This document shows, one piece after another, positions 1 to 64,000 of a DNA stretch of 64,000 nt. Each line of letters begins with the position of its first letter. Position 1 is the stretch's first letter. The stretch spans positions 62,001 through 126,000 of the forward strand of contig NZ_DF967527.1 in assembly GCF_000971475.1 (NCBI RefSeq). Reading direction: 5' to 3'. Below the pieces are notes generated by a model. That model searched no databases. It saw only the letters and a list, made by a program, of their open reading frames with translations, and was not told the DNA's origin. A program made the position numbers and the translations under genes. The stretch comes from Sulfuricella sp. T08 (lineage in GTDB: Bacteria > Pseudomonadota > Gammaproteobacteria > Burkholderiales > Sulfuricellaceae).

Positions 1-508
1 CGGCGACCACTGAAGTGTCGCTCCACAGGCCGGAGCCGATGCCGAAGTCGAGGCGTTTCAGCGGAAAGGTTCCGTCCAGGATCAGGACGCCTTTTTCTTG
101 TTTGAGGGTAAAAGGTGCACGGGACTCCAGGGTTTTTCCCTTGATGGTCATTTTGCCCAAAGCTTCGAAGCGGCCGCTGCCGAGCGCCTTTACCTCGCTG
201 GAGGCAAAGCTCGCTTTGGGAAATTCGCGGGTGTTGAACCAGCTTTTGCCTTTGACCTCGTCGTTCGCATCAGTGCTGCCGGCGTCGATGCTGGCCAAGT
301 CGATCTCGATCCGGGCGCGACCGGCTTCCGGCTTGGTCGGGTCGATGCTGATTTGCGCGCTGAATTGTTTGAAAATTCCTTCGACCGGCACGTTCATCTG
401 CCTGGAAACGAAAGCGATGGTGCTTTTGTTGAGCTGCACGGCGCTCAGTTCGGCGCCGTAGGCGAAACTCGAAGAAAGCAAGCTCAGGATGGCGAGCAGA
501 CGGATCAT
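1..508 (-). CDS. YceI family periplasmic protein (partial, runs off window start)
   Basis: The N-terminal 169 residues are present and the C-terminus lies beyond base 1. A cleavable signal peptide is visible (MIRLLAILSLLSSSFAYGAE), followed by the YceI lipocalin-like pattern: FVSRQMNVPVEGIFKQF, then a conserved run around NDEVKGKSWFNTREFPKASF and a late DFGIGSG. YceI proteins are periplasmic beta-barrels that bind isoprenoid or amide lipids; the ligand here is unknown. The start codon overlaps the stop of the cytochrome b561 gene by four bases (ATGA), so the two are translationally coupled. YceI and cytochrome b561 are commonly paired, which supports both calls. Confidence 0.9.
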   Translation of the reverse strand, partial: MIRLLAILSLLSSSFAYGAELSAVQLNKSTIAFVSRQMNVPVEGIFKQFSAQISIDPTKPEAGRARIEIDLASIDAGSTDANDEVKGKSWFNTREFPKASFASSEVKALGSGRFEALGKMTIKGKTLESRAPFTLKQEKGVLILDGTFPLKRLDFGIGSGLWSDTSVVA

Positions 509-1059
509 GGGCGGTTTTCCTTGTCGAGGAAAGGCAGCATTCGGGCGAGGATGCCGTCGCGGTCGATGAAATGGTGCTTGAGCGCGGCGCCGACGTGGGC
601 GATAACCAGCCCCAGCATCCCGTAGTTCAGCAGTTCATGCACTTCCTTGAGAATGTCTCCCAGCGCCTTGTCCTTGCCGATCAGATCGGGCAGCGGCAGC
701 ACGCCGAAATACACGGTCTGGAAACCCTTGGCCGAACTCATCAGCCATCCGCTGAGTGGAATTGCGATGATCAGCAGATACAGCAAGTGGTGCACTGAGT
801 GCGTGGCGGTTCGTTGCCAGGCGAGCATGGCCTCTGGTAATGGCGGTGGCGTGTGTTTCGCACGCCATGCCAGGCGTGCCACAGTGAGCAGGAAAATGGT
901 GACGCCCAGCCATTTGTGGTAGCTGATCAATTGGAGTTTGAGCGGCGATAGTTCCAGGTCGCTCATATATAGGCCGAGCGGGAAGGCGGCGAAAATCAGG
1001 AAAGCGATCAGCCAGTGCAGGCGAATGGCGGTAAAGGTGTAACGTGCAGAGGTTGTCAT
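505..1059 (-). CDS. Cytochrome b561 family membrane protein
   Basis: 184 residues with four hydrophobic segments, the usual size for bacterial b561. It begins YTFTAIRLHWLIAFLIFAAF, where the His next to the first helix is a heme ligand position. Further His residues in helix 2 (ISYHKWLGV), helix 3 (THSVHHLLYLL) and helix 4 (EVHELLNYG, IAHVGAALKHHF) fit the two-heme pattern. The family moves electrons across the inner membrane, often from ubiquinol. The gene overlaps the MarR gene upstream and yceI downstream by four bases each, making a three-gene operon. The electron acceptor cannot be told from sequence. Confidence 0.9.
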   Translation of the reverse strand: MTTSARYTFTAIRLHWLIAFLIFAAFPLGLYMSDLELSPLKLQLISYHKWLGVTIFLLTVARLAWRAKHTPPPLPEAMLAWQRTATHSVHHLLYLLIIAIPLSGWLMSSAKGFQTVYFGVLPLPDLIGKDKALGDILKEVHELLNYGMLGLVIAHVGAALKHHFIDRDGILARMLPFLDKENRP

Positions 1060-1511
1060 GATGTTGCCTTTATGTTGTTGCGTGCGCTGACCAGCGCTTC
1101 GCGCAGGTGACGCAGTGACTTCTCCAGATTGACCAGTTCATCCGGCGGGAGTTCGACGAAAGCGCGCTGCAAATGAGCCAGGTGATCGGGGAAGATGCGC
1201 TCGAACAGGGCTACGCCCTGCGGGGTCAGTTGCACGGTCTGACTGCGGCCATCACTAGGTGAAGCCACGCGCTGCACCAATTGTTTATCGGTCAGACGAT
1301 CGACCACGCCGGTGAGTGTCCCCTTGGTGATCAGCGTTTTTTCGCCCAGCTCCTTGAACGGCATGCCCGGCGTATTGCCGAGCGTGGCGATGATGTCGAA
1401 CTGGGCCGGAGTCAGGTCGAGGGTGCGGATATGCACTGCCGAATAGGTTTCGAAGGCTTGGTAGGCGCTGGTCAACTCGCGCAGGGTGGGCAGGAATGAG
1501 GTGGTAGTCAT
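1056..1511 (-). CDS. MarR family transcriptional regulator
   Basis: 151 residues with the MarR winged-helix layout: LTPAQFDIIATLGNTPGMPFKELGEKTLITKGTLTGVVDRL is the helix-turn-helix, followed by a wing with SPSDGRSQTVQLTPQG. It is first in the leftward operon with cytochrome b561 and YceI. A pair of palindromes lies just upstream of its start, so it probably represses its own operon. The effector is unknown. An organic or oxidant signal is plausible from the cytochrome/lipocalin partners, but this is inference. Confidence 0.9.
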   Translation of the reverse strand: MTTTSFLPTLRELTSAYQAFETYSAVHIRTLDLTPAQFDIIATLGNTPGMPFKELGEKTLITKGTLTGVVDRLTDKQLVQRVASPSDGRSQTVQLTPQGVALFERIFPDHLAHLQRAFVELPPDELVNLEKSLRHLREALVSARNNIKATS

Positions 1512-1523
1512 GATTGAGATAAA

Positions 1524-1558
1524 GTTCTAGTTAGGACTATTGTTGTTCTAATTAGAAC
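1524..1558. promoter_or_regulatory. Paired palindromic operator for the marR operon
   Basis: GTTCTAATTAGAAC at 1545-1558 is a perfect 14-bp palindrome. GTTCTAGTTAGGAC at 1524-1537 is a close copy with two changed positions. Their centres are 21 bp apart, two helical turns, so two MarR dimers could bind the same face. They lie 13-47 bp upstream of the marR start codon. Assignment to this MarR protein is inferred from position. Confidence 0.65.
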
Positions 1559-1671
1559 CATTGTCAAGCGTATATTTGTAGTTCCGATCCATCATGGGTG
1601 GCAACACGGATTGAATTTTTCTGAATTACGGGAGTCTATGTTTTACAAGTAAGAAGATAAGGAGGTGAATC

Positions 1672-1887
1672 ATGCAATCCAAAGCCCATACCGGTGCGAC
1701 CATTGGCTCTTGCTCTGATGACGATGTATGTGTTCCCTTGATCTGTGATCTCTGCAAGGCCGAAATTCCGCAAAGTGCGGCGCAGACTTTCGAAGGCGCT
1801 GATTACACCGCGCACTTCTGCGGCTTGGGATGCATGGAAACATGGAAGCGGAACCATCCCGCGAAGGATTCCCAGCCTTCGGTCTAA
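1672..1887 (+). CDS. Small DUF3330-type zinc-binding protein
   Basis: 71 residues preceded by a strong ribosome binding site (AAGGAGGTGA, 7 bases before ATG). The body has the pattern ICDLCKAEIP near residues 24-33 and AHFCGLGCMETW near 49-60, giving two paired cysteine sets that should hold a zinc ion. This matches the short DUF3330 proteins often found in mercury and arsenic resistance regions; their biochemical role is not known. It ends 69 bases before arsR and is read in the same direction. Confidence 0.7.
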   Translation: MQSKAHTGATIGSCSDDDVCVPLICDLCKAEIPQSAAQTFEGADYTAHFCGLGCMETWKRNHPAKDSQPSV

Positions 1888-1921
1888 TTTAGGAAAAACC
1901 AACCGGAAGGCCAAGAACCGG

Positions 1922-1951
1922 TTGACTATATCTGTATTGGCGTATATAGTC
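1922..1951 (+). promoter_or_regulatory. arsR promoter with embedded ArsR operator
   Basis: TTGACT (1922-1927), a 17-base spacer and TATAGT (1945-1950) make a near-consensus sigma-70 promoter. GACTATAT at 1924-1931 and ATATAGTC at 1944-1951 form a perfect 8-bp inverted repeat with a 12-bp spacer that covers both promoter boxes, as expected for an ArsR repressor site. The predicted transcription start falls at or next to the arsR ATG at 1957. Confidence 0.7.
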
Positions 1952-1956
1952 GCCAA

Positions 1957-2304
1957 ATGATAAACACCAATGATTTTTTCGATGCGCTTTCCGACGAAAC
2001 CCGCCGCCGCCTTCTGGCGCTGCTGGTGGGTGATGACGAATTGTGTGTGTGCGAGCTTTGTTACGCCCTCGATTTACCCCAGCCCAAGGTGTCGAGGCAC
2101 TTGGCGGTGATGCGCGAGAGCGGGGTGCTGTCGGTACGCCGGGAAGGGTTGTGGATCTATTACCGCATCCACTCCCTGTTGCCCGCGTGGGCTTACAGGA
2201 TACTCGACCAGATGGGACAGGGCTGCGCTGCGTTGGCGATTTTTCAGGCCGACCGCAAGCGCCTGAAAGAGATGCCCAATCGCCCAGTGCGCTGCTGCGC
2301 CTGA
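1957..2304 (+). CDS. arsR: ArsR family metalloregulator
   Basis: 115 residues with a winged helix: FDALSDETRRRLLALLVGDDELCVCELCYALDLPQPKVSRHLAVMRESGVLSVRREGLWIYYRI. The ELCVCEL segment in helix alpha-3 is the As(III)/Sb(III) binding site of ArsR; arsenite binding releases DNA. The C-terminus ends in a cysteine pair (RPVRCCA). There is no Shine-Dalgarno sequence before the ATG, and the promoter position suggests a leaderless message. It heads the arsenic operon and should repress it. Confidence 0.93.
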   Translation: MINTNDFFDALSDETRRRLLALLVGDDELCVCELCYALDLPQPKVSRHLAVMRESGVLSVRREGLWIYYRIHSLLPAWAYRILDQMGQGCAALAIFQADRKRLKEMPNRPVRCCA

Positions 2305-2394
2305 ATTTTTTGTAATTATTCATCCGTTTTGTCATATATATGTAACGACGCATGAATACTATGACGATCCCGTTATTTTTGGAGATATAACGCC

Positions 2395-2904
2395 ATGGGC
2401 GATAAAACATACAATGTGCTTTTCCTTTGCACCGGCAATTCGGCGCGCTCGATTCTTGCCGAAGCGCTTCTCAACCATCTTGGCAAAGGCCGCTTCCGCG
2501 CCTTTAGCGCCGGCAGCTATCCGGCAGGCAAGGTCAATCCGTTAGCCGTCGAGCTATTGCAAAAGAGCAAGTTGCCGGTTGTCGAATTGCGCAGCAAGTC
2601 ATGGGATGAATTCGCTGCGCCCGGCGCAGCGGAATTCGATTTCGTTTTTACTGTGTGCGACAACGCCGCCGGCGAAGCTTGCCCCGCCTGGCCAGGCCAG
2701 CCGATGACCGCCCACTGGGGTATCGAAGACCCGGCTGCCGTCGAAGGCAGCGACGAAGACAAGCGCGAGGCATTTTCCCGCGCACTTACGCAGCTCAATC
2801 GTCGCCTCTCCATTTTCGTCAGCTTGCCGATGGAAAAGCTGGACAATCTGACGTTGAAGAGCAACATCGAGGACATCGGACGTCTGCGCGAACAAGGGGA
2901 GTGA
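2395..2904 (+). CDS. arsC: Arsenate reductase, LMW-PTP (thioredoxin-coupled) type
   Basis: 169 residues. The phosphate-loop motif FLCTGNSARS gives the catalytic Cys12. The second redox segment TVCDNAAGEACPAWPG gives Cys88 and Cys96, as in thioredoxin-coupled ArsC. The enzyme reduces arsenate to arsenite in the cytosol, passing oxidation from Cys12 to the distal cysteines and then to thioredoxin. The C-terminal half is longer than in the Staphylococcus enzyme. It ends four bases before acr3, which exports the product. Confidence 0.93.
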   Translation: MGDKTYNVLFLCTGNSARSILAEALLNHLGKGRFRAFSAGSYPAGKVNPLAVELLQKSKLPVVELRSKSWDEFAAPGAAEFDFVFTVCDNAAGEACPAWPGQPMTAHWGIEDPAAVEGSDEDKREAFSRALTQLNRRLSIFVSLPMEKLDNLTLKSNIEDIGRLREQGE

Positions 2905-2908
2905 TCGC

Positions 2909-3979
2909 ATGAGCGCTCAATGCGAAATCACGGCCAGGAAAGCCGCTGGTGCGGAACTGGGTTTTTTCGAGCGCTGGCTGACTCTGTGGGTGTTTCTGTC
3001 CATCGTGGCGGGCATTGCGCTGGGGCAGCTTGCGCCCGCACCAGTTCAAATTCTGGGCAAGCTGGAAGTGGCACAGGTCAACTTGCCGGTGGGTCTGCTG
3101 ATCTGGCTGATGATCATCCCGATGCTGATGAAGATCGATTTCTCGGCGCTGAATCAGGTCAAGAAGCACTGGCGCGGCATCGGGGTCACCTTGTTCATCA
3201 ACTGGGGCGTGAAGCCATTTTCCATGGCACTGCTGGCCTGGTTGTTCATTCGTGTAGCCTTTGCCACCTGGCTGCCGGCTGAGCAGATCGACAGCTACAT
3301 CGCCGGGTTGATCCTGCTGGCCGCTGCCCCCTGCACGGCCATGGTCTTCGTGTGGAGCAGCCTGTCCAAGGGCGACCCGCTGTTTACCCTGTCCCAAGTA
3401 GCCCTCAACGATACCATCATGGTGTTCGCTTTCGCGCCCCTTGTCGGACTGTTGCTGGGCGTCGCTTCCATCACGGTGCCGTGGGATACCCTGTTGCTGT
3501 CGGTGGTGATGTATATCGTCATTCCGCTGGCTATTGCCCAAGCCCTGCGCCGGGTGCTGCTCGCCAGAGGTGCGCTGGACATTGTTCTTGCCCGACTCCA
3601 CCCGGTTGGTATCTTGGCTCTTCTCGCAACCCTGGTACTGTTGTTCGCCTTCCAGGGCAAGGCCATTCTCGCTCAGCCTCTGATCATTCTGCTGCTGGCA
3701 GTACCGATTCTGATCCAGGTGTATTTCAATTCCATGCTCGCCTACTGGCTCAACCGAACCGTGGGGGAGGTCCATAGCGTGGCTGGCCCCTCGGCGCTGA
3801 TCGGCGCCAGCAATTTTTTCGAGCTGGCGGTGGCGGCAGCGATATCTATTTACGGTTTCGAGTCGGGCGCAGCACTGGCTACAGTGGTGGGGGTGCTGAT
3901 TGAAGTGCCTGTGATGCTGTCGGTGGTGCGCATCGTGAATGGTTCCAAAACCTGGTACGAAAGGGGAGCGCAATCATGA
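2909..3979 (+). CDS. acr3: Arsenite exporter Acr3
   Basis: 356 residues with about ten hydrophobic segments. The signature AAAPCTAMVFVWSSLSKGDP (Cys142) is the conserved Acr3 cysteine motif and GASNFFELAVAAAISIYGFESGAALA is the second conserved helix. Acr3 exports arsenite across the inner membrane using the proton motive force. It follows arsC directly and its stop codon overlaps a short cysteine-rich reading frame. Confidence 0.93.
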   Translation: MSAQCEITARKAAGAELGFFERWLTLWVFLSIVAGIALGQLAPAPVQILGKLEVAQVNLPVGLLIWLMIIPMLMKIDFSALNQVKKHWRGIGVTLFINWGVKPFSMALLAWLFIRVAFATWLPAEQIDSYIAGLILLAAAPCTAMVFVWSSLSKGDPLFTLSQVALNDTIMVFAFAPLVGLLLGVASITVPWDTLLLSVVMYIVIPLAIAQALRRVLLARGALDIVLARLHPVGILALLATLVLLFAFQGKAILAQPLIILLLAVPILIQVYFNSMLAYWLNRTVGEVHSVAGPSALIGASNFFELAVAAAISIYGFESGAALATVVGVLIEVPVMLSVVRIVNGSKTWYERGAQS

Positions 3980-4062
3980 TTCTCCTGTCGACCTTGCCCT
4001 GTCCGCCTGTGCAGCAGGAGGGTGCTGGCAGCGACTGTTGCGGTGGAGGCAAGCATGTTTGA
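3976..4062 (+). CDS. Possible 28-residue cysteine-rich peptide
   Basis: An ATG overlaps the acr3 stop (ATGA) and opens a 28-codon frame ending eight bases inside the permease gene. The predicted peptide has a CPPV segment and ends GSDCCGGGKHV. Start-stop overlap at one end and gene overlap at the other suggest translational coupling between acr3 and the permease. A CC pair could bind arsenite. It may alternatively be only a ribosome bridge whose peptide has no role. Confidence 0.4.
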   Translation: MILLSTLPCPPVQQEGAGSDCCGGGKHV

Positions 4063-5014
4063 AGCTTTGGCTGACTGGCTGGTCTACGATTTGGCGGCGC
4101 TGAAGGACACCCCCTTCGGCGACGCTGCCCATTTCTTCGTGATGGACGTGACCAAGATCCTGTTTTTGCTGACGCTGGTCATTTACCTGATGGGTCTGCT
4201 GCGCGCCTTGCTCAAGCCCGAAACCGTGCGCGAATTCATCCGCAACCGGGGCAACGTCACCAGCCGCTTCATGGCGGTGGGGCTGGGTGCGGTGACGCCG
4301 TTCTGCTCCTGCTCCTCAGTGCCGCTGTTCATCGGCTTCGTCGAGGCCGGTATTCCGCTCGGGGTGACTTTGTCCTTCCTGATCGCCAGCCCGATGGTGA
4401 ACGAGGTGGCGGTAGTGGTGCTGGCCTCCGTCATCGGCTGGAAAATGACCGTGATTTACGTGGCTACCGGTTTGACCGTGGCGCTGGTCGGCGGCTTCGT
4501 GCTGGAGCGCTTCAAGCCGGAAAAGTGGGTGGAAGAATATGTCTGGAAAATCCACATGGGGCAGGTGCCTTCGGTAGAGGAAGACCGCTCCCTGAAAGCG
4601 CGCCATGAATACGCCATGGGACAGGTCCGAGAGATCGTCGGCCGCATCTGGAAATTCGTGTTGATCGGCGTCGGCATCGGTTCTCTGATGCACGGCTACG
4701 TGCCTAAGGATTTTATCGTCGGCATCGCCGGCAGCGGCAGCCTGCTGTCGGTGATCGGCGCGGTGCTGGTCGGAGTGCCGCTGTATTCCGACGCGGTGGG
4801 CATCATCCCTGTCGCTGAGGTGCTGCTGGCCAAGGGCGTACCGCTGGGCACGGTGCTGGCTTTCATGATGGCCGTGGTGGCGCTGTCACTGCCGGAGATT
4901 CTGATCCTGCGCAAGGTAGTGAAATGGCCGCTGCTGGCGCTGTTCGCCGGATACCTCGCGACCGCTTTCGTGATTGTCGGGATGTTGTTTAATCAGATAG
5001 GAGTATTAAAATGA
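4055..5014 (+). CDS. DUF318/UPF0718 permease (ArsP-like)
   Basis: 319 residues from the ATG at 4055, which has a GGAGG site about six bases upstream. Eight or more hydrophobic segments. The conserved motif TPFCSCSSVPLFIGFVEAGIPLGV and SPMVNEVAVVVL is typical of DUF318 permeases, which include the methylarsenite exporter ArsP; a mirrored second half has PLYSDAVGIIPVAEVLLAKG. Related permeases are often found with small thioredoxin-like proteins such as the one at 6824. With arsM in the same operon, export of a methylated arsenical is plausible but not proven; other members export copper or zinc. Confidence 0.8.
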   Translation: MFEALADWLVYDLAALKDTPFGDAAHFFVMDVTKILFLLTLVIYLMGLLRALLKPETVREFIRNRGNVTSRFMAVGLGAVTPFCSCSSVPLFIGFVEAGIPLGVTLSFLIASPMVNEVAVVVLASVIGWKMTVIYVATGLTVALVGGFVLERFKPEKWVEEYVWKIHMGQVPSVEEDRSLKARHEYAMGQVREIVGRIWKFVLIGVGIGSLMHGYVPKDFIVGIAGSGSLLSVIGAVLVGVPLYSDAVGIIPVAEVLLAKGVPLGTVLAFMMAVVALSLPEILILRKVVKWPLLALFAGYLATAFVIVGMLFNQIGVLK

Positions 5015-5313
5015 GTACGGAATTGCATCCATCCATCGTGGCCCTGGTCTCATTGGCGGCGAACATTGCCGCCAACCACCCCAAACAGGGGCTGTGCCAG
5101 ATGGATAAGCTGAAACAGTATGGCGTGGCGCAGGAGCAGATCGACGCGGTGGTCGAAATCTCCCGCCACATCCGCGACGAGGCGGGAGATTCGCTGGACA
5201 CCAGCTTCGACGAAGCGTGCAGGAAGGAAGGCGCCAAAGCGAAGTTGTCCGCCATTCCCGTTGCGGAGGGTGTTTGCTGCACGCCGACGCCGAGTGGGAA
5301 ATCCTGCTGTTAA
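5011..5313 (+). CDS. Small AhpD/CMD-like protein with cysteine-rich tail
   Basis: 100 residues, overlapping the permease stop by ATGA. The core IVALVSLAANIAANHPKQGLCQMDKLKQYGVAQEQIDAVVEISRHIRDEAG resembles the helical AhpD/carboxymuconolactone decarboxylase core, but only one Cys is present where AhpD has CxxC. The tail GVCCTPTPSGKSCC carries two vicinal cysteine pairs that could chelate arsenite. No function is established; the fold assignment is from pattern only. Confidence 0.6.
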   Translation: MSTELHPSIVALVSLAANIAANHPKQGLCQMDKLKQYGVAQEQIDAVVEISRHIRDEAGDSLDTSFDEACRKEGAKAKLSAIPVAEGVCCTPTPSGKSCC

Positions 5314-5324
5314 GGAGCGAGAAC

Positions 5325-6122
5325 ATGGATCAAACATCTGCCGACCAGGTACGCACCGCAGTGCGCGAATCCTATGGCGCAGTGGCCCGCGCCGATTCCG
5401 GCTGCGGTTGTGGGCCGGCTTGCTGCACCCCGGCTGAATTGCCGGCTGCAGACATCCTGTCGCGTGGCATTGGCTATAGTGAAAGTGAAGTGGGTGCGGT
5501 GCCGGAAGGTGCCAACCTCGGGCTGGGTTGCGGCAATCCCCAGGCCATCGCCGCGCTGAAACCCGGCGAAACCGTGCTGGACCTGGGCAGCGGGGCGGGT
5601 TTCGACTGCTTTCTCGCGGCACGCCAGGTGGGTGACAGCGGCTTGGTCATCGGCGTGGATATGACGCCGGATATGCTATCCAAGGCTCGCGCCAACGCGA
5701 CTAAGGGCGGCTACGCCAACACCGAATTCCGCCTCGGCGAGATCGAGCATTTGCCGGTGGCTGATAGCACGGTGGATGTGATCATTTCCAACTGCGTGAT
5801 CAACCTCTCGCCGGACAAGGCGCAGGTGTTTCGCGATGCCTTCCGGGTGCTGAAGTGTGGTGGCCGCCTGGCGATTTCCGACATCGTCACCACCGCGCCG
5901 CTGCCGGAAGAAGCGCGGCGCGACTTGGCTCTGTACACCGGCTGTATCGCCGGTGCGGCGGCAGCGGAGGAAATCGGACAGATGCTGGCAGCGGCAGGGT
6001 TTGCAGATATCCGCATTGAAGCCAAGGATGCCAGCCGGGACTTCATACGGCAGTGGGCGCCGGGGCGGGGAGTGGAAGACTATATCTGCTCGGCCAGCAT
6101 CGAGGCGGTCAAGCCCGGATGA
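5325..6122 (+). CDS. arsM: Arsenite S-adenosylmethionine methyltransferase
   Basis: 265 residues from ATG 5325, chosen for its AAGGAG site at 5312-5317; an in-frame ATG at 5217 would overlap the preceding gene and lacks a site. The SAM-binding motif VLDLGSGAGFDCFLAA lies near residues 84-99. Cys69 (LGCGNP), Cys157 (ISNCVINLSPDK) and Cys207 (TGCIAGA) match the three cysteines that bind As(III) in ArsM. A cysteine-rich N-terminus (SGCGCGPACCTP) is also typical. The enzyme makes mono- to trimethylated arsenicals in the cytosol. Confidence 0.93.
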   Translation: MDQTSADQVRTAVRESYGAVARADSGCGCGPACCTPAELPAADILSRGIGYSESEVGAVPEGANLGLGCGNPQAIAALKPGETVLDLGSGAGFDCFLAARQVGDSGLVIGVDMTPDMLSKARANATKGGYANTEFRLGEIEHLPVADSTVDVIISNCVINLSPDKAQVFRDAFRVLKCGGRLAISDIVTTAPLPEEARRDLALYTGCIAGAAAAEEIGQMLAAAGFADIRIEAKDASRDFIRQWAPGRGVEDYICSASIEAVKPG

Positions 6123-6151
6123 TTATGCTATTTCAAACAGGAGTGCGAACC

Positions 6152-6472
6152 ATGCAAAAAATAACCGAAGTTTTCTGGGGTATTTTGGTAATTATGCTAC
6201 TCGTAGTTTCCGCCCCGCTTCGCGCCCAGGGCGCTGGAGAGCCGCCCCAGGCGGCAGAGCAGCGCGAGCTGATTTACTGCGCCGACCTGATGACCCACGA
6301 GGAACGCGAGGCCTATCGTGCCAGCATGCGCGCCGCGCGGACGCCTGAGGAGAAGGTGGCGTTGCGCCAGGCCCATCAGCAGGAAATGCGGGCGCGCGCC
6401 CGGCAGCGTGGCGGTGATGCGGAACAGTGCATACCCCTGCGTCTGCGCCAGCGTGGAGGCCGAAGCCAATGA
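6152..6472 (+). CDS. Small exported protein of unknown function
   Basis: 106 residues from the ATG at 6152, which follows a CAGGAG site. A signal peptide is clear (VFWGILVIMLLVVSAPLRAQG). The mature part is helical and charged: LIYCADLMTHEEREAYRASM, then RTPEEKVALRQAHQQEMRARARQRG. The pattern of MT-x-EER-x-x-YR repeated by TPEEK-x-x-LR-x-AH recalls small periplasmic proteins of unknown function in betaproteobacteria, and faintly the LTXXQ/CpxP helical family. Two cysteines remain in the mature protein. Its stop overlaps the next start (ATGA). Confidence 0.65.
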   Translation: MQKITEVFWGILVIMLLVVSAPLRAQGAGEPPQAAEQRELIYCADLMTHEEREAYRASMRAARTPEEKVALRQAHQQEMRARARQRGGDAEQCIPLRLRQRGGRSQ

Positions 6473-6777
6473 AAACCTCTACATCGAACCTGATACTTGG
6501 GCTGCTGGCGACAACGGTTGTCCTGTTGGCGGGATGCTCATCATCCAGTTCCAATGTGCCCACAACAGGCGACCCGGTGCGCGGCGAGAAAGTTCATGCG
6601 GTGTGCCTGGATTGCCATGGTACGGGAGTGTATGCGTCGCCGGAGCGCAAGATCAAGTCGCTAAAGGCATTACGCAATGAAGTGGCGCGCTGGGGCGACT
6701 ATTACAGCCCGGCGATGTCGGAACAGGATAACGCGGATTTGGTCGCCTATCTGAATACAAATTTTTACAAATTTTGA
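6469..6777 (+). CDS. Lipoprotein monoheme cytochrome c
   Basis: 102 residues from ATG 6469, with GGAGG at 6455-6459. A lipobox (VVLLAGCSS) puts the N-terminus on a membrane. One c-type heme motif, VCLDCHGTG, is followed by a candidate axial Met in YYSPAMSEQDNADLVAYLN, as in class I cytochromes c. It is translationally coupled to the small exported protein upstream. It could pass electrons in the periplasm; no partner oxidase is in the block. Confidence 0.85.
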   Translation: MKTSTSNLILGLLATTVVLLAGCSSSSSNVPTTGDPVRGEKVHAVCLDCHGTGVYASPERKIKSLKALRNEVARWGDYYSPAMSEQDNADLVAYLNTNFYKF

Positions 6778-6823
6778 TTGCTGACCACGAACGTTTTAAC
6801 AATTTATTGGAGGACTACTGAAA

Positions 6824-7093
6824 ATGAAGAACATCAAGGTATTGGGCACAGGCTGTGCCAACTGCAACGCAACCATGAAGCTGATCGAGGAAACCGCCAA
6901 GGCCAAGGGCGTGGAAATTCAGCTGGAAAAGGTGGAAGACATGGCTGCCATCCTGGGCTATGGCGTGATGTCGACGCCGGGCGTGGTGGTCGACGGCAAG
7001 GTGGTGCATGCCGGCGGTGTGCCGTCCAAGGGAGCGGTGGAAGGCTGGGTAGGCGGTGCCGAATCTTGCTGCGGCTGCTGCGGCAAGGAGTAA
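6824..7093 (+). CDS. Thioredoxin-like redox-active disulfide protein
   Basis: 89 residues beginning MKNIKVLGTGCANCNATMKLIEE, with the CxxC at Cys11/Cys14, and a cis-Pro segment GVMSTPGVVVDGKVVHAGGVPS. This is the thioredoxin_3 family found next to DUF318 permeases. The C-terminal tail ESCCGCCGKE adds four cysteines. It may reduce ArsC or deliver arsenicals or metals to the permease at 4055; this is inference from neighbourhood. Confidence 0.88.
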   Translation: MKNIKVLGTGCANCNATMKLIEETAKAKGVEIQLEKVEDMAAILGYGVMSTPGVVVDGKVVHAGGVPSKGAVEGWVGGAESCCGCCGKE

Positions 7094-7098
7094 GCACT

Positions 7099-7530
7099 GT
7101 GACTAAAACCGTACTGATTCTGTGCACCGGCAACTCCTGCCGCAGCCAGATGGCTGAAGCCCTTGTCAATCACGACCTCGGCCCGCAAGTGCGCGCGCTA
7201 TCGGCCGGCACCCGGCCCCAGCCCAAGGTGGCGGACGGCGCCATCGAGGCGCTGAAGTTGGGTGGCATGGCCACCGACGGGCTTTACCCCAAGGACGTGG
7301 ATGCGGTGATGAATGAAGAGATCGACCTGGTGGTGACAGTATGCGACAACGCCAGGGAAGCCTGCCCGGTTTTCCCCAGGGCTATCCCCGCGATCCACAT
7401 GCCGTTTCACGACCCTCACGGCGAGCCGCTGGAAAGCTTTGTCAAAGTGCGGGACGAGATTCGTGCGAAGCTGGTGCCCGAATTACGGCAACGCTTTGCC
7501 CTTACCCATGCTTCCAGTCCGAAGGGTTAG
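7099..7530 (+). CDS. Second LMW-PTP-type arsenate reductase
   Basis: 143 residues from GTG 7099, preceded by AAGGAG at 7085-7090. The loop motif LCTGNSCRSQMAEAL gives catalytic Cys9 and an extra Cys14; the distal pair is VCDNAREACPVFP (Cys82, Cys89). Length matches the compact thioredoxin-coupled ArsC. It differs from the first ArsC at 2395 in length and sequence, so it is a separate paralogue, not a recent duplicate. Confidence 0.9.
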   Translation: MTKTVLILCTGNSCRSQMAEALVNHDLGPQVRALSAGTRPQPKVADGAIEALKLGGMATDGLYPKDVDAVMNEEIDLVVTVCDNAREACPVFPRAIPAIHMPFHDPHGEPLESFVKVRDEIRAKLVPELRQRFALTHASSPKG

Positions 7531-7589
7531 ATCCTAAAAAAACGGCGTTCACCGCGTCCTCAGCGGTTCAACAGCTTTTATGGGTTAAA

Positions 7590-8441
7590 ATGGCCCGATC
7601 CGCCCATCAGAAAGCCATCGTGAATTCCATCCCCGAAATCAAGCCCGGTCAATCCATCGAGCTTCTCAAAGAGTTGCACATTTTAACGCGGGATGGAAAG
7701 CTCAATCAGGACAGCCGGCGCAAGCTGAAACAGGTCTATCACCTGTATCACTTCATCGAGCCGTTGCTGAAGGAAGTGCTGGCAGGGAATGAAAACCTGA
7801 CCCTGGCCGACCACGGTGCGGGCAAGTCTTATCTGGGTTTCATCCTTTACGACCTGTTCTTCAAGGCGCTGGAGGCCGGGCATATCTATGGCATCGAAAC
7901 CCGCGAGGAACTGGTTTCTAAATCCCGCGAGCTGGCCGAACGGCTGGGTTTCGGGCGCATGACCTTCCTTAACCTGTCGGTGGAAGCCTCGATGGCCTCC
8001 GCCGAACTGCCGGAAAACATCGATGTGGTGACGGCGCTGCACGCCTGCGACACGGCGACGGACGACGCGATCAGGTTCGCCCTGCAGAAGCAGGCCAAAT
8101 TCATCGTGCTGGTGCCTTGTTGTCAGGCGGAGCTGGCTGCGGTGCTGCGCAAGCACAAAAACGACTCGTTCTCGAAAACGCCCCTGTCCGAAATCTGGCG
8201 CCATCCCATCCACACACGGGAATTCGGCAGCCTCATCACCAATGTACTGCGCTGCCTGCTGCTTGAATCCCACGGCTACCAGTTGACGGTGACAGAGCTG
8301 GTCGGCTGGGAACATTCCATGAAAAACGAGCTGATTATCGCCAGTTTCAAGGACGCGCCAAGAAAGAATGCCCAGGACCGGCTGGAGCAGATTCTGCAAG
8401 AGCTTAACCTGGAGGAAATGAGGAGCCGCTTTGCTTATTGA
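7590..8441 (+). CDS. SAM-dependent methyltransferase (Methyltransf_32-like)
   Basis: 283 residues from ATG 7590. The central part, NLTLADHGAGKSYLGFILYDLFF, is a motif I of a Rossmann methyltransferase, followed by IYGIETREELVSKSRELAERLGF. The VTALHACDTATDDAIRFAL and VLVPCCQAEL segments are typical of the Methyltransf_32 family, some members of which act on tRNA. The substrate is not known. The gene overlaps the next one by 11 bases. Confidence 0.75.
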   Translation: MARSAHQKAIVNSIPEIKPGQSIELLKELHILTRDGKLNQDSRRKLKQVYHLYHFIEPLLKEVLAGNENLTLADHGAGKSYLGFILYDLFFKALEAGHIYGIETREELVSKSRELAERLGFGRMTFLNLSVEASMASAELPENIDVVTALHACDTATDDAIRFALQKQAKFIVLVPCCQAELAAVLRKHKNDSFSKTPLSEIWRHPIHTREFGSLITNVLRCLLLESHGYQLTVTELVGWEHSMKNELIIASFKDAPRKNAQDRLEQILQELNLEEMRSRFAY

Positions 8442-9702
8442 GGGTACCTGGCTGCGCCTGTTGGCGATGTTCGCCCTGGCTTCGCTCTGGATAATGCCAG
8501 TCGCGGCGCAGTCCGATGATCTGTGGGTCAAGGCCGGCCCGGACGGGCAGTCCCAGCTGCAACTGTATTTCTACTGGGCTACCTACTGCCCCCATTGCCA
8601 GGAGGCGCGGCCATTCGTCGAGGCTATCCCCGCCTCTCGCCCCTGGGTGGCGCTGCATTCCATGGAACTGACCGGTCATCCCGAATATGCCCGCCAGTAT
8701 CAAACGATGGCGGCACAACTCGGGCAGGATGCCGCTTCCGTGCCGGCCCTGCTGTTTTGCGGCGAAATGCATGTGGGCTGGGACAAGGCCGAAACCACGG
8801 GCGCGGAGATGGTGTGGCGCCTGGATGAATGCCATGCCCGACTCCTTGCGGGCAACGTGGTTGCCGGTCTTTCGGCCGGAAAGATCACATTGCCCATCCT
8901 GGGCGAGGTGGATCCGCAGCGTTTCTCCCTGCCCCTGCTGACGATCGCCATCGCCGGCCTGGATGCCTTCAACCCCTGCGCCTTCTTCGTGCTGCTGTTC
9001 CTGCTTTCCCTGCTTGCGCACCAGAAAAACCGTAAGCGCATGCTCGTCATTGGCGGCATCTTCGTGCTGATTTCCGGTCTGATGTATTTTGCCTTCATGG
9101 CGGCCTGGCTCAACCTGTTCCAGGTGCTCGGCAACCTCGTCTGGGTGACCCTGGCGGCGGGTGCGCTGGCGGTGTTTGTGGGTGTCGTCAACGTCAAGGA
9201 TTTCTTCGCCTTCGAGCGGGGGTTGACCCTGTCCATCCCGGAATCACGCAAGCCGGATATCTACCGCCGCGCCCGCGCCATCCTCGGCGCCGACAATCTG
9301 CCGGCAATGGTCGCGGCGACGGTGTTCCTGGCGATTGCCGCCAACTTCTACGAGCTACTTTGCACCGCGGGTTTTCCCCTGGTCTATACACGGCTGCTGA
9401 CCCTGAGCGAGTTGTCACCCGCCGGATATTACCTCTATCTGGCCCTGTACAACCTGATCTACGTGGTGCCGCTGGTGCTCATCGTGCTGGTCTTCGTGCG
9501 CACCATGGGCGCTCGCAAGTTGACGGAACGGGATGGCAGGCTGCTCAAGCTGATCTCCGGCGTCATGATGCTGGAATTGGGCACGTTGCTGCTGGTCGCG
9601 CCGGAACGGCTGAACAATCTGGCCGTAGCATTTAGTTTGCTGGGCGTGGCCGTGGCTATCACCTGGATTGCCGCGCGGATGACTAGAGAGAAAGCAGCAT
9701 GA
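8431..9702 (+). CDS. Thioredoxin domain fused to DsbD-like membrane protein
   Basis: 423 residues from TTG 8431, with GAGGAG at 8419-8424; an in-frame ATG at 8467 is the alternative. A signal segment ends PVAAQS. A periplasmic thioredoxin fold has Cys53/Cys56 in ATYCPHCQEARPF. From about residue 165 there are six or more membrane helices with GLDAFNPCAFFVLLFLLSLLAH, the DsbD/CcdA-type proline-cysteine motif, and a second Cys in ELLCTAGFPLVY. The layout suggests reducing power is moved from cytosol to the periplasmic CxxC. Confidence 0.82.
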   Translation: MLIEGTWLRLLAMFALASLWIMPVAAQSDDLWVKAGPDGQSQLQLYFYWATYCPHCQEARPFVEAIPASRPWVALHSMELTGHPEYARQYQTMAAQLGQDAASVPALLFCGEMHVGWDKAETTGAEMVWRLDECHARLLAGNVVAGLSAGKITLPILGEVDPQRFSLPLLTIAIAGLDAFNPCAFFVLLFLLSLLAHQKNRKRMLVIGGIFVLISGLMYFAFMAAWLNLFQVLGNLVWVTLAAGALAVFVGVVNVKDFFAFERGLTLSIPESRKPDIYRRARAILGADNLPAMVAATVFLAIAANFYELLCTAGFPLVYTRLLTLSELSPAGYYLYLALYNLIYVVPLVLIVLVFVRTMGARKLTERDGRLLKLISGVMMLELGTLLLVAPERLNNLAVAFSLLGVAVAITWIAARMTREKAA

Positions 9703-10619
9703 GTGCAGCACACCATCACGATCATCATCATGAGCATCCTCACTCTCACGGTGAAACTGCGGGCCGGCTAATGTGGTTTGCCGTGGCGCTGACGCTGGGC
9801 TTCGCCGCCGTGGAGGCGGGTGTCGGCTGGTGGGCAGGTTCGCTGGCGCTGGTGGCAGATGCCGGGCATATGGTCAATGATGCCCTGGCGCTGGTGATCG
9901 CCGCTGTTGCAAGCTGGGTCAGCCGGCGGCCGGTCTCGCAACGCCACAGTTATGGCCTGGGGCGAGCGGAATTTATTGCCGCCCTAGTCAACAGCCTCGG
10001 CTTGCTGGTGCTGGTGGCGTGGATTTCCGTTTCCGCCGTGCAACGCTGGCACACGCCCCAAGCCGTGCAGGGCGAGGCTGTTTCGCTCACCGCTGCGCTG
10101 GGGCTGTTGATCAATATCGGGGTGGCGTGGCTGCTCTTCAGGGGAGAGCAAAATCTCAACACCCGCGCCGCGCTGCTGCATGTCATGGGCGATCTGCTGG
10201 GTTCGGTGGCGGCGCTGATCGCCGGGGTGGTGATCGTTTTTACCGGTTGGACGCCCATCGACCCACTGCTGTCGCTGGCCATTGGCGCACTGATTCTGGT
10301 TTCCAGCCTGCGCCTGTTGCGCCAGGCGCTGCACGGGATCATGGAAGGCGTGCCGCTGCATTTGTCGCTGGAAGAAATTGGACAGGAGATGGCCTGTGTT
10401 CCCGGCGTAATTTCGGTGCATGACCTGCATGTGTGGAGTGTCGCTTCGGAGAAAATCATGCTTTCCGCGCATTTGACCGTTGCGGATATAGGGCACTGGG
10501 AAGCCATACTGGCAGACAGCCGTAAGCTGCTACATGAGCGTTTCGGCATCGATCATGTCACGCTGCAGCCTGAACCCGCAGTGCAGATAATCAGCTGGAG
10601 ATCCAGGGAACGGGATTGA
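9699..10619 (+). CDS. Cation diffusion facilitator (CzcD-like)
   Basis: 306 residues with a histidine-rich N-terminus (HHHDHHHEHPHSHGE), six membrane helices, the metal-site motifs LVADAGHMVNDALAL (helix 2) and HVMGDLLGS (helix 5), and a C-terminal cytosolic domain with SVHDLHVWSVAS. These are the marks of zinc/cobalt/cadmium-proton antiporters. It starts inside the stop of the preceding gene (ATGA), so it is part of the same operon. Confidence 0.93.
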   Translation: MSAAHHHDHHHEHPHSHGETAGRLMWFAVALTLGFAAVEAGVGWWAGSLALVADAGHMVNDALALVIAAVASWVSRRPVSQRHSYGLGRAEFIAALVNSLGLLVLVAWISVSAVQRWHTPQAVQGEAVSLTAALGLLINIGVAWLLFRGEQNLNTRAALLHVMGDLLGSVAALIAGVVIVFTGWTPIDPLLSLAIGALILVSSLRLLRQALHGIMEGVPLHLSLEEIGQEMACVPGVISVHDLHVWSVASEKIMLSAHLTVADIGHWEAILADSRKLLHERFGIDHVTLQPEPAVQIISWRSRERD

Positions 10620-10646
10620 TCCCCGAGTGGCCGTGAGGACGCGCCG

Positions 10647-11576
10647 CTAGCCTGAAGCTTTCTCCCCCGGGCGCCGTTTGATGAACAGTTCCTGTCGCGC
10701 CGCGCGGCTGATGGCGACCACTGCCGGGTGGGTGAGCTTGCGCTCCACCGAGATGGCGTAGAACTGCTCGATCACTTCTTCGGTCGTGCCGATGCTGACG
10801 ACTTCGTGCTGCCGCGTCACCTGTTCCTCAATCGCAGTGGGGGCGGCGAAGATGCCTACCCCGGCCTGTCCGAAGGCGGTCATCAAGGCGCCATCGTCGA
10901 ATTCGCCGGTGATGCGCGGTCGAATCCGGTGGTCGCTGAACCAGCGCGTCAGCCTGGACCGCACCGCGACATCCTCGCCCGGCAGGAGCATGGGTGCGCC
11001 GTCCAGGCATTGCGGGAACGCCCCTTGGTACTGCTGCGCCAGCTCCGCCGTGGCAAAGAAGGTGAGCCCGCATTCCCCGAGCAGGTGACTGAAGCCCCGC
11101 ACGTCGACCGTGCGCGGCATGGGGCTGTCGGCGATCACGATGTCGAGCCGGTGCAACGCCAGTTCTGCCAGTAAAGCGGCAACTTTCCCTTCCCGGCAGA
11201 TGATGCGCGGTGGTTGCTCAAACTGCATCGCCGGCTCCAGCAGCTGATAGGCAACGGCCTTGGGCACCACATCGGTGACGCCCACCCTGAATTGCAGGGG
11301 CCGGTCGGTGGGGCGGTGGTGCAAGGTCTCTTCCAGTTCCTGGCCGAGTGAAAAAATTTCGTCGGCGTAACTCAGCACCATCCGGCCCGTCTCGGTCAGC
11401 TCGAATTGTCGGCCGCTGCGGTTGAACAGCGCTTCACCCAGCACTTCCTCGAACAGGCTCAACTGGCCGCTGATGGTTTGCGGGGTCAGGTGCAGCCTCT
11501 CGCTGGCGCGGGTTACGCTGCCGGCCTTGGCCACCGCCCAGAAATAGTGAAGATGTTTGTAATTCATGGTTCCCAT
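10647..11576 (-). CDS. LysR family regulator, NhaR-like
   Basis: 309 residues. The N-terminus MNYKHLHYFWAVAKAGSVTRASERLHLTPQTISGQLSLFEEVLGEALFNRSGR is the NhaR-type LysR helix-turn-helix. The rest is the usual two-lobe effector domain. NhaR in enterobacteria answers to sodium and activates nhaA; no Na+/H+ antiporter gene is adjacent here. It is divergent from the YccA-like gene, with a dyad in between. An alternative start is nine bases further in (11567). Confidence 0.88.
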   Translation of the reverse strand: MGTMNYKHLHYFWAVAKAGSVTRASERLHLTPQTISGQLSLFEEVLGEALFNRSGRQFELTETGRMVLSYADEIFSLGQELEETLHHRPTDRPLQFRVGVTDVVPKAVAYQLLEPAMQFEQPPRIICREGKVAALLAELALHRLDIVIADSPMPRTVDVRGFSHLLGECGLTFFATAELAQQYQGAFPQCLDGAPMLLPGEDVAVRSRLTRWFSDHRIRPRITGEFDDGALMTAFGQAGVGIFAAPTAIEEQVTRQHEVVSIGTTEEVIEQFYAISVERKLTHPAVVAISRAARQELFIKRRPGEKASG

Positions 11577-11597
11577 GCGCCATCCAGTTCGTAATTA

Positions 11598-11623
11598 TCG
11601 AATGATATATCAATTATATTCGA
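11598..11623. promoter_or_regulatory. Dyad in the nhaR-yccA intergenic region
   Basis: TCGAAT at 11598-11603 and ATTCGA at 11618-11623 are inverted with a 14-bp AT-rich spacer that itself starts with the palindrome TGATATATCA (11603-11612). Position between divergent genes fits a LysR binding site. No footprint-level support exists. Confidence 0.4.
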
Positions 11624-11687
11624 CTTTATGGAATATGTAATGGTCGCTATACTTCAATGCTGTTACTACCAGAAGGAGGAAAGCACC

Positions 11688-12371
11688 ATGAACCCGATCC
11701 ATTCCATCAACCAGGCGCAAGCCCTGCCGGCCCAAGTGTCCGCGACGCTTGCCACCAACAAGATGATCCGCAACACCTATATGCTGCTGTCGATGACGCT
11801 GCTGTTCAGCGCGCTGAGCGCGGCGGCATCGGTGGCGATGAAACTGCCCCATCCGGGCATGATCATCACCCTGGTCGGCTATTTCGGACTGTTGTTCCTC
11901 ACCACCAAGTTCCGTGACAGCGCGCTCGGGCTGGCGTTCGTGTTTGCCCTTACCGGCTTCATGGGTTACACCCTGGGGCCGATAGTCAGCCACTATCTGG
12001 GCCTGCCCAACGGCGGCCAGATGGTGATGACCGCAATGGGGCTCACCGGCGCGATCTTCCTCGGGCTCTCCGGCTATGCCTTGGCCAGCCGCAAGGATTT
12101 CAGCTTCATGGGCGGCTTTCTCATGGTCGGCATCCTGGTCGGTTTTCTGGCTGGTCTGGGGGCGATGTTCTTCGAGCTGCCCGGCCTGTCGCTGGCGGTT
12201 TCGGCGATTTTCGTGCTGCTCATGTCCGGGCTGATCCTGTACGAAACCAGCAATATCATTCACGGCGGCGAAACCAACTACATCATGGCCACGGTCACGC
12301 TGTTCGTGTCCATCTTTAACCTGTTCACCAGCCTGCTCCATCTGCTGGGCTTCATGAATAGCAACGAATAG
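11688..12371 (+). CDS. Bax inhibitor-1/YccA family membrane protein
   Basis: 227 residues from ATG 11688 with a strong AAGGAGGA site at 11673-11680. Seven hydrophobic segments. NKMIRNTYMLLSMTLLFSALSA at the start and SGLILYETSNIIHGGETNYIMATVTLFVSIFNLFTSLLHLL near the end match the YccA branch of the BI-1 family. YccA inhibits the FtsH protease in E. coli. It precedes yqhA- and htpX-like genes, also linked to membrane protein quality control, so the three may form an operon. Confidence 0.9.
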   Translation: MNPIHSINQAQALPAQVSATLATNKMIRNTYMLLSMTLLFSALSAAASVAMKLPHPGMIITLVGYFGLLFLTTKFRDSALGLAFVFALTGFMGYTLGPIVSHYLGLPNGGQMVMTAMGLTGAIFLGLSGYALASRKDFSFMGGFLMVGILVGFLAGLGAMFFELPGLSLAVSAIFVLLMSGLILYETSNIIHGGETNYIMATVTLFVSIFNLFTSLLHLLGFMNSNE

Positions 12372-12378
12372 GTCAGAC

Positions 12379-12936
12379 ATGCTGAATACATTAGAAAAAC
12401 TGTTTGAGAAAACGCTCTGGAACGGCCGTTTCGTGGTCGTGGTTGCGGTGGTGGCGAGCATGGCCGCCGCCACCGCGATTTTCTACATGGCCACGGTGGA
12501 TGTGGTGTACCTGATCGGCCACATGCTGCATTACGCCGACCCCGCTCTAGCCGAGGAGGCGCGCAGGCTTCTTCACGACCAGACCATCACCCATGTGGTG
12601 GAAGTGGTGGACGGCTACCTGCTGGCCACTTTCATGCTGATTTTTGCGCTCGGCATGTATGAGCTGTTCGTCAGCGACATCGACGAGGCCAAAGGCAGCA
12701 AGACCTCCAGCAAGATCCTGGTGATCGAGAGCCTGGACGACCTCAAGGCACGGCTGGCCAAGGTAATCCTGATGATCCTGATCGTCACCCTGTTCGAGGA
12801 AGCACTGAACATGAAGATATCGTCCCCGCTCGACCTTCTGTATCTCGGCGGGGCCATCGCCCTGATCGGCGCGGCGCTGTTCCTGACCCACAAGGCCGAA
12901 TCACATGGAAAAGAAACCGAACATCCTGGAGACTGA
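12379..12936 (+). CDS. YqhA/UPF0114 family membrane protein
   Basis: 185 residues with three to four membrane helices. Key segments are HVVEVVDGYLLATFMLIFALGMYELFVSDID and SLDDLKARLAKVILMILIVTLFEEAL, conserved in the UPF0114 family. Function in E. coli is unknown. It begins seven bases after the YccA gene and ends three bases before htpX. Confidence 0.85.
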   Translation: MLNTLEKLFEKTLWNGRFVVVVAVVASMAAATAIFYMATVDVVYLIGHMLHYADPALAEEARRLLHDQTITHVVEVVDGYLLATFMLIFALGMYELFVSDIDEAKGSKTSSKILVIESLDDLKARLAKVILMILIVTLFEEALNMKISSPLDLLYLGGAIALIGAALFLTHKAESHGKETEHPGD

Positions 12937-12939
12937 ATC

Positions 12940-13821
12940 ATGAAACGCATATTCCTGTTTCTCGCCACCAACCTGGCCATTGTCCTGGTGCTCTCAATCA
13001 CCATGCGGCTGTTGGGAGTGGAGCCATATCTCACTGCGTCAGGGCTGAACCTGAGCTCCTTGCTGATTTTCGCCGCCGTGATGGGAATGGGCGGTTCCTT
13101 TATCTCGCTCGCCATCTCCAAGTGGAGCGCCAAGCGCATGACGGGTGCAAGGGTGATCGAGACGCCAGAAACCCCCGGCGAGGCCTGGCTGGTCGAGACC
13201 GTGCGGCGTCAGGCGCAGACCGCCGGCATCGGCATGCCGGAGGTGGCGATTTTCGACTCGCCCGATGTTAATGCTTTCGCCACCGGCATGAGCAAGAACA
13301 GCGCCCTGGTGGCGGTATCCACCGGTCTGTTGCAGGCCATGAACAAGGACGAGGCGGAAGCGGTGCTGGGACACGAAATCTCCCACGTTGCCAACGGCGA
13401 CATGGTGACGCTGGCGCTGATCCAGGGCGTGGTCAACACTTTCGTGATGTTCCTGTCCCGCGTCATCGGCCATCTAGTGGACAAAGTCGTGTTCAAGACC
13501 GAGCGCGGTCAGGGTCCGGCGTTTTTCGTCACCATGATCATCGCCGAGATGGTGCTTGGGATTCTCGCCTCGATCATCGTCATGTGGTTCTCGCGCCGGC
13601 GCGAGTTCATCGCCGATTCGGGCGGCGCGGCACTGGCCGGAAAGGGCGCCATGATCGCCGCGCTGGAGCGTCTCAAGGCTCAGCACGAACCGGCGCCGTT
13701 GCCGGATAAAATGGCCGCTTTCGGTATTTCCGGCCGGGTGGGTTCAGGTTTGAAGCGCCTGTTCATGACCCATCCGCCGCTGGAAGAGCGCATCGAGATG
13801 CTGAAGCAGCTGCGTCCTTAG
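12940..13821 (+). CDS. htpX: Membrane zinc metalloprotease HtpX
   Basis: 293 residues. Two N-terminal membrane helices, then the M48 catalytic site [11 protein letters not shown] (His145, Glu146, His149), two more helices and the third zinc ligand region [13 protein letters not shown]. HtpX degrades misfolded inner-membrane proteins from the cytosolic side with FtsH. The last four bases overlap the converging dusC gene. Confidence 0.95.
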
Positions 13822-14768
13822 CGGTGAATTGCCGGATTTAGCATATCCTCCAGCATCTTGCCAACCGCCACCGGGTCGCGCTCGGTGCGCAACGTCCGGT
13901 GTAAAGCCTCCGCTTCCGGGTAGGCGACGCGCATCATTCCGAGCCATTGCTTGAGCCGCCCCGGTGCGTGCCTCTGGTCCATCCTGGCGCGCAGCTGGTC
14001 ATAGAAATCGAGGACCCAGGGAAGCAATTCCGGCCAGTGCATGGCCTCATCCCCCGTTTTGATGCGTCGCATCAGATCCGGGCGGACGATGGCGCCGCGC
14101 CCGATCATCACATCGGTGCAGCCGCTGACATGGCGGATTTTTTCACTATCTTGTGGCGTCCACACCTCGCCGTTCGCTACCACCGGCAGCTTCACTGTTT
14201 CGCGGATATGGGCGAGCCATTCCCAACGCGCGGGAGGGCGGTAGCGGTCGGTCTTGGTGCGGGCATGGACGGTAAGTTCGTCGGCGCCACCTGCTTCGAT
14301 GGCGCGGGCGCAATCCAGCGTCAGCGAGGTGTCTTCCAGGCCGAGACGCATCTTGGCGGTGACGGGAATGTGTTTCGGTACGGCGCGGCGAGTGGCGGCC
14401 ACGATGGCGTGGATTTGCTCCGGATACTGAAGCAGAACTGCACCGCCGCCATGACTATTAACTTTGGGGGCGGGGCAGCCGAAGTTGAGGTCGATACCCG
14501 GTGCGCCCAGGCTGGCGATGAATGCGGCGTTTTCGGCGAGGCAGACCGGGTCGCTCCCCAGCAGTTGCACCCGCACCGGCACACCGGCCCGCGTACATCC
14601 GCCGCTGGCCAGCTCCGGCACGGTGCGCAGAAGCACTTTCTCGGTGAGCAAATGGTTGGTGACCCGCACGAATTCGGCCACGCACAGGTCGATGCCGCCC
14701 AGGCGCGTCAATATGTCGCGCAGGCTATGGTCGGCAAGGCCCTCCATGGGGGCGAGAATCAGGCGCAT
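13818..14768 (-). CDS. dusC: tRNA-dihydrouridine(16) synthase
   Basis: 316 residues starting [24 protein letters not shown], the DusC form of the FMN-binding barrel. [23 protein letters not shown] contains the catalytic Cys. [23 protein letters not shown] and NGEVWTPQD are typical. The enzyme reduces uridine 16 in tRNA with NADPH. It converges on htpX and the coding regions share four bases. Confidence 0.93.
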
Positions 14769-15116
14769 GGTTTTTTTAGCGGTTGAGGGACGCGTATTTT
14801 AGAAGAATTGCGGGCAGGTTGCTGGAAGTATTTTGATCTTATTGAGGACATCAAGATACGATGGCTTAGCTCGCCCTGTCGCAGGCCGGAGGCCGAATTG
14901 AGGGATGCTTTGGCAGGATTGGTGCTAATGGGTAATGCTACTGATGGCTCCTCAATAAAAAATGGGACAGTTTTCAGGCCTTTTGCGCTTGGTTTTTAAG
15001 CTCGCTCCCTGTTAACTTGATTCTTTCGCAATATGGAGCTTGTTCGGCACGGCGGAAAGCCCTGGTTGCAGGCTTCGCCCAATTTGAATATGGACCGTTG
15101 AATGCCGCCCGATTCC
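14769..15116. other. Gap without a supported gene
   Basis: 348 bases between dusC and the DUF255 gene. A short rightward frame at 14808-14999 lacks a ribosome site and family resemblance. A small GCCCGAT/ATCGGGC stem (15107-15125) overlaps the stop codon of the gene to the right but has no U-tract on either strand. Nothing else is visible. Confidence 0.6.
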
Positions 15117-16970
15117 TCATCGGGCAGTAACATCCATCGTTGCCACCAGGCTCGCCTGCATGAACAAGCCTCGGCCAATGGAGGGAATCGTAAAACCGAG
15201 CGCTTCGGAACCCTTGCGCCGAAGAGTCTTGTCGCCGGAAGCCAGACTGGCTGTAATCAGTTCCGCTGATGGCGAAGGGATTGCTCCGTCCACAATGCTA
15301 GCCTGCCAGTTTTCGGAGGCGAGCAGGGTTGTTCCTGCCAGGCGAAATCCTCGGGCAGAATGGAAACGCCGCCAGGCTTCCCGTGCCAGTTTGTCCGCCA
15401 AGGCATGGTCTGCCGCCTTCCTGCTCAGGCGGGCGTAGTAGCGCAGGCCAGTCGCCGCGTAGGCGTAACCCTCCAACTCGGCGGAGCCGAACAGTTTGCC
15501 TTTCCCCATTCCTTGTCGCAGTCCATCCTTTTGCCACAGTTGCCTGGCCAGAAAATTCTTTACTTCATCGGCAGGTCGGCGGTAACGGGGATCTTCCGCC
15601 GCCGCTTCGCTCAGGGCCTTGAGCGCCAATCCGTTCAGTCCTGCCAGCAGCTTGTCGTCCTTGGGCAAATGGCGCTGTCGCCGCACCTCCCGCAACTTGC
15701 GGTAGACAGTCTCGAGTTGCGTTAGCTCCACCGCCGTCGGTTCGCGCATCTGCTGAGGCAGATAGCCCAGATCCGACTCCGCCGCCGCTTCCAGCCCCCA
15801 AACGCGCGAGGCCAGGGCGAACTGGTCCGGGCTCAGCATTAGCCGGAGCTGTTCCCTGCTCCAGAGATAGACTCCGCCTTCCCGCCCTTCACCATCCACC
15901 GCTGACGTGCTGGCGATGAAGGCGCCGGTTTCCGCATCGCGCATTTCCGCCAGCATGAAATCCAGGGTTTCGAAGGAGATTTCCCGGTATTGCGGCTTGC
16001 CCAATATGCGGGCTGCGCGCAGGTAAAGCAACGCGAGCTGGGCGTTGTCGTAGAGCATTTTCTCGTAATGGGGGGTGTGCCAGTCAGGATCGACCGTATA
16101 GCGGAAAAAACCGCCGCCGACATGGTCGTGCAGTCCGCCCTTCATCATCCGGTCGAGCGTCAGTTTCAGCCATGCGGCAAGCCGCTCGTCGGGATGGTGC
16201 TCCTGGATTTGCAGCAGGGATGTGAGCTGGGGCGCGATGGGGAACTTGCGCGCCTGGTCGAGTCCGCCGCGCAAGGAGTCTGCCATCGCCAAGGTCTCTT
16301 CCACCAGGCGTTTGCGCCAGGTCGCAGCAATATCGGGAGACGGTTTCACCGGGGCGGCTGCCACCGGTTTGCCGCTACCGGCAGTCTTCCTGGCTGCCGC
16401 CTTGAGTTCCTGGCTCCCCGTCTGCCAGCGTTCACTCAGTTTGGTTATCAGGCCGAGAAACTGGTCCGGTTTCGAATAAAGCGTGGCGTAGAGTGGATAG
16501 CCTTCGGGTGTGATGAATACATTGAGCGGCCAGCCGGCAACGCCACGGGAGCGCCGCGCAAATTCGATCATTTCGGCATCCAGCGCGGCGTTCAATTCGC
16601 GATCCACCTTCACCGGAATGAAGTCATGATTGAGTACTTCGGCGATTCTTGGGTCGCTGTAACTTTCCTGCTGCATCACATGGCACCAGTGGCAGGAGAA
16701 ATAGCCAATGGAGACGAACAGCAGTTTGTTTTGTTGCCGCGCCAAGGCGACCGTGGCCGGGTTCCATTCCTGCCAGGCCACCGGGTCGGCACCGTGCAGT
16801 GCGAGGTAAGGGGAAGGATGATGGGCGAGACGGTTGGCCAGCGGCGCTGCCATCACCGTCAGAGGCAGGGCGAACAGGTACGCCACCAGGAGCCAGCCGA
16901 ATAGCCGTTGTCTTGATGACCAGCCGATGAGTTTCCTGCGTAAACTCGTTCCTGCGAATTGTGTGCGCAT
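15117..16970 (-). CDS. Exported DUF255 (YyaL/SSP411-like) thioredoxin-domain protein
   Basis: 617 residues. A long basic N-terminus leads into a signal/anchor helix (LFGWLLVAYLFALPLTVMAAP). The DUF255 core follows: NRLAHHPSPYLALHGADPVAWQEW, then FVSIGYFSCHWCHVMQQESY with Cys93/Cys96, and RRSRGVAGWPLNVFITPEGYP. The rest is the alpha/alpha-barrel with HDHVGGGFFRYTVDPDWHTPHYEKMLYDNAQL. Family function is unclear; a periplasmic redox or glycan-linked role is possible. The start codon abuts the U-tract of a terminator, so the true start might lie further in. Confidence 0.85.
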   Translation of the reverse strand: MRTQFAGTSLRRKLIGWSSRQRLFGWLLVAYLFALPLTVMAAPLANRLAHHPSPYLALHGADPVAWQEWNPATVALARQQNKLLFVSIGYFSCHWCHVMQQESYSDPRIAEVLNHDFIPVKVDRELNAALDAEMIEFARRSRGVAGWPLNVFITPEGYPLYATLYSKPDQFLGLITKLSERWQTGSQELKAAARKTAGSGKPVAAAPVKPSPDIAATWRKRLVEETLAMADSLRGGLDQARKFPIAPQLTSLLQIQEHHPDERLAAWLKLTLDRMMKGGLHDHVGGGFFRYTVDPDWHTPHYEKMLYDNAQLALLYLRAARILGKPQYREISFETLDFMLAEMRDAETGAFIASTSAVDGEGREGGVYLWSREQLRLMLSPDQFALASRVWGLEAAAESDLGYLPQQMREPTAVELTQLETVYRKLREVRRQRHLPKDDKLLAGLNGLALKALSEAAAEDPRYRRPADEVKNFLARQLWQKDGLRQGMGKGKLFGSAELEGYAYAATGLRYYARLSRKAADHALADKLAREAWRRFHSARGFRLAGTTLLASENWQASIVDGAIPSPSAELITASLASGDKTLRRKGSEALGFTIPSIGRGLFMQASLVATMDVTAR

Positions 16971-17005
16971 AAAAAAAAAGGGTTCGAAGATAAAACTTCG
17001 AACCC
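16971..17005 (-). terminator. Intrinsic terminator at the end of the 19-kb leftward gene run
   Basis: GGGTTCGAAG (16980-16989) and CTTCGAACCC (16996-17005) form a perfect 10-bp stem with a six-base loop. Nine A residues on the plus strand (16971-16979) give a U9 tract on the leftward transcript. It is the only strong intrinsic terminator seen for the genes between 17 and 36 kb. Confidence 0.88.
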
Positions 17006-17056
17006 TTCTATACTACATTTGTTCAAATTTTATTGTGGCTGTTTGGTGAGAATTAA

Positions 17057-17299
17057 TTCGTAACCACCTGCCACCGCATAAGCGCCTTCAGCGTCAACGA
17101 CGGCAAGACCACCACACAGCAAACCGTGCAAGTACGGGTGTTCGTCGTCAACCACCAGCCACGTCTGCAAGCCAGCAACCACGTGTGCGACTTCACTGTC
17201 ACCGCACGCGCAAGCGACGGACGCAACACCACCACGCAAACCTTTACCCTGCGTGTCGTGGCGTTCGACACCAGTCCGCCGCTGCGGCCAGCTCGTTGA
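17057..17299 (+). pseudogene. Possible fragment of an Ig-like/cadherin-like repeat protein
   Basis: An open frame without a start codon reads FSVNDGKTTTQQTVQVRVFVV and later ASDGRNTTTQTFTLRVVAF, two imperfect copies of a DG-x-TTTQ-x-x-x-x-x-V pattern seen in bacterial Ig-like adhesin repeats. It is bounded by TAA at 17054 and TGA at 17297. It could be a fragment left by rearrangement or chance; the reverse strand is also partly open. Confidence 0.25.
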
Positions 17300-17403
17300 A
17301 CAGTGTCTGACGCGGCGTACCGGCTTTGGTCGCCGCGACGGCACGATACAGATAGACGGAACGTCTTTCTTCCAGCCAGCACTTCGAGTGCGTGTGATGT
17401 CAT
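17275..17403 (-). pseudogene. Frameshifted 5' remnant of a VIT/ferritin-like gene
   Basis: An ATG overlaps the patatin stop (ATGA) and begins MTSHALEVLA. The frame then fails, but removing one G from GTGCTGGCTGG near 17370 gives MTSHALEVLLEERRSVYL, followed by YRAVAATKAGTPRQTLFNELAAAAD. This resembles the N-terminal ferritin-like part of VIT1/CCC1-type proteins (E-x-R-S-x-YLYR, LF-x-EL). Resemblance stops near 17275, so the gene is both frameshifted and truncated. Confidence 0.45.
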
Positions 17404-20132
17404 GAATTGAGATTTGTCTGTTTGCGAAACTCTGCGCCTGCGTGTACCCGCAGGATACGGAATAGTCCCGCCCAGTCGTGGTTGGGTAGCTCCTGTCCAG
17501 CATTGTAATGGTTGCCGACCAGTTCCCGATAGGCATCGTCAAATACACGCGCCGCAAGGTGGTGGCCGAGCTTGCGGTAGCTCTCGAACTGCGCTTCGTC
17601 AAAGTCCTGGTCACCGGTGCTCTGGTGCGGAAAGCCGGGGTTGCCGGCGGCGTAGTTGAACACGTCCGAGGGGATGTCGCACGCCAGTGTGGGCTTGAGG
17701 TACAGCAGCTGAGCGTCAGGCGCGTCGGGATAGTGGATGCAGCCCACTGCCGCCGACCACAGGCTCAGGCCGCTGGCCGGGTCCGGGCGCAGCGGCGTGA
17801 CGTCGATGTCGATGCGCACGCCGAAATCGGTGTAGCACTTGCGCATGGCGTTGCCGAGATCGTCGAAGTTGAATTTTGCATCCTGTCCGGCGTCGATGGC
17901 GACGATGTAGTTGCAGCGCCGCCGCACCAGTTCGTAAATGCCAAGGTTCTCGAAATGTCCGCCGTCCGACAGGTAGACGAACGGCGTATCGCTGTCGGTG
18001 AGGCCGAACAGCTCGCTCAGCAGGTAGCGTCCGCCCAGTTTCGGCCCATAGGCGCGCCAGGCGCTGGGGTGACACGGATTGCCGCTCCAGTGGCCGAGGC
18101 GCACGTTGAACACCGTCATCAGCAGGCTGAGCGCGGGCGAGCTGTGATAGCCCATGTTGGGGCTCGCCGCCGCGCCAGAAATCGCCATCGCCGTGCCCAG
18201 AAAGGCACCGTGCGGACCGTGATATTCGGCGCTCGGGCGGTAGCCGCCCTGGCAATGCGCCGTACTGCTGGCGGTGGTTGCCAGGCTGAAGCCGCAATGG
18301 CTGGGGGTGAAGCTGAACGCCGCCGCCTTGCGCTGCTGCCAGGCCAGATCGCTGCCTTTGACTAGGTTGATAGCAGTATTGAAAATCGGATACGGGCGCT
18401 GTACCAGATCGGCCAGCGCCAGGTCATCAGCCGGGTCGAAGCCGGTAAACGGCTGCAGTTTGCGCCCGGGCTGACGCGAGGCGCCCAGATAGCAGCGCAC
18501 CAGCCGGTCGCGGTAAAAATAATACAGCGCAAACAGGTTGATATCGACGCGCCAGGACAGCAGCGTAGCGACCGCCAGACACGCCAGCGCCACCCCCAGC
18601 AGCAGCCAGCCGGATACCTGATTCATGGCGGCGAGGCAGTGATACGCATACTTCTGGATGCTGCTGTTGGCCGCCAGTGCGTTCACATCTACGCCGCTCA
18701 GCGCGTACTGCAGCAGCGCGCCAAGCAGGATCAGCAAGCCGCTGATGAATACCCACGGTGCGCTTTTCGCCAGCCATTCCTTCCACCACACGCTGCCGGA
18801 TTTGGCGGTACCCGGCCCGGCACCCAGCAGCAGTCCGGCCACGGTGGACGCCAGCCAGGCCGCGCCACCGCCATACGCCCAGTGGCTGGCCCACAGCACC
18901 AACGGTAGCGCGTAAATGGCGACCATAAACAGCGCCAGCCAGGCCAGCCCGATAATCAGCACCCAGCCGCCAAGACGGCTCCACCACTCGCGCATGACGT
19001 TGGAAAAATCGCGCCCCATGAAGCCGATGTGCGCCACCACCACCAGCGAAAAAATCTTCAGGATCAGCGGCGTGCCCAGCCCCACCGCCCACCACACCGC
19101 AGTCTCGGCGGGCAGATAGCGCAAGCCGTGCACCGCTGCATAAAACAGCAGTCCACCCAGCGCACCAGCCGCCAGCGCGCTGAGCAGCATCACCAGACTG
19201 CTGCGCAGTGGTCGACGCAGCAGTTCGCGCCGTTCTGCCTGGCCGAATGCCAGACTCAGCAGCCGGCCGTACAGCCATGGCAGCGTGTACAGTAGCGCGG
19301 CGGTTTTCATCCATTCCAGCGGCGGCGCGGTGAGCTGTGCGCCGAGCAGAAAAAAGCCGTAACTGAACAAGGCCGCGGCCAGCAGCGTCGGCAGCACGAT
19401 CAGCGTCAGCACCCAGCCTTGCTGACAGTACCAGCGCGGCGTCGCGGAGCTCACCAGATTGAACGAGGTCGCCACCACCGCGACCAGCAGACTCAGCCCG
19501 CCCAGCCCGAAGTAGACCGGGTGCAGCGCGTTGAGAGTATGAAATCCGCTCCACTCCAGCAGCGTGCCCAGCCACGGCAGCTGCAGCCCGGCCAACTGCG
19601 GCAGCGCGGCAATCAGCAGCCATGGCAGTAATAGCAGTGCCGCCATGCTCAGAATCAGCACGCTCAGATTGAGGTAGAGATTGCGCAGATAGGTCGCCAC
19701 TGCGTCCAGCGTATCGGACGACAGCAGGCCACCGCGTGGCGTCAGGTAATTGCTGTAGCTGCGCAGAAAGCGCACCGCCGTCAGCTCATCGCCGCCGCAG
19801 ACCAGCTGCGGTTCGAGTGCCGCCACGCTGCCATTGCCCTTGCGCCGGATCAACGCGGCCAGCCAGCCGCCGATATAGCCGCCGCCCGACACCGTGGACA
19901 GGTAATCGAAGCCGCGCAGCAGTTTGCGTTCGGCCAGTGCCTGAATTACGCCGAGATTGAAGGTGGCGCTGCGGATGCCGCCGCCGGAGAAGGCCAGGCC
20001 GATGCGCGGCGCGTCAGCAGGTGTGCCGTCCTGCACGCGCAACGCGGCCAGCACGGCGTGCTCGTGTTGCAGCATCGCCGCCAGAGTGAGGGCGGCGTTC
20101 GGGTCGGTTGGGTCAGGCTGGGGGGGTGACAT
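17400..20132 (-). CDS. Membrane-embedded patatin-like phospholipase
   Basis: 910 residues from ATG 20132, chosen for AAGGAG nine bases upstream. The oxyanion motif is GLAFSGGGIRSATFNLGVIQAL (residues 45-66) and the nucleophile elbow STVSGGGYIGGW gives Ser82. Late in the protein PFVYLSDGGHFENLGIYELVRR holds the catalytic Asp (DGG). Between them are some ten hydrophobic segments, so the hydrolase is split around or anchored by a membrane domain. It should cleave acyl esters of lipids; the substrate is unknown. It is the last intact gene of the leftward run. Confidence 0.85.
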   Translation of the reverse strand: MSPPQPDPTDPNAALTLAAMLQHEHAVLAALRVQDGTPADAPRIGLAFSGGGIRSATFNLGVIQALAERKLLRGFDYLSTVSGGGYIGGWLAALIRRKGNGSVAALEPQLVCGGDELTAVRFLRSYSNYLTPRGGLLSSDTLDAVATYLRNLYLNLSVLILSMAALLLLPWLLIAALPQLAGLQLPWLGTLLEWSGFHTLNALHPVYFGLGGLSLLVAVVATSFNLVSSATPRWYCQQGWVLTLIVLPTLLAAALFSYGFFLLGAQLTAPPLEWMKTAALLYTLPWLYGRLLSLAFGQAERRELLRRPLRSSLVMLLSALAAGALGGLLFYAAVHGLRYLPAETAVWWAVGLGTPLILKIFSLVVVAHIGFMGRDFSNVMREWWSRLGGWVLIIGLAWLALFMVAIYALPLVLWASHWAYGGGAAWLASTVAGLLLGAGPGTAKSGSVWWKEWLAKSAPWVFISGLLILLGALLQYALSGVDVNALAANSSIQKYAYHCLAAMNQVSGWLLLGVALACLAVATLLSWRVDINLFALYYFYRDRLVRCYLGASRQPGRKLQPFTGFDPADDLALADLVQRPYPIFNTAINLVKGSDLAWQQRKAAAFSFTPSHCGFSLATTASSTAHCQGGYRPSAEYHGPHGAFLGTAMAISGAAASPNMGYHSSPALSLLMTVFNVRLGHWSGNPCHPSAWRAYGPKLGGRYLLSELFGLTDSDTPFVYLSDGGHFENLGIYELVRRRCNYIVAIDAGQDAKFNFDDLGNAMRKCYTDFGVRIDIDVTPLRPDPASGLSLWSAAVGCIHYPDAPDAQLLYLKPTLACDIPSDVFNYAAGNPGFPHQSTGDQDFDEAQFESYRKLGHHLAARVFDDAYRELVGNHYNAGQELPNHDWAGLFRILRVHAGAEFRKQTNLNS

Positions 20133-20306
20133 GAACTGTGACTCCTTGAACAGAACAACTGCAAAGCGCGCCACAGAGATATCGGAGAACACAGAGATGA
20201 AGCGGGGTTGACCTGTTATCCCGGCTCATCTGAGGAGGGTATAAATTTACGCCAGGTACCGGCTTCTCCTCGGTGTTCTTAGTGCGCTCTGTTGAGGTTT
20301 CTAGGA

Positions 20307-21092
20307 TCATGCAACCTTGGGATACATGCGCCGGATGAAGCGCTTGTCGCCGGTGGATAGTCGGGTGTTATTGGCGGTGCCCACGCCGCCTTGCAGCAGT
20401 TCAGGCGGGAAACTGTAGAGCATGATGGACTTGGCGTCGAACTTGCTGGCGTTGAGCTGATCGAGCGAATATTTCTGGATGATGTTGTGGTCGATGTCCG
20501 CCTTGCTCCAGTTATTCGGTGGTCCGCTGAAATAATCGTACACCGCCTGCAGGTTCCATTTGACGCCGCTCTTGGGGTTTTGGTGCTCGTGAATAGCGCC
20601 CAGCGCATGGCCGAACTCGTGCACCACCACGCGGCGCCACTCTTCATCGCCGGTGCTGTCGCGCAACCAGCCGAAATTCATGGTGGGCTCGCTTTTCCTG
20701 AAATACGCGGTGTGCAGACTATCGGTGCCGATTGCCGACCAGGAACCGTCGTCGGCTTCGAACGACACGCGGATTTCGGCTCTGTTCTGGCTGGCGCTGA
20801 AATTGAAGCTGATGTTGGCGTAAGGTATCCACATCTCGGCGAACTGGCGCACCTTGGCTTTCTGCGTGGCGCTGCCGTCCATGAAATACACGCCGAGTTC
20901 GCGTCCGACGCGCCATTTCTTGCCCGTCAGCAGCGCCATTTTGGCAGGATGCATCGAGGCGCCCGCCAACGCGCGCGGCATTCTGGGCTGGTTGCCGTGG
21001 TATTCATCGATTGCCAGCGTGGCGGCGACGATTTTTTGCTCAATCGGGATGATGCGGTCGATGCACAGGTGTAGCTTGGTTTTTTTGCTCAT
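20307..21092 (-). CDS. Astacin-like (M12A) metzincin protease
   Basis: 261 residues from ATG 21092, supported by GAGGAG seven bases upstream; an upstream in-frame ATG at 21257 has no such site. The zinc motif is VVVHEFGHALGAIHEHQNP (His158, His162, His168), with the Met-turn in DAKSIMLYSFP. GVYFMDGSATQKAKVRQFAEMW matches the substrate-edge region of M12A. No signal peptide is visible, so export would need another route. It lies between patatin and a FecR-domain gene. Confidence 0.85.
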   Translation of the reverse strand: MSKKTKLHLCIDRIIPIEQKIVAATLAIDEYHGNQPRMPRALAGASMHPAKMALLTGKKWRVGRELGVYFMDGSATQKAKVRQFAEMWIPYANISFNFSASQNRAEIRVSFEADDGSWSAIGTDSLHTAYFRKSEPTMNFGWLRDSTGDEEWRRVVVHEFGHALGAIHEHQNPKSGVKWNLQAVYDYFSGPPNNWSKADIDHNIIQKYSLDQLNASKFDAKSIMLYSFPPELLQGGVGTANNTRLSTGDKRFIRRMYPKVA

Positions 21093-21319
21093 GATGCGCT
21101 CCTCAGTAGTGGCCTCAAATGGCCTGATTTTTTGCGATGTCCCAGCCTGCTGCGGCCGGTATTCCATCGTGATGGTGTTGAAATGCAGGCTCACCTGACC
21201 GGTGGGAGGAAACCCGCTGTCGTGTTCGGTTGCGGTGGTGGTCGTCGATTGAGTCATCGTCGATGCCGTCCAGTTCCAAAAAATTCAATTTTCATGAGTG
21301 TCTCCTGTGCCAAAGCGGC

Positions 21320-22129
21320 TTATTGCAACGAGTTGGGTTGCTGCGTGGGGGGCTCGGTCGGCCGGTGGCGCGGATACATGGGCAGACCGAAATCGAGATC
21401 GAAGCGGGGTGAGTCCCGCGCCCTGCATTTCGCTTCCAGCAGCACGCGGTCGAAAGAAAACTGTGCTGTGCCGCATTGTTCGCGGTCACTGTGAGTGACC
21501 TGCTGATCCTTGCAGCACCAGCCTGTGAAGGTATAATTTTTGCGCCAGCGCAACATCTCCATCAGTTCGCGTTCGCTCAGCTGGCGCGTGCGTGCCTCCC
21601 CCTGCAGGGTCATGATGTATTGCTGGGACACCAGAATGCGCGCCGATTCTGGGCGCACCACGGTGACGCTGCCCGAAAGTACGGTGATGCCGGTCTGCTG
21701 CGGCGTGACACGGATATTGATGCGGCTGTTGTTGATCGCGTCGAGCGCCGGACTGTCGATGCAGAACGGCTGTTTGTCGACGAACACCTGCCCGCTCAGT
21801 ATCTTCGCCAGAATGCAGAAACCCGACTGCAGGCGTTTGACGAGAAAGATCGGATCGGTGTTTTGATCCAGCTGAAACAGGCCGCCGTCGCTAAATTCAA
21901 TCAGCCCGCTGCTGGCGTTGCCGGTGGTGACGGTGTCTCCCACGTGTATCGCCTCGCCGCCCAAGGCGCGCGTGCCGTTGAGGAACACCTGACTACCGGC
22001 CACGCCGAGCGTGCCGATGCGCTCGTCCATTGCCGGTTCGCGCTGGCTGTTCGCGCCGCCTGCGTCGCCACCCAAGGCAAACAGCAGCCCCAGCATGGTG
22101 AACAATGATGTCGCGGGCACTGATCTCAT
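21320..22129 (-). CDS. Exported FecR-domain protein
   Basis: 269 residues from ATG 22129, which overlaps the upstream gene's stop (ATGA). A signal peptide (TSLFTMLGLLFALGGDAGGA) leads into a FecR-type region: GTLGVAGSQVFLNGTRALGGEAIHVGDTVTTGNASSGLIEFSDGGLFQL. The C-terminal part (LRWRKNYTFTGWCCKDQQ) is cysteine-rich and unassigned. FecR domains usually sense or relay signals to ECF sigma factors, but none is nearby, so the domain may serve a structural role. Confidence 0.75.
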   Translation of the reverse strand: MRSVPATSLFTMLGLLFALGGDAGGANSQREPAMDERIGTLGVAGSQVFLNGTRALGGEAIHVGDTVTTGNASSGLIEFSDGGLFQLDQNTDPIFLVKRLQSGFCILAKILSGQVFVDKQPFCIDSPALDAINNSRINIRVTPQQTGITVLSGSVTVVRPESARILVSQQYIMTLQGEARTRQLSERELMEMLRWRKNYTFTGWCCKDQQVTHSDREQCGTAQFSFDRVLLEAKCRARDSPRFDLDFGLPMYPRHRPTEPPTQQPNSLQ

Positions 22130-23055
22130 GGCGTTCCCCTCGTTGGCGCAGCTGCACTGCCTGCGAACAGTGCTTCGACTTGCCGGATCTGCGCGCTGCG
22201 CACGGCGGTGACGGGCAGCCACAGCACGCGTCTGGCGTGCGCATCCCACAGCACAAAATCGCGTTCGGTCTGGTTGAGCAGGAACAGCTTTTGAGCATCG
22301 CTGCCAGGCCAGGCTGTCGCTGTTTCGAGGCTGATGACCGGCAGGCGGATCTGGCGCTGCAACACGCCATAGAGCATCGGCAACAATACCGTATAGAGCA
22401 GCACAATTAGCACAAACGGCGCGCTCAATAGCGGCCGCCAGCGCCACGGCGCGGCTACGCGCCAGGCCAGTAGCAGGAGTCCCACAGCCTTGATCAGCAT
22501 CAGCAGGCTGTTGGCAAAAATGGCCTTGAGGCGGACGCTGTCGCCGCTCAGCAGCAGAGCGGTCAGGCTGCCCGCGGCGGCTTGACCCTGCACGAACAGC
22601 AGATTGGAGATTTGCAGCGGCGCATTCAGGCTCTGCGGGTCTTCGCTGCCCGCCAGTAGCAGCATCAGCAGCGCGGCGAACACCAGCGCGCGCGCCCGTC
22701 CAGATTGCCGCAGCTGCGCCAGACGCGCGTGCCAGAGCGATTGCGCCGCACGCAGGCGGCGACGCATGACATACATCAGCGGTGCCAGCACCAGTAGCAC
22801 CAGCAGCGCGACAAAGCCGACGCTGATGAGCAGATTGAGCAGGATTTCGCCGAGCAGTCCAAGCACGTCGATGAGAAAGCGGCCACCCTCCGCGACATAA
22901 CGCTCCTGACCGTAATTCACCAGTCCGGACAGCCCAAGCAGGTGCAGTTGCGCCGTGCTCAGCAGATAGCCGCAGGCATACAGAATCGCGCCGATGCCGG
23001 CCAGTGCGCCGGACAGCCAGCCAACGAAGAGTGCGATGCCTTTGCTCAGTTCCAT
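22126..23055 (-). CDS. Multi-pass membrane protein of unknown function
   Basis: 309 residues with about six hydrophobic segments (for example ALFVGWLSGALAGIGAILYACGY and VGFVALLVLLVLAPLMYVM). The C-terminal 60 residues form a soluble domain (FLLNQTERDFVLWDAHARRVLWLPVTAVRSAQIRQVEALF) that looks like a small sensor or beta domain. Not recognised as a named family. It overlaps the FecR gene by four bases and follows the nuclease gene by 27. Confidence 0.7.
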   Translation of the reverse strand: MELSKGIALFVGWLSGALAGIGAILYACGYLLSTAQLHLLGLSGLVNYGQERYVAEGGRFLIDVLGLLGEILLNLLISVGFVALLVLLVLAPLMYVMRRRLRAAQSLWHARLAQLRQSGRARALVFAALLMLLLAGSEDPQSLNAPLQISNLLFVQGQAAAGSLTALLLSGDSVRLKAIFANSLLMLIKAVGLLLLAWRVAAPWRWRPLLSAPFVLIVLLYTVLLPMLYGVLQRQIRLPVISLETATAWPGSDAQKLFLLNQTERDFVLWDAHARRVLWLPVTAVRSAQIRQVEALFAGSAAAPTRGTP

Positions 23056-23082
23056 AGATCGATTTTCCGTCGCATGCGCTAT

Positions 23083-23985
23083 TCAGATAAGCGTGATGTC
23101 CATATACAGCGGCGCATGGTCAGAGGCTTTGGGCTCGTTCTCGCCGACGCCGTCGAGCCGCTCTTCTGTGACTTTTTGAGCGCGCCAGGGCAGGCCGCGC
23201 CGCATCACGGCAGGGTGAGTTGCGTTGGCCTTGGCAAGCCCCGCTGACAGCAACAGATAGTCAAGCTGGCTGTAGGAATTGCCGCCAGAGTAGTAATGCG
23301 TCCAGCGCTCGGTCTCGGGCAAACGCGTCAGCACGTTGTTGAGGCCTTTGTGATCGAGGAGGGCGGTGAGGCTGGTCTTGCCTTCTGGATAGTCGTTGAA
23401 GTCGCCCAACACCACGAAATTTCCCTTGTAGGCCGACTTCTTCCAGCGTGAGTCGATGATCGACGCCACGCGCTCGGCCTGTTCCTGTCGCCGTGCGCGG
23501 GTGGCATCCCGGCCTTCCATCATGGATTTGAAGTGGTTGAGATAGAGGGTGAGCATCGTGCCTCCTACCAACACGTCCACCTCCAGGCAATCGCGCGAAA
23601 ACAGGAAGGCTGCGCCACCCTTGCTACGTTCCTCGCGGTGCGAGCGCAGCGCGGCGATGGGATGGCGTGACAGCACGGCGACGTCGATCTGGCGCGGGTC
23701 GAAGCTGTCGATCACCGCACGGTAGGCGTATTTCATGCCGCCGAGGTAAAACGAATTGAAGCGGTCCAGCACTGGCAGGCTTTCCACTTCCTGCAGGCAG
23801 ATCACGTCGGCGTTCACTGCGCGTATGGCTTTGGCGGTGATTTTTTTCGAGGCCTCATCCTGGATGCGGAATGCCAGGTCGTTGATGCTGAAGCCGTCGT
23901 CCTCGGTGGGCTGGATGCCGTCCTTGAAACGGTAGCGGGCGAACAGGTTTTCGACGTTGAAGGTGGCAAGGCGCAGAGTGGACAT
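23083..23985 (-). CDS. Endonuclease/exonuclease/phosphatase family protein
   Basis: 300 residues from ATG 23985 with GAGGAA nine bases upstream. Signature motifs are all present: RLATFNVENLF, VICLQEVESL, LYLNHFKS, VVLGDFNDYPEG and PKASDHAPLYMDITLI. The fold uses a divalent metal to cleave phosphodiesters or phosphomonoesters of nucleic acids, inositols or lipids. No signal peptide is seen. With patatin and oxidases alongside, a phospholipid or nucleotide target is possible, but specificity is not readable. Confidence 0.85.
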   Translation of the reverse strand: MSTLRLATFNVENLFARYRFKDGIQPTEDDGFSINDLAFRIQDEASKKITAKAIRAVNADVICLQEVESLPVLDRFNSFYLGGMKYAYRAVIDSFDPRQIDVAVLSRHPIAALRSHREERSKGGAAFLFSRDCLEVDVLVGGTMLTLYLNHFKSMMEGRDATRARRQEQAERVASIIDSRWKKSAYKGNFVVLGDFNDYPEGKTSLTALLDHKGLNNVLTRLPETERWTHYYSGGNSYSQLDYLLLSAGLAKANATHPAVMRRGLPWRAQKVTEERLDGVGENEPKASDHAPLYMDITLI

Positions 23986-24013
23986 GGTTGATTTCCTCAA
24001 GGGTTTTCAGAGA

Positions 24014-25507
24014 TTACGCATCATCTGTTCCGACGATGTAATGCAATGCGCGCAGACTGGGCAGAAAGAAATATGCCCCGCCGCGTACCGTGACAAACTG
24101 CGGCAGCCCGGTCACGCGCTGGCGTAAAGCACCATCGTGCGGCACGGTGAAAGCGCTGGTTACCGGGCAGCCTGGGATGGCTTGGCGATTGCCGAGAAGC
24201 GGGTCGCTCTCGCCGCTCAGGCCGGAAAACTTGGTGCTTGCTATCCATGCGTTCTGGATGAATTCAAACTGGCGCGCGAGGTTGGCGTTGAGGCAAATGA
24301 AGTGCAGTCCGCGCCTGGGATCATCCGGCGGAGCGGGCGCCAGCGCATCTTCCGGTTTCAGCTCGCTGCCATATTCGCGGCCGCGCCGCAGGATGCGATG
24401 AAAGCGCACGGAAGACATCAGGTCGTCGCGGAACCCTTGCGGGCCAAACCCCAGCAGGGTGATGAGTTTTTTCAGCAGGCTGGCCGGGCGCTCGGGGAAG
24501 TCGGCATTACGCGGGTTGGCGCGCCGCACATGCGCTCCGAACGGACAGCGAGCGCCCGTCGGATCGTGATCGAAGGTGAACTGGTTTTGGCTGATCTGTT
24601 CCGGGTCTGTTCCTGTCCCTGGAATGGGCTGCTGCTGAATCGGCACCAGTAGATCGCCCGCGCGCGTCCGCCCCACCATTGCCGCCGCCAATTGTTGCGC
24701 TTCAGTCGCATTGCCGCCGCGCTGCTGGTAGACGAATTGCCAGAACAGACGCACATCCTGCTCCAGTTGCCGCATCACGAGATACGTCCCGTTGCGACCG
24801 AGGTCTTTCTTCTCCGGAGCATCCAGCGCGGGCAGCAGATCCGCACTCGCGGTACCGGGATCGAGCACAGGCCGGTCGGTGATCTTGCCGTACTCATTGC
24901 GATAGCCCAGCAAAAATTCGCCGAGCGCGGCCAAGTTGCTGTAGTCATACTCGACATGGGCAGCTTGCTGCTGTTCCCAATCGAGCTGTGGCTGGCTGAT
25001 GCCGTCGGCGAAACCGAATGGCTCGACGCCGTCGAGATTTTCAGTCTTGAGCCAACGGGCTTCGCTGAACGCCTCCTTCCAGACAGCGCCGGTGCTGACT
25101 TGCACAAACGCATCGAAAGCATCCGGTTGGGCGAAGAACATGATCACCAGGTGCACCTCGTTGGCGGGCCCGCCCCATTCCCAATGTTCTGGTGCATTGA
25201 TGCCCACATCCCCCAGTTCGCGCGCACGGTTTTCCTGCGTCATGCCGCCGCGAAACGCGTGCGAGAAGCCTGCGATCACCGGCTCGGCAACGCCGAGCGC
25301 GCGCAGGCCCGGCGCAGTGAACGCGACCTGCAGCGCCGTGGTCGGCGGCGGGGTCATCAGCATTGCGTTGCTGACCGGTGCCGTGCGCAGCCAGTCGCGG
25401 GCGGCAGCGGGGTTTTTGACTCGCACCAGCGCGTAGGTGGCTTGCGTCATGTGCTTGTAGCCAAAGCGCAGCAAACCTTGCACGTCAGCGTAATCGACTG
25501 GGTTCAT
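24014..25507 (-). CDS. Dyp-type heme peroxidase
   Basis: 497 residues from ATG 25507, overlapping the preceding gene's stop. Family marks: FGFADGISQPQL (GxxDG with the catalytic Asp), the proximal His in FGAHVRRANPRN, and the distal Arg region FHRILRRGREYG. C-terminal GLHFICLNANLARQFEFIQNAWI and RGGAYFFLPSL also fit. The enzyme oxidises substrates with H2O2. No Tat or Sec signal is present and no encapsulin gene is adjacent. It is longer than compact bacterial forms and nearer the long class. Confidence 0.92.
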   Translation of the reverse strand: MNPVDYADVQGLLRFGYKHMTQATYALVRVKNPAAARDWLRTAPVSNAMLMTPPPTTALQVAFTAPGLRALGVAEPVIAGFSHAFRGGMTQENRARELGDVGINAPEHWEWGGPANEVHLVIMFFAQPDAFDAFVQVSTGAVWKEAFSEARWLKTENLDGVEPFGFADGISQPQLDWEQQQAAHVEYDYSNLAALGEFLLGYRNEYGKITDRPVLDPGTASADLLPALDAPEKKDLGRNGTYLVMRQLEQDVRLFWQFVYQQRGGNATEAQQLAAAMVGRTRAGDLLVPIQQQPIPGTGTDPEQISQNQFTFDHDPTGARCPFGAHVRRANPRNADFPERPASLLKKLITLLGFGPQGFRDDLMSSVRFHRILRRGREYGSELKPEDALAPAPPDDPRRGLHFICLNANLARQFEFIQNAWIASTKFSGLSGESDPLLGNRQAIPGCPVTSAFTVPHDGALRQRVTGLPQFVTVRGGAYFFLPSLRALHYIVGTDDA

Positions 25508-26805
25508 AACAGGGCGATCCATTCGCGAACTGCCTCTTCGCTCATCGACGCGGATTCCAGGCCCCGGCGGATGCGCGTGTTGCGCTCCAGATCGATCGCG
25601 GTCAAACCGGGATAGGCCTTGTACCAGACCTGTGTCGGCAGGGTGTGACGGCGCAGGAATTCCTTGTATTTGCATTCGTCGGCGCAGCCGTCCAGCACCA
25701 GCCAGTTGGTTCGTGGATAGCCGACGCCGTTGCTGAAAGATGCATTCAGGCCGAAGCCGGTCTTGTTGATGAAATCGTCCATGTAGCTCTCGACGCTGCC
25801 GTCGTAGTTGCTGAAAAACGCCATGCGTTGCGTGCCGCCGATAAACACCCAGCGCGCGAAGTGGATCGAGCGGATGCGCCCGAGGCGACCGGGACGAACC
25901 AGATGCCGCGCGGCGTAGTTGACTGTGAGCAGTACGCCGATGGTGGTCAGCCGGCGCACCAGGCCCGGCTTTAAGCTGCCCATCGCGCTGAACTGGTTGG
26001 TGACATCGTGATCTTCGCCCAGCGCCAGCGCGTCGGAATAGGCCTGATCGACGCTGGGGCACAGTTCCGGATCGGTTTTCTCCAGATAGCGCAGGCGCGC
26101 CAGATAGAATGGCGCAATCACGATGAGCAGCGGCGACGCCAGCACCAGCAGCACGGGCATGCCGAGCAGGTGCAGCGTGTTGGCGATCCACCATTTGAAC
26201 GGGGTCGCGCTTTCCTCGGAGAGTTTGAGCTGCCCGGCGGCTCTCTCTGCCTGAACGAACTGCGCCAGCTGCGCGTGAAGCGCACGCGGGGCAAGCCCTT
26301 GGAGCGCAGGCGCATGTGCCGCGAGGTGGCTTTCGAGCGCATCGTGCAGCGCCGCTTCTTCGCGCACCTGTACCACCGTGCGCCCGCGACAGTTCACGTA
26401 ATTGGCGATGGCGCTGCTGCTCTGCTGCTTCATCCAGGCCAGCAGATCGGTGGCGGGCGTGAAGCCCTCGCAGCAGGAAAACAGCGTGCGCAAGCCATTC
26501 GCTGCGTGCCGTACCAGTGCGTTGAGGAAGCTGTCCTCGTCGCCGTCGATGTCGCCGAGCAAGGCAAAATAAAGCGGGTAAGCCGGGGCCGTCTCACCGT
26601 GGATGCGGATGTCTGCGCTGGTTTGGTCATCGAGGATCAGCAGCCGCGCGACATGCAAGGTATTGAACTGTGCGAACGGCAGCAGCGCGTTGTTCGGATT
26701 TACGCGCCCCGGTGCGTCGTTCATGGCGGCGAGCGACTGGCGCAACACTGCCTCGCGCGCCGGAACAATGGCTGCCAGGATCATGAAGCTGGATTGCGGT
26801 GTCAT
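25504..26805 (-). CDS. Unknown protein linked to the Dyp peroxidase
   Basis: 433 residues starting TPQSSFMILAAIVPAREAVL. One strong hydrophobic hairpin lies near residues 207-235 (ANTLHLLGMPVLLVLASPLL). The second half has IHFARWVFIGGTQRMAFFSNYDGSVESYMDDFINK, then VGYPRTNWLVLDGCADECKYKEFLRRH. The FFSNYDGS-x-ESYMDDF element looks strongly conserved and I associate it with neighbours of peroxidase genes, but I know no function. The N-terminal third has ferredoxin-like character similar to Dyp folds; this is a weak impression. Overlaps the Dyp gene by ATGA. Confidence 0.75.
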   Translation of the reverse strand: MTPQSSFMILAAIVPAREAVLRQSLAAMNDAPGRVNPNNALLPFAQFNTLHVARLLILDDQTSADIRIHGETAPAYPLYFALLGDIDGDEDSFLNALVRHAANGLRTLFSCCEGFTPATDLLAWMKQQSSSAIANYVNCRGRTVVQVREEAALHDALESHLAAHAPALQGLAPRALHAQLAQFVQAERAAGQLKLSEESATPFKWWIANTLHLLGMPVLLVLASPLLIVIAPFYLARLRYLEKTDPELCPSVDQAYSDALALGEDHDVTNQFSAMGSLKPGLVRRLTTIGVLLTVNYAARHLVRPGRLGRIRSIHFARWVFIGGTQRMAFFSNYDGSVESYMDDFINKTGFGLNASFSNGVGYPRTNWLVLDGCADECKYKEFLRRHTLPTQVWYKAYPGLTAIDLERNTRIRRGLESASMSEEAVREWIALL

Positions 26806-26811
26806 CGCAGT

Positions 26812-28050
26812 TTACTCATCGAAGCGCTCGTCACCATTGGGCTCGTAGTGCGGCACCGCGTTTACGGTATGGCGCAGCCTGGACAACTCGAAATACATGC
26901 GCTGCCGGGCGCGGCTTTGATTGCCCAGCGGACGATGCTCGGCGATGGTATGCCACGGGTTGTAGGAAAGTTTTTTGGCGAATGCCATTTGCTTCGGGGA
27001 ATCGAATGTTTGTCTGGGCAGACGCAGCGTCGCCACTGCCACGCGCGGCGACAATTTTTCCGGCCACAGCACCCCATTGTTTTCGATCGGCATCAGGAAT
27101 GGATCGGTTTGCAGTTGCAGGCGGATGTCGAATTCAACGTCGCCTTTGCTCAGCGCTGCGATCATCGCGTCGCGCAGGTAGTCGTCGGGCGGGCGCAGCG
27201 GCAGCCGCGGGATCGGCGTGCGCTGCTTCGTCTTTGGCCAGACCGAATATTGCATCGCCTGGCCTTCACCCAGGAGATACGGCACGCAACTGAAATAGGG
27301 TGCTTCGAACGGGCTGCTCTGCGTCTTGATGAACAGCGACTGCATGATGAGATCCAGCACGTGCGGGCGCTTGAAGTTGAGGAAATGGAATATCGACGCG
27401 TTCTTCAGGCTCCAGGTTTGCAAGTGCGCGTTGGCCCGGGTGTCCTGCGTGACGAAGGTCGGCGTGGAGACGCCGAACATATCCAGCGTGTGCCGCTCCT
27501 CATCCATCAGCTTCGCACCCGGCACGCCCATGAGCTTGATGCTGATGCTCATGAAGCCGACATCGTCGATGTCCGGCGTGATGTAAGGCCCCGGCCCGGA
27601 GAAACGCACCCAGGCGGCAAAGCTTTGCGGCCTGGCGTAAATGCCGTGGCGGAATTGCGGCGGGAGAGGGTCATGAACGATAAACTCGCCGCGCACAATG
27701 CCGTGCGTCTTGGTGTTGCCGCCACGTTCCATTCCACCGGGCTTCCACAGTTTTTTCATCTGTTCTTCGAAGGTGGAAATGATCGAATCGAGATACGCGG
27801 CTTCATCGGGCAGTGTTTTTTCCTCGGCGAGTTGCAAGCCTTCATCGTGGCGCTGCCAGTTAATCCAGGCCGTGACCAGGCGCGCCAGTGAGTCGCGCAG
27901 CAGTGCATCGAACGGTGGGCGCAGCCAGGGATCGATGCGCCGCTCCAGATGCAACAGGAAGGTGGACGTATCGGAGAGCCAGTTCAGCAACGCCGAGTCG
28001 GTATCTGCGCGCGGAACCGGACGACTGGCATTTGAGTTTTCGCTGGGCAT
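26812..28050 (-). CDS. Catalase-like heme protein
   Basis: 412 residues from ATG 28050 with AAAGGA upstream. THGIVRGEFIVHDPLPPQFRHGIYARPQSFAAWVRFSG matches the catalase N-terminal barrel around the distal His (KTHG), and DDVGFMSISIKLMGV the following strand. The last part, NPWHTIAEHRPLGNQSRARQRMYFELSRLRH, stands where the proximal Tyr/Arg of heme would be. It lacks the long N-terminal arm and C-terminal domain of true catalases. Related short catalase-like proteins act on organic or fatty-acid hydroperoxides, which would suit the neighbouring patatin; this is inference. Confidence 0.8.
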   Translation of the reverse strand: MPSENSNASRPVPRADTDSALLNWLSDTSTFLLHLERRIDPWLRPPFDALLRDSLARLVTAWINWQRHDEGLQLAEEKTLPDEAAYLDSIISTFEEQMKKLWKPGGMERGGNTKTHGIVRGEFIVHDPLPPQFRHGIYARPQSFAAWVRFSGPGPYITPDIDDVGFMSISIKLMGVPGAKLMDEERHTLDMFGVSTPTFVTQDTRANAHLQTWSLKNASIFHFLNFKRPHVLDLIMQSLFIKTQSSPFEAPYFSCVPYLLGEGQAMQYSVWPKTKQRTPIPRLPLRPPDDYLRDAMIAALSKGDVEFDIRLQLQTDPFLMPIENNGVLWPEKLSPRVAVATLRLPRQTFDSPKQMAFAKKLSYNPWHTIAEHRPLGNQSRARQRMYFELSRLRHTVNAVPHYEPNGDERFDE

Positions 28051-28066
28051 GCGATGTCCTTTCGGC

Positions 28067-29665
28067 TTAGGGCGCGACAGGGTCGGGCAGGCAGGCACGC
28101 AGTTGCTCGAAACGCCGCGCGAGCAGGGCTTCGGGTTGGCCGTTCTGGGCGCGGATGCGCAGGCGTACGTCTTCAAGCAGTGCCGCCATGGCGGGCGAGT
28201 GTGTCCAGGTTTCGGTGTCGATGCCGCGCGCAGCCAGAATGCTGGGCGGCGGCATGGGGGATTTGCCGCGCCGTGTTTCGGCGATGTGCCACATGCTCAG
28301 GCGATAATAAATGCGTTCGGCGCAATGATCGAGACGGGCACTGACGGCAGCGTCGTCGCCGTGCAAAAAATTCGGCGGAAAGTTCGCTGTGCTGTCATGG
28401 CATAAGCCACACTGGGTGCGGAACAGGGCGTGCGCGCCGCTGATCTGGGAGGCGGCTTCGGTGCGCGCGATCGGCAGTCTGAGCGGCGCTATTTTGCGTG
28501 CCATGCCAAGCTCGGCTTGCAGGGCATGCAACAGTGACAGGCTGAACGGACGCGCGCCCAGTTCGCCACGTGCACGCAAGCGTTCCAGCGCGGCACTCAA
28601 ATCGCGCTGCCTCAGCTGTTTGAGCGTCGATTGTTTAACGACGGCAGCGTCTAGCATGCCGGCCAGTCCGACGATAAAAGCGGTTTTGTCCGGCGCTTTC
28701 CAGATTTCCAGCGGTGGGCGCGGCAACAGCGGGTCGTTCGCGGCATCCGGCATTGCGGCCAGCGGGTCGCGGTTGGGCAGATCAGGATTGGGGATGGGCA
28801 GCCCCTGCGGCCATCGGGTTTTCCAGTTGAGATCCAGCGTCGGTAACGCGTTGGCGGCGGGCAGACTGCCGCTGCGGGCGTAATCCAGCGCTGCGGCAAA
28901 CGCTTCCATGCGACAGCGGTCGCCTGTTTCGCCCTCGCCGCAGGCCTGTTGCCACAGCGTCTGCCAGACCGAAAATAAATTGGCGCGTTCGGTGGCTGCG
29001 TCGATGAAATAGGCGATGTCAGTGCCGGAGAGCTTGACGCCGTAAAAGTCGCGTCGCGTCGCGCGCAAGCGGCGGGCGATTTCTGGGTTGGCCGGGGTTT
29101 CGTCCCACAGCGGGCGGGCAAATATCGGTGCGGCGTTCTGGTGGCAGGCGAGGCACAAATTGCGCCGCGCGTAGAAAACCTGCGGCGTCTTGCCCGGCGC
29201 GTAATCACGCACCACCTGGAATTCGAAGCGCCCGGCGGTATCGTTGTAGCTGATGACTTCGATGACCTCGCCCTTTTCGTGGAAGCCGAGGAACAGCCGG
29301 TCTTGCAGCGGGGCGACCCCGGGTTTGTTGAGGCCGTCGGCGGCGGCAACCACGCGCGGAAATCGAAAGAAATCCGGTGCCCCAGCGTTTTTTTGCAGCG
29401 AGCGACCGAGCGGGATCAGCGTGGTCTTGAGCGTGGGCATGCCGCCCGGGTCGGGCTGCATTTGCGCCTGGATTATTTGCGCCAGACGCGAGTAGGGATA
29501 GGGCACCGGCGCGTTGCCGATGAGCTGATCAAATCGCGATCGCCCGAGCGGAGGTAGATCGGGTTGCGCCGGAGCAGGCGGCTGCGCCGGATGACTCCAT
29601 GCTGGGCTTAGCGCCAGGCAAATGGCAAGCATAATCAGGCAGGAGCGGCGGCGCGCATCGGGCAT
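28067..29665 (-). CDS. Exported diheme cytochrome c-like protein
   Basis: 532 residues from ATG 29665 (TGATG overlap with the gene upstream). A signal peptide (SCLIMLAICLALSPAWSHP) and two heme c motifs: LCLACHQNAAPIFARPLWDE near residue 170 and RTQCGLCHDST near 425. The CHQNA-x-x-F pattern is seen in large periplasmic cytochromes of unknown function. The middle region is unassigned. Heme attachment places it in the periplasm, on the opposite side of the membrane from the Dyp and catalase-like proteins as predicted. Confidence 0.8.
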   Translation of the reverse strand: MPDARRRSCLIMLAICLALSPAWSHPAQPPAPAQPDLPPLGRSRFDQLIGNAPVPYPYSRLAQIIQAQMQPDPGGMPTLKTTLIPLGRSLQKNAGAPDFFRFPRVVAAADGLNKPGVAPLQDRLFLGFHEKGEVIEVISYNDTAGRFEFQVVRDYAPGKTPQVFYARRNLCLACHQNAAPIFARPLWDETPANPEIARRLRATRRDFYGVKLSGTDIAYFIDAATERANLFSVWQTLWQQACGEGETGDRCRMEAFAAALDYARSGSLPAANALPTLDLNWKTRWPQGLPIPNPDLPNRDPLAAMPDAANDPLLPRPPLEIWKAPDKTAFIVGLAGMLDAAVVKQSTLKQLRQRDLSAALERLRARGELGARPFSLSLLHALQAELGMARKIAPLRLPIARTEAASQISGAHALFRTQCGLCHDSTANFPPNFLHGDDAAVSARLDHCAERIYYRLSMWHIAETRRGKSPMPPPSILAARGIDTETWTHSPAMAALLEDVRLRIRAQNGQPEALLARRFEQLRACLPDPVAP

Positions 29666-30024
29666 CAGTCCGCCGGTCCGTACACTGCGCAACCGGCGGC
29701 AGGCAGTTCGAGCCACACTGCACGCCACTCGGGACGCGGCGCGGCGACCACCAGCGCGCTGCCGACAAAGCGCGCGCCGGTGTTGCGCCAGGTCTGCGCG
29801 TCAGGCTCGGTGCCGACTGTGTTGTCGTGGTCGGCGGTGGTGAGCAAGGGAGTGGTGCCGCCCGCTACCGGATTGCCTGCGGGGTCGCGAAAGCCAGCCT
29901 CGTTGCCGTCGGAAAAGCGATCCACCAGAAAAAAGTAGAACACCTGATCTTCCCACGCGGCGGGCGAAGGATGGAAATGGTTTTGCGTCAGCGCGGCAAA
30001 GTCGATATCGGCGAGCGTTTGCAT
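29665..30024 (-). CDS. Alpha-amylase-like N-terminal remnant (119 residues)
   Basis: From ATG 30024 with GAGGA seven bases upstream. Residues 20-45 read AAWEDQVFYFFLVDRFSDGN, the opening strand of GH13 alpha-amylases, but the catalytic barrel (more than 300 residues) is absent. The rest jumps to TWRNTGARFVGSALVVAAPRPEWRAVWLELP, resembling a C-terminal beta-sandwich. It looks like an amylase gene with its middle deleted, yet ribosome site, frame and coupling to the cytochrome gene are intact. No catalytic Asp/Glu triad can be present. Confidence 0.55.
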   Translation of the reverse strand: MQTLADIDFAALTQNHFHPSPAAWEDQVFYFFLVDRFSDGNEAGFRDPAGNPVAGGTTPLLTTADHDNTVGTEPDAQTWRNTGARFVGSALVVAAPRPEWRAVWLELPAAGCAVYGPAD

Positions 30025-30034
30025 GGCAATGTCC

Positions 30035-30904
30035 TCAGCGGGCAGCAACGACGCGCTGCTGCGTGCCGCTCCAGCATTCGTCCCTGACCTGGCCGGTCTC
30101 GAATTCAGCGCGGCCTGCGTGGTCAAGTTCCTTGTTGTAGAGCACGAAGTTGAGGATGAAGGCGTGGTCCATGTAGGCGCGGCCGAGATAGAGGCCCGGG
30201 CGCACCATGCGGATTTCGTCGCGCACCTTGAGGCCGCGCCGCCCGGCCAGAAAATCGGGCTTTTCGCGGTAGCCGCGGATGTCGTCGGTGAAGGCGTAGT
30301 CGATGATGATGGATTCGCGGCGCGAGTCGATCAGGCTTTGCCCGCAGTAGAGCTTGGCGGGAAACAGCAGCCAGGCATCCTTCCCATCGACATCGATTTT
30401 TGGAATGTCGCCGGGGCCGATGACCGGACGCAGCATGGCGAGGTCTTCGATGCGGTTGCGCAGGATTTTTTCGTCGCGGTAAAAAACCTTGCCTTTCCAC
30501 AAAGCTTCGCCCGCGGTTTCCAGCATCCTGCCCTTGAAGTTGACGCCGAGACCCTTCAAGCCGCCGATGATCTCTGCGGCGCGCAACTTGCCCGAGCTGC
30601 CGCGCGGAAACACGATTTCGCCGTCGAACGCGCCATTGGGAATCGGCCCCGAGCCGAGCCGCGCGTAGAGCTGGTCGAGCTGCTCCTGTTCGAGGCTGGC
30701 AAGGTATTTGGGCGTGACTTTGGCCAGTTGCTTCAGTGGGATCGGGTATTCGTATTCGACCTGCGCGAAGTCGGGCTTGCTGGGATAGGCGTCGCCGTAG
30801 GGCGCGAAGGCGATGGCGGGCTTGCCGGCGAACCAGCCGCTGTCGCAGCCGCCCAGCAACACGGACGCCAGCAGCAGAAGACTCACGGATATGGGATGGG
30901 TCAT
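30035..30904 (-). CDS. Lipoprotein of unknown function
   Basis: 289 residues with a lipobox (LLLLASVLLGGCDS). The central part reads IPNGAFDGEIVFPRGSSGKLRAAEIIGGLKG and ALWKGKVFYRDEKILRNRIEDLAML, followed by DAWLLFPAKLYCGQSLIDSRRESIIIDYAF. This is a recurring pattern in bacterial proteins of unknown function with a calycin-like feel, but I cannot name the family. It overlaps the next gene upstream by four bases and is 10 bases before the amylase remnant. Confidence 0.7.
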   Translation of the reverse strand: MTHPISVSLLLLASVLLGGCDSGWFAGKPAIAFAPYGDAYPSKPDFAQVEYEYPIPLKQLAKVTPKYLASLEQEQLDQLYARLGSGPIPNGAFDGEIVFPRGSSGKLRAAEIIGGLKGLGVNFKGRMLETAGEALWKGKVFYRDEKILRNRIEDLAMLRPVIGPGDIPKIDVDGKDAWLLFPAKLYCGQSLIDSRRESIIIDYAFTDDIRGYREKPDFLAGRRGLKVRDEIRMVRPGLYLGRAYMDHAFILNFVLYNKELDHAGRAEFETGQVRDECWSGTQQRVVAAR

Positions 30905-31326
30905 GGGTTTCCCTTCTGGCTGACATAAAATGCGCCCAGTGCCGTGGTGGCCAGCGCCTGGATCAGGGACAGGGCGAAACGCGAATTCTTCAGATCGAGG
31001 TCAATCCCAGCCTCTGTAAAAGGCGAAAGCAGCGGTGTGGCCAGCAGCATGAGCAGGTAGAAGACGGACAGCCACAGCGCCACCCGATAGATGAAAGCAT
31101 CCACCTGTTCGCTCTTTGCAGATTTGTACTTGATGTCGTGGAACATCACGCCGACGATGAGCGAGAGATTGGGGGTGACCGCGGGCAGATACCAGTCCCA
31201 TAAACTCTCGACCCGCTCGCTCTGGCCGAAAGTCGTAATGAGATAGAGCGCCAGAAAACTGAGCCCCGCGCCGACGAACCAGACCAGGGCCAGCGTTTTG
31301 CGTGAGGAGCTCATGGATACCTGCAT
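30901..31326 (-). CDS. Small membrane protein of unknown function
   Basis: 141 residues with four predicted helices (LALVWFVGAGLSFLALYLITTF, YLPAVTPNLSLIVGVMFHDI, VALWLSVFYLLMLLATPLL, LSLIQALATTALGAFYV). ATG 31326 has GGAGG six bases upstream; a second ATG at 31314 is weaker. Not recognised. It sits between FecR-domain and lipoprotein genes and is coupled to the latter. Confidence 0.65.
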   Translation of the reverse strand: MQVSMSSSRKTLALVWFVGAGLSFLALYLITTFGQSERVESLWDWYLPAVTPNLSLIVGVMFHDIKYKSAKSEQVDAFIYRVALWLSVFYLLMLLATPLLSPFTEAGIDLDLKNSRFALSLIQALATTALGAFYVSQKGNP

Positions 31327-31327
31327 T

Positions 31328-32617
31328 CTAGCCTCCGAGCGCCTGGAGAATTCGGGCAGCTTTGAGATGCTGCTGTCCGTTGTGATCAGACGGTTTCAAC
31401 TGGTGGGCAGCCGCACCATGCGACGGTATTTCGAATTCGTAAACCAGTGCGGTGCAAATCATGTCACTGGAATAGGGCAGTGCCGAGAACTTTGCGGGCA
31501 GAGCGGTGCCGCCATGGCCAACCCAAAGCTTGGCTTCGTCCATGAGCGGCTTCACCCCGCTGGCGACGATAGGCTCTGCAGTAAATACAAAAGCGATGAC
31601 GCGAAACAAGCCAGCATCCTTGCCCAGCAAGGCTTTCAGATATGCCGCCAGATTGAAGGAAGTGAGGCTGACCGGACTCACCTTGATTTTCCAGCGTTGT
31701 TCAGCCGGGAGCGGTGTGGCATCGGGGTTGATCCGCTCAAGCTGGGTCAACATGGCAAATCCGCCCGGCACGGAATAGTAGCCGGGGCTGGAATAGCCGG
31801 CGCTGCCGATCGCGCGTTCCATCCGGGCCGCCACGCTGGCCAAGGTCGATGTGGCAGGCGCGTTGCCCACCACCAGCTCGCGCGGAATCGTCTGGTGGGT
31901 TGAAGCGTCCGGCGGCGGCCAGAACGGCGGCAGGGGTGCTGCATCCGGCTTGCTGCCAGCGGCCGAGTCGCTTGGCGAGTCATCAAGGCTGGCTTTCCAG
32001 GCCGCGGCGGGTCGCACATCCATGGTCTCGGGCTTGGTGCATTTTTTACCCTGGACCGCGTAGCTCACCGTGTCCGTTCGAATCGGGCAGGTGCCGAAAG
32101 CCGTGCCGAATGGCACCACACCCTTGATTACGCTGAGGATGCTATTGCCGCCATCCAGTACTTCGATGATGAATTCAGCATCGCTCACCGCGGCGCTGGC
32201 GACCGGCGTTTCTACTTCCAGCGCCCCGGATCCTGACCTGGTTTTTACCCACAACGCGCCCTTGTCGAGACGGAGGATGCGCGTGCTGGCTTTATCTTTT
32301 TCCCAGCGCGAGAGGATCATGAAACGGGTTCGGTAATCCAGTGCCACGCGAACGCCATCGCGAAATTGGATGAGCGCGCGACTGTCGGGTCCAGTGCTTA
32401 ATACGTCGCCCTCATAAAGAGCCAGTGCGCCTTTGCCACGCAAGCGCTCTTCGATGCCGTCGCTGCGCGTCACCAGCAGCGTACCGATTGCATTTTTAGC
32501 CTCGCCAACAATGGTGCTTGCCGCGGCTACAGCGGCGGTCAGTGCCAGAATGAGCAAAAGCAACGCCTTGCCGATATGGTGACCGTGCCTAATTATTCCA
32601 GATCCAATCACCATCAT
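31328..32617 (-). CDS. Second exported FecR-domain protein
   Basis: 429 residues with a signal segment (KALLLLILALTAAVAAAST). The FecR-like part covers GTLLVTRSDGIEERLRGKGALALYEGDVLSTGPDSRALIQFRDGVRVAL, then a beta-rich run. A proline-rich linker follows and the C-terminal 180 residues are unassigned. No sigma factor gene is adjacent. Its start overlaps the stop of the beta-propeller gene. Confidence 0.78.
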   Translation of the reverse strand: MMVIGSGIIRHGHHIGKALLLLILALTAAVAAASTIVGEAKNAIGTLLVTRSDGIEERLRGKGALALYEGDVLSTGPDSRALIQFRDGVRVALDYRTRFMILSRWEKDKASTRILRLDKGALWVKTRSGSGALEVETPVASAAVSDAEFIIEVLDGGNSILSVIKGVVPFGTAFGTCPIRTDTVSYAVQGKKCTKPETMDVRPAAAWKASLDDSPSDSAAGSKPDAAPLPPFWPPPDASTHQTIPRELVVGNAPATSTLASVAARMERAIGSAGYSSPGYYSVPGGFAMLTQLERINPDATPLPAEQRWKIKVSPVSLTSFNLAAYLKALLGKDAGLFRVIAFVFTAEPIVASGVKPLMDEAKLWVGHGGTALPAKFSALPYSSDMICTALVYEFEIPSHGAAAHQLKPSDHNGQQHLKAARILQALGG

Positions 32618-33609
32618 CGCGACGCCACCACCCGGATCGGCTTTTTACCCAAAGGAACCGTGGCAATCAGAGCATTGCTTCCGGTATCGATTACGCGTAG
32701 ATCGTTGGAGACTTCATGCCCTACATAAAGACGTGTGCCCTCGGCATTCGCCCAAATGCCGTTAGGCTTTTCACCCGCGGCAAGCCTTGCGACCACACGC
32801 AAATTGCTTAACTCGGTATTGACCACCGCGATCTGATTGGCGCCTGAAAGTGTGACGTAAGCATAGAGTCCGTTCATTCCCCTATAGGCGAATGCGATTT
32901 GCTGGGGGTTCGCACCTACATCGAGGCTGGCAAGCTTGGTCTGCGTGGCAGGATCAATGATGTAGATATCTTTGCTGCCAGAGTTTGCTCCCCATATGCG
33001 TCCGTCCGGGCCCAAGGTCAGAAAGTGCGGGCTCTCTCCCACCGGGATCGTCTTGATGACTTTCAAGCTTGCGGTATCCACCACGGCCACGGCCCGGTCC
33101 CCCTGGTTGCTGACATAGGCAAACTTTCCGTCATGGGAAAAAGCCAGACCGGTAGGCCCATGTCCGACCGCGATCGTGCCGACCACGCGATAAGTGGCGG
33201 TATCGACAATGGACACGGTGTTTTCGCCGATATTGGCAACCCACGCCTGGCGATTGTCGTTGGTGAGCGCCACCACGTGGCAGCGTTTGCCCGTGTAGAT
33301 GGAAGCAATGGTTTCCAGCCCGCGCGTATCGATGACCGAGAGCCGGCCAGACGCCAGGTTAGTCGCGTATAAGCGGGTGCCATCGCGCGATAGCGCGAGG
33401 TCATGGGTCGAAGTATTTTTTGGATCAATCAGGGCGATCTGCTTAAAACTGGCCGCGTCGATCACCGACACCGAATTCGAGCTCTCGTTCGCGACATAAA
33501 TGCGCGCTGTTGGCGGCGTCTGATCGACCGTCAAGCGACTTTTAAGCTGCTCCATCTCGGCGCAGCCCGACAGGATTAACGCAAGAACCAGGAGTCGAGG
33601 CGTGCTCAT
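32614..33609 (-). CDS. YncE-like beta-propeller lipoprotein
   Basis: 331 residues from ATG 33609 (GAGG nine bases upstream; the ATG at 33615 is the alternative). Lipobox LALILSGCAEM. At least six repeats of the YVTN type: ARIYVANESSNSVSVIDAASFK, QAWVANIGENTVSIVDTATYR, FAYVSNQGDRAVAVVDTASLK, and so on. Seven-bladed propellers of this type are periplasmic and often sit beside c-type cytochromes or quinoprotein maturation genes. Confidence 0.88.
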   Translation of the reverse strand: MSTPRLLVLALILSGCAEMEQLKSRLTVDQTPPTARIYVANESSNSVSVIDAASFKQIALIDPKNTSTHDLALSRDGTRLYATNLASGRLSVIDTRGLETIASIYTGKRCHVVALTNDNRQAWVANIGENTVSIVDTATYRVVGTIAVGHGPTGLAFSHDGKFAYVSNQGDRAVAVVDTASLKVIKTIPVGESPHFLTLGPDGRIWGANSGSKDIYIIDPATQTKLASLDVGANPQQIAFAYRGMNGLYAYVTLSGANQIAVVNTELSNLRVVARLAAGEKPNGIWANAEGTRLYVGHEVSNDLRVIDTGSNALIATVPLGKKPIRVVASR

Positions 33610-33620
33610 CGGCATGTGCC

Positions 33621-36215
33621 TCAGAGAGTCGCCAGAAAGGCGATCAGCGCCTTTTTATCGGCGGGTGACAGGTCTTCGCCGAAGCGGTGGCCGTCGTTTT
33701 CGATTTCAGCGCTGCACGACGCATAGACTTGCCACAGTGCGGGGGTGCGGGCGCGTGCTTGCTTCACCACCTCGACCAGCTGGCCTGGATCGGAAACGAT
33801 GGCTTTGCCGATGCCCTGCATTTCTGTGGCAAGCTGTTTCGCTTCGGCGGCGGGCAGCACCTTGGCCAACCGGGCTTCGAGTTCGGCGGGCTTGAGCCTG
33901 GCGCGCACCAGATCGACGATGAAGTCCTTGTGGTGGAAGTTGCCGACGTTGCCCGCCGTGGCACCGGCAGGCACCCGCACGGTGAAGCCGATCAGGCGTT
34001 TTTCTTCCTTGCCGTCGAAGATGCGCGGGCCGATGTCGAGCACGATGTCCTCGTCGACTTTGGTCGCCTTGGGGATGCGTTGCGCCGGGTTCAACAAGTC
34101 CTGCATAGCCGCGACATAGAGCTTGAAACGGCCCTCGACCGAGGGGTCGTATGGCCAGCAGGCCGGCTGCTTGTCCTTTGCCAGCGGCGGGTTGCCGGGT
34201 TTGCTCGTATCGACGTAACTGGAACGGTACAGCTCGTAGGCATTGGCCTTGTCGCCGCCCCAGCCGCACAGCTCCGGGCCGACCGAGTTGTTGTGCAGGA
34301 AGGGCGCGTGCGCCCACAGGTTCAAGAGCGATACGTTGCGGTAATAGCCGCGCCCACCGTCGTGCGGTTCGAGGAGGCCGGAGACGGTCTTGCGCGCGTG
34401 GTAATCTTCGTTGGCAAACTGCTCCCAGACGTGGCCGCGCATGTGGTTGGAATGCAGCGAACGGCAGCGATAGGTGCCGACTTCGGTGACCGGCGTCGGC
34501 ACGTCGTTACCCAGCCAGTCGGCGCGCAGGCCGGTCTTGCTGTCGATGGCGCGGAAGTCCACCACTTCGAACGGCGGCTTGCTGCTGGAATGGCAGCGAG
34601 CGCAGTTGGCGACGAAGACCTGCTGTCCGCGCGACACCGCGTCCTTGCCGAAGTTTGTTTCCAGATCGCGCACCAGGTCGGCCTGGCCGTATGCGGTCTG
34701 GCGCTGGTTCGCGCGCGCCTCGGTGAGATCCTTCGCCTGGCCTTCGGGAGCGGTCAAAAAGAAATCAAGAATGTTGTGCACCCGGTCTTCCACTGCGCGG
34801 AAGTTTGGGCAGTCGCGGCGGCACTGGCCGATGTCGAACGGCGTCTGGCCGAAGTTGCGCGCTTGCGGGTCGAGCTGGCGCAGGTCGGTGAGGTGGTTGA
34901 CCCAGCACTGCTCGGCGCATGAGCCGATGTTGAAGTACACGCGCTGGATCGCGCCAAGTGCGCCGATCGAGTCGCCGCCGTCCTTGAGGATGTGGTGAAC
35001 GGTCTCGGTCTGGATACTTTTTTCCCAGCATTTGCCGGGCTTGCCGGGCTCGCACCAGCAGGTGGATTCCTTGGCGCCCGTCGGGCAGGCTGCCGCCTTG
35101 CGCCAGCGGTTGACTTTTTCGCCTGCAAACGTGGGGCGTTGTGCGATGTTGATGAGCGCGTTGATGGTGCCCGCGTTGTTCACCTGGTCGTTGGGGATCG
35201 CCGAAGTGTCGGAAGTGCCGGGACGCGCATGGGAAAAAATCTGCCACAGCAGGTCATCGTGCGGCATCCCCGAAACCAGGATTTCGGAGACGCGAATATA
35301 CTGGTTGCCGACCAGGCCGGAGAGGTTTTCCCACTTCGGGTGTTCGGGGTCGAGCGGTGGCCTGGCCGGGTTGAAGGCAACATGGCATGAAGCGCACGCG
35401 GTGCCGATGAGGAAGGGCGGTTCGATCGAGGCGTCGGCGAGTTTGCGCAGCTTGAAGTCAGCGCGGGAGGAGTCGCTGGACAGTTTGTGGTCGTAGCCCT
35501 GCCAGGTACCGAGGCTGCCGTTAAGTTTTTTCCAGGCCACCGGGTCGAAGCGCGGGTTGGGGAATTTGCGGAAGCCGAGCGCGCCGGTGGAGGTTCCGAA
35601 AGCGAGATTGCAGCTGTCCTCGCGGCCATTGCGGTGGCCTGCGGGGTCGCTGGCGGCAGCACTGGCATCCTTGAAGTCGCATGCCGGGTCACGGTAGCCG
35701 GGTTTGCCGACGAACTTCAGCAGGGTCTGGTCGCCGGGGCACCAGTCGAAGCCATAGGTTACTTCGTAACTGCTGGCCGGGCAGCCAACCGAACCCGGCG
35801 TGCAGCAGTCGGGGTCGTTGATCAAGCCCCAGGTTTTGAAACGCGTGTTGCGCTGGTCGCCGCGCAGTACGCCGTACCAGTCGATCAGCGCGGTGATGCG
35901 CTGCTGGAAGGTATAGGTGTGAAAACGCGCATTGCCTGCGGTCGCCTTGAACCAGATTTCGCGCCCGGCGCGGGCGGACGGCGAGAGTCCCTTTTCGGCG
36001 GTGTGGAAAGCGGCGTCATTGTACGGCACCGCCGCATCAGGCATGGCGGTAGTGTCCGGCAGCGCGACCGGGTGCGGCACGGCAGCGCCCGGTGTGGGCT
36101 GGTCCGACGGCAGCGTGGCACGCGCCTCGTTGGCAGGCTGGGCAAACCAGAGCGTCGCCCCGACGACGGCAACGCTACAGATGGCTATCCAGCGGACTGA
36201 TTTTGATTTTTTCAT
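33621..36215 (-). CDS. Large diheme cytochrome c, RoxA-like
   Basis: 864 residues from ATG 36215 (GAGGG upstream). A membrane or signal helix near residues 8-25. Heme motifs CASCH (residues 274-278) and CARCH (538-542). The segment after the first heme, FNPARPPLDPEHPKWENLSGLVGNQY, resembles the RoxA/RoxB rubber oxygenase family, as does YRCRSLHSNHMRGHVWEQF and a distant LWAHAPFLHNNS. RoxA enzymes are periplasmic or secreted dioxygenases cleaving polyisoprene; relatives are uncharacterised. Unusually many non-heme cysteines (residues 137-202, 377-470) suggest disulfides. First gene of the leftward run. Confidence 0.7.
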   Translation of the reverse strand: MKKSKSVRWIAICSVAVVGATLWFAQPANEARATLPSDQPTPGAAVPHPVALPDTTAMPDAAVPYNDAAFHTAEKGLSPSARAGREIWFKATAGNARFHTYTFQQRITALIDWYGVLRGDQRNTRFKTWGLINDPDCCTPGSVGCPASSYEVTYGFDWCPGDQTLLKFVGKPGYRDPACDFKDASAAASDPAGHRNGREDSCNLAFGTSTGALGFRKFPNPRFDPVAWKKLNGSLGTWQGYDHKLSSDSSRADFKLRKLADASIEPPFLIGTACASCHVAFNPARPPLDPEHPKWENLSGLVGNQYIRVSEILVSGMPHDDLLWQIFSHARPGTSDTSAIPNDQVNNAGTINALINIAQRPTFAGEKVNRWRKAAACPTGAKESTCWCEPGKPGKCWEKSIQTETVHHILKDGGDSIGALGAIQRVYFNIGSCAEQCWVNHLTDLRQLDPQARNFGQTPFDIGQCRRDCPNFRAVEDRVHNILDFFLTAPEGQAKDLTEARANQRQTAYGQADLVRDLETNFGKDAVSRGQQVFVANCARCHSSSKPPFEVVDFRAIDSKTGLRADWLGNDVPTPVTEVGTYRCRSLHSNHMRGHVWEQFANEDYHARKTVSGLLEPHDGGRGYYRNVSLLNLWAHAPFLHNNSVGPELCGWGGDKANAYELYRSSYVDTSKPGNPPLAKDKQPACWPYDPSVEGRFKLYVAAMQDLLNPAQRIPKATKVDEDIVLDIGPRIFDGKEEKRLIGFTVRVPAGATAGNVGNFHHKDFIVDLVRARLKPAELEARLAKVLPAAEAKQLATEMQGIGKAIVSDPGQLVEVVKQARARTPALWQVYASCSAEIENDGHRFGEDLSPADKKALIAFLATL

Positions 36216-36804
36216 CGCGGCATCCCTCAAAGCAAAGCAGCAAAGCAGGGGCGAATTCAGTTTTTTGCGTCTATCGTCCGAATCGACAAGCTGGTTTCAC
36301 AGCGGAATTCGGTACGAACGCATCCCGATGCGCGATGGTGTGTCGCTGCCGTGTTGTCCGGTCGATTGGGTGATGTTTTAGTCCCAAGAGGGTGTCTCGC
36401 ATGATTTGCGCAGCGGTGGCACCCGGCAACTGCGCACGTTTTTTGGCTGTTCGCAAGCTGGGGCAGCACAATTGCCGCCTTGCACGGCAACCACCGTCTG
36501 ACTGACGGTATCGCGCAGCCCGCCATCACCTTTCTGGAAAACCGCATCTGGCTGCGCCATGCGCCTTACCCCCTAGCTGGCTGTCACGGGGGCTGGTACA
36601 ACCTATCCCGGTGCAACGCTTATGGATGTGGTTTGAGTATCATAGGCGAGAGCGTATTTGTGAATACATGAAAACCCTATTTTTGTTGGGAAGAACACCT
36701 TAGATGTTGTCAAGGAAGTTCCAGACCGGTGTCGGTCGTTTCCTAAATGAGGCCAACTTGGCTCTGGTTTTCAGCGACCTGGGTAAGAAATTCGAGAACT
36801 AAGA
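36216..36804. other. Gene-poor gap left of the IS element
   Basis: 589 bases between the RoxA-like gene and the insertion sequence. It must contain the promoter of the leftward run, but no clear sigma-70 pair stands out. A 32-codon frame (36704-36802, ending VFSDLGKKFEN) stops two bases before the IS end and might be a fragment; no ribosome site precedes it. Nothing else is supported. Confidence 0.5.
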
Positions 36805-38116
36805 GTGTAAGAAATTTTGTGTAAACGGTCATTTGGCAGGAAACTGCCGTCCTGAAGAAAGGAGCTGTAATGACCGTAAGCAACGAACTGCTGGACAGCC
36901 TGCTGGCTGATTACAAGAAACCCGAAGACCTGATTGGGGAAGATGGGCTGCTCAAGCAACTCACCAAGAAACTGGTGGAACGGGCGCTCGAAGCCGAGCT
37001 GGCCGAACACCTTGGCCATGCCAAAAATGAGCCCGTCGCCAACCCTGCCGGCAACACCCACAATGGCAAAAGCAAGAAGACGCTCAAAGGCGAATTCGGC
37101 GAACTGCCCATCGATATCCCCCGAGACTGCCACGGCAGCTTCGAGCCGCAACTGATCCCCAAACATCAGACCCGCTGGACGGGCTTCGACGACAAGATAC
37201 TATCGCTCTACGCTCGCGGCATGACAGTGCGGGAGATTCAAGGGCACCTGGAAGAAATGTATGGCACCGAAGTCTCGCCCTCGCTGATTTCCTCGGTCAC
37301 GGATGCGGTCATTGACGATGCCAAAGCCTGGCAGTCCAGAGCGCTGGATACCCTGTATCCCATCGGCTATCTCGACTGCATTTACGTTAAGGCGCGTGAT
37401 AGCGGCGCGGTGCGGGTCAAGGCGGTGTATCTGGCGCTGGGTATCAATCTGGCTGGCGAGAAGGAACTGCTGGGCATCTGGATTGCCCAGACAGAAGGCG
37501 CCAAGTTCTGGCTGCAAGTCGTGACCGAACTCAAGAACCGTGGCGTGCAGGACATCTTTATCGCCTGCGTTGATGGATTGAAAGGTTTCCCGGAAGCCAT
37601 CGAGGCGGTCTTCCCCAAGACGGCCGTCCAGCTCTGCATCGTGCATCTGGTGCGCTACAGCCTGAACTACGTGAGCTGGAAACTGCGCAAGGCCGTCGCT
37701 GCTGATCTGCGGACCATCTACTCGGCTGCAACCGTCGAGGAAGCTGAGGCCAAGTTGGCCGAGTTCGAGGAGAAATGGGGAGAGGCCTATCCTTCGATTG
37801 TCCAGTCCTGGTGGCGTAACTGGGAGCGCATCATCCCGTTCTTCGACTACCCGCCGGAAATCAGGAAGGTGATTTATACCACCAACGCCATCGAGTCGGT
37901 GAACATGAGCCTGCGTAAAATAACCAAGAACCGGGGATCATTCCCGTCTGATGAGGCGCTGCTGAAATTGTTCTATCTGGCGCTGATGAACATCAGCCAG
38001 AAGTGGACCATGCCGATCCGGGATTGGAAAGCTGCGCTAAACCAGTTTACTATCCAGTTCGATGACCGGTTGCCACAGCGTTAAACGAAAACCCGTTTAC
38101 ACAAAATTCAGGACAC
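36805..38116 (+). mobile_element. IS256-family insertion sequence
   Basis: About 1.3 kb, bounded by 24-bp imperfect inverted repeats at 36805-36828 and 38093-38116 that share GTGT, then AATTTTGTGTAAACGG (20 of 24 positions). One transposase gene fills it. The eight bases outside each end differ (AACTAAGA and CCCCGGCT), so no target duplication is visible. Confidence 0.85.
36870..38084 (+). CDS. IS256-family transposase
   Basis: 404 residues. N-terminal helical DNA-binding part (LTKKLVERALEAELAEHLGH), then the mutator-type DDE core: IGYLDCIYVKARDSG holds the first Asp, FIACVDGLKGFPEAI the second, and the C-terminal NAIESVNMSLRKITKNRG the Glu. AAAGGAG precedes the ATG. It looks intact and is probably active or recently so. 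Confidence 0.95.
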   Translation: MTVSNELLDSLLADYKKPEDLIGEDGLLKQLTKKLVERALEAELAEHLGHAKNEPVANPAGNTHNGKSKKTLKGEFGELPIDIPRDCHGSFEPQLIPKHQTRWTGFDDKILSLYARGMTVREIQGHLEEMYGTEVSPSLISSVTDAVIDDAKAWQSRALDTLYPIGYLDCIYVKARDSGAVRVKAVYLALGINLAGEKELLGIWIAQTEGAKFWLQVVTELKNRGVQDIFIACVDGLKGFPEAIEAVFPKTAVQLCIVHLVRYSLNYVSWKLRKAVAADLRTIYSAATVEEAEAKLAEFEEKWGEAYPSIVQSWWRNWERIIPFFDYPPEIRKVIYTTNAIESVNMSLRKITKNRGSFPSDEALLKLFYLALMNISQKWTMPIRDWKAALNQFTIQFDDRLPQR

Positions 38117-38274
38117 CCCCGGCTAGGTGTTTTATCTCATTAAAATCTTAAATAAAACAATGGATTCCTGTGCGCTTTATGGTAGAGCGTTTTATTCTTA
38201 TATGTTTATATTTGAACACATATGAGATCTGCTGGCAATAGTATAGTAAATTTGTCGGGAATTGGTGGTCTACC

Positions 38275-38313
38275 ATGGTGCATGCTGTGCCCTAATTCCA
38301 CACCATGCACCAT
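38275..38313. promoter_or_regulatory. 39-bp dyad upstream of nifA
   Basis: Left arm ATGGTGCATGCTGTG (38275-38289) and right arm CACACCATGCACCAT (38299-38313) are inverted repeats matching at 14 of 15 positions around a nine-base spacer. Centre about 165 bp upstream of the predicted nifA transcription start, a normal enhancer distance. The right arm runs into GCACC-N5-GTTGC (38307-38321), one base from the NtrC consensus. Identity of the binding protein is unknown. Confidence 0.55.
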
Positions 38314-38432
38314 TACGTTGCTTAAATTACTGTCGTGAACTCCCGAATTGGTATTTGAAGAAATCCCGTTAATTTCCTTAAGACGAGATAAGACGCCATT
38401 CATGACCCGTTGCTGAACTCTGGATGGCCACT

Positions 38433-38447
38433 TGGCGCGAAACTTGC
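38433..38447 (+). promoter_or_regulatory. Sigma-54 promoter of nifA
   Basis: TGGCGCG-AAAC-TTGC, with GG at 38434-38435 and GC at 38446-38447, the required 12-base offset. One mismatch to the consensus TGGCACG-N4-TTGC. Start of transcription would be near 38459. This rules out the in-frame starts at 38432 and 38456 and supports ATG 38489. Confidence 0.72.
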
Positions 38448-38488
38448 GTGTATCCATGCAGTCGTCGAAAAATCATCCTGGATCGAAC

Positions 38489-40120
38489 ATGGCACAAGAT
38501 ACTTCATCGGTGCAATTAGTCACCATATATGAAATCAGCAAGATTCTCGGCTCCTCGCTGGATCTGCACAAAACTTTGCGTGGCGTGCTGAACTTGCTTT
38601 CCTCGCATTTGCACATGCAGCGTAGCATGGTCAGCCTGGTGGAAGAGGACGGTGAGTTGCAGGTGGTGGCTGCGGTAGGGCTTTCTGCCGAGGAGATCAA
38701 GCGCGGTCGGTTCCTGATAGGCGAAGGCGTGACTGGGCGCATCCTGCAGAGCGGCATGCCGGCGGTGATTCCGAATGTCTCCAAGGAGCCACTGTTCCTC
38801 AACCGCACCGGTTCGCGCAAGGTGGAAGCCGGAGAGGTGGCGTTTATCGGCGTGCCGATCAAGGTGGGACGCCGCTGCATCGGCGTGCTGGGCATGGACC
38901 GGGAGGCGGACAGGTCGGGGCGCTTCCAGGGCGATGTGCGCTTTCTTTCCATGGTCGCCAACCTGATCGGCCAGAGCGTGCGCCTGCATCAGAATGTGGC
39001 GGCGGAGCGCGAGCAGTTGATGCAGGAAAAATTCCGGCTGCAAAAGGAATTGCAAGGAAAATTTAGCCTGGACAACGTCATCGGCGTGAGCAAGCGCATG
39101 CAGCAGGTTTTCGCCGACGTGCACCAAGCCGCGCCGGGCAAGGCCACCATCCTGCTGCGCGGCGAATCGGGCACCGGCAAGGAGGCCATTGCCCGCGCCA
39201 TTCACTTCCTCAGTCCGCGCAAGGACGGCCCCTTCATCAAGCTTAACTGCGCTGCCCTGCCGGAAAGCCTGCTCGAATCGGAATTGTTTGGCCATGAGAA
39301 GGGGGCTTTCACCGGTGCCACCTCGGACCGCAAGGGGCGTTTCGAGCAAGCCAATGGCGGCACGCTGTTTCTGGACGAAATCGGCGACATCTCGCCGGCA
39401 TTCCAGGCCAAGCTCCTGCGTGTGCTGCAGGAGCGAGAGTTCGAGCGTGTCGGCGGAAACCGTACCATCCGCGTGGATGTGCGGATGGTCACCGCCACCA
39501 ACCGCAATCTGGAAGAAATGGTGAGCAAGGGCGAATTCCGCGCCGACCTGTATTTCCGCATTAACGTGGTGTCGATCTTCCTGCCGCCGCTACGTGAACG
39601 ACGCGACGATATCCCCCCGCTGCTGAAGCATTTCCTGGATAAGTACAACAGCGAAAACAAGCGCAACTTCACCGTCAGCCCGGAGGCAATGCAGACCATG
39701 TGCAGGTGTAACTGGCCTGGCAATGTGCGCGAGCTGGAAAACTGCGTCGAGCGAATGGCCACCATGACGCGCGGCAATCTTATCCGCCAGTCCGACATGC
39801 TGTGCGAGAAAGGGCTGTGTTTTTCGTCGACCTTAAAGGACTATGGCAAGGATCACCGCTCGATCCCGCTCGTGCCGCAACGGCAATCCGCGCCTGAAAT
39901 GCCGACTATTCCCGAAGACCTGCCGGAATCCTATCAGGAGGCGGAAAGCACTAGCGAGCACCCTGAAGTACATCAGCCGGTTTCAGAGCGTGACCGTCTG
40001 ATATGGGCGATGGAGAAGTGCGGCTGGGTGCAGGCCAAGGCGGCGCGGTTGCTGAATCTCACGCCGCGTCAGATGGGTTATGCGTTGAAGAAGTTCAATA
40101 TTGAGATTAAGCAGTTGTAA
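38489..40120 (+). CDS. nifA: Nitrogen fixation activator NifA (oxygen-sensitive type)
   Basis: 543 residues. GAF domain about 20-165; AAA+ domain with Walker A GESGTGKE (225-232), GAFTGA (272-277) that contacts sigma-54, and Walker B GTLFLDEIGD; C-terminal helix-turn-helix in WVQAKAARLLNLTPRQMGYALKKF. Between AAA+ and DNA-binding domains the cysteines follow C-X11-C-X19-C-X4-C (CNWPGNVRELENC onward to CEKGLC), the mark of NifA proteins that sense oxygen or redox directly and need no NifL. It activates nif promoters through TGT-N10-ACA sites. ATG 38489 is chosen from the promoter; the ribosome site is weak. Confidence 0.95.
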   Translation: MAQDTSSVQLVTIYEISKILGSSLDLHKTLRGVLNLLSSHLHMQRSMVSLVEEDGELQVVAAVGLSAEEIKRGRFLIGEGVTGRILQSGMPAVIPNVSKEPLFLNRTGSRKVEAGEVAFIGVPIKVGRRCIGVLGMDREADRSGRFQGDVRFLSMVANLIGQSVRLHQNVAAEREQLMQEKFRLQKELQGKFSLDNVIGVSKRMQQVFADVHQAAPGKATILLRGESGTGKEAIARAIHFLSPRKDGPFIKLNCAALPESLLESELFGHEKGAFTGATSDRKGRFEQANGGTLFLDEIGDISPAFQAKLLRVLQEREFERVGGNRTIRVDVRMVTATNRNLEEMVSKGEFRADLYFRINVVSIFLPPLRERRDDIPPLLKHFLDKYNSENKRNFTVSPEAMQTMCRCNWPGNVRELENCVERMATMTRGNLIRQSDMLCEKGLCFSSTLKDYGKDHRSIPLVPQRQSAPEMPTIPEDLPESYQEAESTSEHPEVHQPVSERDRLIWAMEKCGWVQAKAARLLNLTPRQMGYALKKFNIEIKQL

Positions 40121-40242
40121 CGGATCAATAGTACCGAATACATTGGCGCTGGGGTTGATGCAAAGCACCACTTTGACCGGGATGGTGCCCTGGCTGCCCA
40201 ATTAATCATCTTGTCGCATTTCTCACCCTACCCCCTCTCTTT

Positions 40243-40258
40243 TGTCGCATTCAAGACA
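40243..40258 (+). promoter_or_regulatory. NifA upstream activator site for the ferredoxin operon
   Basis: TGT-CGCATTCAAG-ACA is an exact TGT-N10-ACA. A related, degenerate copy TGT-CGCATTTCTC-ACC lies at 40212-40227. The exact site is about 90 bp upstream of the predicted start of transcription. Confidence 0.75.
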
Positions 40259-40315
40259 GCCTCTGAGTTTTCTGCATCCTTATGTTTTTAATGGTATTAA
40301 AACAAAACAATCACA

Positions 40316-40330
40316 TGGCACGCTTGTTGC
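40316..40330 (+). promoter_or_regulatory. Sigma-54 promoter of the small-ORF/ferredoxin operon
   Basis: TGGCACG-CTTG-TTGC matches the consensus at every defined position (GG 40317-40318, GC 40329-40330). Predicted transcription start near 40342. Confidence 0.88.
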
Positions 40331-40363
40331 TATTAGGAAAATGAAGCTCGCAAGGATCAAGTG

Positions 40364-40501
40364 ATGTTAACCAAAGTCATTTCCATTTTTTCCTCTCAGG
40401 CTGCACGAACGCTGGGTTGCCACCTAAAGCGCCATTACGGCCTCACCGGCCGTGGCGGCAGAGGTGAGATAAGCATCCCGGAAGATTTAGCGACCGCATA
40501 A
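40364..40501 (+). CDS. 45-residue nif-associated small protein
   Basis: First frame after the sigma-54 promoter, with AAGGA about nine bases before the ATG. The peptide contains SSQAARTLGCHLKRHYGL and ends RGEISIPEDLATA. It is basic at the centre with one Cys. Not recognised as a named family. Position at the head of a NifA-controlled message and good ribosome site make it likely real. Confidence 0.55.
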   Translation: MLTKVISIFSSQAARTLGCHLKRHYGLTGRGGRGEISIPEDLATA

Positions 40502-40530
40502 CGAATTATTTTATTCACCAGGAGAAAACC

Positions 40531-40743
40531 ATGCCTTACAAGATCATCTCATCTACGTGCACCGCCTGCACCCTCTGCGAGCCACTTTGCCCCAGCGTCG
40601 CGATCAAGGAAAAAAACGGCACTTACATTATCGACCCGAAGAAATGTACTGAATGTGATGGCGAAGAACCGCAGTGCGTAGAGGTTTGCCCGGTTGAAGG
40701 CTGCGTGGTGGTGGATAAAAGTTTGCCTCGCTACGCGGCATAA
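40531..40743 (+). CDS. fdxN: 2[4Fe-4S] ferredoxin, nif-type
   Basis: 70 residues with CTACTLCEPLCPSVAI and CTECDGEEPQCVEVCPVEGCVVV: a CxxCxxCxxxCP set and a second set with the insertion typical of Alvin-type/FdxN ferredoxins. Such proteins pass electrons toward nitrogenase or NifB. AGGAG site nine bases upstream. It shares a sigma-54 promoter with the gene before it. Confidence 0.9.
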   Translation: MPYKIISSTCTACTLCEPLCPSVAIKEKNGTYIIDPKKCTECDGEEPQCVEVCPVEGCVVVDKSLPRYAA

Positions 40744-40755
40744 AGGGGGATGAAT

Positions 40756-41094
40756 ATGAACCTGACTATTACGCTCATGGCGGAAAACTTCATGCGCCGC
40801 ATGGTCCGCTTCGGCAATGCCGGAGCGACAGCAGGTTTTCGCCTGGTGGTAAGCCCAGGAGGCTGTTCCGGGTTGAGCTCCGAGTTTACTGTCGAACGCG
40901 CCCCGCATTTTGGCGACTACGTGATCGAGCTGGAATTTCTCCGAGTGTTCATGCCGAAGGCCAGCCGCGATTTGCTGGAGGGTTGCATCATCGACTTTGC
41001 CGACGCCGTAATGGAAGCCGGGCTCAAGTTCTTCAACCCGAATGCACACGGGACATGCGGAGGAAGTTGCAGCAGCACCGTCATCGGATCTTGA
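40756..41094 (+). CDS. HesB/IscA-like iron-sulfur carrier (nif-type)
   Basis: 112 residues from ATG 40756 (AAGGGGG six bases upstream; ATG 40750 would touch the site). The pattern LVVSPGGCSGLSSEF and C-terminal GTCGGSCSS gives the A-type carrier cysteines, but the middle is divergent (EFLRVFMPKASRDLLEGCIIDFADAVMEAGLKFF). This is the divergent form found beside nif genes rather than the housekeeping IscA, which is encoded separately at 43638. It probably carries clusters for nitrogenase maturation. Confidence 0.85.
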   Translation: MNLTITLMAENFMRRMVRFGNAGATAGFRLVVSPGGCSGLSSEFTVERAPHFGDYVIELEFLRVFMPKASRDLLEGCIIDFADAVMEAGLKFFNPNAHGTCGGSCSSTVIGS

Positions 41095-41370
41095 GCCGGT
41101 AAGGCAACAATCAATATTGACAGCATCACGCGACGCCACGGCTAGTCGATCATGGAAAGCAGGGGCTCCAGCAGAGGCTCCCCTCTTCGCTGAACTTGGC
41201 CATATCGGCAATCCAGTGGTCGCATCTCCTCCAATATTCACGTGCGACCACAATCCCTTCCAGCGCAAGTATCGACAGCTCTTTAATCGACCCCCCCTCC
41301 TTCCACGTTTTAATGAGCAAGTCCGGGTCGATCGCCGCAATTTATACGTCAAAACACCGCCATTTCAGTT

Positions 41371-41386
41371 TGTCTCAAACCCTACA
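41371..41386 (+). promoter_or_regulatory. NifA upstream activator site for the isc operon
   Basis: TGT-CTCAAACCCT-ACA, an exact TGT-N10-ACA, about 110 bp upstream of the predicted iscS transcription start. Confidence 0.75.
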
Positions 41387-41468
41387 AAAACCGACAAACC
41401 TTTTTGTTTGTATTCAGACCAATAAATTTTATCTTTATGAACCAGTGCATTAGCCATGAAATAGTCGA

Positions 41469-41484
41469 TGGCATAAGACTTGCT
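41469..41484 (+). promoter_or_regulatory. Sigma-54 promoter of the isc operon
   Basis: TGGCATA-AGAC-TTGCT, with GG at 41470-41471 and GC at 41482-41483. Two mismatches to the seven-base first element, full match in the second. Predicted start near 41495, giving a leader of about 50 bases before iscS. Confidence 0.75.
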
Positions 41485-41546
41485 AAGTATTGAATAAAAC
41501 TGTCTGTCCGATATCCGGGCAGACACACCATCGAAGGATCGCACAA

Positions 41547-42758
41547 GTGCTAAGCATTCCAATTTATATGGATTATTCGGCAACAACCCCAGTCGATACA
41601 CGGGTTGCGCAAAAGATGATTTCCTATCTGACGGAAAATTTCGGCAACCCAGCAAGCCGTTCGCATTCGTTCGGCTGGACGGCTGAACAGGCCGTTGAAA
41701 ATGCGCGCGAAGAAGTGGCCAGGCTGGTGAACTGTGACCCCAAGGAAATCGTCTGGACCTCCGGTGCAACCGAATCAGACAATCTGGCCATCAAGGGTGC
41801 CGCTCATTTTTATCAGGGCAAAGGCAAGCACCTGATCACCATGCAAACAGAACACAAAGCGGTAATCGATACCCTGCGTGAACTGGAGCGCGAGGGCTTC
41901 GAGGTGACCTATCTCGACCCGCAGCCGAACGGCCTGCTGGATCTGGAAAAACTCAAGGCGGCGATTCGACCTGACACGATGCTCGTATCCATCATGCATG
42001 TGAACAACGAAATCGGCGTGATTCAGGATATCGCTGCTATCGGCACTCTCTGCCGCGAAAAAGGCATCCTCTTTCATGTCGATGCAGCCCAATCTACCGG
42101 CAAGGTGGCGATTGACCTGCGCACGCTGAAAGTGGACCTGATGTCGTTTTCCGCGCACAAGACCTATGGCCCGAAGGGCATCGGCGCCTTATTTGTGCGA
42201 CGCAAACCGCGCATCCGCCTGGAAGCGCAAATGCATGGCGGCGGACACGAGCGCGGCATGCGCTCCGGTACACTCCCCACGCACCAGATCGTGGGTATGG
42301 GCGAAGCTTTCCGCATCGCTCGCGAGGAAATGGCCACGGAAAACGAGCGCATCCGCATGCTGCGCGACAGGCTCTATAACGGCCTGAAGGACATGGAAGA
42401 AGTGTACGTGAATGGTGATATGGAACAGCGCATTCCACACAACCTGAACATCAGCTTTAACTATGTCGAAGGCGAATCGCTGATGATGGCGATCAAGGAT
42501 CTTGCCGTGTCTTCCGGCTCCGCCTGCACATCGGCCAGTTTGGAGCCGTCCTACGTGCTCAAGGCCTTGGGACATAGCGACGAACTGGCGCACAGTTCCA
42601 TCCGCTTCAGCATCGGCCGTTTCACCACGGAAGAGGAAGTGGATTACGCCATTCAGCTGCTGAAAAACAAGATTGCGAGATTGCGCGAATTGTCTCCCCT
42701 GTGGGACATGCATATGGCTGGAATCGACCTGAGCAGCGTGCAGTGGGCAGCACATTAA
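41547..42758 (+). CDS. iscS: Cysteine desulfurase IscS
   Basis: 403 residues from GTG 41547, with AAGGA eight bases upstream; this matches the 404-residue length of E. coli Isc[15 protein letters not shown] at the start, TEHKAV with the cofactor-contacting His, [12 protein letters not shown] with the PLP lysine, and [15 protein letters not shown] with the active Cys. The C-terminus ends [22 protein letters not shown], the IscU-docking tail of group I enzymes. It is IscS rather than NifS, although preceded by NifA/sigma-54 sites. It supplies sulfur for clusters built on IscU. Confidence 0.95.
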
Positions 42759-42805
42759 TCACCGGTTTGAAAAGCAGTATCACTATCAATTTCAAGGAGT
42801 GAATC

Positions 42806-43231
42806 ATGGCATATAGCGAGCAGGTGCTGGACCATTACGAAAACCCCCGCAACGTTGGCGCTTTCGAGAATGGCGATGATGACATCGGCACCGGCATGGT
42901 CGGCGCACCGGCCTGCGGAGACGTGATGAAACTGCAGATCAAGGTCAACCGGGACGGGGTGATTGAGGATGCCAAATTTAAAACTTACGGCTGCGGTTCC
43001 GCGATTGCGTCCAGTTCCCTGGTGACGGAATGGGTCAAGGGAAAAACCCTGGATCAGGCGCTGGAAATCAAGAATTCTCAGATTGCCGAAGAACTGGCAT
43101 TGCCTCCAGTCAAAATTCACTGCTCCATTCTGGCGGAAGACGCGATCAAGGCGGCCGTGGCTGATTACAAAACCAGGCACACCGTCGCTGATCAGGGCTA
43201 CGATGCCTGCTCGCCGATGAAGGCAGCCTGA
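42806..43231 (+). CDS. iscU: Iron-sulfur scaffold IscU
   Basis: 141 residues, slightly longer than E. coli IscU. Three cluster cysteines in APACGDVMKL (with the conserved Asp), TYGCGSAIASSS and KIHCSILAED. The LPPVK element that HscA recognises is present (ALPPVKIHC). The extra C-terminal tail VADQGYDACSPMKAA adds one Cys. AAGGAG site upstream. Confidence 0.96.
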   Translation: MAYSEQVLDHYENPRNVGAFENGDDDIGTGMVGAPACGDVMKLQIKVNRDGVIEDAKFKTYGCGSAIASSSLVTEWVKGKTLDQALEIKNSQIAEELALPPVKIHCSILAEDAIKAAVADYKTRHTVADQGYDACSPMKAA

Positions 43232-43263
43232 TCCACCAGTTCCACAGATAGAAAGGTCAAACC

Positions 43264-43617
43264 ATGTTAGACGCGACTACCCAGACTCCAAGCCCGATCG
43301 TCTTTTCCGACAGCGCTGCGAACAAGGTGAGCGAGCTCATCCTGGACGAAGGCAACCCGAACCTGAAGCTACGCGTTTCTGTTTCCGGAGGAGGATGCTC
43401 AGGGTTTCAATACGGCTTCAGTTTCGACGAGGCTGCTGCCGATGACGATACCGTGGTCGAAAAAGGCGGCGTGAGATTGCTCGTCGATCCCATGAGCTTC
43501 CAGTATCTGGTTGGCGCAGAAATCGACTACGAGGAGGGCCTGGAAGGAGCACGCTTCGTGATCAGGAACCCTAATGCGACCACTACCTGCGGCTGCGGCA
43601 GTTCATTTTCGGTTTAA
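43264..43617 (+). CDS. erpA: A-type carrier, ErpA-like
   Basis: 117 residues with [18 protein letters not shown] and the C-terminal CGCGSSFSV. The N-terminal [28 protein letters not shown] and the [23 protein letters not shown] region are closer to ErpA than IscA. It receives clusters from IscU and passes them to apoproteins. Confidence 0.9.
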
Positions 43618-43637
43618 TTATCCAGGGGAGCGGACAA

Positions 43638-43961
43638 ATGGCTGTCACCTTAACATCCAGCGCGGCGGACCGCGTGCAAAAATTCCTCATCCAGCGTGCC
43701 AGTGGAGTCGGGCTGCGCCTGGGCGTGCGCACCAGCGGATGCTCGGGGCTCGCCTATACGCTGGAGTTTGCGGACGAATTTAACGCCGACGATATCAAGT
43801 TCGAAAGCTGCGGCGTCACCGTGCTGGTAGACCCCAAGAGCCTGGCCTATCTGGACGGTACCGAACTGGATTTCGTACGCGAAGGGCTGAACGAGGGGTT
43901 CAAGTTCAATAACCCCAACATCAAGAACCAATGCGGCTGCGGCGAAAGTTTTAACGTCTGA
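43638..43961 (+). CDS. iscA: A-type carrier IscA
   Basis: 107 residues, the IscA length. [20 protein letters not shown] and the end [11 protein letters not shown] hold the three cysteines. [32 protein letters not shown] is the IscA form. It lies 20 bases after the ErpA-like gene and 16 before hscA. Confidence 0.94.
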
Positions 43962-43977
43962 GTGTTTGGGAGGGATC

Positions 43978-45852
43978 ATGGCACTATTGCAAATTTTCGA
44001 ACCCGGCATGAGCACCGCGCCCCACCAGCATCGGCTGGCGGTGGGGATCGATCTCGGCACGACAAACTCACTGGTGGCCAGTGTGCGTAACGGCGTCAGT
44101 GCTGTGATCAACGATGAGCAAGGGCGAGGATTGTTGCCCTCGGTGGCGCGCTACAGCGTGGATGGCCCCGTCGAAGTGGGCTACGGGGCGCAGGCCAAAC
44201 AAAGCGAAGATCCACACAACACCATCGTATCGGTCAAACGTTTCATGGGCAGGGGCCTCAGTGACTTGCAGAAGACCATCGATACACCCTACCGCTTTGT
44301 GGACGCGCCAGGCATGGTGCAAATCAAAACCGCCGCAGGCGTGAAAAGCCCGGTAGAAGTCTCCGCCGATGTCCTGAAAACCTTGCGCGTACGGGCGGAA
44401 ACTGCACTGGGCGGGGATCTTGTTGGCGCGGTCATCACGGTGCCAGCCTACTTCGACGACGCCCAGCGCCAAGCCACCAAGGACGCAGCCAAGCTAGCCG
44501 GGATCAATGTGCTGCGGCTGCTGAACGAGCCCACTGCCGCAGCCGTGGCCTACGGTCTGGACAACGCCTCCGAGGGTGTCTATGCGGTTTACGATTTGGG
44601 CGGCGGAACATTCGATATCTCTATCCTCAGGCTTACACGCGGAGTGTTTGAAGTGCTGGCCACCAACGGAGATTCCGCATTGGGCGGGGACGACTTCGAC
44701 CAGCGCATCTACTGCTGGATTCTGGAGCAAACCAAGCTGTCTTCACTGGGCGCCCACGATGTGCGTCTGCTGTTGACCAAGGCGCGTGAAGCGAAGGAAG
44801 CCTTGACCAAACATCCTGAAACGGCGATCACGGCCGTGCTTTCCACAGGCCAGATAGTGGATTTGATTTTGACTTCCCTGAGCTTCGCCGGTATGACCGA
44901 AAACCTGGTGAACAAAACCCTTTCCCCGACTCGCAAGGCGATGCGCGATGCCGGCTTGGGCATTGAAGACATCAAGGGCGTGGTCATGGTGGGCGGATCC
45001 ACGCGCATGCCCCACGTCCGCCGTGCCGTCGGCGAATTTTTTCTGCAGAATCCTCTCACCAACCTGGACCCGGACAAGGTGGTCGCCATCGGCGCCTCGA
45101 TCCAGGCCAATATCCTTGCGGGTAACCGCAGTGCGGACGAGATGCTGCTACTGGACGTGATCCCTCTGTCGCTCGGGATAGAAACCATGGGCGGAATAAC
45201 CGAGAAAATCATCCCGCGCAACTCCACCATCCCCGCTGCCCGCGCCCAGAAATTCACCACCTTCAAGGATGGTCAGACCGCGATGATGATCCATGTATTG
45301 CAAGGCGAGCGCGAACTGGTGAGCGATTGCCGCTCGCTGGCCAAATTCGAGTTGCGCGGTATTCCGCCCATGGTGGCCGGCGCGGCGCGTATCCTCGTCA
45401 CTTTTCAGGTAGATGCGGACGGCCTGCTTTCCGTTTCCGCTCGCGAACAAAGTACCGATGTGGAAACCAGGGTAGAAGTCAAACCCTCGTACGGTCTGAG
45501 TGACGTAGAAATCACCCGGATGCTGCAGGATTCTTATCTCTATGCCCAGGAGGATATGGCCGCACGCACCTTGCGCGAACAGCAAACCGAAGGTAACCGT
45601 CTGCTGGAAGCCACGGAGTCGGCAGTGGCAGAAAGTGGTGGTGCCCTGTTGACCGCCAAGGAGCTCGCCGACATCAGCCTGGCGATGGCGACCCTGCGCG
45701 AAACCATAGCCGGAGACAACCATCGTGCTATCAAGATGGCAGCCGAATCTCTCAATCAAGTGACCTCAGACTTCGCCGCCAGGCGTATGGACATGTCGGT
45801 GCGGCAGGCCCTGTCAGGCCATCGCCTTGAAGAAATCGCGGCCAGCTTGTGA
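43978..45852 (+). CDS. hscA: Hsp70-type chaperone HscA
   Basis: 624 residues from ATG 43978, with GGGAGGG seven bases upstream. Starts [35 protein letters not shown], the HscA form of the ATPase start. [38 protein letters not shown] and the substrate domain with [25 protein letters not shown] follow. HscA acts on the LPPVK element of IscU. No hscB is in the operon, where it normally precedes hscA. Confidence 0.95.
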
Positions 45853-45892
45853 GAATCCGCATTCTAAAAATGAAGATCCAAAACCATCTACC

Positions 45893-46228
45893 ATGCCCCA
45901 ACTGATCGTTCTCCCTCACGAAGAAATTTGCCCGGAGGGTATCGCCATCGATGTACCGTTCGGTATTTCGATATGCGATGCGCTGTTGCAACATGGTCTT
46001 GCCATCGAACACGCCTGCGAGAAATCCTGCGCCTGCACGACTTGCCACATCATCGTCAGGGAAGGGGGCGATTCGCTGACTCCCTCGGATGAGTTAGAGG
46101 ACGACATGCTGGACAAGGCATGGGGTCTTGAGCCCGATTCACGCTTGAGTTGCCAGACTACCGTGGGCCGCGATGACCTGGTGATCGAAATACCAAAATA
46201 TACGATCAATATGGTCAGGGAAGGCTGA
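45893..46228 (+). CDS. fdx: ISC-type [2Fe-2S] ferredoxin
   Basis: 111 residues from ATG 45893. Cluster ligands follow C-X5-C-X2-C and a distal Cys: EHACEKSCACTTCHIIV, then SRLSCQTTV. The end DLVIEIPKYTINMVREG matches E. coli Fdx. It gives electrons for cluster assembly and closes the isc operon. Confidence 0.95.
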   Translation: MPQLIVLPHEEICPEGIAIDVPFGISICDALLQHGLAIEHACEKSCACTTCHIIVREGGDSLTPSDELEDDMLDKAWGLEPDSRLSCQTTVGRDDLVIEIPKYTINMVREG

Positions 46229-46247
46229 GCCTGCTGTTGCTTAAATC

Positions 46248-46329
46248 GCCTATTGGCATATCAACTAAACTTCTGCTGTGTGCCAATAGCAGAAGACTTT
46301 GGTGCGCTAATACTGCGCGACCAATAGGC
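46248..46329. repeat. Three copies of a CCAATAG element with alternative hairpins
   Basis: GCCTATTGGCA (46248-46258), TGCCAATAG (46281-46289) and CCAATAGGC (46321-46329) share one motif in both orientations. CTATTGGCA/TGCCAATAG can form a nine-base stem. CTTCTGCT (46270-46277)/AGCAGAAG (46288-46295) can form another that excludes it. They lie between fdx and the PepSY gene and may be regulator sites or an attenuating structure. Confidence 0.45.
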
Positions 46330-46482
46330 CGCTTAACATTCCTTCTCCGACATTGAACCATCCCCTTTGGAACAGGTAGTCGAAGCTGGCCATAGCACCA
46401 CGACTGGCTAATTCTCCGCTAATTCTCTATTGCTATCTTTACAACCACGCGAATATCCGCGTGATTTAAAGGAGTGACCATC

Positions 46483-46815
46483 ATGAAACGCAAGATTTAC
46501 CTGTCTGCGCTTGCCGCACTTTCCGCCACCGCGATCGGCAGCGCCTATGCCGCCAAGGCAATGGAAAACGACGCTCTGGCGATTGAAGCCGCAAAGATCG
46601 GCCTGACCCAGGCCGTTACCGCCGCCGAGCAACACGTCGGCGGCAAGGCGTCCCGCGCCGAGTTCGAGAAGCACAAGGGCCAGTGGGTCTTCGATGTCGA
46701 GGTCGTGAATGGCAAGAAAGTCATGGACGTGAAAGTCGATCCGGCAAACGGCAAGGTTATCGCCGCCACCGAGGACAAGGCCGATCGCGACGACGACCAT
46801 GACCAGGCCGACTGA
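46483..46815 (+). CDS. Exported PepSY-domain protein
   Basis: 110 residues from ATG 46483 with AAAGGAG upstream. Signal peptide LSALAALSATAIGSAYAA. PepSY core: GLTQAVTAAEQHVGGKASRAEFEKHKGQWVFDVEVVNGKKVMDVKVDPANGKVIA. Small periplasmic PepSY proteins are thought to modulate envelope proteins or sensor kinases; the two-component system at 49139 may be its partner. The acidic tail DKADRDDDHDQAD could bind cations. Confidence 0.85.
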   Translation: MKRKIYLSALAALSATAIGSAYAAKAMENDALAIEAAKIGLTQAVTAAEQHVGGKASRAEFEKHKGQWVFDVEVVNGKKVMDVKVDPANGKVIAATEDKADRDDDHDQAD

Positions 46816-46907
46816 TCGGTCAGGTCGTATTGCCGGGGGCGGCGTGGCCGCCTCCGGCTTGTCGGCTGGATCGAGCCAGCGCCACGGCAACTGACGGGAG
46901 AATTGAA

Positions 46908-47687
46908 ATGAAAACACTCGCGCGCGACGAAGCGATGCAAATGCTGAACAAGGTGCCGGAAGTCACGCTGTACTTCTGGATTATCAAGATCATGGCTACC
47001 ACGGTCGGCGAGACCGGGGCCGATTTCCTCAACTTCGATCTGAATTTCGGGCTGACCGGCACTTCCCTCGTCATGGCCAGCCTGCTGGCCGCATTCCTGT
47101 TCATCCAGTTGCGTGCCAGGAAATATGTCCCATGGCTGTATTGGGTGAACGTCGTACTGATCAGCATCGTCGGAACCCTCATCACCGACAATCTGGTGGA
47201 TAACTTCGGGATCGCGCTGGAAACTACCACAGCCGCATTCGGCATCGCCCTGCTGGCCACGTTCGCCCTCTGGTATGCCCGCGAGAAGACTTTGTCGATT
47301 CACTCCATCGTTACGACCCGGCGCGAACTGCTCTACTGGGCGGCCATTCTGTTTACTTTTGCCCTAGGCACAGCTGCAGGCGATCTTGTTGCCGAGAGTA
47401 TGAAGCTTGGGTATGCCAACTCCGCGCTCATGTTCGGTGCGCTGATCGCCGCCGTTACCGTGGCCTATTACGGCTTCAAGGCCAATGCCGTTCTGGCTTT
47501 CTGGATCGCCTATATCCTGACGCGCCCTCTCGGTGCTTCCTGCGGCGACTGGCTGTCGCAACCCATCGCCAATGGTGGTTTGGGACTGGGCACGGTAACG
47601 ACCAGCCTGATATTTCTCACGACCATTCTGGGCTCGGTCGTTTTCCTGAGCGTCACCCGTAAGGACGTGATTCCCCGGACGGCTTGA
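46908..47687 (+). CDS. COG4705-like multi-pass membrane protein
   Basis: 259 residues from ATG 46908 with GGGAG upstream. About eight helices. It contains an internal repeat: KVPEVTLYFWIIKIMATTVGETGADF near the start and LLYWAAILFTFALGTAAGDL in the middle, then FWIAYILTRPLGASCGDWLSQP. The family has no known function. A paralogue is encoded at 48297, with a lipid phosphatase between them. Confidence 0.75.
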   Translation: MKTLARDEAMQMLNKVPEVTLYFWIIKIMATTVGETGADFLNFDLNFGLTGTSLVMASLLAAFLFIQLRARKYVPWLYWVNVVLISIVGTLITDNLVDNFGIALETTTAAFGIALLATFALWYAREKTLSIHSIVTTRRELLYWAAILFTFALGTAAGDLVAESMKLGYANSALMFGALIAAVTVAYYGFKANAVLAFWIAYILTRPLGASCGDWLSQPIANGGLGLGTVTTSLIFLTTILGSVVFLSVTRKDVIPRTA

Positions 47688-47703
47688 TCTCATCGGAGCG
47701 GAT

Positions 47704-48300
47704 ATGGAACACTGGAATCAAACGCTGTTTCTGCTACTCAACGCCGCGCCGGGCGCTTCCGGCATTGCGGTTGAGGTGGCTCGCCTGCTGGCTGACGGGT
47801 TGATCTGGATCGTGCCGATGGGAATGGTTTTTGGCTGGCTGCGCGGCTCGGCCGCGACCCGTCATGCGCTGGTCGCGGCGACGGCATCGGGACTGGCCGG
47901 GCTCTTGATCAACCAACTGATCGGGCTCGTCTGGAATCACCCGCGCCCCTTCGTGGCGGGGATTGGTCAGACACTGATGGCGCATGTGCCAGACAGCTCC
48001 TTCCCCAGCGATCACCTGACCCTGATCTGGGCCGTTGCCTTCAGCCTGCTGCTGCATGAGCAACCGCGCGTGGCCGGTTGGGCGCTGGCGTTGCTTGGCC
48101 TGCCGGTGGCATGGGCGCGCATCTATCTGGGCGTGCATTTCCCGTTGGATATGCTGGGCGCCGCCCTTGTCGCCTTTGGCAGCGCTTGGCTGATTCTCGG
48201 CGAGGAGCACCGTTTCGTGGCGCCTCTTGTTCAGGCGATGCAACGCACCTACCGGTGGGCATTTGCCGGTTTGATCGAAAAGGGATGGGTGAGACAATGA
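47704..48300 (+). CDS. PAP2-family membrane phosphatase
   Basis: 198 residues. The phosphatase motifs are in place: NHPRPF (a reduced KxxxxxxRP element), PDSSFPSDHLTLIWAVAFSLL (PSDH), and RIYLGVHFPLDMLGAAL (R-x5-H-x3-D). Likely dephosphorylates undecaprenyl pyrophosphate or another lipid phosphate, as BcrC does. Its stop overlaps the next start. Confidence 0.88.
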   Translation: MEHWNQTLFLLLNAAPGASGIAVEVARLLADGLIWIVPMGMVFGWLRGSAATRHALVAATASGLAGLLINQLIGLVWNHPRPFVAGIGQTLMAHVPDSSFPSDHLTLIWAVAFSLLLHEQPRVAGWALALLGLPVAWARIYLGVHFPLDMLGAALVAFGSAWLILGEEHRFVAPLVQAMQRTYRWAFAGLIEKGWVRQ

Positions 48301-49118
48301 GCACAAACAATCATAAATTCACTATGGATGATTCAAGCCGACAAGCATTGAGCAAGGTTCCGGAAGTTACGTTGATTTTCTGGATCATCAAGATCGCCGC
48401 GACGACGCTGGGCGAGACGGGCGGCGATGCCGTGTCGATGTCGATGCACCTTGGCTATCTCGTCGGCACGGCAATCTTCGCGGCAGTTTTTCTCATCGCC
48501 GTGGCGGCTCAGATTCGGGCCAAGCGCTTTCACCCGCTGCTGTATTGGACGACCATCATTGCCACCACCACCGTCGGCACGACGCTGGCGGATTTCGCCG
48601 ATCGTTCACTCAGTATCGGTTACACCGGCGGCGCAAGCCTGCTGTTCGCGCTGCTGATGGGTTCGCTGGCCATCTGGTACAAGACGCTCGGCTCCGTAGC
48701 GGTGGACAGCGTCGGCTCGCCGAAGTCGGAAATGTTCTACTGGGTCACCATCATGTTCTCCCAGACGCTCGGCACCGCGTTGGGCGACTGGACGGCCGAC
48801 ACCGCAGGGCTTGGTTATGAGGGTGGGGCAATCGTGTTTGGGGGCTTGCTGCTGTTCGTCGTCTCGGTGTATCTCTGGACCCGAATTTCCCATACGATGC
48901 TGTTCTGGGCTGCGTTCATCCTGACTCGACCGCTGGGCGCGGTGGTCGGGGATTTTCTGGACAAGCCCATCGCGTCAGGTGGATTGGCGTTGAGCCGCTA
49001 TACCGCGTCGGTGGTGTTGCTTGCGTTCATCGTTTTGGTCATCGCTCTGTTCCGGCAGCGGCCAGCCAGACACAAACCCTGGCACTCAGTCAACAAAGTT
49101 TTGTTGGCGCGCGGATAA
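48297..49118 (+). CDS. Second COG4705-like membrane protein
   Basis: 273 residues from ATG 48297 (ATGA overlap). Same plan as the protein at 46908: KVPEVTLIFWIIKIAATTLGETGGDAVS, LLYWTTIIATTTVGTTLADF, MFYWVTIMFSQTLGTALGDW and FILTRPLGAVVGDFLDKP. The four TTxGEx/GD-type repeats suggest a duplicated transport or sensing unit. Function unknown. Confidence 0.75.
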   Translation: MSTNNHKFTMDDSSRQALSKVPEVTLIFWIIKIAATTLGETGGDAVSMSMHLGYLVGTAIFAAVFLIAVAAQIRAKRFHPLLYWTTIIATTTVGTTLADFADRSLSIGYTGGASLLFALLMGSLAIWYKTLGSVAVDSVGSPKSEMFYWVTIMFSQTLGTALGDWTADTAGLGYEGGAIVFGGLLLFVVSVYLWTRISHTMLFWAAFILTRPLGAVVGDFLDKPIASGGLALSRYTASVVLLAFIVLVIALFRQRPARHKPWHSVNKVLLARG

Positions 49119-49138
49119 AGGTTGAGGGAGCCAAAATA

Positions 49139-49801
49139 ATGCGCATATTGCTAGTCGAAGACGACCCCATGATAGGCGAGGCAGTATCAGTGTCACTCAA
49201 GGACGCTGCCTATGCCGTGGATTGGGTGCTTGATGGTGCAGCGGCCGACATCGTTCTGCGCAACGGCGAGCATCAGGCCGTTCTGCTCGACCTGGGACTG
49301 CCCAAGCGTGACGGGCTCGAAATACTGCGGAGATTGCGGCAGGGCGGCAATGGAGTACCGGTCATCGTTATTACCGCCCGCGATGGCATAGATGACCGGA
49401 TCAAGGGACTCGATTTCGGCGCTGATGATTACCTCGCGAAGCCGTTCGACCTGAATGAATTACTGGCCCGGCTGCGTGCGGTTATCCGCCGCCAGGGCGG
49501 TCAGGCCGCGCCCCTGCTGAGCAACGGCAAGCTCAGTCTGGATCCTGCCACGCGCGAGGCACGCTGCGGAAACGCTGTGGAACCGCTCAGCGCACGCGAG
49601 TTTTCCCTTTTGCATGCGCTGCTCCTTCGACCGGGCATGATCCTGAGCCGAGCCGAGTTGGAGGAGCGCATTTATGGCTGGAATGAAGAAGTCGAAAGCA
49701 ATGCGGTGGATTTTCTAATCCATGGTATCCGCAAAAAACTCGGTGCCGATGTCATCAAAAACGTACGCGGCGCCGGTTGGATGGTGGATCGAGCGACATG
49801 A
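49139..49801 (+). CDS. OmpR-family response regulator (QseB/PmrA-like)
   Basis: 220 residues. Receiver domain with LLVEDD, the phospho-acceptor in AVLLDLGLPKRDG (Asp), VITARD and DYLAKPFDLNELLARL. C-terminal winged helix with PLSAREFSLLHALLLRPGMILSRAELEERIYGW and VDFLIHGIRKKLG. Its stop overlaps the kinase start. It probably controls the envelope genes around it. Confidence 0.94.
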   Translation: MRILLVEDDPMIGEAVSVSLKDAAYAVDWVLDGAAADIVLRNGEHQAVLLDLGLPKRDGLEILRRLRQGGNGVPVIVITARDGIDDRIKGLDFGADDYLAKPFDLNELLARLRAVIRRQGGQAAPLLSNGKLSLDPATREARCGNAVEPLSAREFSLLHALLLRPGMILSRAELEERIYGWNEEVESNAVDFLIHGIRKKLGADVIKNVRGAGWMVDRAT

Positions 49802-51093
49802 ATCGGTCACTGCAACGTCATCTGTCACTGATGCTGGGTGCGGCCATTCTGTTGTCCGGCCTGATCGCTACCGTAGCATCCTTCATGTTGGCGTATGGTG
49901 AAGCCAAGGAGTTCCAGGACGACATGCTGCGACAGATTGCTGTCCTTGCCGTCAAAGGTGCCGCAGAACCCGCGCATCCGGGCAAGGGCGATGTCGCCCT
50001 CAACGACCCGGAGTCCCGCATCCTGGTCGTCAGGTTACCAGGAAATCCTCGCCCGGAATGGCTACATGAACATTTGTCAGTCGGATTTCATACTTTGAGC
50101 GCCAAAGGCGAGGAGCTACGTGTCTTTGTGCAACATGGATCATCAGGAGAGCGAACCATTGTCGCCCAGCCAACCGATGCACGCGACGAAATCGCCATTA
50201 ACAGCGCCCTACGGACGCTGATTCCCTTGCTTCTTCTGTTCCCGTTACTGACTTTGCTGATCGTGCGCATCATCCGCCGAGAATTTACGTCGGTCGGCCG
50301 GATCTCTTGCAGTCTGGATGCACAGACTGCGAATCGCCCCAGTCCCATTGTCGAGGAGGGGCTGCCGAATGAAATCACCCCCTTCGTCCAAGCCATCAAC
50401 CGCTTGCTGGGGCGAATCAATCAGCTAATGAGCCAGCAACAGCGCTTTATTGCCGACGCTGCTCATGAACTACGCAGTCCACTGACCGCTCTGTCCATGC
50501 AGGCGCAGAATCTGCGCCAGGCGAACTCGCTGGAGGCCATGCACGAACGCGTCGCGCCCTTGCAGGCTGGCATCGAACGCGCCCGCCAACTCACCGAGCA
50601 GTTGCTAAACTTAGCCAGGATCCAAGCAGATGGCAGTACGGAAAGCATTGTGGACGTATCTGTCTTGACCCGTGAACTGATTGCGCAACACCTGTCTACC
50701 GCCGAGGCCAAGGACATCGATCTGGGCCTTGAGGAATGCGATCGGCTTTCATTACGTGCATCACCGGAGTCGCTACGATTGATCCTCGGCAACGTGCTGG
50801 AAAACGCCATCAAATACACACCTGCCGGCGGCGAGGTGACATTGCGGGTCGCAGCCGACGGGGGCATGGCCGTTATCGAGGTGGTCGACAGTGGCACCGG
50901 GATTCCACCTGCGGAACGCGACCGCGTCTTTGATGCTTTCTATCGGATGCCCGGTGCTACCGGCACAGGCAGCGGTCTTGGCTTGGCCATAGCTCGGGAG
51001 GCCGCCACTCGGCTTGGTGGTGAAATAAACCTGAAAGATCGCCCAGATGGCTCAGGGCTGATCTTCAGCTACCGGCAAAGGTTGCCAACGTGA
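49798..51093 (+). CDS. Sensor histidine kinase (QseC-like)
   Basis: 431 residues from ATG 49798 (ATGA overlap). Two membrane helices around residues 12-32 and 140-165 flank a periplasmic sensor of about 110 residues. The H-box is FIADAAHELRSPLTALSMQ; the ATPase has NVLENAIKYTPAGGEV, VVDSGTGIPPAERDRVFDAFYR and GTGSGLGLAIAREAATRLGG. Paired with the regulator before it. Confidence 0.94.
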   Translation: MNRSLQRHLSLMLGAAILLSGLIATVASFMLAYGEAKEFQDDMLRQIAVLAVKGAAEPAHPGKGDVALNDPESRILVVRLPGNPRPEWLHEHLSVGFHTLSAKGEELRVFVQHGSSGERTIVAQPTDARDEIAINSALRTLIPLLLLFPLLTLLIVRIIRREFTSVGRISCSLDAQTANRPSPIVEEGLPNEITPFVQAINRLLGRINQLMSQQQRFIADAAHELRSPLTALSMQAQNLRQANSLEAMHERVAPLQAGIERARQLTEQLLNLARIQADGSTESIVDVSVLTRELIAQHLSTAEAKDIDLGLEECDRLSLRASPESLRLILGNVLENAIKYTPAGGEVTLRVAADGGMAVIEVVDSGTGIPPAERDRVFDAFYRMPGATGTGSGLGLAIAREAATRLGGEINLKDRPDGSGLIFSYRQRLPT

Positions 51094-51677
51094 TCAGTGC
51101 TTTCGTTACGTCTTATGGGTATTTGGCAGTTTTTGCCGGCACGCTGCTGGAAGGGGAAGCTATTCTGATTGCTGCTGGCTTCGCCGCCCATCGCGGGCTG
51201 CTTGACTTACCTATCGTGATCCTGGTGGCCATGCTCGGAGGCACGCTGGGCGATCAGTTGGCCTTCGTGCTTGGGCGCTGGAAAGGCGATGTGCTGATCG
51301 AACGTTTTCCTGGACTGGCAGTGCACAAGTCGCGTGTTCATGAACTGCTTGAGCGCCACGCAATTCTGTTCATTCTGTCAGTTCGCTTTCTCTATGGACT
51401 CAGGATCGCTGGGCCGGTGTTGCTTGGTTCAAGTCGTATTCCGATGATCAACTTTGCCATACTGAATTTGATCGGTGCTGGGTTGTGGGCAGCAGTGGTG
51501 TCAGGAGTGGGTTATCTGTTCGGGCTGGCGATCACTGCGCTGATCACGGACATCAAACGCATCGAGGAAGGCGTACTGATCGCGATACTGCTCGGTGGAG
51601 GCTTGGTGTGGCTTTGGCGGAAAGCACGTTCACATGCGCATGGCTCTTCGGGTATAGAAAGGGGCAGGCGGCCATGA
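51090..51677 (+). CDS. DedA family membrane protein
   Basis: 195 residues from GTG 51090 (GTGA overlap with the kinase stop). YGYLAVFAGTLLEGEAILIAAGFAAHRG and GGTLGDQLAFVLGRWKGD are the DedA opening motifs; RHAILFILSVRFLYGLRIAGPVLLGSSRIPM is the F-x-R-x3-G-x-R core. DedA proteins flip undecaprenyl phosphate or phosphatidylethanolamine, so a link with the PAP2 phosphatase upstream is sensible. Confidence 0.9.
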   Translation: MISAFVTSYGYLAVFAGTLLEGEAILIAAGFAAHRGLLDLPIVILVAMLGGTLGDQLAFVLGRWKGDVLIERFPGLAVHKSRVHELLERHAILFILSVRFLYGLRIAGPVLLGSSRIPMINFAILNLIGAGLWAAVVSGVGYLFGLAITALITDIKRIEEGVLIAILLGGGLVWLWRKARSHAHGSSGIERGRRP

Positions 51678-52093
51678 GTTGGCAATGGTTTGCGCTGGGT
51701 TCAGCATTCTTTGCCGGACTGACGGCGATCTTCGGAAAGCTCGGGGTCGAAGGTTTGAACTCCAATCTCGCCACCTTAATTCGGACGGTGATCATCCTCG
51801 GGATGACGGTGGCTATCGTGTCGCTCCGTGGCGAATGGTCCTTTTCGAAGGGGCTAGAGGCGCGTCCGGTGACCTTTTTAGTCCTTTCAGCTCTCGCGAC
51901 GGGGTTTTCCTGGCTGTTTTACTACCGCGCACTCCAGATGGCCCCCGCCTCGTTGGTGGCGCCAATCGACAAACTGAGCGTGTTTTTTGCCATTGTTCTC
52001 AGCATTGTATTCCTTGGCGAAGCGCTTACACTAAAGCTGATGCTCGGGGGAGTGTTGATACTTGCCGGGGTGTTGATTCTCGCTTGGCCGTGA
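51674..52093 (+). CDS. Half-size EamA/DMT transporter
   Basis: 139 residues, about half of a normal ten-helix EamA protein, with five helices: WFALGSAFFAGLTAIFGKLGV to FFAIVLSIVFLGEALTLKLMLGGVLILAGVLIL. Such half-size proteins form dimers. ATG 51674 overlaps the DedA stop. Last gene of the rightward operon. Substrate unknown. Confidence 0.85.
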   Translation: MSWQWFALGSAFFAGLTAIFGKLGVEGLNSNLATLIRTVIILGMTVAIVSLRGEWSFSKGLEARPVTFLVLSALATGFSWLFYYRALQMAPASLVAPIDKLSVFFAIVLSIVFLGEALTLKLMLGGVLILAGVLILAWP

Positions 52094-52225
52094 AGAACAT
52101 GAACATCGGTTTGAGTGACGTAAGCTGTCAGTGGATATGCCGATGGCAATAGACGGGTATGGGTCGGGAGCAGGCGTTCTCTTGGAATCTGTAGCCTAGC
52201 TTAGCTTCATCAGAATGAATTTCTT

Positions 52226-52612
52226 CTATTCTGGCTGTTCCTGACTATCCGGCCTCATGGACGAGGAATAGTCAAAAAGCTCAGGCTGGTTTTTACGGTA
52301 CACCCGCAGCCACATGACGGTCGCAGGTATCAGGGACTTGGCCGCGAACCACAGGGCATCGTCTGCTGCCTGGCCGGGCTCATTCAGTTGCCTGCCCATG
52401 GCTGCCCAACCGGCCCAATCTACTTCGGCCATGAGCGTGCAGGTCCGGGGAGACAGTTTGCCGGCGATGTCGGACACAATTTTGACCTGGCGGACCACTT
52501 CTGAGCGAGTCAGGCGGGAGTTTAGAAACTCTTCTTTCTCCAATCCTTCGGTCAGGGTCAGTACGGCGATGCTGGCCTCTTCGATGATCGATAGCAGTGA
52601 TGCGTTCAACAT
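52226..52612 (-). CDS. HepT-like (DUF86) protein lacking the catalytic motif
   Basis: 128 residues. The frame of the HepT family is recognisable: LTEGLEKEEFLNSRLTRSEVVRQVKIVSDIAGKLSP, then VDWAGWAAMGRQLNEPGQAADDALWFAAKSLIP. In HepT/DUF86 toxins the segment after I-W-x-x-I-x-G-M holds RNxLxHxY; here it reads GRQLNEPGQ, so the RNase residues are missing. No MNT antitoxin gene is beside it. It closes a NifA-linked accessory operon, suggesting a reused scaffold. Confidence 0.6.
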   Translation of the reverse strand: MLNASLLSIIEEASIAVLTLTEGLEKEEFLNSRLTRSEVVRQVKIVSDIAGKLSPRTCTLMAEVDWAGWAAMGRQLNEPGQAADDALWFAAKSLIPATVMWLRVYRKNQPELFDYSSSMRPDSQEQPE

Positions 52613-52639
52613 GCATGGCCCCTCAAATATTTGCGCTGT

Positions 52640-53269
52640 TTATAAGCGATAACCTTCTTCCCGCAAAACCTGCTGCACGACCGGACGCGCCAGCATGCGC
52701 TGATAATGCGCTTGGCAGTTTGGCGGCAAGTCGATCTTGATCTTGTCCGCCCAGAACTCCACATAAAACAGCGCCGCATCGGCAATAGAGAAATTGCCGG
52801 CCACATACTCCTTTCCTGCGAGCACGTTGTTCATGACGGCAAATGACTTTTCGACAATCTCGCGGCCACGGGCCTTGACGGTTTCGTAGTCTGCCTCGTT
52901 GGGGGTAAAGTTACCGGTGGTGAAGATGCGCGTAAATCCTTGTCCGTGTATCGTTCCCACCACGTAATGCAGGGTTTCGATGACCAGCGCATCGCCATCC
53001 GCATCTCCCGGCAACAGCTTCGCTTTCGGATTGGTGCGGGCAAGCCAGTAAGCGATGGCGCCGAACTCGGTCAGGGCGGTTCCATCTTCACGTACCAGGG
53101 TCGGAATAGTGGACTTCGGATTGATGGCCACATAGTCGGGTTTGATCTGGTCCCCCGCCATCAGGTTCACGATATAAACCTCGAAAGGCAGCTCGAGTTC
53201 CTCAAGCAAAATGTGTATGCCGGTCGAGCAGGAGCCAGGTGTCATGTAAAATTTCATGTAATGTTTCAT
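52640..53269 (-). CDS. Glutathione S-transferase family protein (nif-associated)
   Basis: 209 residues from ATG 53269; ATG 53257 is an alternative, and neither has a strong ribosome site. The N-terminal thioredoxin fold reads MKFYMTPGSCSTGIHILLEELELPFEVYIVNL, with NPKSTIPTLVREDGTALTEFGAIAYWLA as the glutathione-binding part. The helical C-terminal domain has AGNFSIADAALFYVEFWADK. GST genes recur in nif clusters of proteobacteria, perhaps for oxidative protection; the substrate is unknown. Confidence 0.88.
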   Translation of the reverse strand: MKHYMKFYMTPGSCSTGIHILLEELELPFEVYIVNLMAGDQIKPDYVAINPKSTIPTLVREDGTALTEFGAIAYWLARTNPKAKLLPGDADGDALVIETLHYVVGTIHGQGFTRIFTTGNFTPNEADYETVKARGREIVEKSFAVMNNVLAGKEYVAGNFSIADAALFYVEFWADKIKIDLPPNCQAHYQRMLARPVVQQVLREEGYRL

Positions 53270-53280
53270 GCTAGAGTGTC

Positions 53281-53586
53281 TCAACCAAACGAAAGACGGA
53301 TATCGATAGCGCGAAATAGCCAACCCAGGGTCACGGCGCGGAATGCCTTGTCGTCAGCCATGTCCCAAATCACGCACAGCAGGGCCTCTTCGCGGCTTAG
53401 CAGTTCGTTCTTTTCCAGTTTGCCGCTCGCCGCCGCGCATACGAGGGGATCTACATGGTGTTCGGAGAACACGTTGAGGGCTTCGGCAATGCCGGTGGAG
53501 ATCTCGTCCGCCGCCGCCAGGTGAGCGTGATCGCCGATAATTTTTAAGGTTGCTTCTACATAAGATTGCTCAATCTGAAGCTTCAT
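53281..53586 (-). CDS. Unknown nif-associated protein (101 residues)
   Basis: ATG 53586 is chosen for the AAAGG site seven bases upstream. Sequence starts MKLQIEQSYVEATLKIIGDHAHLAAADEI; later SREEALLCVIWDMADDKAFRAVTLGWLFRAIDI. Mostly helical, acidic, with two cysteines. Not recognised. Lies within the NifA-linked operon between the 187-residue protein and GST. Confidence 0.6.
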   Translation of the reverse strand: MKLQIEQSYVEATLKIIGDHAHLAAADEISTGIAEALNVFSEHHVDPLVCAAASGKLEKNELLSREEALLCVIWDMADDKAFRAVTLGWLFRAIDIRLSFG

Positions 53587-53808
53587 TGCCTTTATCCAAT
53601 CCAGAAATGGTCTGCTGCTATTTTCGTCAGGCGGAAACCCGATAAAACTCGACAAGCAGGCCATAGGTGCGGGATGTAAAAACCGATTTCATAGTTCGCC
53701 GGGAAATGGCGCCGGGGTGTCAGCCTTAAGACATTAGGACTCTTTTTGGCTGAAACACGACAAAAACTCATGTCATAAAACAGTTAAAAAATCCGGATAA
53801 TCGGCTGT

Positions 53809-54372
53809 TCAGACCGGTCCACGGTCAACCCGTTTCGCACCGTTAGTCTTGCCTTGTGCCTCCTTCAGGGAAAGCTTCTCGTACTTCGGGCGGTAACTCT
53901 TCAAAGCATTTAATACCGTAACCAGCTTGTCTGCGCTGGACTGGCCCTTGAAGTCACTTTTCTCCAGTCGCACCTCGTCTACCAGTTCATTCCACACCAG
54001 GCCATCCACCATGGGTATGAGGATGATATTCACCCCATTCACCTCAACCTGCATAGGATCGCCGATATTGGCCACATACATCGCCACGCGTGTGTCCGGC
54101 GTAAAATATTTGGCGTACTTGTCCAGCATGATCTGCAGTTGATCCAGCTCGTCGATGGTGCCGGCCAGCATCTTGATCTTGTCCGCATCGGCCAGCATTA
54201 CCGTGCCATCCAGCATGACCGATGGCTTGCCCCGCCGCCCCTGCTCATCCAGAATTTCGCCCTCCACCAGCACCAGACTGCCGCGGTAGGCCATCATGTC
54301 GCCAGCGCTAGTGGCTTCCTTGAAGTTGCTGTAAAAAAACAGGCCTTGATTTTCAAATTGGTCCAGTAACAT
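53809..54372 (-). CDS. Unknown nif-associated protein (187 residues)
   Basis: ATG 54372 with GGAGA eight bases upstream. Soluble and mixed alpha/beta: LDQFENQGLFFYSNFKEATSAGD, then VMLDGTVMLADADKIKMLAGTIDELDQLQ, YVANIGDPMQVEVNGVNIILIPMVDGLVWNEL, and a basic tail. No family recognised. It is the first gene after a sigma-54 promoter and activator site, so nitrogenase-linked expression is expected. Confidence 0.65.
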   Translation of the reverse strand: MLLDQFENQGLFFYSNFKEATSAGDMMAYRGSLVLVEGEILDEQGRRGKPSVMLDGTVMLADADKIKMLAGTIDELDQLQIMLDKYAKYFTPDTRVAMYVANIGDPMQVEVNGVNIILIPMVDGLVWNELVDEVRLEKSDFKGQSSADKLVTVLNALKSYRPKYEKLSLKEAQGKTNGAKRVDRGPV

Positions 54373-54415
54373 GGTCGATCTCCATTGTTGAGTTGTGAAA
54401 AGATATCCAACAATT

Positions 54416-54431
54416 AGCAATATGCGTGCCC
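54416..54431 (-). promoter_or_regulatory. Sigma-54 promoter of the leftward accessory operon B
   Basis: On the minus strand the sequence is GGGCACG-CATA-TTGCT, GG at 54430-54429 and GC at 54418-54417. One mismatch to consensus. Predicted start near 54405, 33 bases before ATG 54372. Confidence 0.78.
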
Positions 54432-54524
54432 GACACGAATGCGGCTTGAAATCGGGTATCCAGATCGCAAGCGAAACTCTTGCTCGCGAGAATCGACAGG
54501 TTCAGGTTTTCGACTTTGCTGGCG

Positions 54525-54540
54525 TGTCTTTAATCGGACA
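54525..54540 (-). promoter_or_regulatory. NifA upstream activator site for accessory operon B
   Basis: TGT-CTTTAATCGG-ACA, exact TGT-N10-ACA, about 128 bp upstream of the predicted leftward transcription start. Confidence 0.75.
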
Positions 54541-54644
54541 GGCCTACACAGATGGGATATTTCTGGTTTTGCGGCTAAACGACCAGGGATTGCACTCAAG
54601 AGGGTCGGTGATCAGGATAAAAACGGGGGGTCAGCTAGATACAG

Positions 54645-55436
54645 TCACGCCCGCTGTTCAGCCTTGCGCAAAAGCTTCAGGCTGACCAGGCTGGCTGCCA
54701 TGTCCAGGGCAGTGAAGTCATCCAGCGTCTTTACACCGGTATCTACACCGGCTTGCAGCAGCTTTGCCACACACTCGTCCTTCCCGCTGGAGGCGGCATA
54801 CATGAGGCAGGTTGCGCCGTTGTCATTCTGATTGTTGATGTCGACACCGGTGGCGATGAGCAGATCTATGATTTCCAGGCTGTTGCTGAAGCAGGCGAAC
54901 CAGAGCGCCTGGTTGCCGTCGCTGTTTCTGGCATCTACCTGCGCACCCAACACCAGCAGCTCGGCGACAATGGCCGCGTCTGCCAGACGACAGGCCCGCA
55001 TCAGCGGCGTGGTTTCGCCTGCCAGGGTGGAATGGATATCTTCGGATGAAAAACCCTGATCGGCCAGCCAGGTGCGCAGTCGCTCGCTAGAGTTGGAGGT
55101 GGTAGCGTCGCTCTGTTGCCCTGCCGATTGCATCAGCTTCCAGCCTGCGTATCCGCCGTTGAGGTTGTACACTTCCCGGAATCCAAAATCCGCAAACATC
55201 TGCGCGTGAATGAGGCTGGCGCTGCCGCGATGGCAATAGATCAGCACCGGCTTGTGCCTGGGTATTTGCAGGATAGCCCTATCCAGCTCAGCGCCCGATA
55301 AATTCCGCGCCGAACCGATATGGCCCAGGTCGAAGGATTTCCGGTCGCGCGTATCGAGTATTTGCAATTCCGGGTTTTGCATGAGTTCCGCCACTTCGTC
55401 GGCGCAAATTCGATGAAAGACTCTGTTGGATTCCAT
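54645..55436 (-). CDS. Rhodanese domain fused to ankyrin repeats
   Basis: 263 residues. Rhodanese domain: LQILDTRDRKSFDLGHIGSARNL and the active loop IYCHRGSAS with Cys68. Residues 115-255 hold about four ankyrin repeats (TPLMRACRLADAAIVAELLVLGAQVDARNSDGNQALWFACFSNSLEIIDLLIATGVDINNQ). The rhodanese part may move sulfur; the ankyrin part should bind a protein partner. It is the last gene of the leftward operon that begins at 59269. Confidence 0.88.
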   Translation of the reverse strand: MESNRVFHRICADEVAELMQNPELQILDTRDRKSFDLGHIGSARNLSGAELDRAILQIPRHKPVLIYCHRGSASLIHAQMFADFGFREVYNLNGGYAGWKLMQSAGQQSDATTSNSSERLRTWLADQGFSSEDIHSTLAGETTPLMRACRLADAAIVAELLVLGAQVDARNSDGNQALWFACFSNSLEIIDLLIATGVDINNQNDNGATCLMYAASSGKDECVAKLLQAGVDTGVKTLDDFTALDMAASLVSLKLLRKAEQRA

Positions 55437-55460
55437 ACATTTTCTCCTCTCTAATCTCGT

Positions 55461-57101
55461 TTATGTGGCGCTGGTGCCCACATCCCGATCGGGATAAGGC
55501 GGTTGGGTGAGAATTCTGCTGTCGAGCACAGGCAGCCCCACGGTAAAGTGATAAAGGGATTGAAACGAATTGTCGGTTATGCCCAGGATTTTGTGGAAGG
55601 CGTCGTCGAGAAAACAGCCGATTCCCGTTCCCCTCATGTTCATCGCTTCCGCTTCCAGGTAAAGCACGTGCCCGAGCAGGCCGGCTTCCCAATGCAACTG
55701 GCGATACCGCCAGGGATCGGATGCGACGACTTCATCGAACTCCACCAGCATCCCCAGGGAAAAGCAACCGTCGGCAGCGATGGCCTGGCGGCAACAGATC
55801 GTTCTGGCGGCGCTGCGGCAGTCGGCTTGCGTCAGCAGAAAAAGGGGCAAGTGATCCGGGCACTGTTCCGCTTTTTCCCAGAGAAACTCTTTGCTCAGAG
55901 CGGCCCGCAGATGGTCTTCGGCGTTGCGGCTGCGGGGAAGCACGTACAGGCCGGGGGTTAGCCCCTGAACCCGGTGCACGAATAAAACCGGATGCACCCT
56001 GGGTTCAAAGTTCCAGATGTCCCACGGGGCAATTTGGCGAGGTAGCAGGTGATCCAGCATGAGGTAAAAATCTTCGCGGGCCATGGAGGCTGTGGCGTCG
56101 AAGCACTGCGCGCTGCGGCGTTGCAGAATCAATTCTGCCGACGGCCTGTCGCTGCCGGAGGCGAGCAACGGATGACTGGCCCATTCCACGTTTTCGGCAG
56201 AAACGGATTCCTTGCGTGTGGCTGTAGCGATCTCGTCGATGACTGGCCAACGGTACATGGGGTGCGGATCCAGGACATTGGCCTTGCCTGCCCAGCGACC
56301 GTTTTCCAATATGTCCAGGCAAGCGGGGTCGTGCTGGGACCGGGCCATGGGTTGGAGCATGACTTCCAACAGCAGGTCCGCTTCCTCGCGCTCCGCTTTG
56401 TCAAAATCGCTGTTTCTGTCCAGGCCTAGCCACTCTGATAATTCACGGCTGTTGACAGCCTCAACCAGCTTGAGCTTCCATCCCAGTGTACCCGCCGCAT
56501 AACGCAACGCGCCCAGCGCGTGGCCTACGTCAAGCTGGCAATAACGGAAAGCTCGCTCGCCGTATTTCCATGCTTCCCGCCAGTGTATGGAGGATAGCCC
56601 GATGAATATCCTGCCATCTTCTTCCGAGGGTTCGGCCTGAAACCGGCAGCGTTGCTCCAGTGCGTGATCGCGGCTCACATAGTGGTAAATGCCATTTTCA
56701 AGCGCGGGGATGTTCTGGCAGATCAGGTAAGCTTCGGTCGGATGCAGATTGCCGCTGGAAGGGTTACAGCGCAATGCCCAGCGGTCCGGCCCATATTCCT
56801 TCCAGGCCGAAAGGCCCATGGCCAGCTCCAGCAGCGCGCCGACAGTCTGGAGAGAAAACGACTGCGGTTCGAGGTTGCCGGGTTGGTAGATAGAGGAAAA
56901 TGTAGTGATCAGACGTTGTGCGACCAACGGGAGTTCGATGCGTGGCGCGCCTGAGAACTCCCGGAATGGATTGGGCTGCATGCTCCAGTCGAGCGTGTCC
57001 GGCCCAGCTGCGTAGCGATCGAGGCGGTGCTTGGTGCGATCATGGTAAGCGGCCACTTGCTCGGTCTCGGCCGGCGGCATGGATACTCTATTTTCAAGCA
57101 T
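55461..57101 (-). CDS. SagB-type nitroreductase/dehydrogenase family protein
   Basis: 546 residues from ATG 57101. Two nitroreductase halves: LRCNPSSGNLHPTEAYLICQNIPALENGIYHY (FMN-binding) in the first and SAELILQRRSAQCFDATASMAREDFYLML plus EAEAMNMRGTGIGCFLDDAFHKILG in the second. This is the duplicated SagB/ThcOx family, whose members oxidise azoline rings in peptides, but no YcaO or precursor peptide gene is near. Its place in a nif accessory operon points to another flavin reaction. Confidence 0.8.
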   Translation of the reverse strand: MLENRVSMPPAETEQVAAYHDRTKHRLDRYAAGPDTLDWSMQPNPFREFSGAPRIELPLVAQRLITTFSSIYQPGNLEPQSFSLQTVGALLELAMGLSAWKEYGPDRWALRCNPSSGNLHPTEAYLICQNIPALENGIYHYVSRDHALEQRCRFQAEPSEEDGRIFIGLSSIHWREAWKYGERAFRYCQLDVGHALGALRYAAGTLGWKLKLVEAVNSRELSEWLGLDRNSDFDKAEREEADLLLEVMLQPMARSQHDPACLDILENGRWAGKANVLDPHPMYRWPVIDEIATATRKESVSAENVEWASHPLLASGSDRPSAELILQRRSAQCFDATASMAREDFYLMLDHLLPRQIAPWDIWNFEPRVHPVLFVHRVQGLTPGLYVLPRSRNAEDHLRAALSKEFLWEKAEQCPDHLPLFLLTQADCRSAARTICCRQAIAADGCFSLGMLVEFDEVVASDPWRYRQLHWEAGLLGHVLYLEAEAMNMRGTGIGCFLDDAFHKILGITDNSFQSLYHFTVGLPVLDSRILTQPPYPDRDVGTSAT

Positions 57102-57179
57102 GGTTCTTTGCCCCTGATCTTGACTGCATCGAAAAGAATGATGAAGTTGACACTCAATTAAGTTCAAGTTGACTGACTA

Positions 57180-57614
57180 CTAGCCTCCACCCATGATCAG
57201 ATTGAAGACCTGACGCAACAGATTCAACTCGATCATGGGTAGCCCCCGCATGTCACTGATGGGCTTGAATACGCCGAGCGGTTCTATCGCCTGTCGTGGG
57301 GCATCCAGGCCTGTAAAGCGGACAAGATGGATGCGGATGGAGCCGCTGTCGCTGGACATCCACGCCTGAAAGCCGTCATCAAGCCTCAATTGTGTGGGGT
57401 CGAGGCCATACTGCGCCACCACGGCATCCAACACCGCGTTGGGTGGGTGTTGTTCGCAAGCATCGCTGGGTGCCGACATGACACTCGCAGTTTCCGGCAA
57501 GGGCGCGGGTGCAAGTACGCTGTTACCGTAACGGGCGAATAGCAAGGCGGTGCTATAGCTATCAAAGTGACACAAGATCACACGATTGTGATCAAAAATT
57601 TGAGGGCTGTTCAT
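57180..57614 (-). CDS. Unknown nif-associated protein (144 residues)
   Basis: Starts NSPQIFDHNRVILCHFDSYSTALLFARYG, with VVAQYGLDPTQLRLDDGFQAWMSSDSGSIRIHLVRFTGLDAP in the middle. Predicted alpha/beta, no signal peptide or membrane helix. Not recognised. Lies between the fumarylacetoacetase-like and SagB-like genes of the same leftward operon. Confidence 0.62.
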   Translation of the reverse strand: MNSPQIFDHNRVILCHFDSYSTALLFARYGNSVLAPAPLPETASVMSAPSDACEQHPPNAVLDAVVAQYGLDPTQLRLDDGFQAWMSSDSGSIRIHLVRFTGLDAPRQAIEPLGVFKPISDMRGLPMIELNLLRQVFNLIMGGG

Positions 57615-57683
57615 TAGTTACGTCCGTTCCATTGGTTTGGGATATCGATAATCGTGTGAAGTCGGCCTGGATTCTAGCGCTGG

Positions 57684-58370
57684 CTAGCCAATGGTAATGA
57701 TCAGCGGCTCCAGCCCCGAGACCGTGGCTTCTATGACATCGCCCCTGACCACCGGAGCAACGCCGGCTGGGGTGCCGGTGAAGATCAGGTCGCCGGGAAA
57801 TAGCTCGACCAGATTCGACAGGGCGTTGATCATCTGCGGAATCTTCAAAATCATGTCGCCGACATCTCCGCTCTGGCGTATTTCGCCATTCACCTTGAGC
57901 TCGATCTTGCCCCGGGCGATGGCCCCGGAATAAAACTCCGGCGTGATCGCGCTGCACGGTGCCGAATGGTCGAATCCCTTGGCCATATCCCAAGGCCGCC
58001 CCTTTTCTCGGGCGGCCCGTTGCAGGTCGCGACGGGTCATGTCCAGACCCACGGCATAGCCGAAGACATAGTCGTAATCGACCTTGTCGATGGGGATGTT
58101 TTTTCCGCCCTTGTGCAAAGCCACCACCATCTCCACCTCGGGCTGCAAATCGCCGGTGTGGGGCGGGTAAGGCAGTACGGAATTGTTGTGGAGAATGGCG
58201 CCGGGCGGTTTCATGAAGAAGAAGGGTTCATCGCGGTCTGGGTCGGCACCCATTTCACGCGCATGATCAGGGTAATTTTGCCCGACGCAGAAAATCCGTC
58301 GCACCGGAAACGGTTTGCTCGACATGGCCTCAAGGGTGACCACAGGGGCTGGTGGGAAGGCGTAGTTCAT
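57684..58370 (-). CDS. Fumarylacetoacetate hydrolase family protein
   Basis: 228 residues from ATG 58370 (ATGA overlap with the gene upstream). RRIFCVGQNYPDHAREMG, then FFFMKPPGAILHNN, LQPEVEMVVALHKGG with metal-binding Glu residues, and GDLIFTGTPAGVAPVVRGD. Members hydrolyse acylpyruvates or decarboxylate oxaloacetate. Why it is in a nif operon is unclear; a role near pyruvate or homocitrate supply is speculation. Confidence 0.9.
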   Translation of the reverse strand: MNYAFPPAPVVTLEAMSSKPFPVRRIFCVGQNYPDHAREMGADPDRDEPFFFMKPPGAILHNNSVLPYPPHTGDLQPEVEMVVALHKGGKNIPIDKVDYDYVFGYAVGLDMTRRDLQRAAREKGRPWDMAKGFDHSAPCSAITPEFYSGAIARGKIELKVNGEIRQSGDVGDMILKIPQMINALSNLVELFPGDLIFTGTPAGVAPVVRGDVIEATVSGLEPLIITIG

Positions 58371-58816
58371 ATGATTTCCTGGGCGGCACACGCTTTGGCG
58401 TGAGATGGCTTGGAGCAGGTCTCCCAGTTATTCGCTGAAGGTGGCGAGGCAGTCTGTCCGGCCTGCCCGAGTCCGATCCACTGATCTATCAGGGTTGGCT
58501 CGAAGCCGACTTCAAAGCGCTTCTCTACCTGGAGAAGGGGGCGGCGGATCAGCAGCGGTTCGGCCAGCATCAAGGCCAAGGCACCGGCTTCGTCGAGTTG
58601 TTCCGGCACAATTTCTCCCGCCTTCACTCGTGGCGCGGCACGGTTGAACCATTCCGCCACCGGTCGCGAGCCGAAGAAGGCGCGCAGCCGATCGGCCGTC
58701 CACGGCTCGCTCAGGAGGTTGCAGGCGAGGACCCGGTGCCCGGCACTGGCAAGCAGGGCTTTTTGCCTGGCGTTGCCGGCGCAGCCCGGTTTCTCGTAAA
58801 AAATTACATTGGCCAT
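58367..58816 (-). CDS. Nitrogenase-associated protein (ArsC/Spx-like)
   Basis: 149 residues beginning MANVIFYEKPGCAGNARQKALL, the thioredoxin-like ArsC/Spx fold with Cys12. FGSRPVAEWFNRAAPRVKAGEIVPEQLDEAGALALMLAEPLLIRRPLL matches the short nitrogenase-associated family found next to nif genes. It lacks the arsenate reductase setting of the enzymes at 2395 and 7099. Function unknown. Confidence 0.85.
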   Translation of the reverse strand: MANVIFYEKPGCAGNARQKALLASAGHRVLACNLLSEPWTADRLRAFFGSRPVAEWFNRAAPRVKAGEIVPEQLDEAGALALMLAEPLLIRRPLLQVEKRFEVGFEPTLIDQWIGLGQAGQTASPPSANNWETCSKPSHAKACAAQEII

Positions 58817-58843
58817 TAAATCAGGTTCCCGGTTTCTTGCGGG

Positions 58844-59269
58844 TTAAACGGCGAAAACCGGAATGAACGTCTTGCTCTTCCGTCCCAGTGCGGCATCCAC
58901 TCTCTTGCGCACGGCTTCTATGGTGAGCGGTTTGACGATCAGCGCGTCCGCTCCGGATTGGAGACAGGCCAGTGTCATGGGGTCATCCCTGGAATCAGCT
59001 ACCAGCAATATCCTGATGCCCGGAATTCTGGATTTGATGGTTTGCAGGGTGGCTATGCCTTGCTCATGGATCACGCCCACGCCCAGCAGCAAAAGATCTG
59101 GCTTCCAGTCCACGCTTTTGGCAAAAGCCGCATCGAGACTCGGGAGATCGTGGGTTTCGTTTTCATCGTGGAGCATGAACTGAAGCGCCATCCGGGTAAT
59201 CTCGTCAGTATCCACCACGAACAGCCGTTTGTTTTCCACCGAATTTGAAATATCGACGCCAACTTGCAT
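58844..59269 (-). CDS. Receiver-domain protein lacking the phosphorylation Asp
   Basis: 141 residues from ATG 59269 with CAGGAG eight bases upstream. CheY-like: RLFVVDTDEITRMALQFML (acidic pair), ILLVADSRDD and ALIVKPLTIEAV (Lys). At the phosphorylation position the sequence is PDLLLLGVGVIHEQG, with Gly in place of Asp. No output domain. It is the first gene of the leftward accessory operon and divergent from nifH. Confidence 0.82.
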   Translation of the reverse strand: MQVGVDISNSVENKRLFVVDTDEITRMALQFMLHDENETHDLPSLDAAFAKSVDWKPDLLLLGVGVIHEQGIATLQTIKSRIPGIRILLVADSRDDPMTLACLQSGADALIVKPLTIEAVRKRVDAALGRKSKTFIPVFAV

Positions 59270-59334
59270 AGGTCTGCTCCTGTTATAAGAATCAAGAATT
59301 CCAGATATAGAAAAAGTTTCTTTCCAGCACCTCA

Positions 59335-59350
59335 AGCAATTATTGTTCCG
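59335..59350 (-). promoter_or_regulatory. Sigma-54-like promoter of leftward accessory operon A
   Basis: On the minus strand CGGAACA-ATAA-TTGCT, with GG at 59349-59348 and GC at 59337-59336. Three mismatches in the first element, full match in the second. Predicted start near 59324, 55 bases before ATG 59269. Confidence 0.55.
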
Positions 59351-59439
59351 CCTCCAGCCGATTAGCGGGTGAGTCGCATGCAGGCATAGGTTCTGCTGTC
59401 TGTGCGATGCCTGGCAGGTCCTTCCGGATGCGACAGGAT

Positions 59440-59514
59440 TGTGTCGTATCTGACAATCGAACGGCCTTTGTACTTTTTCCTACAGTTCTCCAGGCTTTTG
59501 TTAACTTCACAACA
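59440..59514. promoter_or_regulatory. Three NifA upstream activator sites
   Basis: Exact TGT-N10-ACA elements at 59440-59455, 59469-59484 and 59499-59514, spaced 29 and 30 bases apart. The right-hand site is about 105 bp from the nifH start of transcription and the left-hand one about 116 bp from the leftward start, so the array can serve both. Confidence 0.85.
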
Positions 59515-59592
59515 GCCTTAAACCTCGCCAAATCCATCAAACAAATTAATTAATTTTATACAATACAATAAGTTAATGATGTTTTTCTGAGT

Positions 59593-59607
59593 TGGCACGC
59601 TCGTTGC
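59593..59607 (+). promoter_or_regulatory. Sigma-54 promoter of nifHDK
   Basis: TGGCACG-CTCG-TTGC, a full consensus match (GG 59594-59595, GC 59606-59607). Predicted transcription start near 59619. Confidence 0.92.
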
Positions 59608-59732
59608 TAATGGATGATTGCACCGAAAGTGTTTTGCCGGATTGGTAACCTCTAAGAAGACAGACAAAGCGTTCCAAAGTTGTTTTATGTCGGCAGGCTC
59701 ATTGTTGGTGGACACGGGCAAAAATTTTTTAA

Positions 59733-60659
<927 letters not shown>

Positions 60660-60722
60660 GGAAGCAACCGGATTCCGTCCATGGCTGACGCCGTGGGCGG
60701 GTCTAAAACAGAGGGCTCCAGA

Positions 60723-60780
60723 GGGAGACCTCTGCAAATGACGGAGATACGCAACGATACGTGATTTGCAGAGTTCTCCC
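60723..60780 (+). promoter_or_regulatory. Stem-loop between nifH and nifD
   Basis: CTCTGCAAAT (60730-60739) pairs perfectly with ATTTGCAGAG (60764-60773), extended past a bulge by GGGAG (60723-60727) with CTCCC (60776-60780). No U-tract follows. Such structures usually slow decay of upstream mRNA, so nifH message may exceed nifDK. Confidence 0.7.
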
Positions 60781-60829
60781 ACACGTGGGGAATGTCGGTG
60801 TCGGTTCTGTAATCAAGTAGGAGGGCAAA

Positions 60830-62293
60830 ATGAGCCTAACAGTCGAACAAACGAAAGAAAGAAACAACGCTTTAATCAAGGAAGTGCTGGAAGTCTATCC
60901 GCAGAAGACCGCGAAGAATCGCGCCAAGCATCTGGGTACCTACGAAGAAGCCACGGAAGAAGGCGGCAAGTCGGATTGTGGCGTGAAATCCAACGTCAAG
61001 TCCGTGCCTGGCGTCATGACCATCCGCGGCTGTGCCTATGCCGGTTCCAAAGGCGTGGTGTGGGGTCCGATCAAGGACATGATCCACATCAGCCACGGTC
61101 CGGTCGGCTGCGGCCAGTATTCCTGGGGAGCGCGTCGCAACTACTACATTGGCACCACCGGCATCGACAGCTTCGTCACCATGCAGTTCACCTCCGATTT
61201 CCAGGAGAAGGACATCGTTTTCGGTGGCGACAAAAAGCTGGAAAAGATCATGGACGAGATCCAGGTTCTGTTCCCGCTGAACAAGGGCATCACCGTGCAG
61301 TCAGAGTGTCCCATCGGCCTGATCGGCGATGACATCGAGGCGGTGTCCAAGAAGAAATCCAAGGAGTTCGGCGGCAAGACCATCGTGCCGGTGCGTTGCG
61401 AGGGCTTCCGCGGCGTGTCCCAGTCGCTCGGCCACCACATCGCCAACGACGCCATCCGCGATTTCGTGTTCGACAAGCTGGACCCAACCAGGGAGTTTCA
61501 GAGCACGCCTTACGACGTGGCCATCATCGGTGACTACAACATCGGTGGCGATGCCTGGTCATCGCGCATCCTGCTCGAAGAAATGGGTCTGCGCGTGATC
61601 GCCCAGTGGTCCGGCGACGGCAGCATCGCGGAACTGGAGAACACGCCCAAGGCCAAGCTCAACGTGCTGCACTGCTACCGCTCGATGAACTACATCTCGC
61701 GCCACATGGAAGAAAAGTACGGCATTCCCTGGGTGGAGTACAACTTCTTCGGGCCGTCCAAGATCGAAGCCAGCTTGCGCGAAATCGCCAGCCACTTTGA
61801 CGACAAGATCAAGGAAGGCGCCGAGCGCGTCATCGCCAAGTACAAGGCTCTGACCGAAGCGGTGATTGCCAAGTACCGGCCACGCCTGGAAGGCAAGACG
61901 GTGATGCTGTTCGTGGGTGGTTTGCGTCCCCGCCACGTCATCGGCGCCTACGAGGATCTGGGCATGATCGTGGTCGGCACCGGCTACGAGTTCGGCCACA
62001 ACGACGACTACGAGCGCACCACGCACTACGTCAAGGATGGCACCCTGATTTACGACGACGTCACCGGCTTCGAGTTCGAGAAGTTCGTCGAGAAAATCCA
62101 GCCCGACCTGGTCGGTTCCGGGATCAAGGAGAAGTACGTGTTCCAGAAGATGGGCGTGCCGTTCCGCCAGATGCACTCCTGGGATTATTCAGGTCCATAC
62201 CACGGCTACGATGGTTTCGGCATTTTCGCCCGCGACATGGACATGGCGATCAACAACCCGGTATGGGGCCTGACCAAGGCACCGTGGAAGTGA
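60830..62293 (+). CDS. nifD: Nitrogenase MoFe protein alpha chain NifD
   Basis: 487 residues. P-cluster cysteines Cys68 ([12 protein letters not shown]), Cys94 ([10 protein letters not shown]) and Cys160 ([12 protein letters not shown]). FeMo-cofactor ligands Cys282 ([11 protein letters not shown]) and His449 ([12 protein letters not shown]). The HSWDYSG and [13 protein letters not shown] segments are those of the molybdenum enzyme, not Vnf or Anf. GGAGG before the ATG. Confidence 0.98.
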
Positions 62294-62301
62294 GGGGCGA
62301 A

Positions 62302-62340
62302 GAGTGAGGGGTCAGAAGCGAATGCCGCTTCTCCTCACTC
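62302..62340 (+). promoter_or_regulatory. Stem-loop between nifD and nifK
   Basis: GAGTGAGG (62302-62309) pairs with CCTCACTC (62333-62340), and inside it AGAAGCG (62314-62320) with CGCTTCT (62326-62332) around a five-base loop. No U-tract. Likely an mRNA stability element; it leaves the nifK ribosome site (AAAAGGAG) free. Confidence 0.65.
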
Positions 62341-62380
62341 CTGACACCTTACTCCTCACTGAATTAAAAGGAGATTCAAA

Positions 62381-63916
62381 ATGAGCCAGAATGCTGAAAA
62401 CGTACTAGACCATTTCAACCTGTTCCGGGAGCCGGAATATGTCGAGATGCTGGAAAACAAGAAGAGTTTCGAGAACGGTCATCCCGTTGAATTGGTAGCG
62501 GAGATCCGCGACTGGACCAAGAGCTGGGAGTACCGCGAGGCAAACTTTGCCCGCGAAGCCCTTACCGTTAACCCGGCCAAGGCCTGCCAGCCTCTGGGCG
62601 CGGTATTCGCCGCCGTCGGATTTGAGGGTACGCTGCCTTTCGTGCACGGTTCCCAGGGTTGCGTGGCCTACTATCGCAGCCACTTCAGCCGGCACTTCAA
62701 GGAGCCTTCCTCCTGCGTGTCCTCATCCATGACCGAGGATGCGGCGGTGTTCGGCGGCCTCAACAACATGATCGACGGGCTGGCCAACGCTTACGCCATG
62801 TACAAACCCAAGATGATTGCTGTCTCCACCACCTGTATGGCGGAGGTTATCGGCGATGACCTGAAGGGTTTCATCGCTACCGCGAAGCTCAAGGGCAGCG
62901 TGCCGGAAGATTTCGATGTGCCCCACGCTCACACCCCGGCCTTCGTCGGCAGCCATGTTACCGGCTACGACAACACCATGAGGGGGATATTGACCCACTT
63001 CTGGGAAGGCAAGGAACGCGTGCCAACGCAGAAGATCAATTTCATCGGCGGCTTTGACGGCTACACCGTCGGCAACCTGCGCGAAGTGAAGCGCATGTTC
63101 GGCCTGATGGACGTGGACTATACCATTCTGTCTGACAACAGCGACGTATGGGACACCCCGGCGGACGGCGAATTCCGCATGTACGACGGCGGCACCACCC
63201 TGGAAGATACCAAGGCGGCGCTGAACGCCAAGGCCACGATTTCCATGCAGGAATTTTCCACGGAAAAAACCCTGGCATTCGCCGCCAACCACGGGCACGA
63301 AGTTGCGTCATTCAACCACCCGGTTGGCGTGGCGGCGACAGACAAGTTCCTGATGGAAGTCGCGCGCATCACCGGCAAGCCGATTCCACTGGAACTGGAA
63401 AAAGAGCGTGGCCGTCTGGTGGATGCCATCGCCGACTCCAGCGCGCACATCCATGGCAAGAAGTTCGCCCTCTACGGCGACCCGGACCTGACCCTCGGAC
63501 TCACCGCGTTCCTGCTGGAACTGGGCGCTGAGCCGGTGCATGTTCTTTCCACCAACGGCGGCAAGGAATGGGCGGCCAAGGTACAGGCGCTGCTTGACGG
63601 CTCGCCCTTCGGCAAGAACTGTCATGCCTATGCCGGCAAGGATCTGTGGCACATGCGTTCGCTGCTGTTTACCGAGCCGGTGGACTTTCTGATCGGCAAC
63701 ACCTACGGCAAGTATCTGGAGCGCGACACCAGCACGCCACTGATCCGTATCGGCTTCCCGGTGTTCGACCGCCATCACTATCATCGCTATCCGGTGTGGG
63801 GCTATCAGGGCGGCTTGAATGTGCTGGTCTGGATTCTGGACAAAATTTTCGATGAGATGGACCGGACCACCAACATCCCGTCGAAGACCGACTTCAGTTT
63901 CGACATCATTCGTTAA
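62381..63916 (+). CDS. nifK: Nitrogenase MoFe protein beta chain NifK
   Basis: 511 residues, normal for the group with a short N-terminus. P-cluster cysteines Cys69 ([11 protein letters not shown]), Cys94 ([13 protein letters not shown]) and Cys152 ([13 protein letters not shown]). C-terminal [24 protein letters not shown] is typical. With NifD it forms the heterotetramer holding P-clusters at the interface. Confidence 0.98.
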
Positions 63917-63922
63917 CAGCGC

Positions 63923-63944
63923 CCGGCGGCCGTATGGCCGCCGG
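63923..63944 (+). promoter_or_regulatory. Stem-loop after nifK
   Basis: CCGGCGGCC (63923-63931) and GGCCGCCGG (63936-63944) form a perfect nine-base GC stem with a GTAT loop, seven bases after the nifK stop. There is no U-tract, so read-through into the next gene is expected. Confidence 0.7.
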
Positions 63945-63964
63945 AATTTGGAAGGAACAGAATC

Positions 63965-64000
63965 ATGGCTAATGTCACTTTTACTTCGCCAAAAATGAAG
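63965..64000 (+). CDS. Start of a probable [2Fe-2S] ferredoxin gene (partial)
   Basis: Twelve codons, MANVTFTSPKMK, remain before the window ends, after a GGAAGGA site. The opening resembles FeSII/Shethna-type 2Fe-2S ferredoxins that often follow nifK. The cysteines lie outside the window, so the call rests on the short N-terminus and position. Confidence 0.5.
   Translation, partial: MANVTFTSPKMK

Follow-up and report, generated by a model that had tools for sequence, protein, structure and literature searches.

Allene oxide synthase and hydroperoxide lyase chemistry on lipid hydroperoxides is known from two protein folds, cytochrome P450 and a catalase-like heme protein. In fungal dioxygenase-P450 fusions (linoleate diol and allene oxide synthases), the P450 is said to act on the hydroperoxide of the partner oxygenase. 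Published work describes P450 and catalase-like folds serving the same hydroperoxide chemistry in plants and corals, and oxylipin enzymes of corals and cyanobacteria in which a catalase-like heme protein has a lipid-oxygenating enzyme as its partner or fusion domain; the fusions comprise both catalase-lipoxygenase and catalase-heme dioxygenase proteins (excerpt of PMC11719350). The oleate-diol synthase/FadCcp pair of Pseudomonas aeruginosa, PA2077/PA2078, comprises RoxA-like two-heme proteins that oxygenate oleate, RoxA itself being a rubber oxidase (excerpt of PMC4496055). The y4iL-like catalases (cd08152), represented on a plasmid of NGR234, are also found fused to LodA (excerpt of PMC4417212).

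A run of genes from Sulfuricella sp. T08 shares features with these systems. It lies in the window, the whole stretch of 64,000 nt that was analysed (GCF_000971475.1, contig NZ_DF967527.1, positions 62,001-126,000), and contains a core of three genes encoding a catalase-like protein, an unnamed protein of 433 residues (u433) and a DyP-type peroxidase. The likeliest role of the core set is to make or process oxidised fatty acids or lipids of a similar kind; that it forms a bacterial oxylipin-type module, oxygenating lipids and converting lipid hydroperoxides, we judge to have about an even chance. Unlike in the coral and cyanobacterial enzymes, the partner of the catalase-like protein is a DyP with u433 and not a lipoxygenase. 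Analogous to FadCcp, two-heme proteins are paired, and the RoxA-like protein carries an LHN-type motif. However, the window proteins score far below the NF040606, RoxB and RoxC cut-offs, and the available part of PMC4496055 does not mention a catalase-like/u433/DyP partner. The catalase-like protein is 33.6% identical to y4iL (E 5e-35), and the NGR234 genes for the catalase-like protein, a diheme peroxidase and a patatin are close together; in contrast, y4iL retains the distal His, and the NGR234 stretch has no match to u433 or DyP. As in the fungal fusions, an oxygenase would be coupled to a P450 in relatives of the core, where P450-u433-DyP is also found as one frame, but DyP is not an animal-type peroxidase. 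Compared with ABM/SchA-CurD-like proteins (WhiE-ORFI, Abx(+)O), u433 differs in having a hydrophobic helix between its repeats and in going with DyP. No description of either of the two conserved gene blocks defined below was found in the open-licence PMC literature.

Table 1. Features of the run in transcriptional order, with the distance in bases to the next feature (negative values are overlaps)
Feature	Coordinates	Strand	Distance to next	Remarks
RoxA-like diheme c-type cytochrome	33621..36215	-	5	864 aa; two CxxCH, MauG-type APFLHNNSV
YVTN/YncE-type beta-propeller lipoprotein	32614..33615	-	-4 (ATGA)	73% identical, same place in L149
FecR-domain protein 1	31328..32617	-	1	PF04773, 53.9 bits; 58% in L149
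Small membrane protein, 141 aa	30901..31326	-	-4	No Pfam match; 60% in L149, same place
Lipoprotein, 289 aa	30035..30904	-	10	Family with predicted calycin-like (lipocalin/FABP-type) barrel
Amylase relic, 119 aa	29665..30024	-	Overlapping stop/start TGATG	Internal deletion
Second diheme c-type protein	28067..29665	-	About 13-16, varies with start chosen	CLACH, CGLCH; signal peptide by eye
Catalase-like (y4iL/allene-oxide-synthase-type) heme protein	26812..28050	-	6	Core gene 1
u433, 433 residues	25504..26805	-	-4	Core gene 2; two ABM/SchA-like barrel domains
DyP-type peroxidase	24014..25507	-	28	Core gene 3; no signal peptide by eye
Endonuclease/exonuclease/phosphatase-fold protein	23083..23985	-	27	PF19580, PF03372; 61 bits; accessory
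Orphan membrane protein, 309 aa	22126..23055	-	-4	No Pfam match; own genome only, of 100; accessory
FecR-like protein 2	21320..22129	-	62	18.2 bits vs Pfam cut-off 24; accessory
Metzincin-type metalloprotease	20307..21257	-	At least 114	HEFGHALGAIHEH; HExxHxxGxxH present; accessory
Patatin/cPLA2-like membrane phospholipase	17400..20192	-	About 400 (stop to stem)	Patatin 28.8 bits vs cut-off 27.7
Intrinsic terminator-like stem	16976..17009	-		14-pair stem and T tail

All 15 leftward frames listed by the first-pass annotation are present (17400..36215, all on the minus strand), and the junctions are tight as described, 13 of 14 measuring 62 bases or less. The exception is the metzincin-patatin gap, within which a separate promoter could lie. 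The labels patatin, metzincin, first FecR protein, endonuclease/phosphatase and DyP were borne out, whereas the second FecR protein stayed below the Pfam cut-off. The terminator placed after the run was also recovered as one of the two longest stems in the scan, the other lying inside the patatin gene. The terminator scan as a whole was at chance level (21 vs 20.4), and a promoter scan gave 4 sites against a shuffle mean of 4.4, with no excess; one transcript for the run is therefore not established.

The run is a composite of blocks and not one 15-gene system, because Sulfuriferula multivorans, the nearest relative with the core, is without eight of its genes, and because the second membrane protein occurs in none of 99 relatives outside its own genome. 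In the 39 kb of S. multivorans examined, no match was found to the propeller, first FecR, small membrane, endonuclease/phosphatase, second membrane, second FecR, metzincin or patatin proteins. Conserved gene order in other genomes argues that the blocks themselves are beyond chance. The proposal of a candidate undescribed system stands for two blocks of the run, both conserved elsewhere, and not for all 15 genes together.

Block 1 comprises the RoxA-like, propeller, first FecR, small membrane, lipoprotein and second diheme genes. Its six-gene order is identical in L149, a genome from a different family within the order, and a patatin gene sits behind it in L149 and L150. The RoxA-like protein has a signal peptide by eye and the heme motifs CASCH and CARCH. 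Its identity is 84% in S. multivorans, 53-65% in five genomes from other families of the order and about 27-30% to counterparts in Verrucomicrobia, with most of the protein aligned. Among six RoxA-like rows, the window and L022 have the LHN motif, which L023, L027, L030 and L149 lack. The RoxB and RoxC models gave 14.7 bits against a cut-off of 900 (the RoxA model was not listed) and PF21419 gave 16.9 against 26.7. NF040606, positive in only one of 14 control genomes (Thermus composti), had two weak matches elsewhere in the genome, none over the cut-off. The distance of the RoxA-like protein from the RoxB, RoxC and NF040606 cut-offs was counted against the oxylipin reading. The second diheme protein has no LHN motif, is 83% identical in S. 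multivorans, occurs in 7 of 100 relatives (own genome counted) and had no match in the plasmids searched. NCBIfam and Pfam hold no family for it, the lipoprotein or u433; for the small membrane protein NCBIfam gave two matches only, both far under the cut-offs. The amylase remnant reported earlier was confirmed. S. multivorans has an intact amylase of 680 residues at the corresponding position, and the relic equals residues 67-163 plus 648-678 of that protein, so it is an internal deletion; by inference the relic is non-functional.

The catalase-like protein had no Pfam match as a single sequence, and the profile of its family matches catalases. Among solved structures, the family matches coral allene oxide synthase best (1u5u, E 1.4e-7), with true catalases next (1.9e-6); this narrow difference, and the alignment of coral His67 with Asn, were counted against the oxylipin reading. 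The proximal Arg and Tyr of catalase are kept in 17 of 17 rows. In the HMM alignment, the distal His column is Asn and the distal Asn column is Ser in all 12 window-type rows. The H/Q of the motif KT[H/Q]G was ruled out as the distal His, which this alignment places four residues earlier, at an invariant Asn.

The structure predicted for u433 is a tandem dimeric alpha+beta barrel of the ABM/SchA-CurD-like type, held at the membrane, whose two repeats are separated by a long hydrophobic helix (aa 203-244). A phage origin found no support, a single-protein IMG/VR search giving no relative. The DyP is divergent: it falls under the Pfam cut-offs and reaches 72.5 bits with TIGR01413 (cut-off 100.5), yet it matches solved DyP-type peroxidases (best 6e-45). 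D169, H327, R375 and R378, which correspond to the GxxDG Asp, proximal His and distal Arg of DyP proteins, are present in 77 of 77 rows. By eye, neither u433 nor the catalase-like protein has an export signal.

Among the best 80 of 265 u433 relatives, many of them close Mesorhizobium kin so that the loci are not independent, DyP adjoins or is fused to u433 in all 80, and the gene slot preceding u433 is occupied by a P450 in 66, a catalase-like gene in 11, neither in 3 and both in none. Within these best 80, the P450 takes the slot in 66 of 68 other-type loci and the catalase-like gene in 11 of 12 window-type loci, the contig of the twelfth ending there; core order is kept in these 11, which span two phyla. 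The P450 and DyP profiles were built apart from the loci counted, and those for u433, lipoprotein, RoxA-like, GMC, patatin and cyclase partly from them. Fifteen further loci, fetched separately, gave DyP in 15, P450 in 7, catalase-like in 6, neither in 2 and both in none, the P450 or catalase-like gene sometimes lying behind DyP instead. In L011, L050, L057 and L148, u433-DyP stands without either partner. In 66 of 70 P450s a Pro replaces the oxygen-activating acid of the acid-alcohol pair, which was counted in favour of the oxylipin reading; the retention of the acid in the other 4, the broad chemistry of DyP and P450 proteins, and the loci without either partner were counted against it.

The module is best read as mobile. 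Across 288 genomes from the phylum to which G515 belongs (Spartobacteria record, the genome of L022), the u433 profile matched G515 alone, so the module is uncommon in that phylum and does not characterise it. A tree of 37 selected rows (L020, L029 and L030, with DyP stretches cut or split, left out) has weak deep forks and a midpoint root, and does not fix the number of P450/catalase-like exchanges. In many rhizobia the core follows a class III cyclase-like gene; one seed of that profile (L008) has no cyclase domain in Pfam.

In Verrucomicrobia, RoxA-like, calycin-like and sometimes patatin genes, 24-40% identical to those of the window, precede the core, and three loci there have the order patatin-RoxA-like-calycin-core. 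Among the 12 window-type loci in the best 80 of 265, some on short contigs, RoxA-like genes occur in 9, GMC oxidoreductase in 4 and patatin in 3. The low counts of patatin and GMC oxidoreductase, and the absence of patatin from the S. multivorans stretch, were counted against the oxylipin reading. The window patatin has VSGGG and DGG motifs without the canonical GxSxG. Animal-type heme peroxidases are a family that includes lipid dioxygenases; both L030 and L146 have large members of it close to the core, and Paracoccus yeei has a trio of RoxA-like, catalase-like and animal-type peroxidase genes. No lipoxygenase or animal-type peroxidase was recognised in the run itself. Fatty-acid genes adjoin the core on two plasmids, and oleate hydratase and hydroxyacyl-CoA dehydrogenase genes lie beside some relatives. 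As for the accessory genes, a metzincin relative (29%) adjoins the RoxA-like gene in L030 on the opposite strand, and the endonuclease/phosphatase, second membrane protein (no NCBIfam family) and second FecR showed no linkage to the other genes in the loci examined.

From gene order, conservation, residues and predicted folds we infer a possible substrate, reactions, cell location and membrane complex. The patatin-like lipase would free unsaturated fatty acids or another lipid, whose double bonds the periplasmic RoxA-like and second diheme proteins (MauG/RoxA/FadCcp superfamily) may oxygenate, and the calycin-like lipoprotein could carry the hydrophobic product. At the cytoplasmic membrane, u433 would anchor DyP, which may reduce or activate peroxide, and a heme protein rearranging or splitting hydroperoxides: the catalase-like protein here, a P450 in most relatives seen. 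The catalase-like protein would turn the lipid hydroperoxide into an epoxide, allene oxide, aldehyde or diol. Signal synthesis, lipid use and disarming of lipid peroxides are all possible directions. Tentatively, and with considerable doubt, u433-DyP may constitute a membrane-bound unit for lipid oxygenation of a kind not seen before, in which the ABM-type barrel and DyP make lipid hydroperoxides or hand them to the exchangeable finishing heme protein.

Of the two functions suggested in the first-pass annotation, lipid or isoprenoid oxidation is the better, favoured by the P450/catalase-like exchange, the distal-site residues, the calycin-like fold and the animal-type peroxidase, oleate hydratase and hydroxyacyl-CoA dehydrogenase genes by some relatives. 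Breakdown of polyisoprenoids or other hydrocarbons, with the RoxA-like protein cleaving an isoprenoid outside and the core oxidising imported fragments, is nevertheless quite improbable. The two CxxCH and MauG-type motifs and the frequency of RoxA-like genes in window-type loci agree with it, but the RoxB and RoxC scores do not, no transporter or beta-oxidation gene was recognised in the run, and the patatin and calycin-like genes suit lipids equally or better. It is also unlikely that the core only guards the membrane from hydroperoxides of other, abiotic or host-made, origin. The oxygenase-type and lipase genes linked to the core argue for a pathway making its own hydroperoxide, and the distal His and Asn of catalase are replaced, although a peroxidase together with a catalase-like protein and a TetR-type gene adjoining catalase-like/u433/DyP on pSCLO_2 would suit such a role, and the authors of PMC4496055 explain PA2078/PA2077 partly as hydroperoxide control.

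The envelope attack or defence module proposed earlier found little support: PADLOC gave no match among the 10 of 15 proteins scanned, the core proteins lack export signals by eye, and no immunity-like gene was recognised. Lipase, protease and oxidants aimed at rivals or phages are thus a highly improbable account of the run, even with its metzincin and patatin and with S8 peptidase, CHAT, phospholipase D and MBL genes near some relatives. That unrelated genes merely happen to share an orientation is very unlikely. The block 1 order shared with L149 and the core order across two phyla refute it for both blocks; for the unlinked endonuclease/phosphatase, second membrane protein and second FecR, and for the metzincin, linked once only and followed by the wide gap before patatin, it is possible.

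Oxylipins reportedly act as signals in P. aeruginosa, and for most bacteria we know of no assigned oxylipin enzymes. If the oxylipin-type reading of the core is true, a single conserved module that moves horizontally would account for many genes annotated as "catalase family", "Dyp-type peroxidase" or "hypothetical", the unnamed u433 family would gain a function, and bacteria themselves would show P450 and catalase-like proteins replacing one another in one role, as described for plants and corals. If u433-DyP is itself an oxygenase, it would represent a widespread, unnoticed bacterial oxylipin system that crosses phyla.

All 15 leftward frames described in the first-pass annotation were found in the window sequence (64 kb of contig C71, in a genome of 3.42 Mb), as was, downstream, a stem resembling the strong terminator it had placed there. 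The tight spacing it described holds for 13 of the 14 junctions, which measure 62 bases or less and include several ATGA overlaps, but not for the last, between metzincin and patatin, of at least 114 bases. The amylase frame is indeed a relic, with an internal deletion relative to the intact gene at the matching position in Sulfuriferula multivorans.

Coordinates of features in the window and at compared loci
Sequence	Position	Strand	Feature
Window	36215-17400	-	Run of 15 frames
Window	17009-16976		Strong terminator-like stem
Window	17010-17400		Terminator to patatin stop; by eye, resembles remnants of other genes
Window	36870-38084	+	Transposase-like gene, divergent from RoxA-like gene start
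L016 (pNGR234a)	8110-15030		y4iL-type catalase-like gene, unknown protein, NF040606 diheme peroxidase (491 bits) and patatin, close together
L024 (S. multivorans)	12290-20633		Behind DyP: DUF6603 protein plus two large ones that match no Pfam family; window's accessory genes not there
L110 (Paracoccus yeei plasmid)	7037-11513		RoxA-like diheme, catalase-like and animal-type heme peroxidase, consecutive
L146 (window's class)	11216-15414		Ahead of u433-DyP-catalase-like: animal-type heme peroxidase (1047 aa), another catalase-like protein (start resembles a lipoprotein's by eye), calycin-like gene

Within this composite run lies a real, conserved heme module. Neither Pfam nor NCBIfam offers a family for its 433-residue protein, u433. 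A first search among 150 relatives found u433 in four genomes besides its own, adjoined by a DyP peroxidase gene in all four. A scan of the conserved C-terminal domain against genome contigs of 84,980 species genomes gave 265 relatives, of which the best 80 were analyzed with P450 and DyP profiles built entirely from sequences outside them. In 80/80 of these loci, which come from Alphaproteobacteria, Betaproteobacteria, Verrucomicrobiota and one record labeled a planctomycete, u433 either shares a frame with DyP or is followed by it within 1.5 kb. What precedes u433 divides the set. A catalase-like gene does so in 11 of the 12 window-type loci (4 of these 11 contributed to its profile), the contig of the twelfth, L025, being cut inside u433. 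A P450 does so in 66 of the 68 second-type loci and is missing from two; these 68 are not independent, since most are from Mesorhizobium and kin. No locus of the 80 has both. In 59 second-type loci (within L031-L098) a single long P450-u433-DyP frame follows a class III cyclase-like gene, an arrangement of rhizobia and kin; the cyclase domain is Pfam-confirmed in L041 only (Guanylate_cyc match), other rows being assigned by profile or BLAST. Five have a separate P450 frame, and two a single frame without the cyclase-like gene. Some rhizobial loci carry S8 peptidase and MBL-fold genes downstream.

DyP also adjoins u433 in all 15 further loci from plasmids and other genomes. Seven have a P450 (L007, L008, L010, L012, L013, L014, L147), six a catalase-like gene (L009, L015, L017, L111, L145, L146), two neither (L011, L148) and none both; in L010, L014, L015, L145 and L146 the partner lies behind DyP rather than ahead of u433. 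L011, L050, L057 and L148 show u433-DyP without either neighbor in the examined stretch, the first three forming one group in the DyP tree.

Among the 12 congeneric genomes, only the window's own has this DyP; u433 occurs in 6 of 369 sampled genomes of the class, own included, and in 1 of 288 in the phylum of the genome bearing locus L022, that genome itself. A midpoint-rooted tree of 37 DyP rows places the window and S. multivorans among Verrucomicrobiota (9 rows, 97/94; 100/98 at 10 rows, an Opitutales row outside), and the fork uniting the pair with five verrucomicrobial rows has 94/83. L145 and L146, from the window's own class, fall outside this group. Metagenome assemblies are the source of the verrucomicrobial rows; the S. 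multivorans row belongs to a named strain. Inter-phylum transfer of the module is the simplest reading. The transposase-like gene beside the run, presumably of IS256/mutator type, would fit local mobility.

Verrucomicrobial cores are 57-80% identical to that of the window, the lowest value coming from a cut piece, and have RoxA-like and calycin-like genes ahead of them; flanking proteins reach only about 24-40%. Among the 12 window-type loci, several on short contigs, 9 carry a RoxA-like gene, 10 a calycin-like one (in one case on the opposite strand), 4 a GMC oxidoreductase and 3 a patatin. Locus L149, from another family of the same order, lacks the core and carries, in this order, RoxA-like, propeller, FecR1, small membrane protein, lipoprotein, second diheme, two NF040606-type diheme peroxidases and patatin, its shared genes being 39-73% identical to the window's; the window core thus occupies the place of the two peroxidases. 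RoxA-like, lipoprotein and second diheme are kept in L150, L152, L158 and L163. S. multivorans retains these three, amylase, a TPR protein and the core; the remaining run genes had no match within the 39 kb examined. The run is a composite, with two blocks that recur elsewhere, and not one 15-gene system. Of the co-occurrences first proposed as a check, those of u433 with DyP, with the catalase-like gene and, less often, with patatin were recovered. No linkage of FecR2, endonuclease/phosphatase or second membrane protein was seen in the loci examined, and the metzincin has one 29% identical relative, in L030, on the other strand, adjoining a RoxA-like gene. No published description of the heme module was found among open-licence PMC papers; "candidate undescribed system" apparently suits parts of the run, this module among them.

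The strongest hint to mechanism comes from the way P450 and catalase-like partners replace each other in a single slot. Both folds are known for rearranging or splitting lipid hydroperoxides beside a hydroperoxide-making enzyme. Passages of two papers bear on this chemistry (PMC11719350, PMC5617202). Candidate partner enzymes of this kind appear in relatives: animal-type heme peroxidases occur in L030 and L146, and in L110, where the stretch examined gave no u433 or DyP match; on two plasmids oleate hydratase or 3-hydroxyacyl-CoA dehydrogenase adjoins the core. In P. aeruginosa, two-heme members of the RoxA-like group reportedly oxygenate oleate (PMC4496055), which makes an oxygenase part plausible for both the second diheme and the RoxA-like protein of the run. 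Patatin and the putative calycin-like carrier are compatible with a lipid substrate. The heme module might instead serve detoxification, or break down isoprenoids; of the "lipid or isoprenoid" oxidation first proposed, the lipid side is preferred here and isoprenoids stay as a rival. Judged from gene company and residues, the best reading, held at about even odds, is that the module would form an oxylipin-type lipid oxidation pathway.
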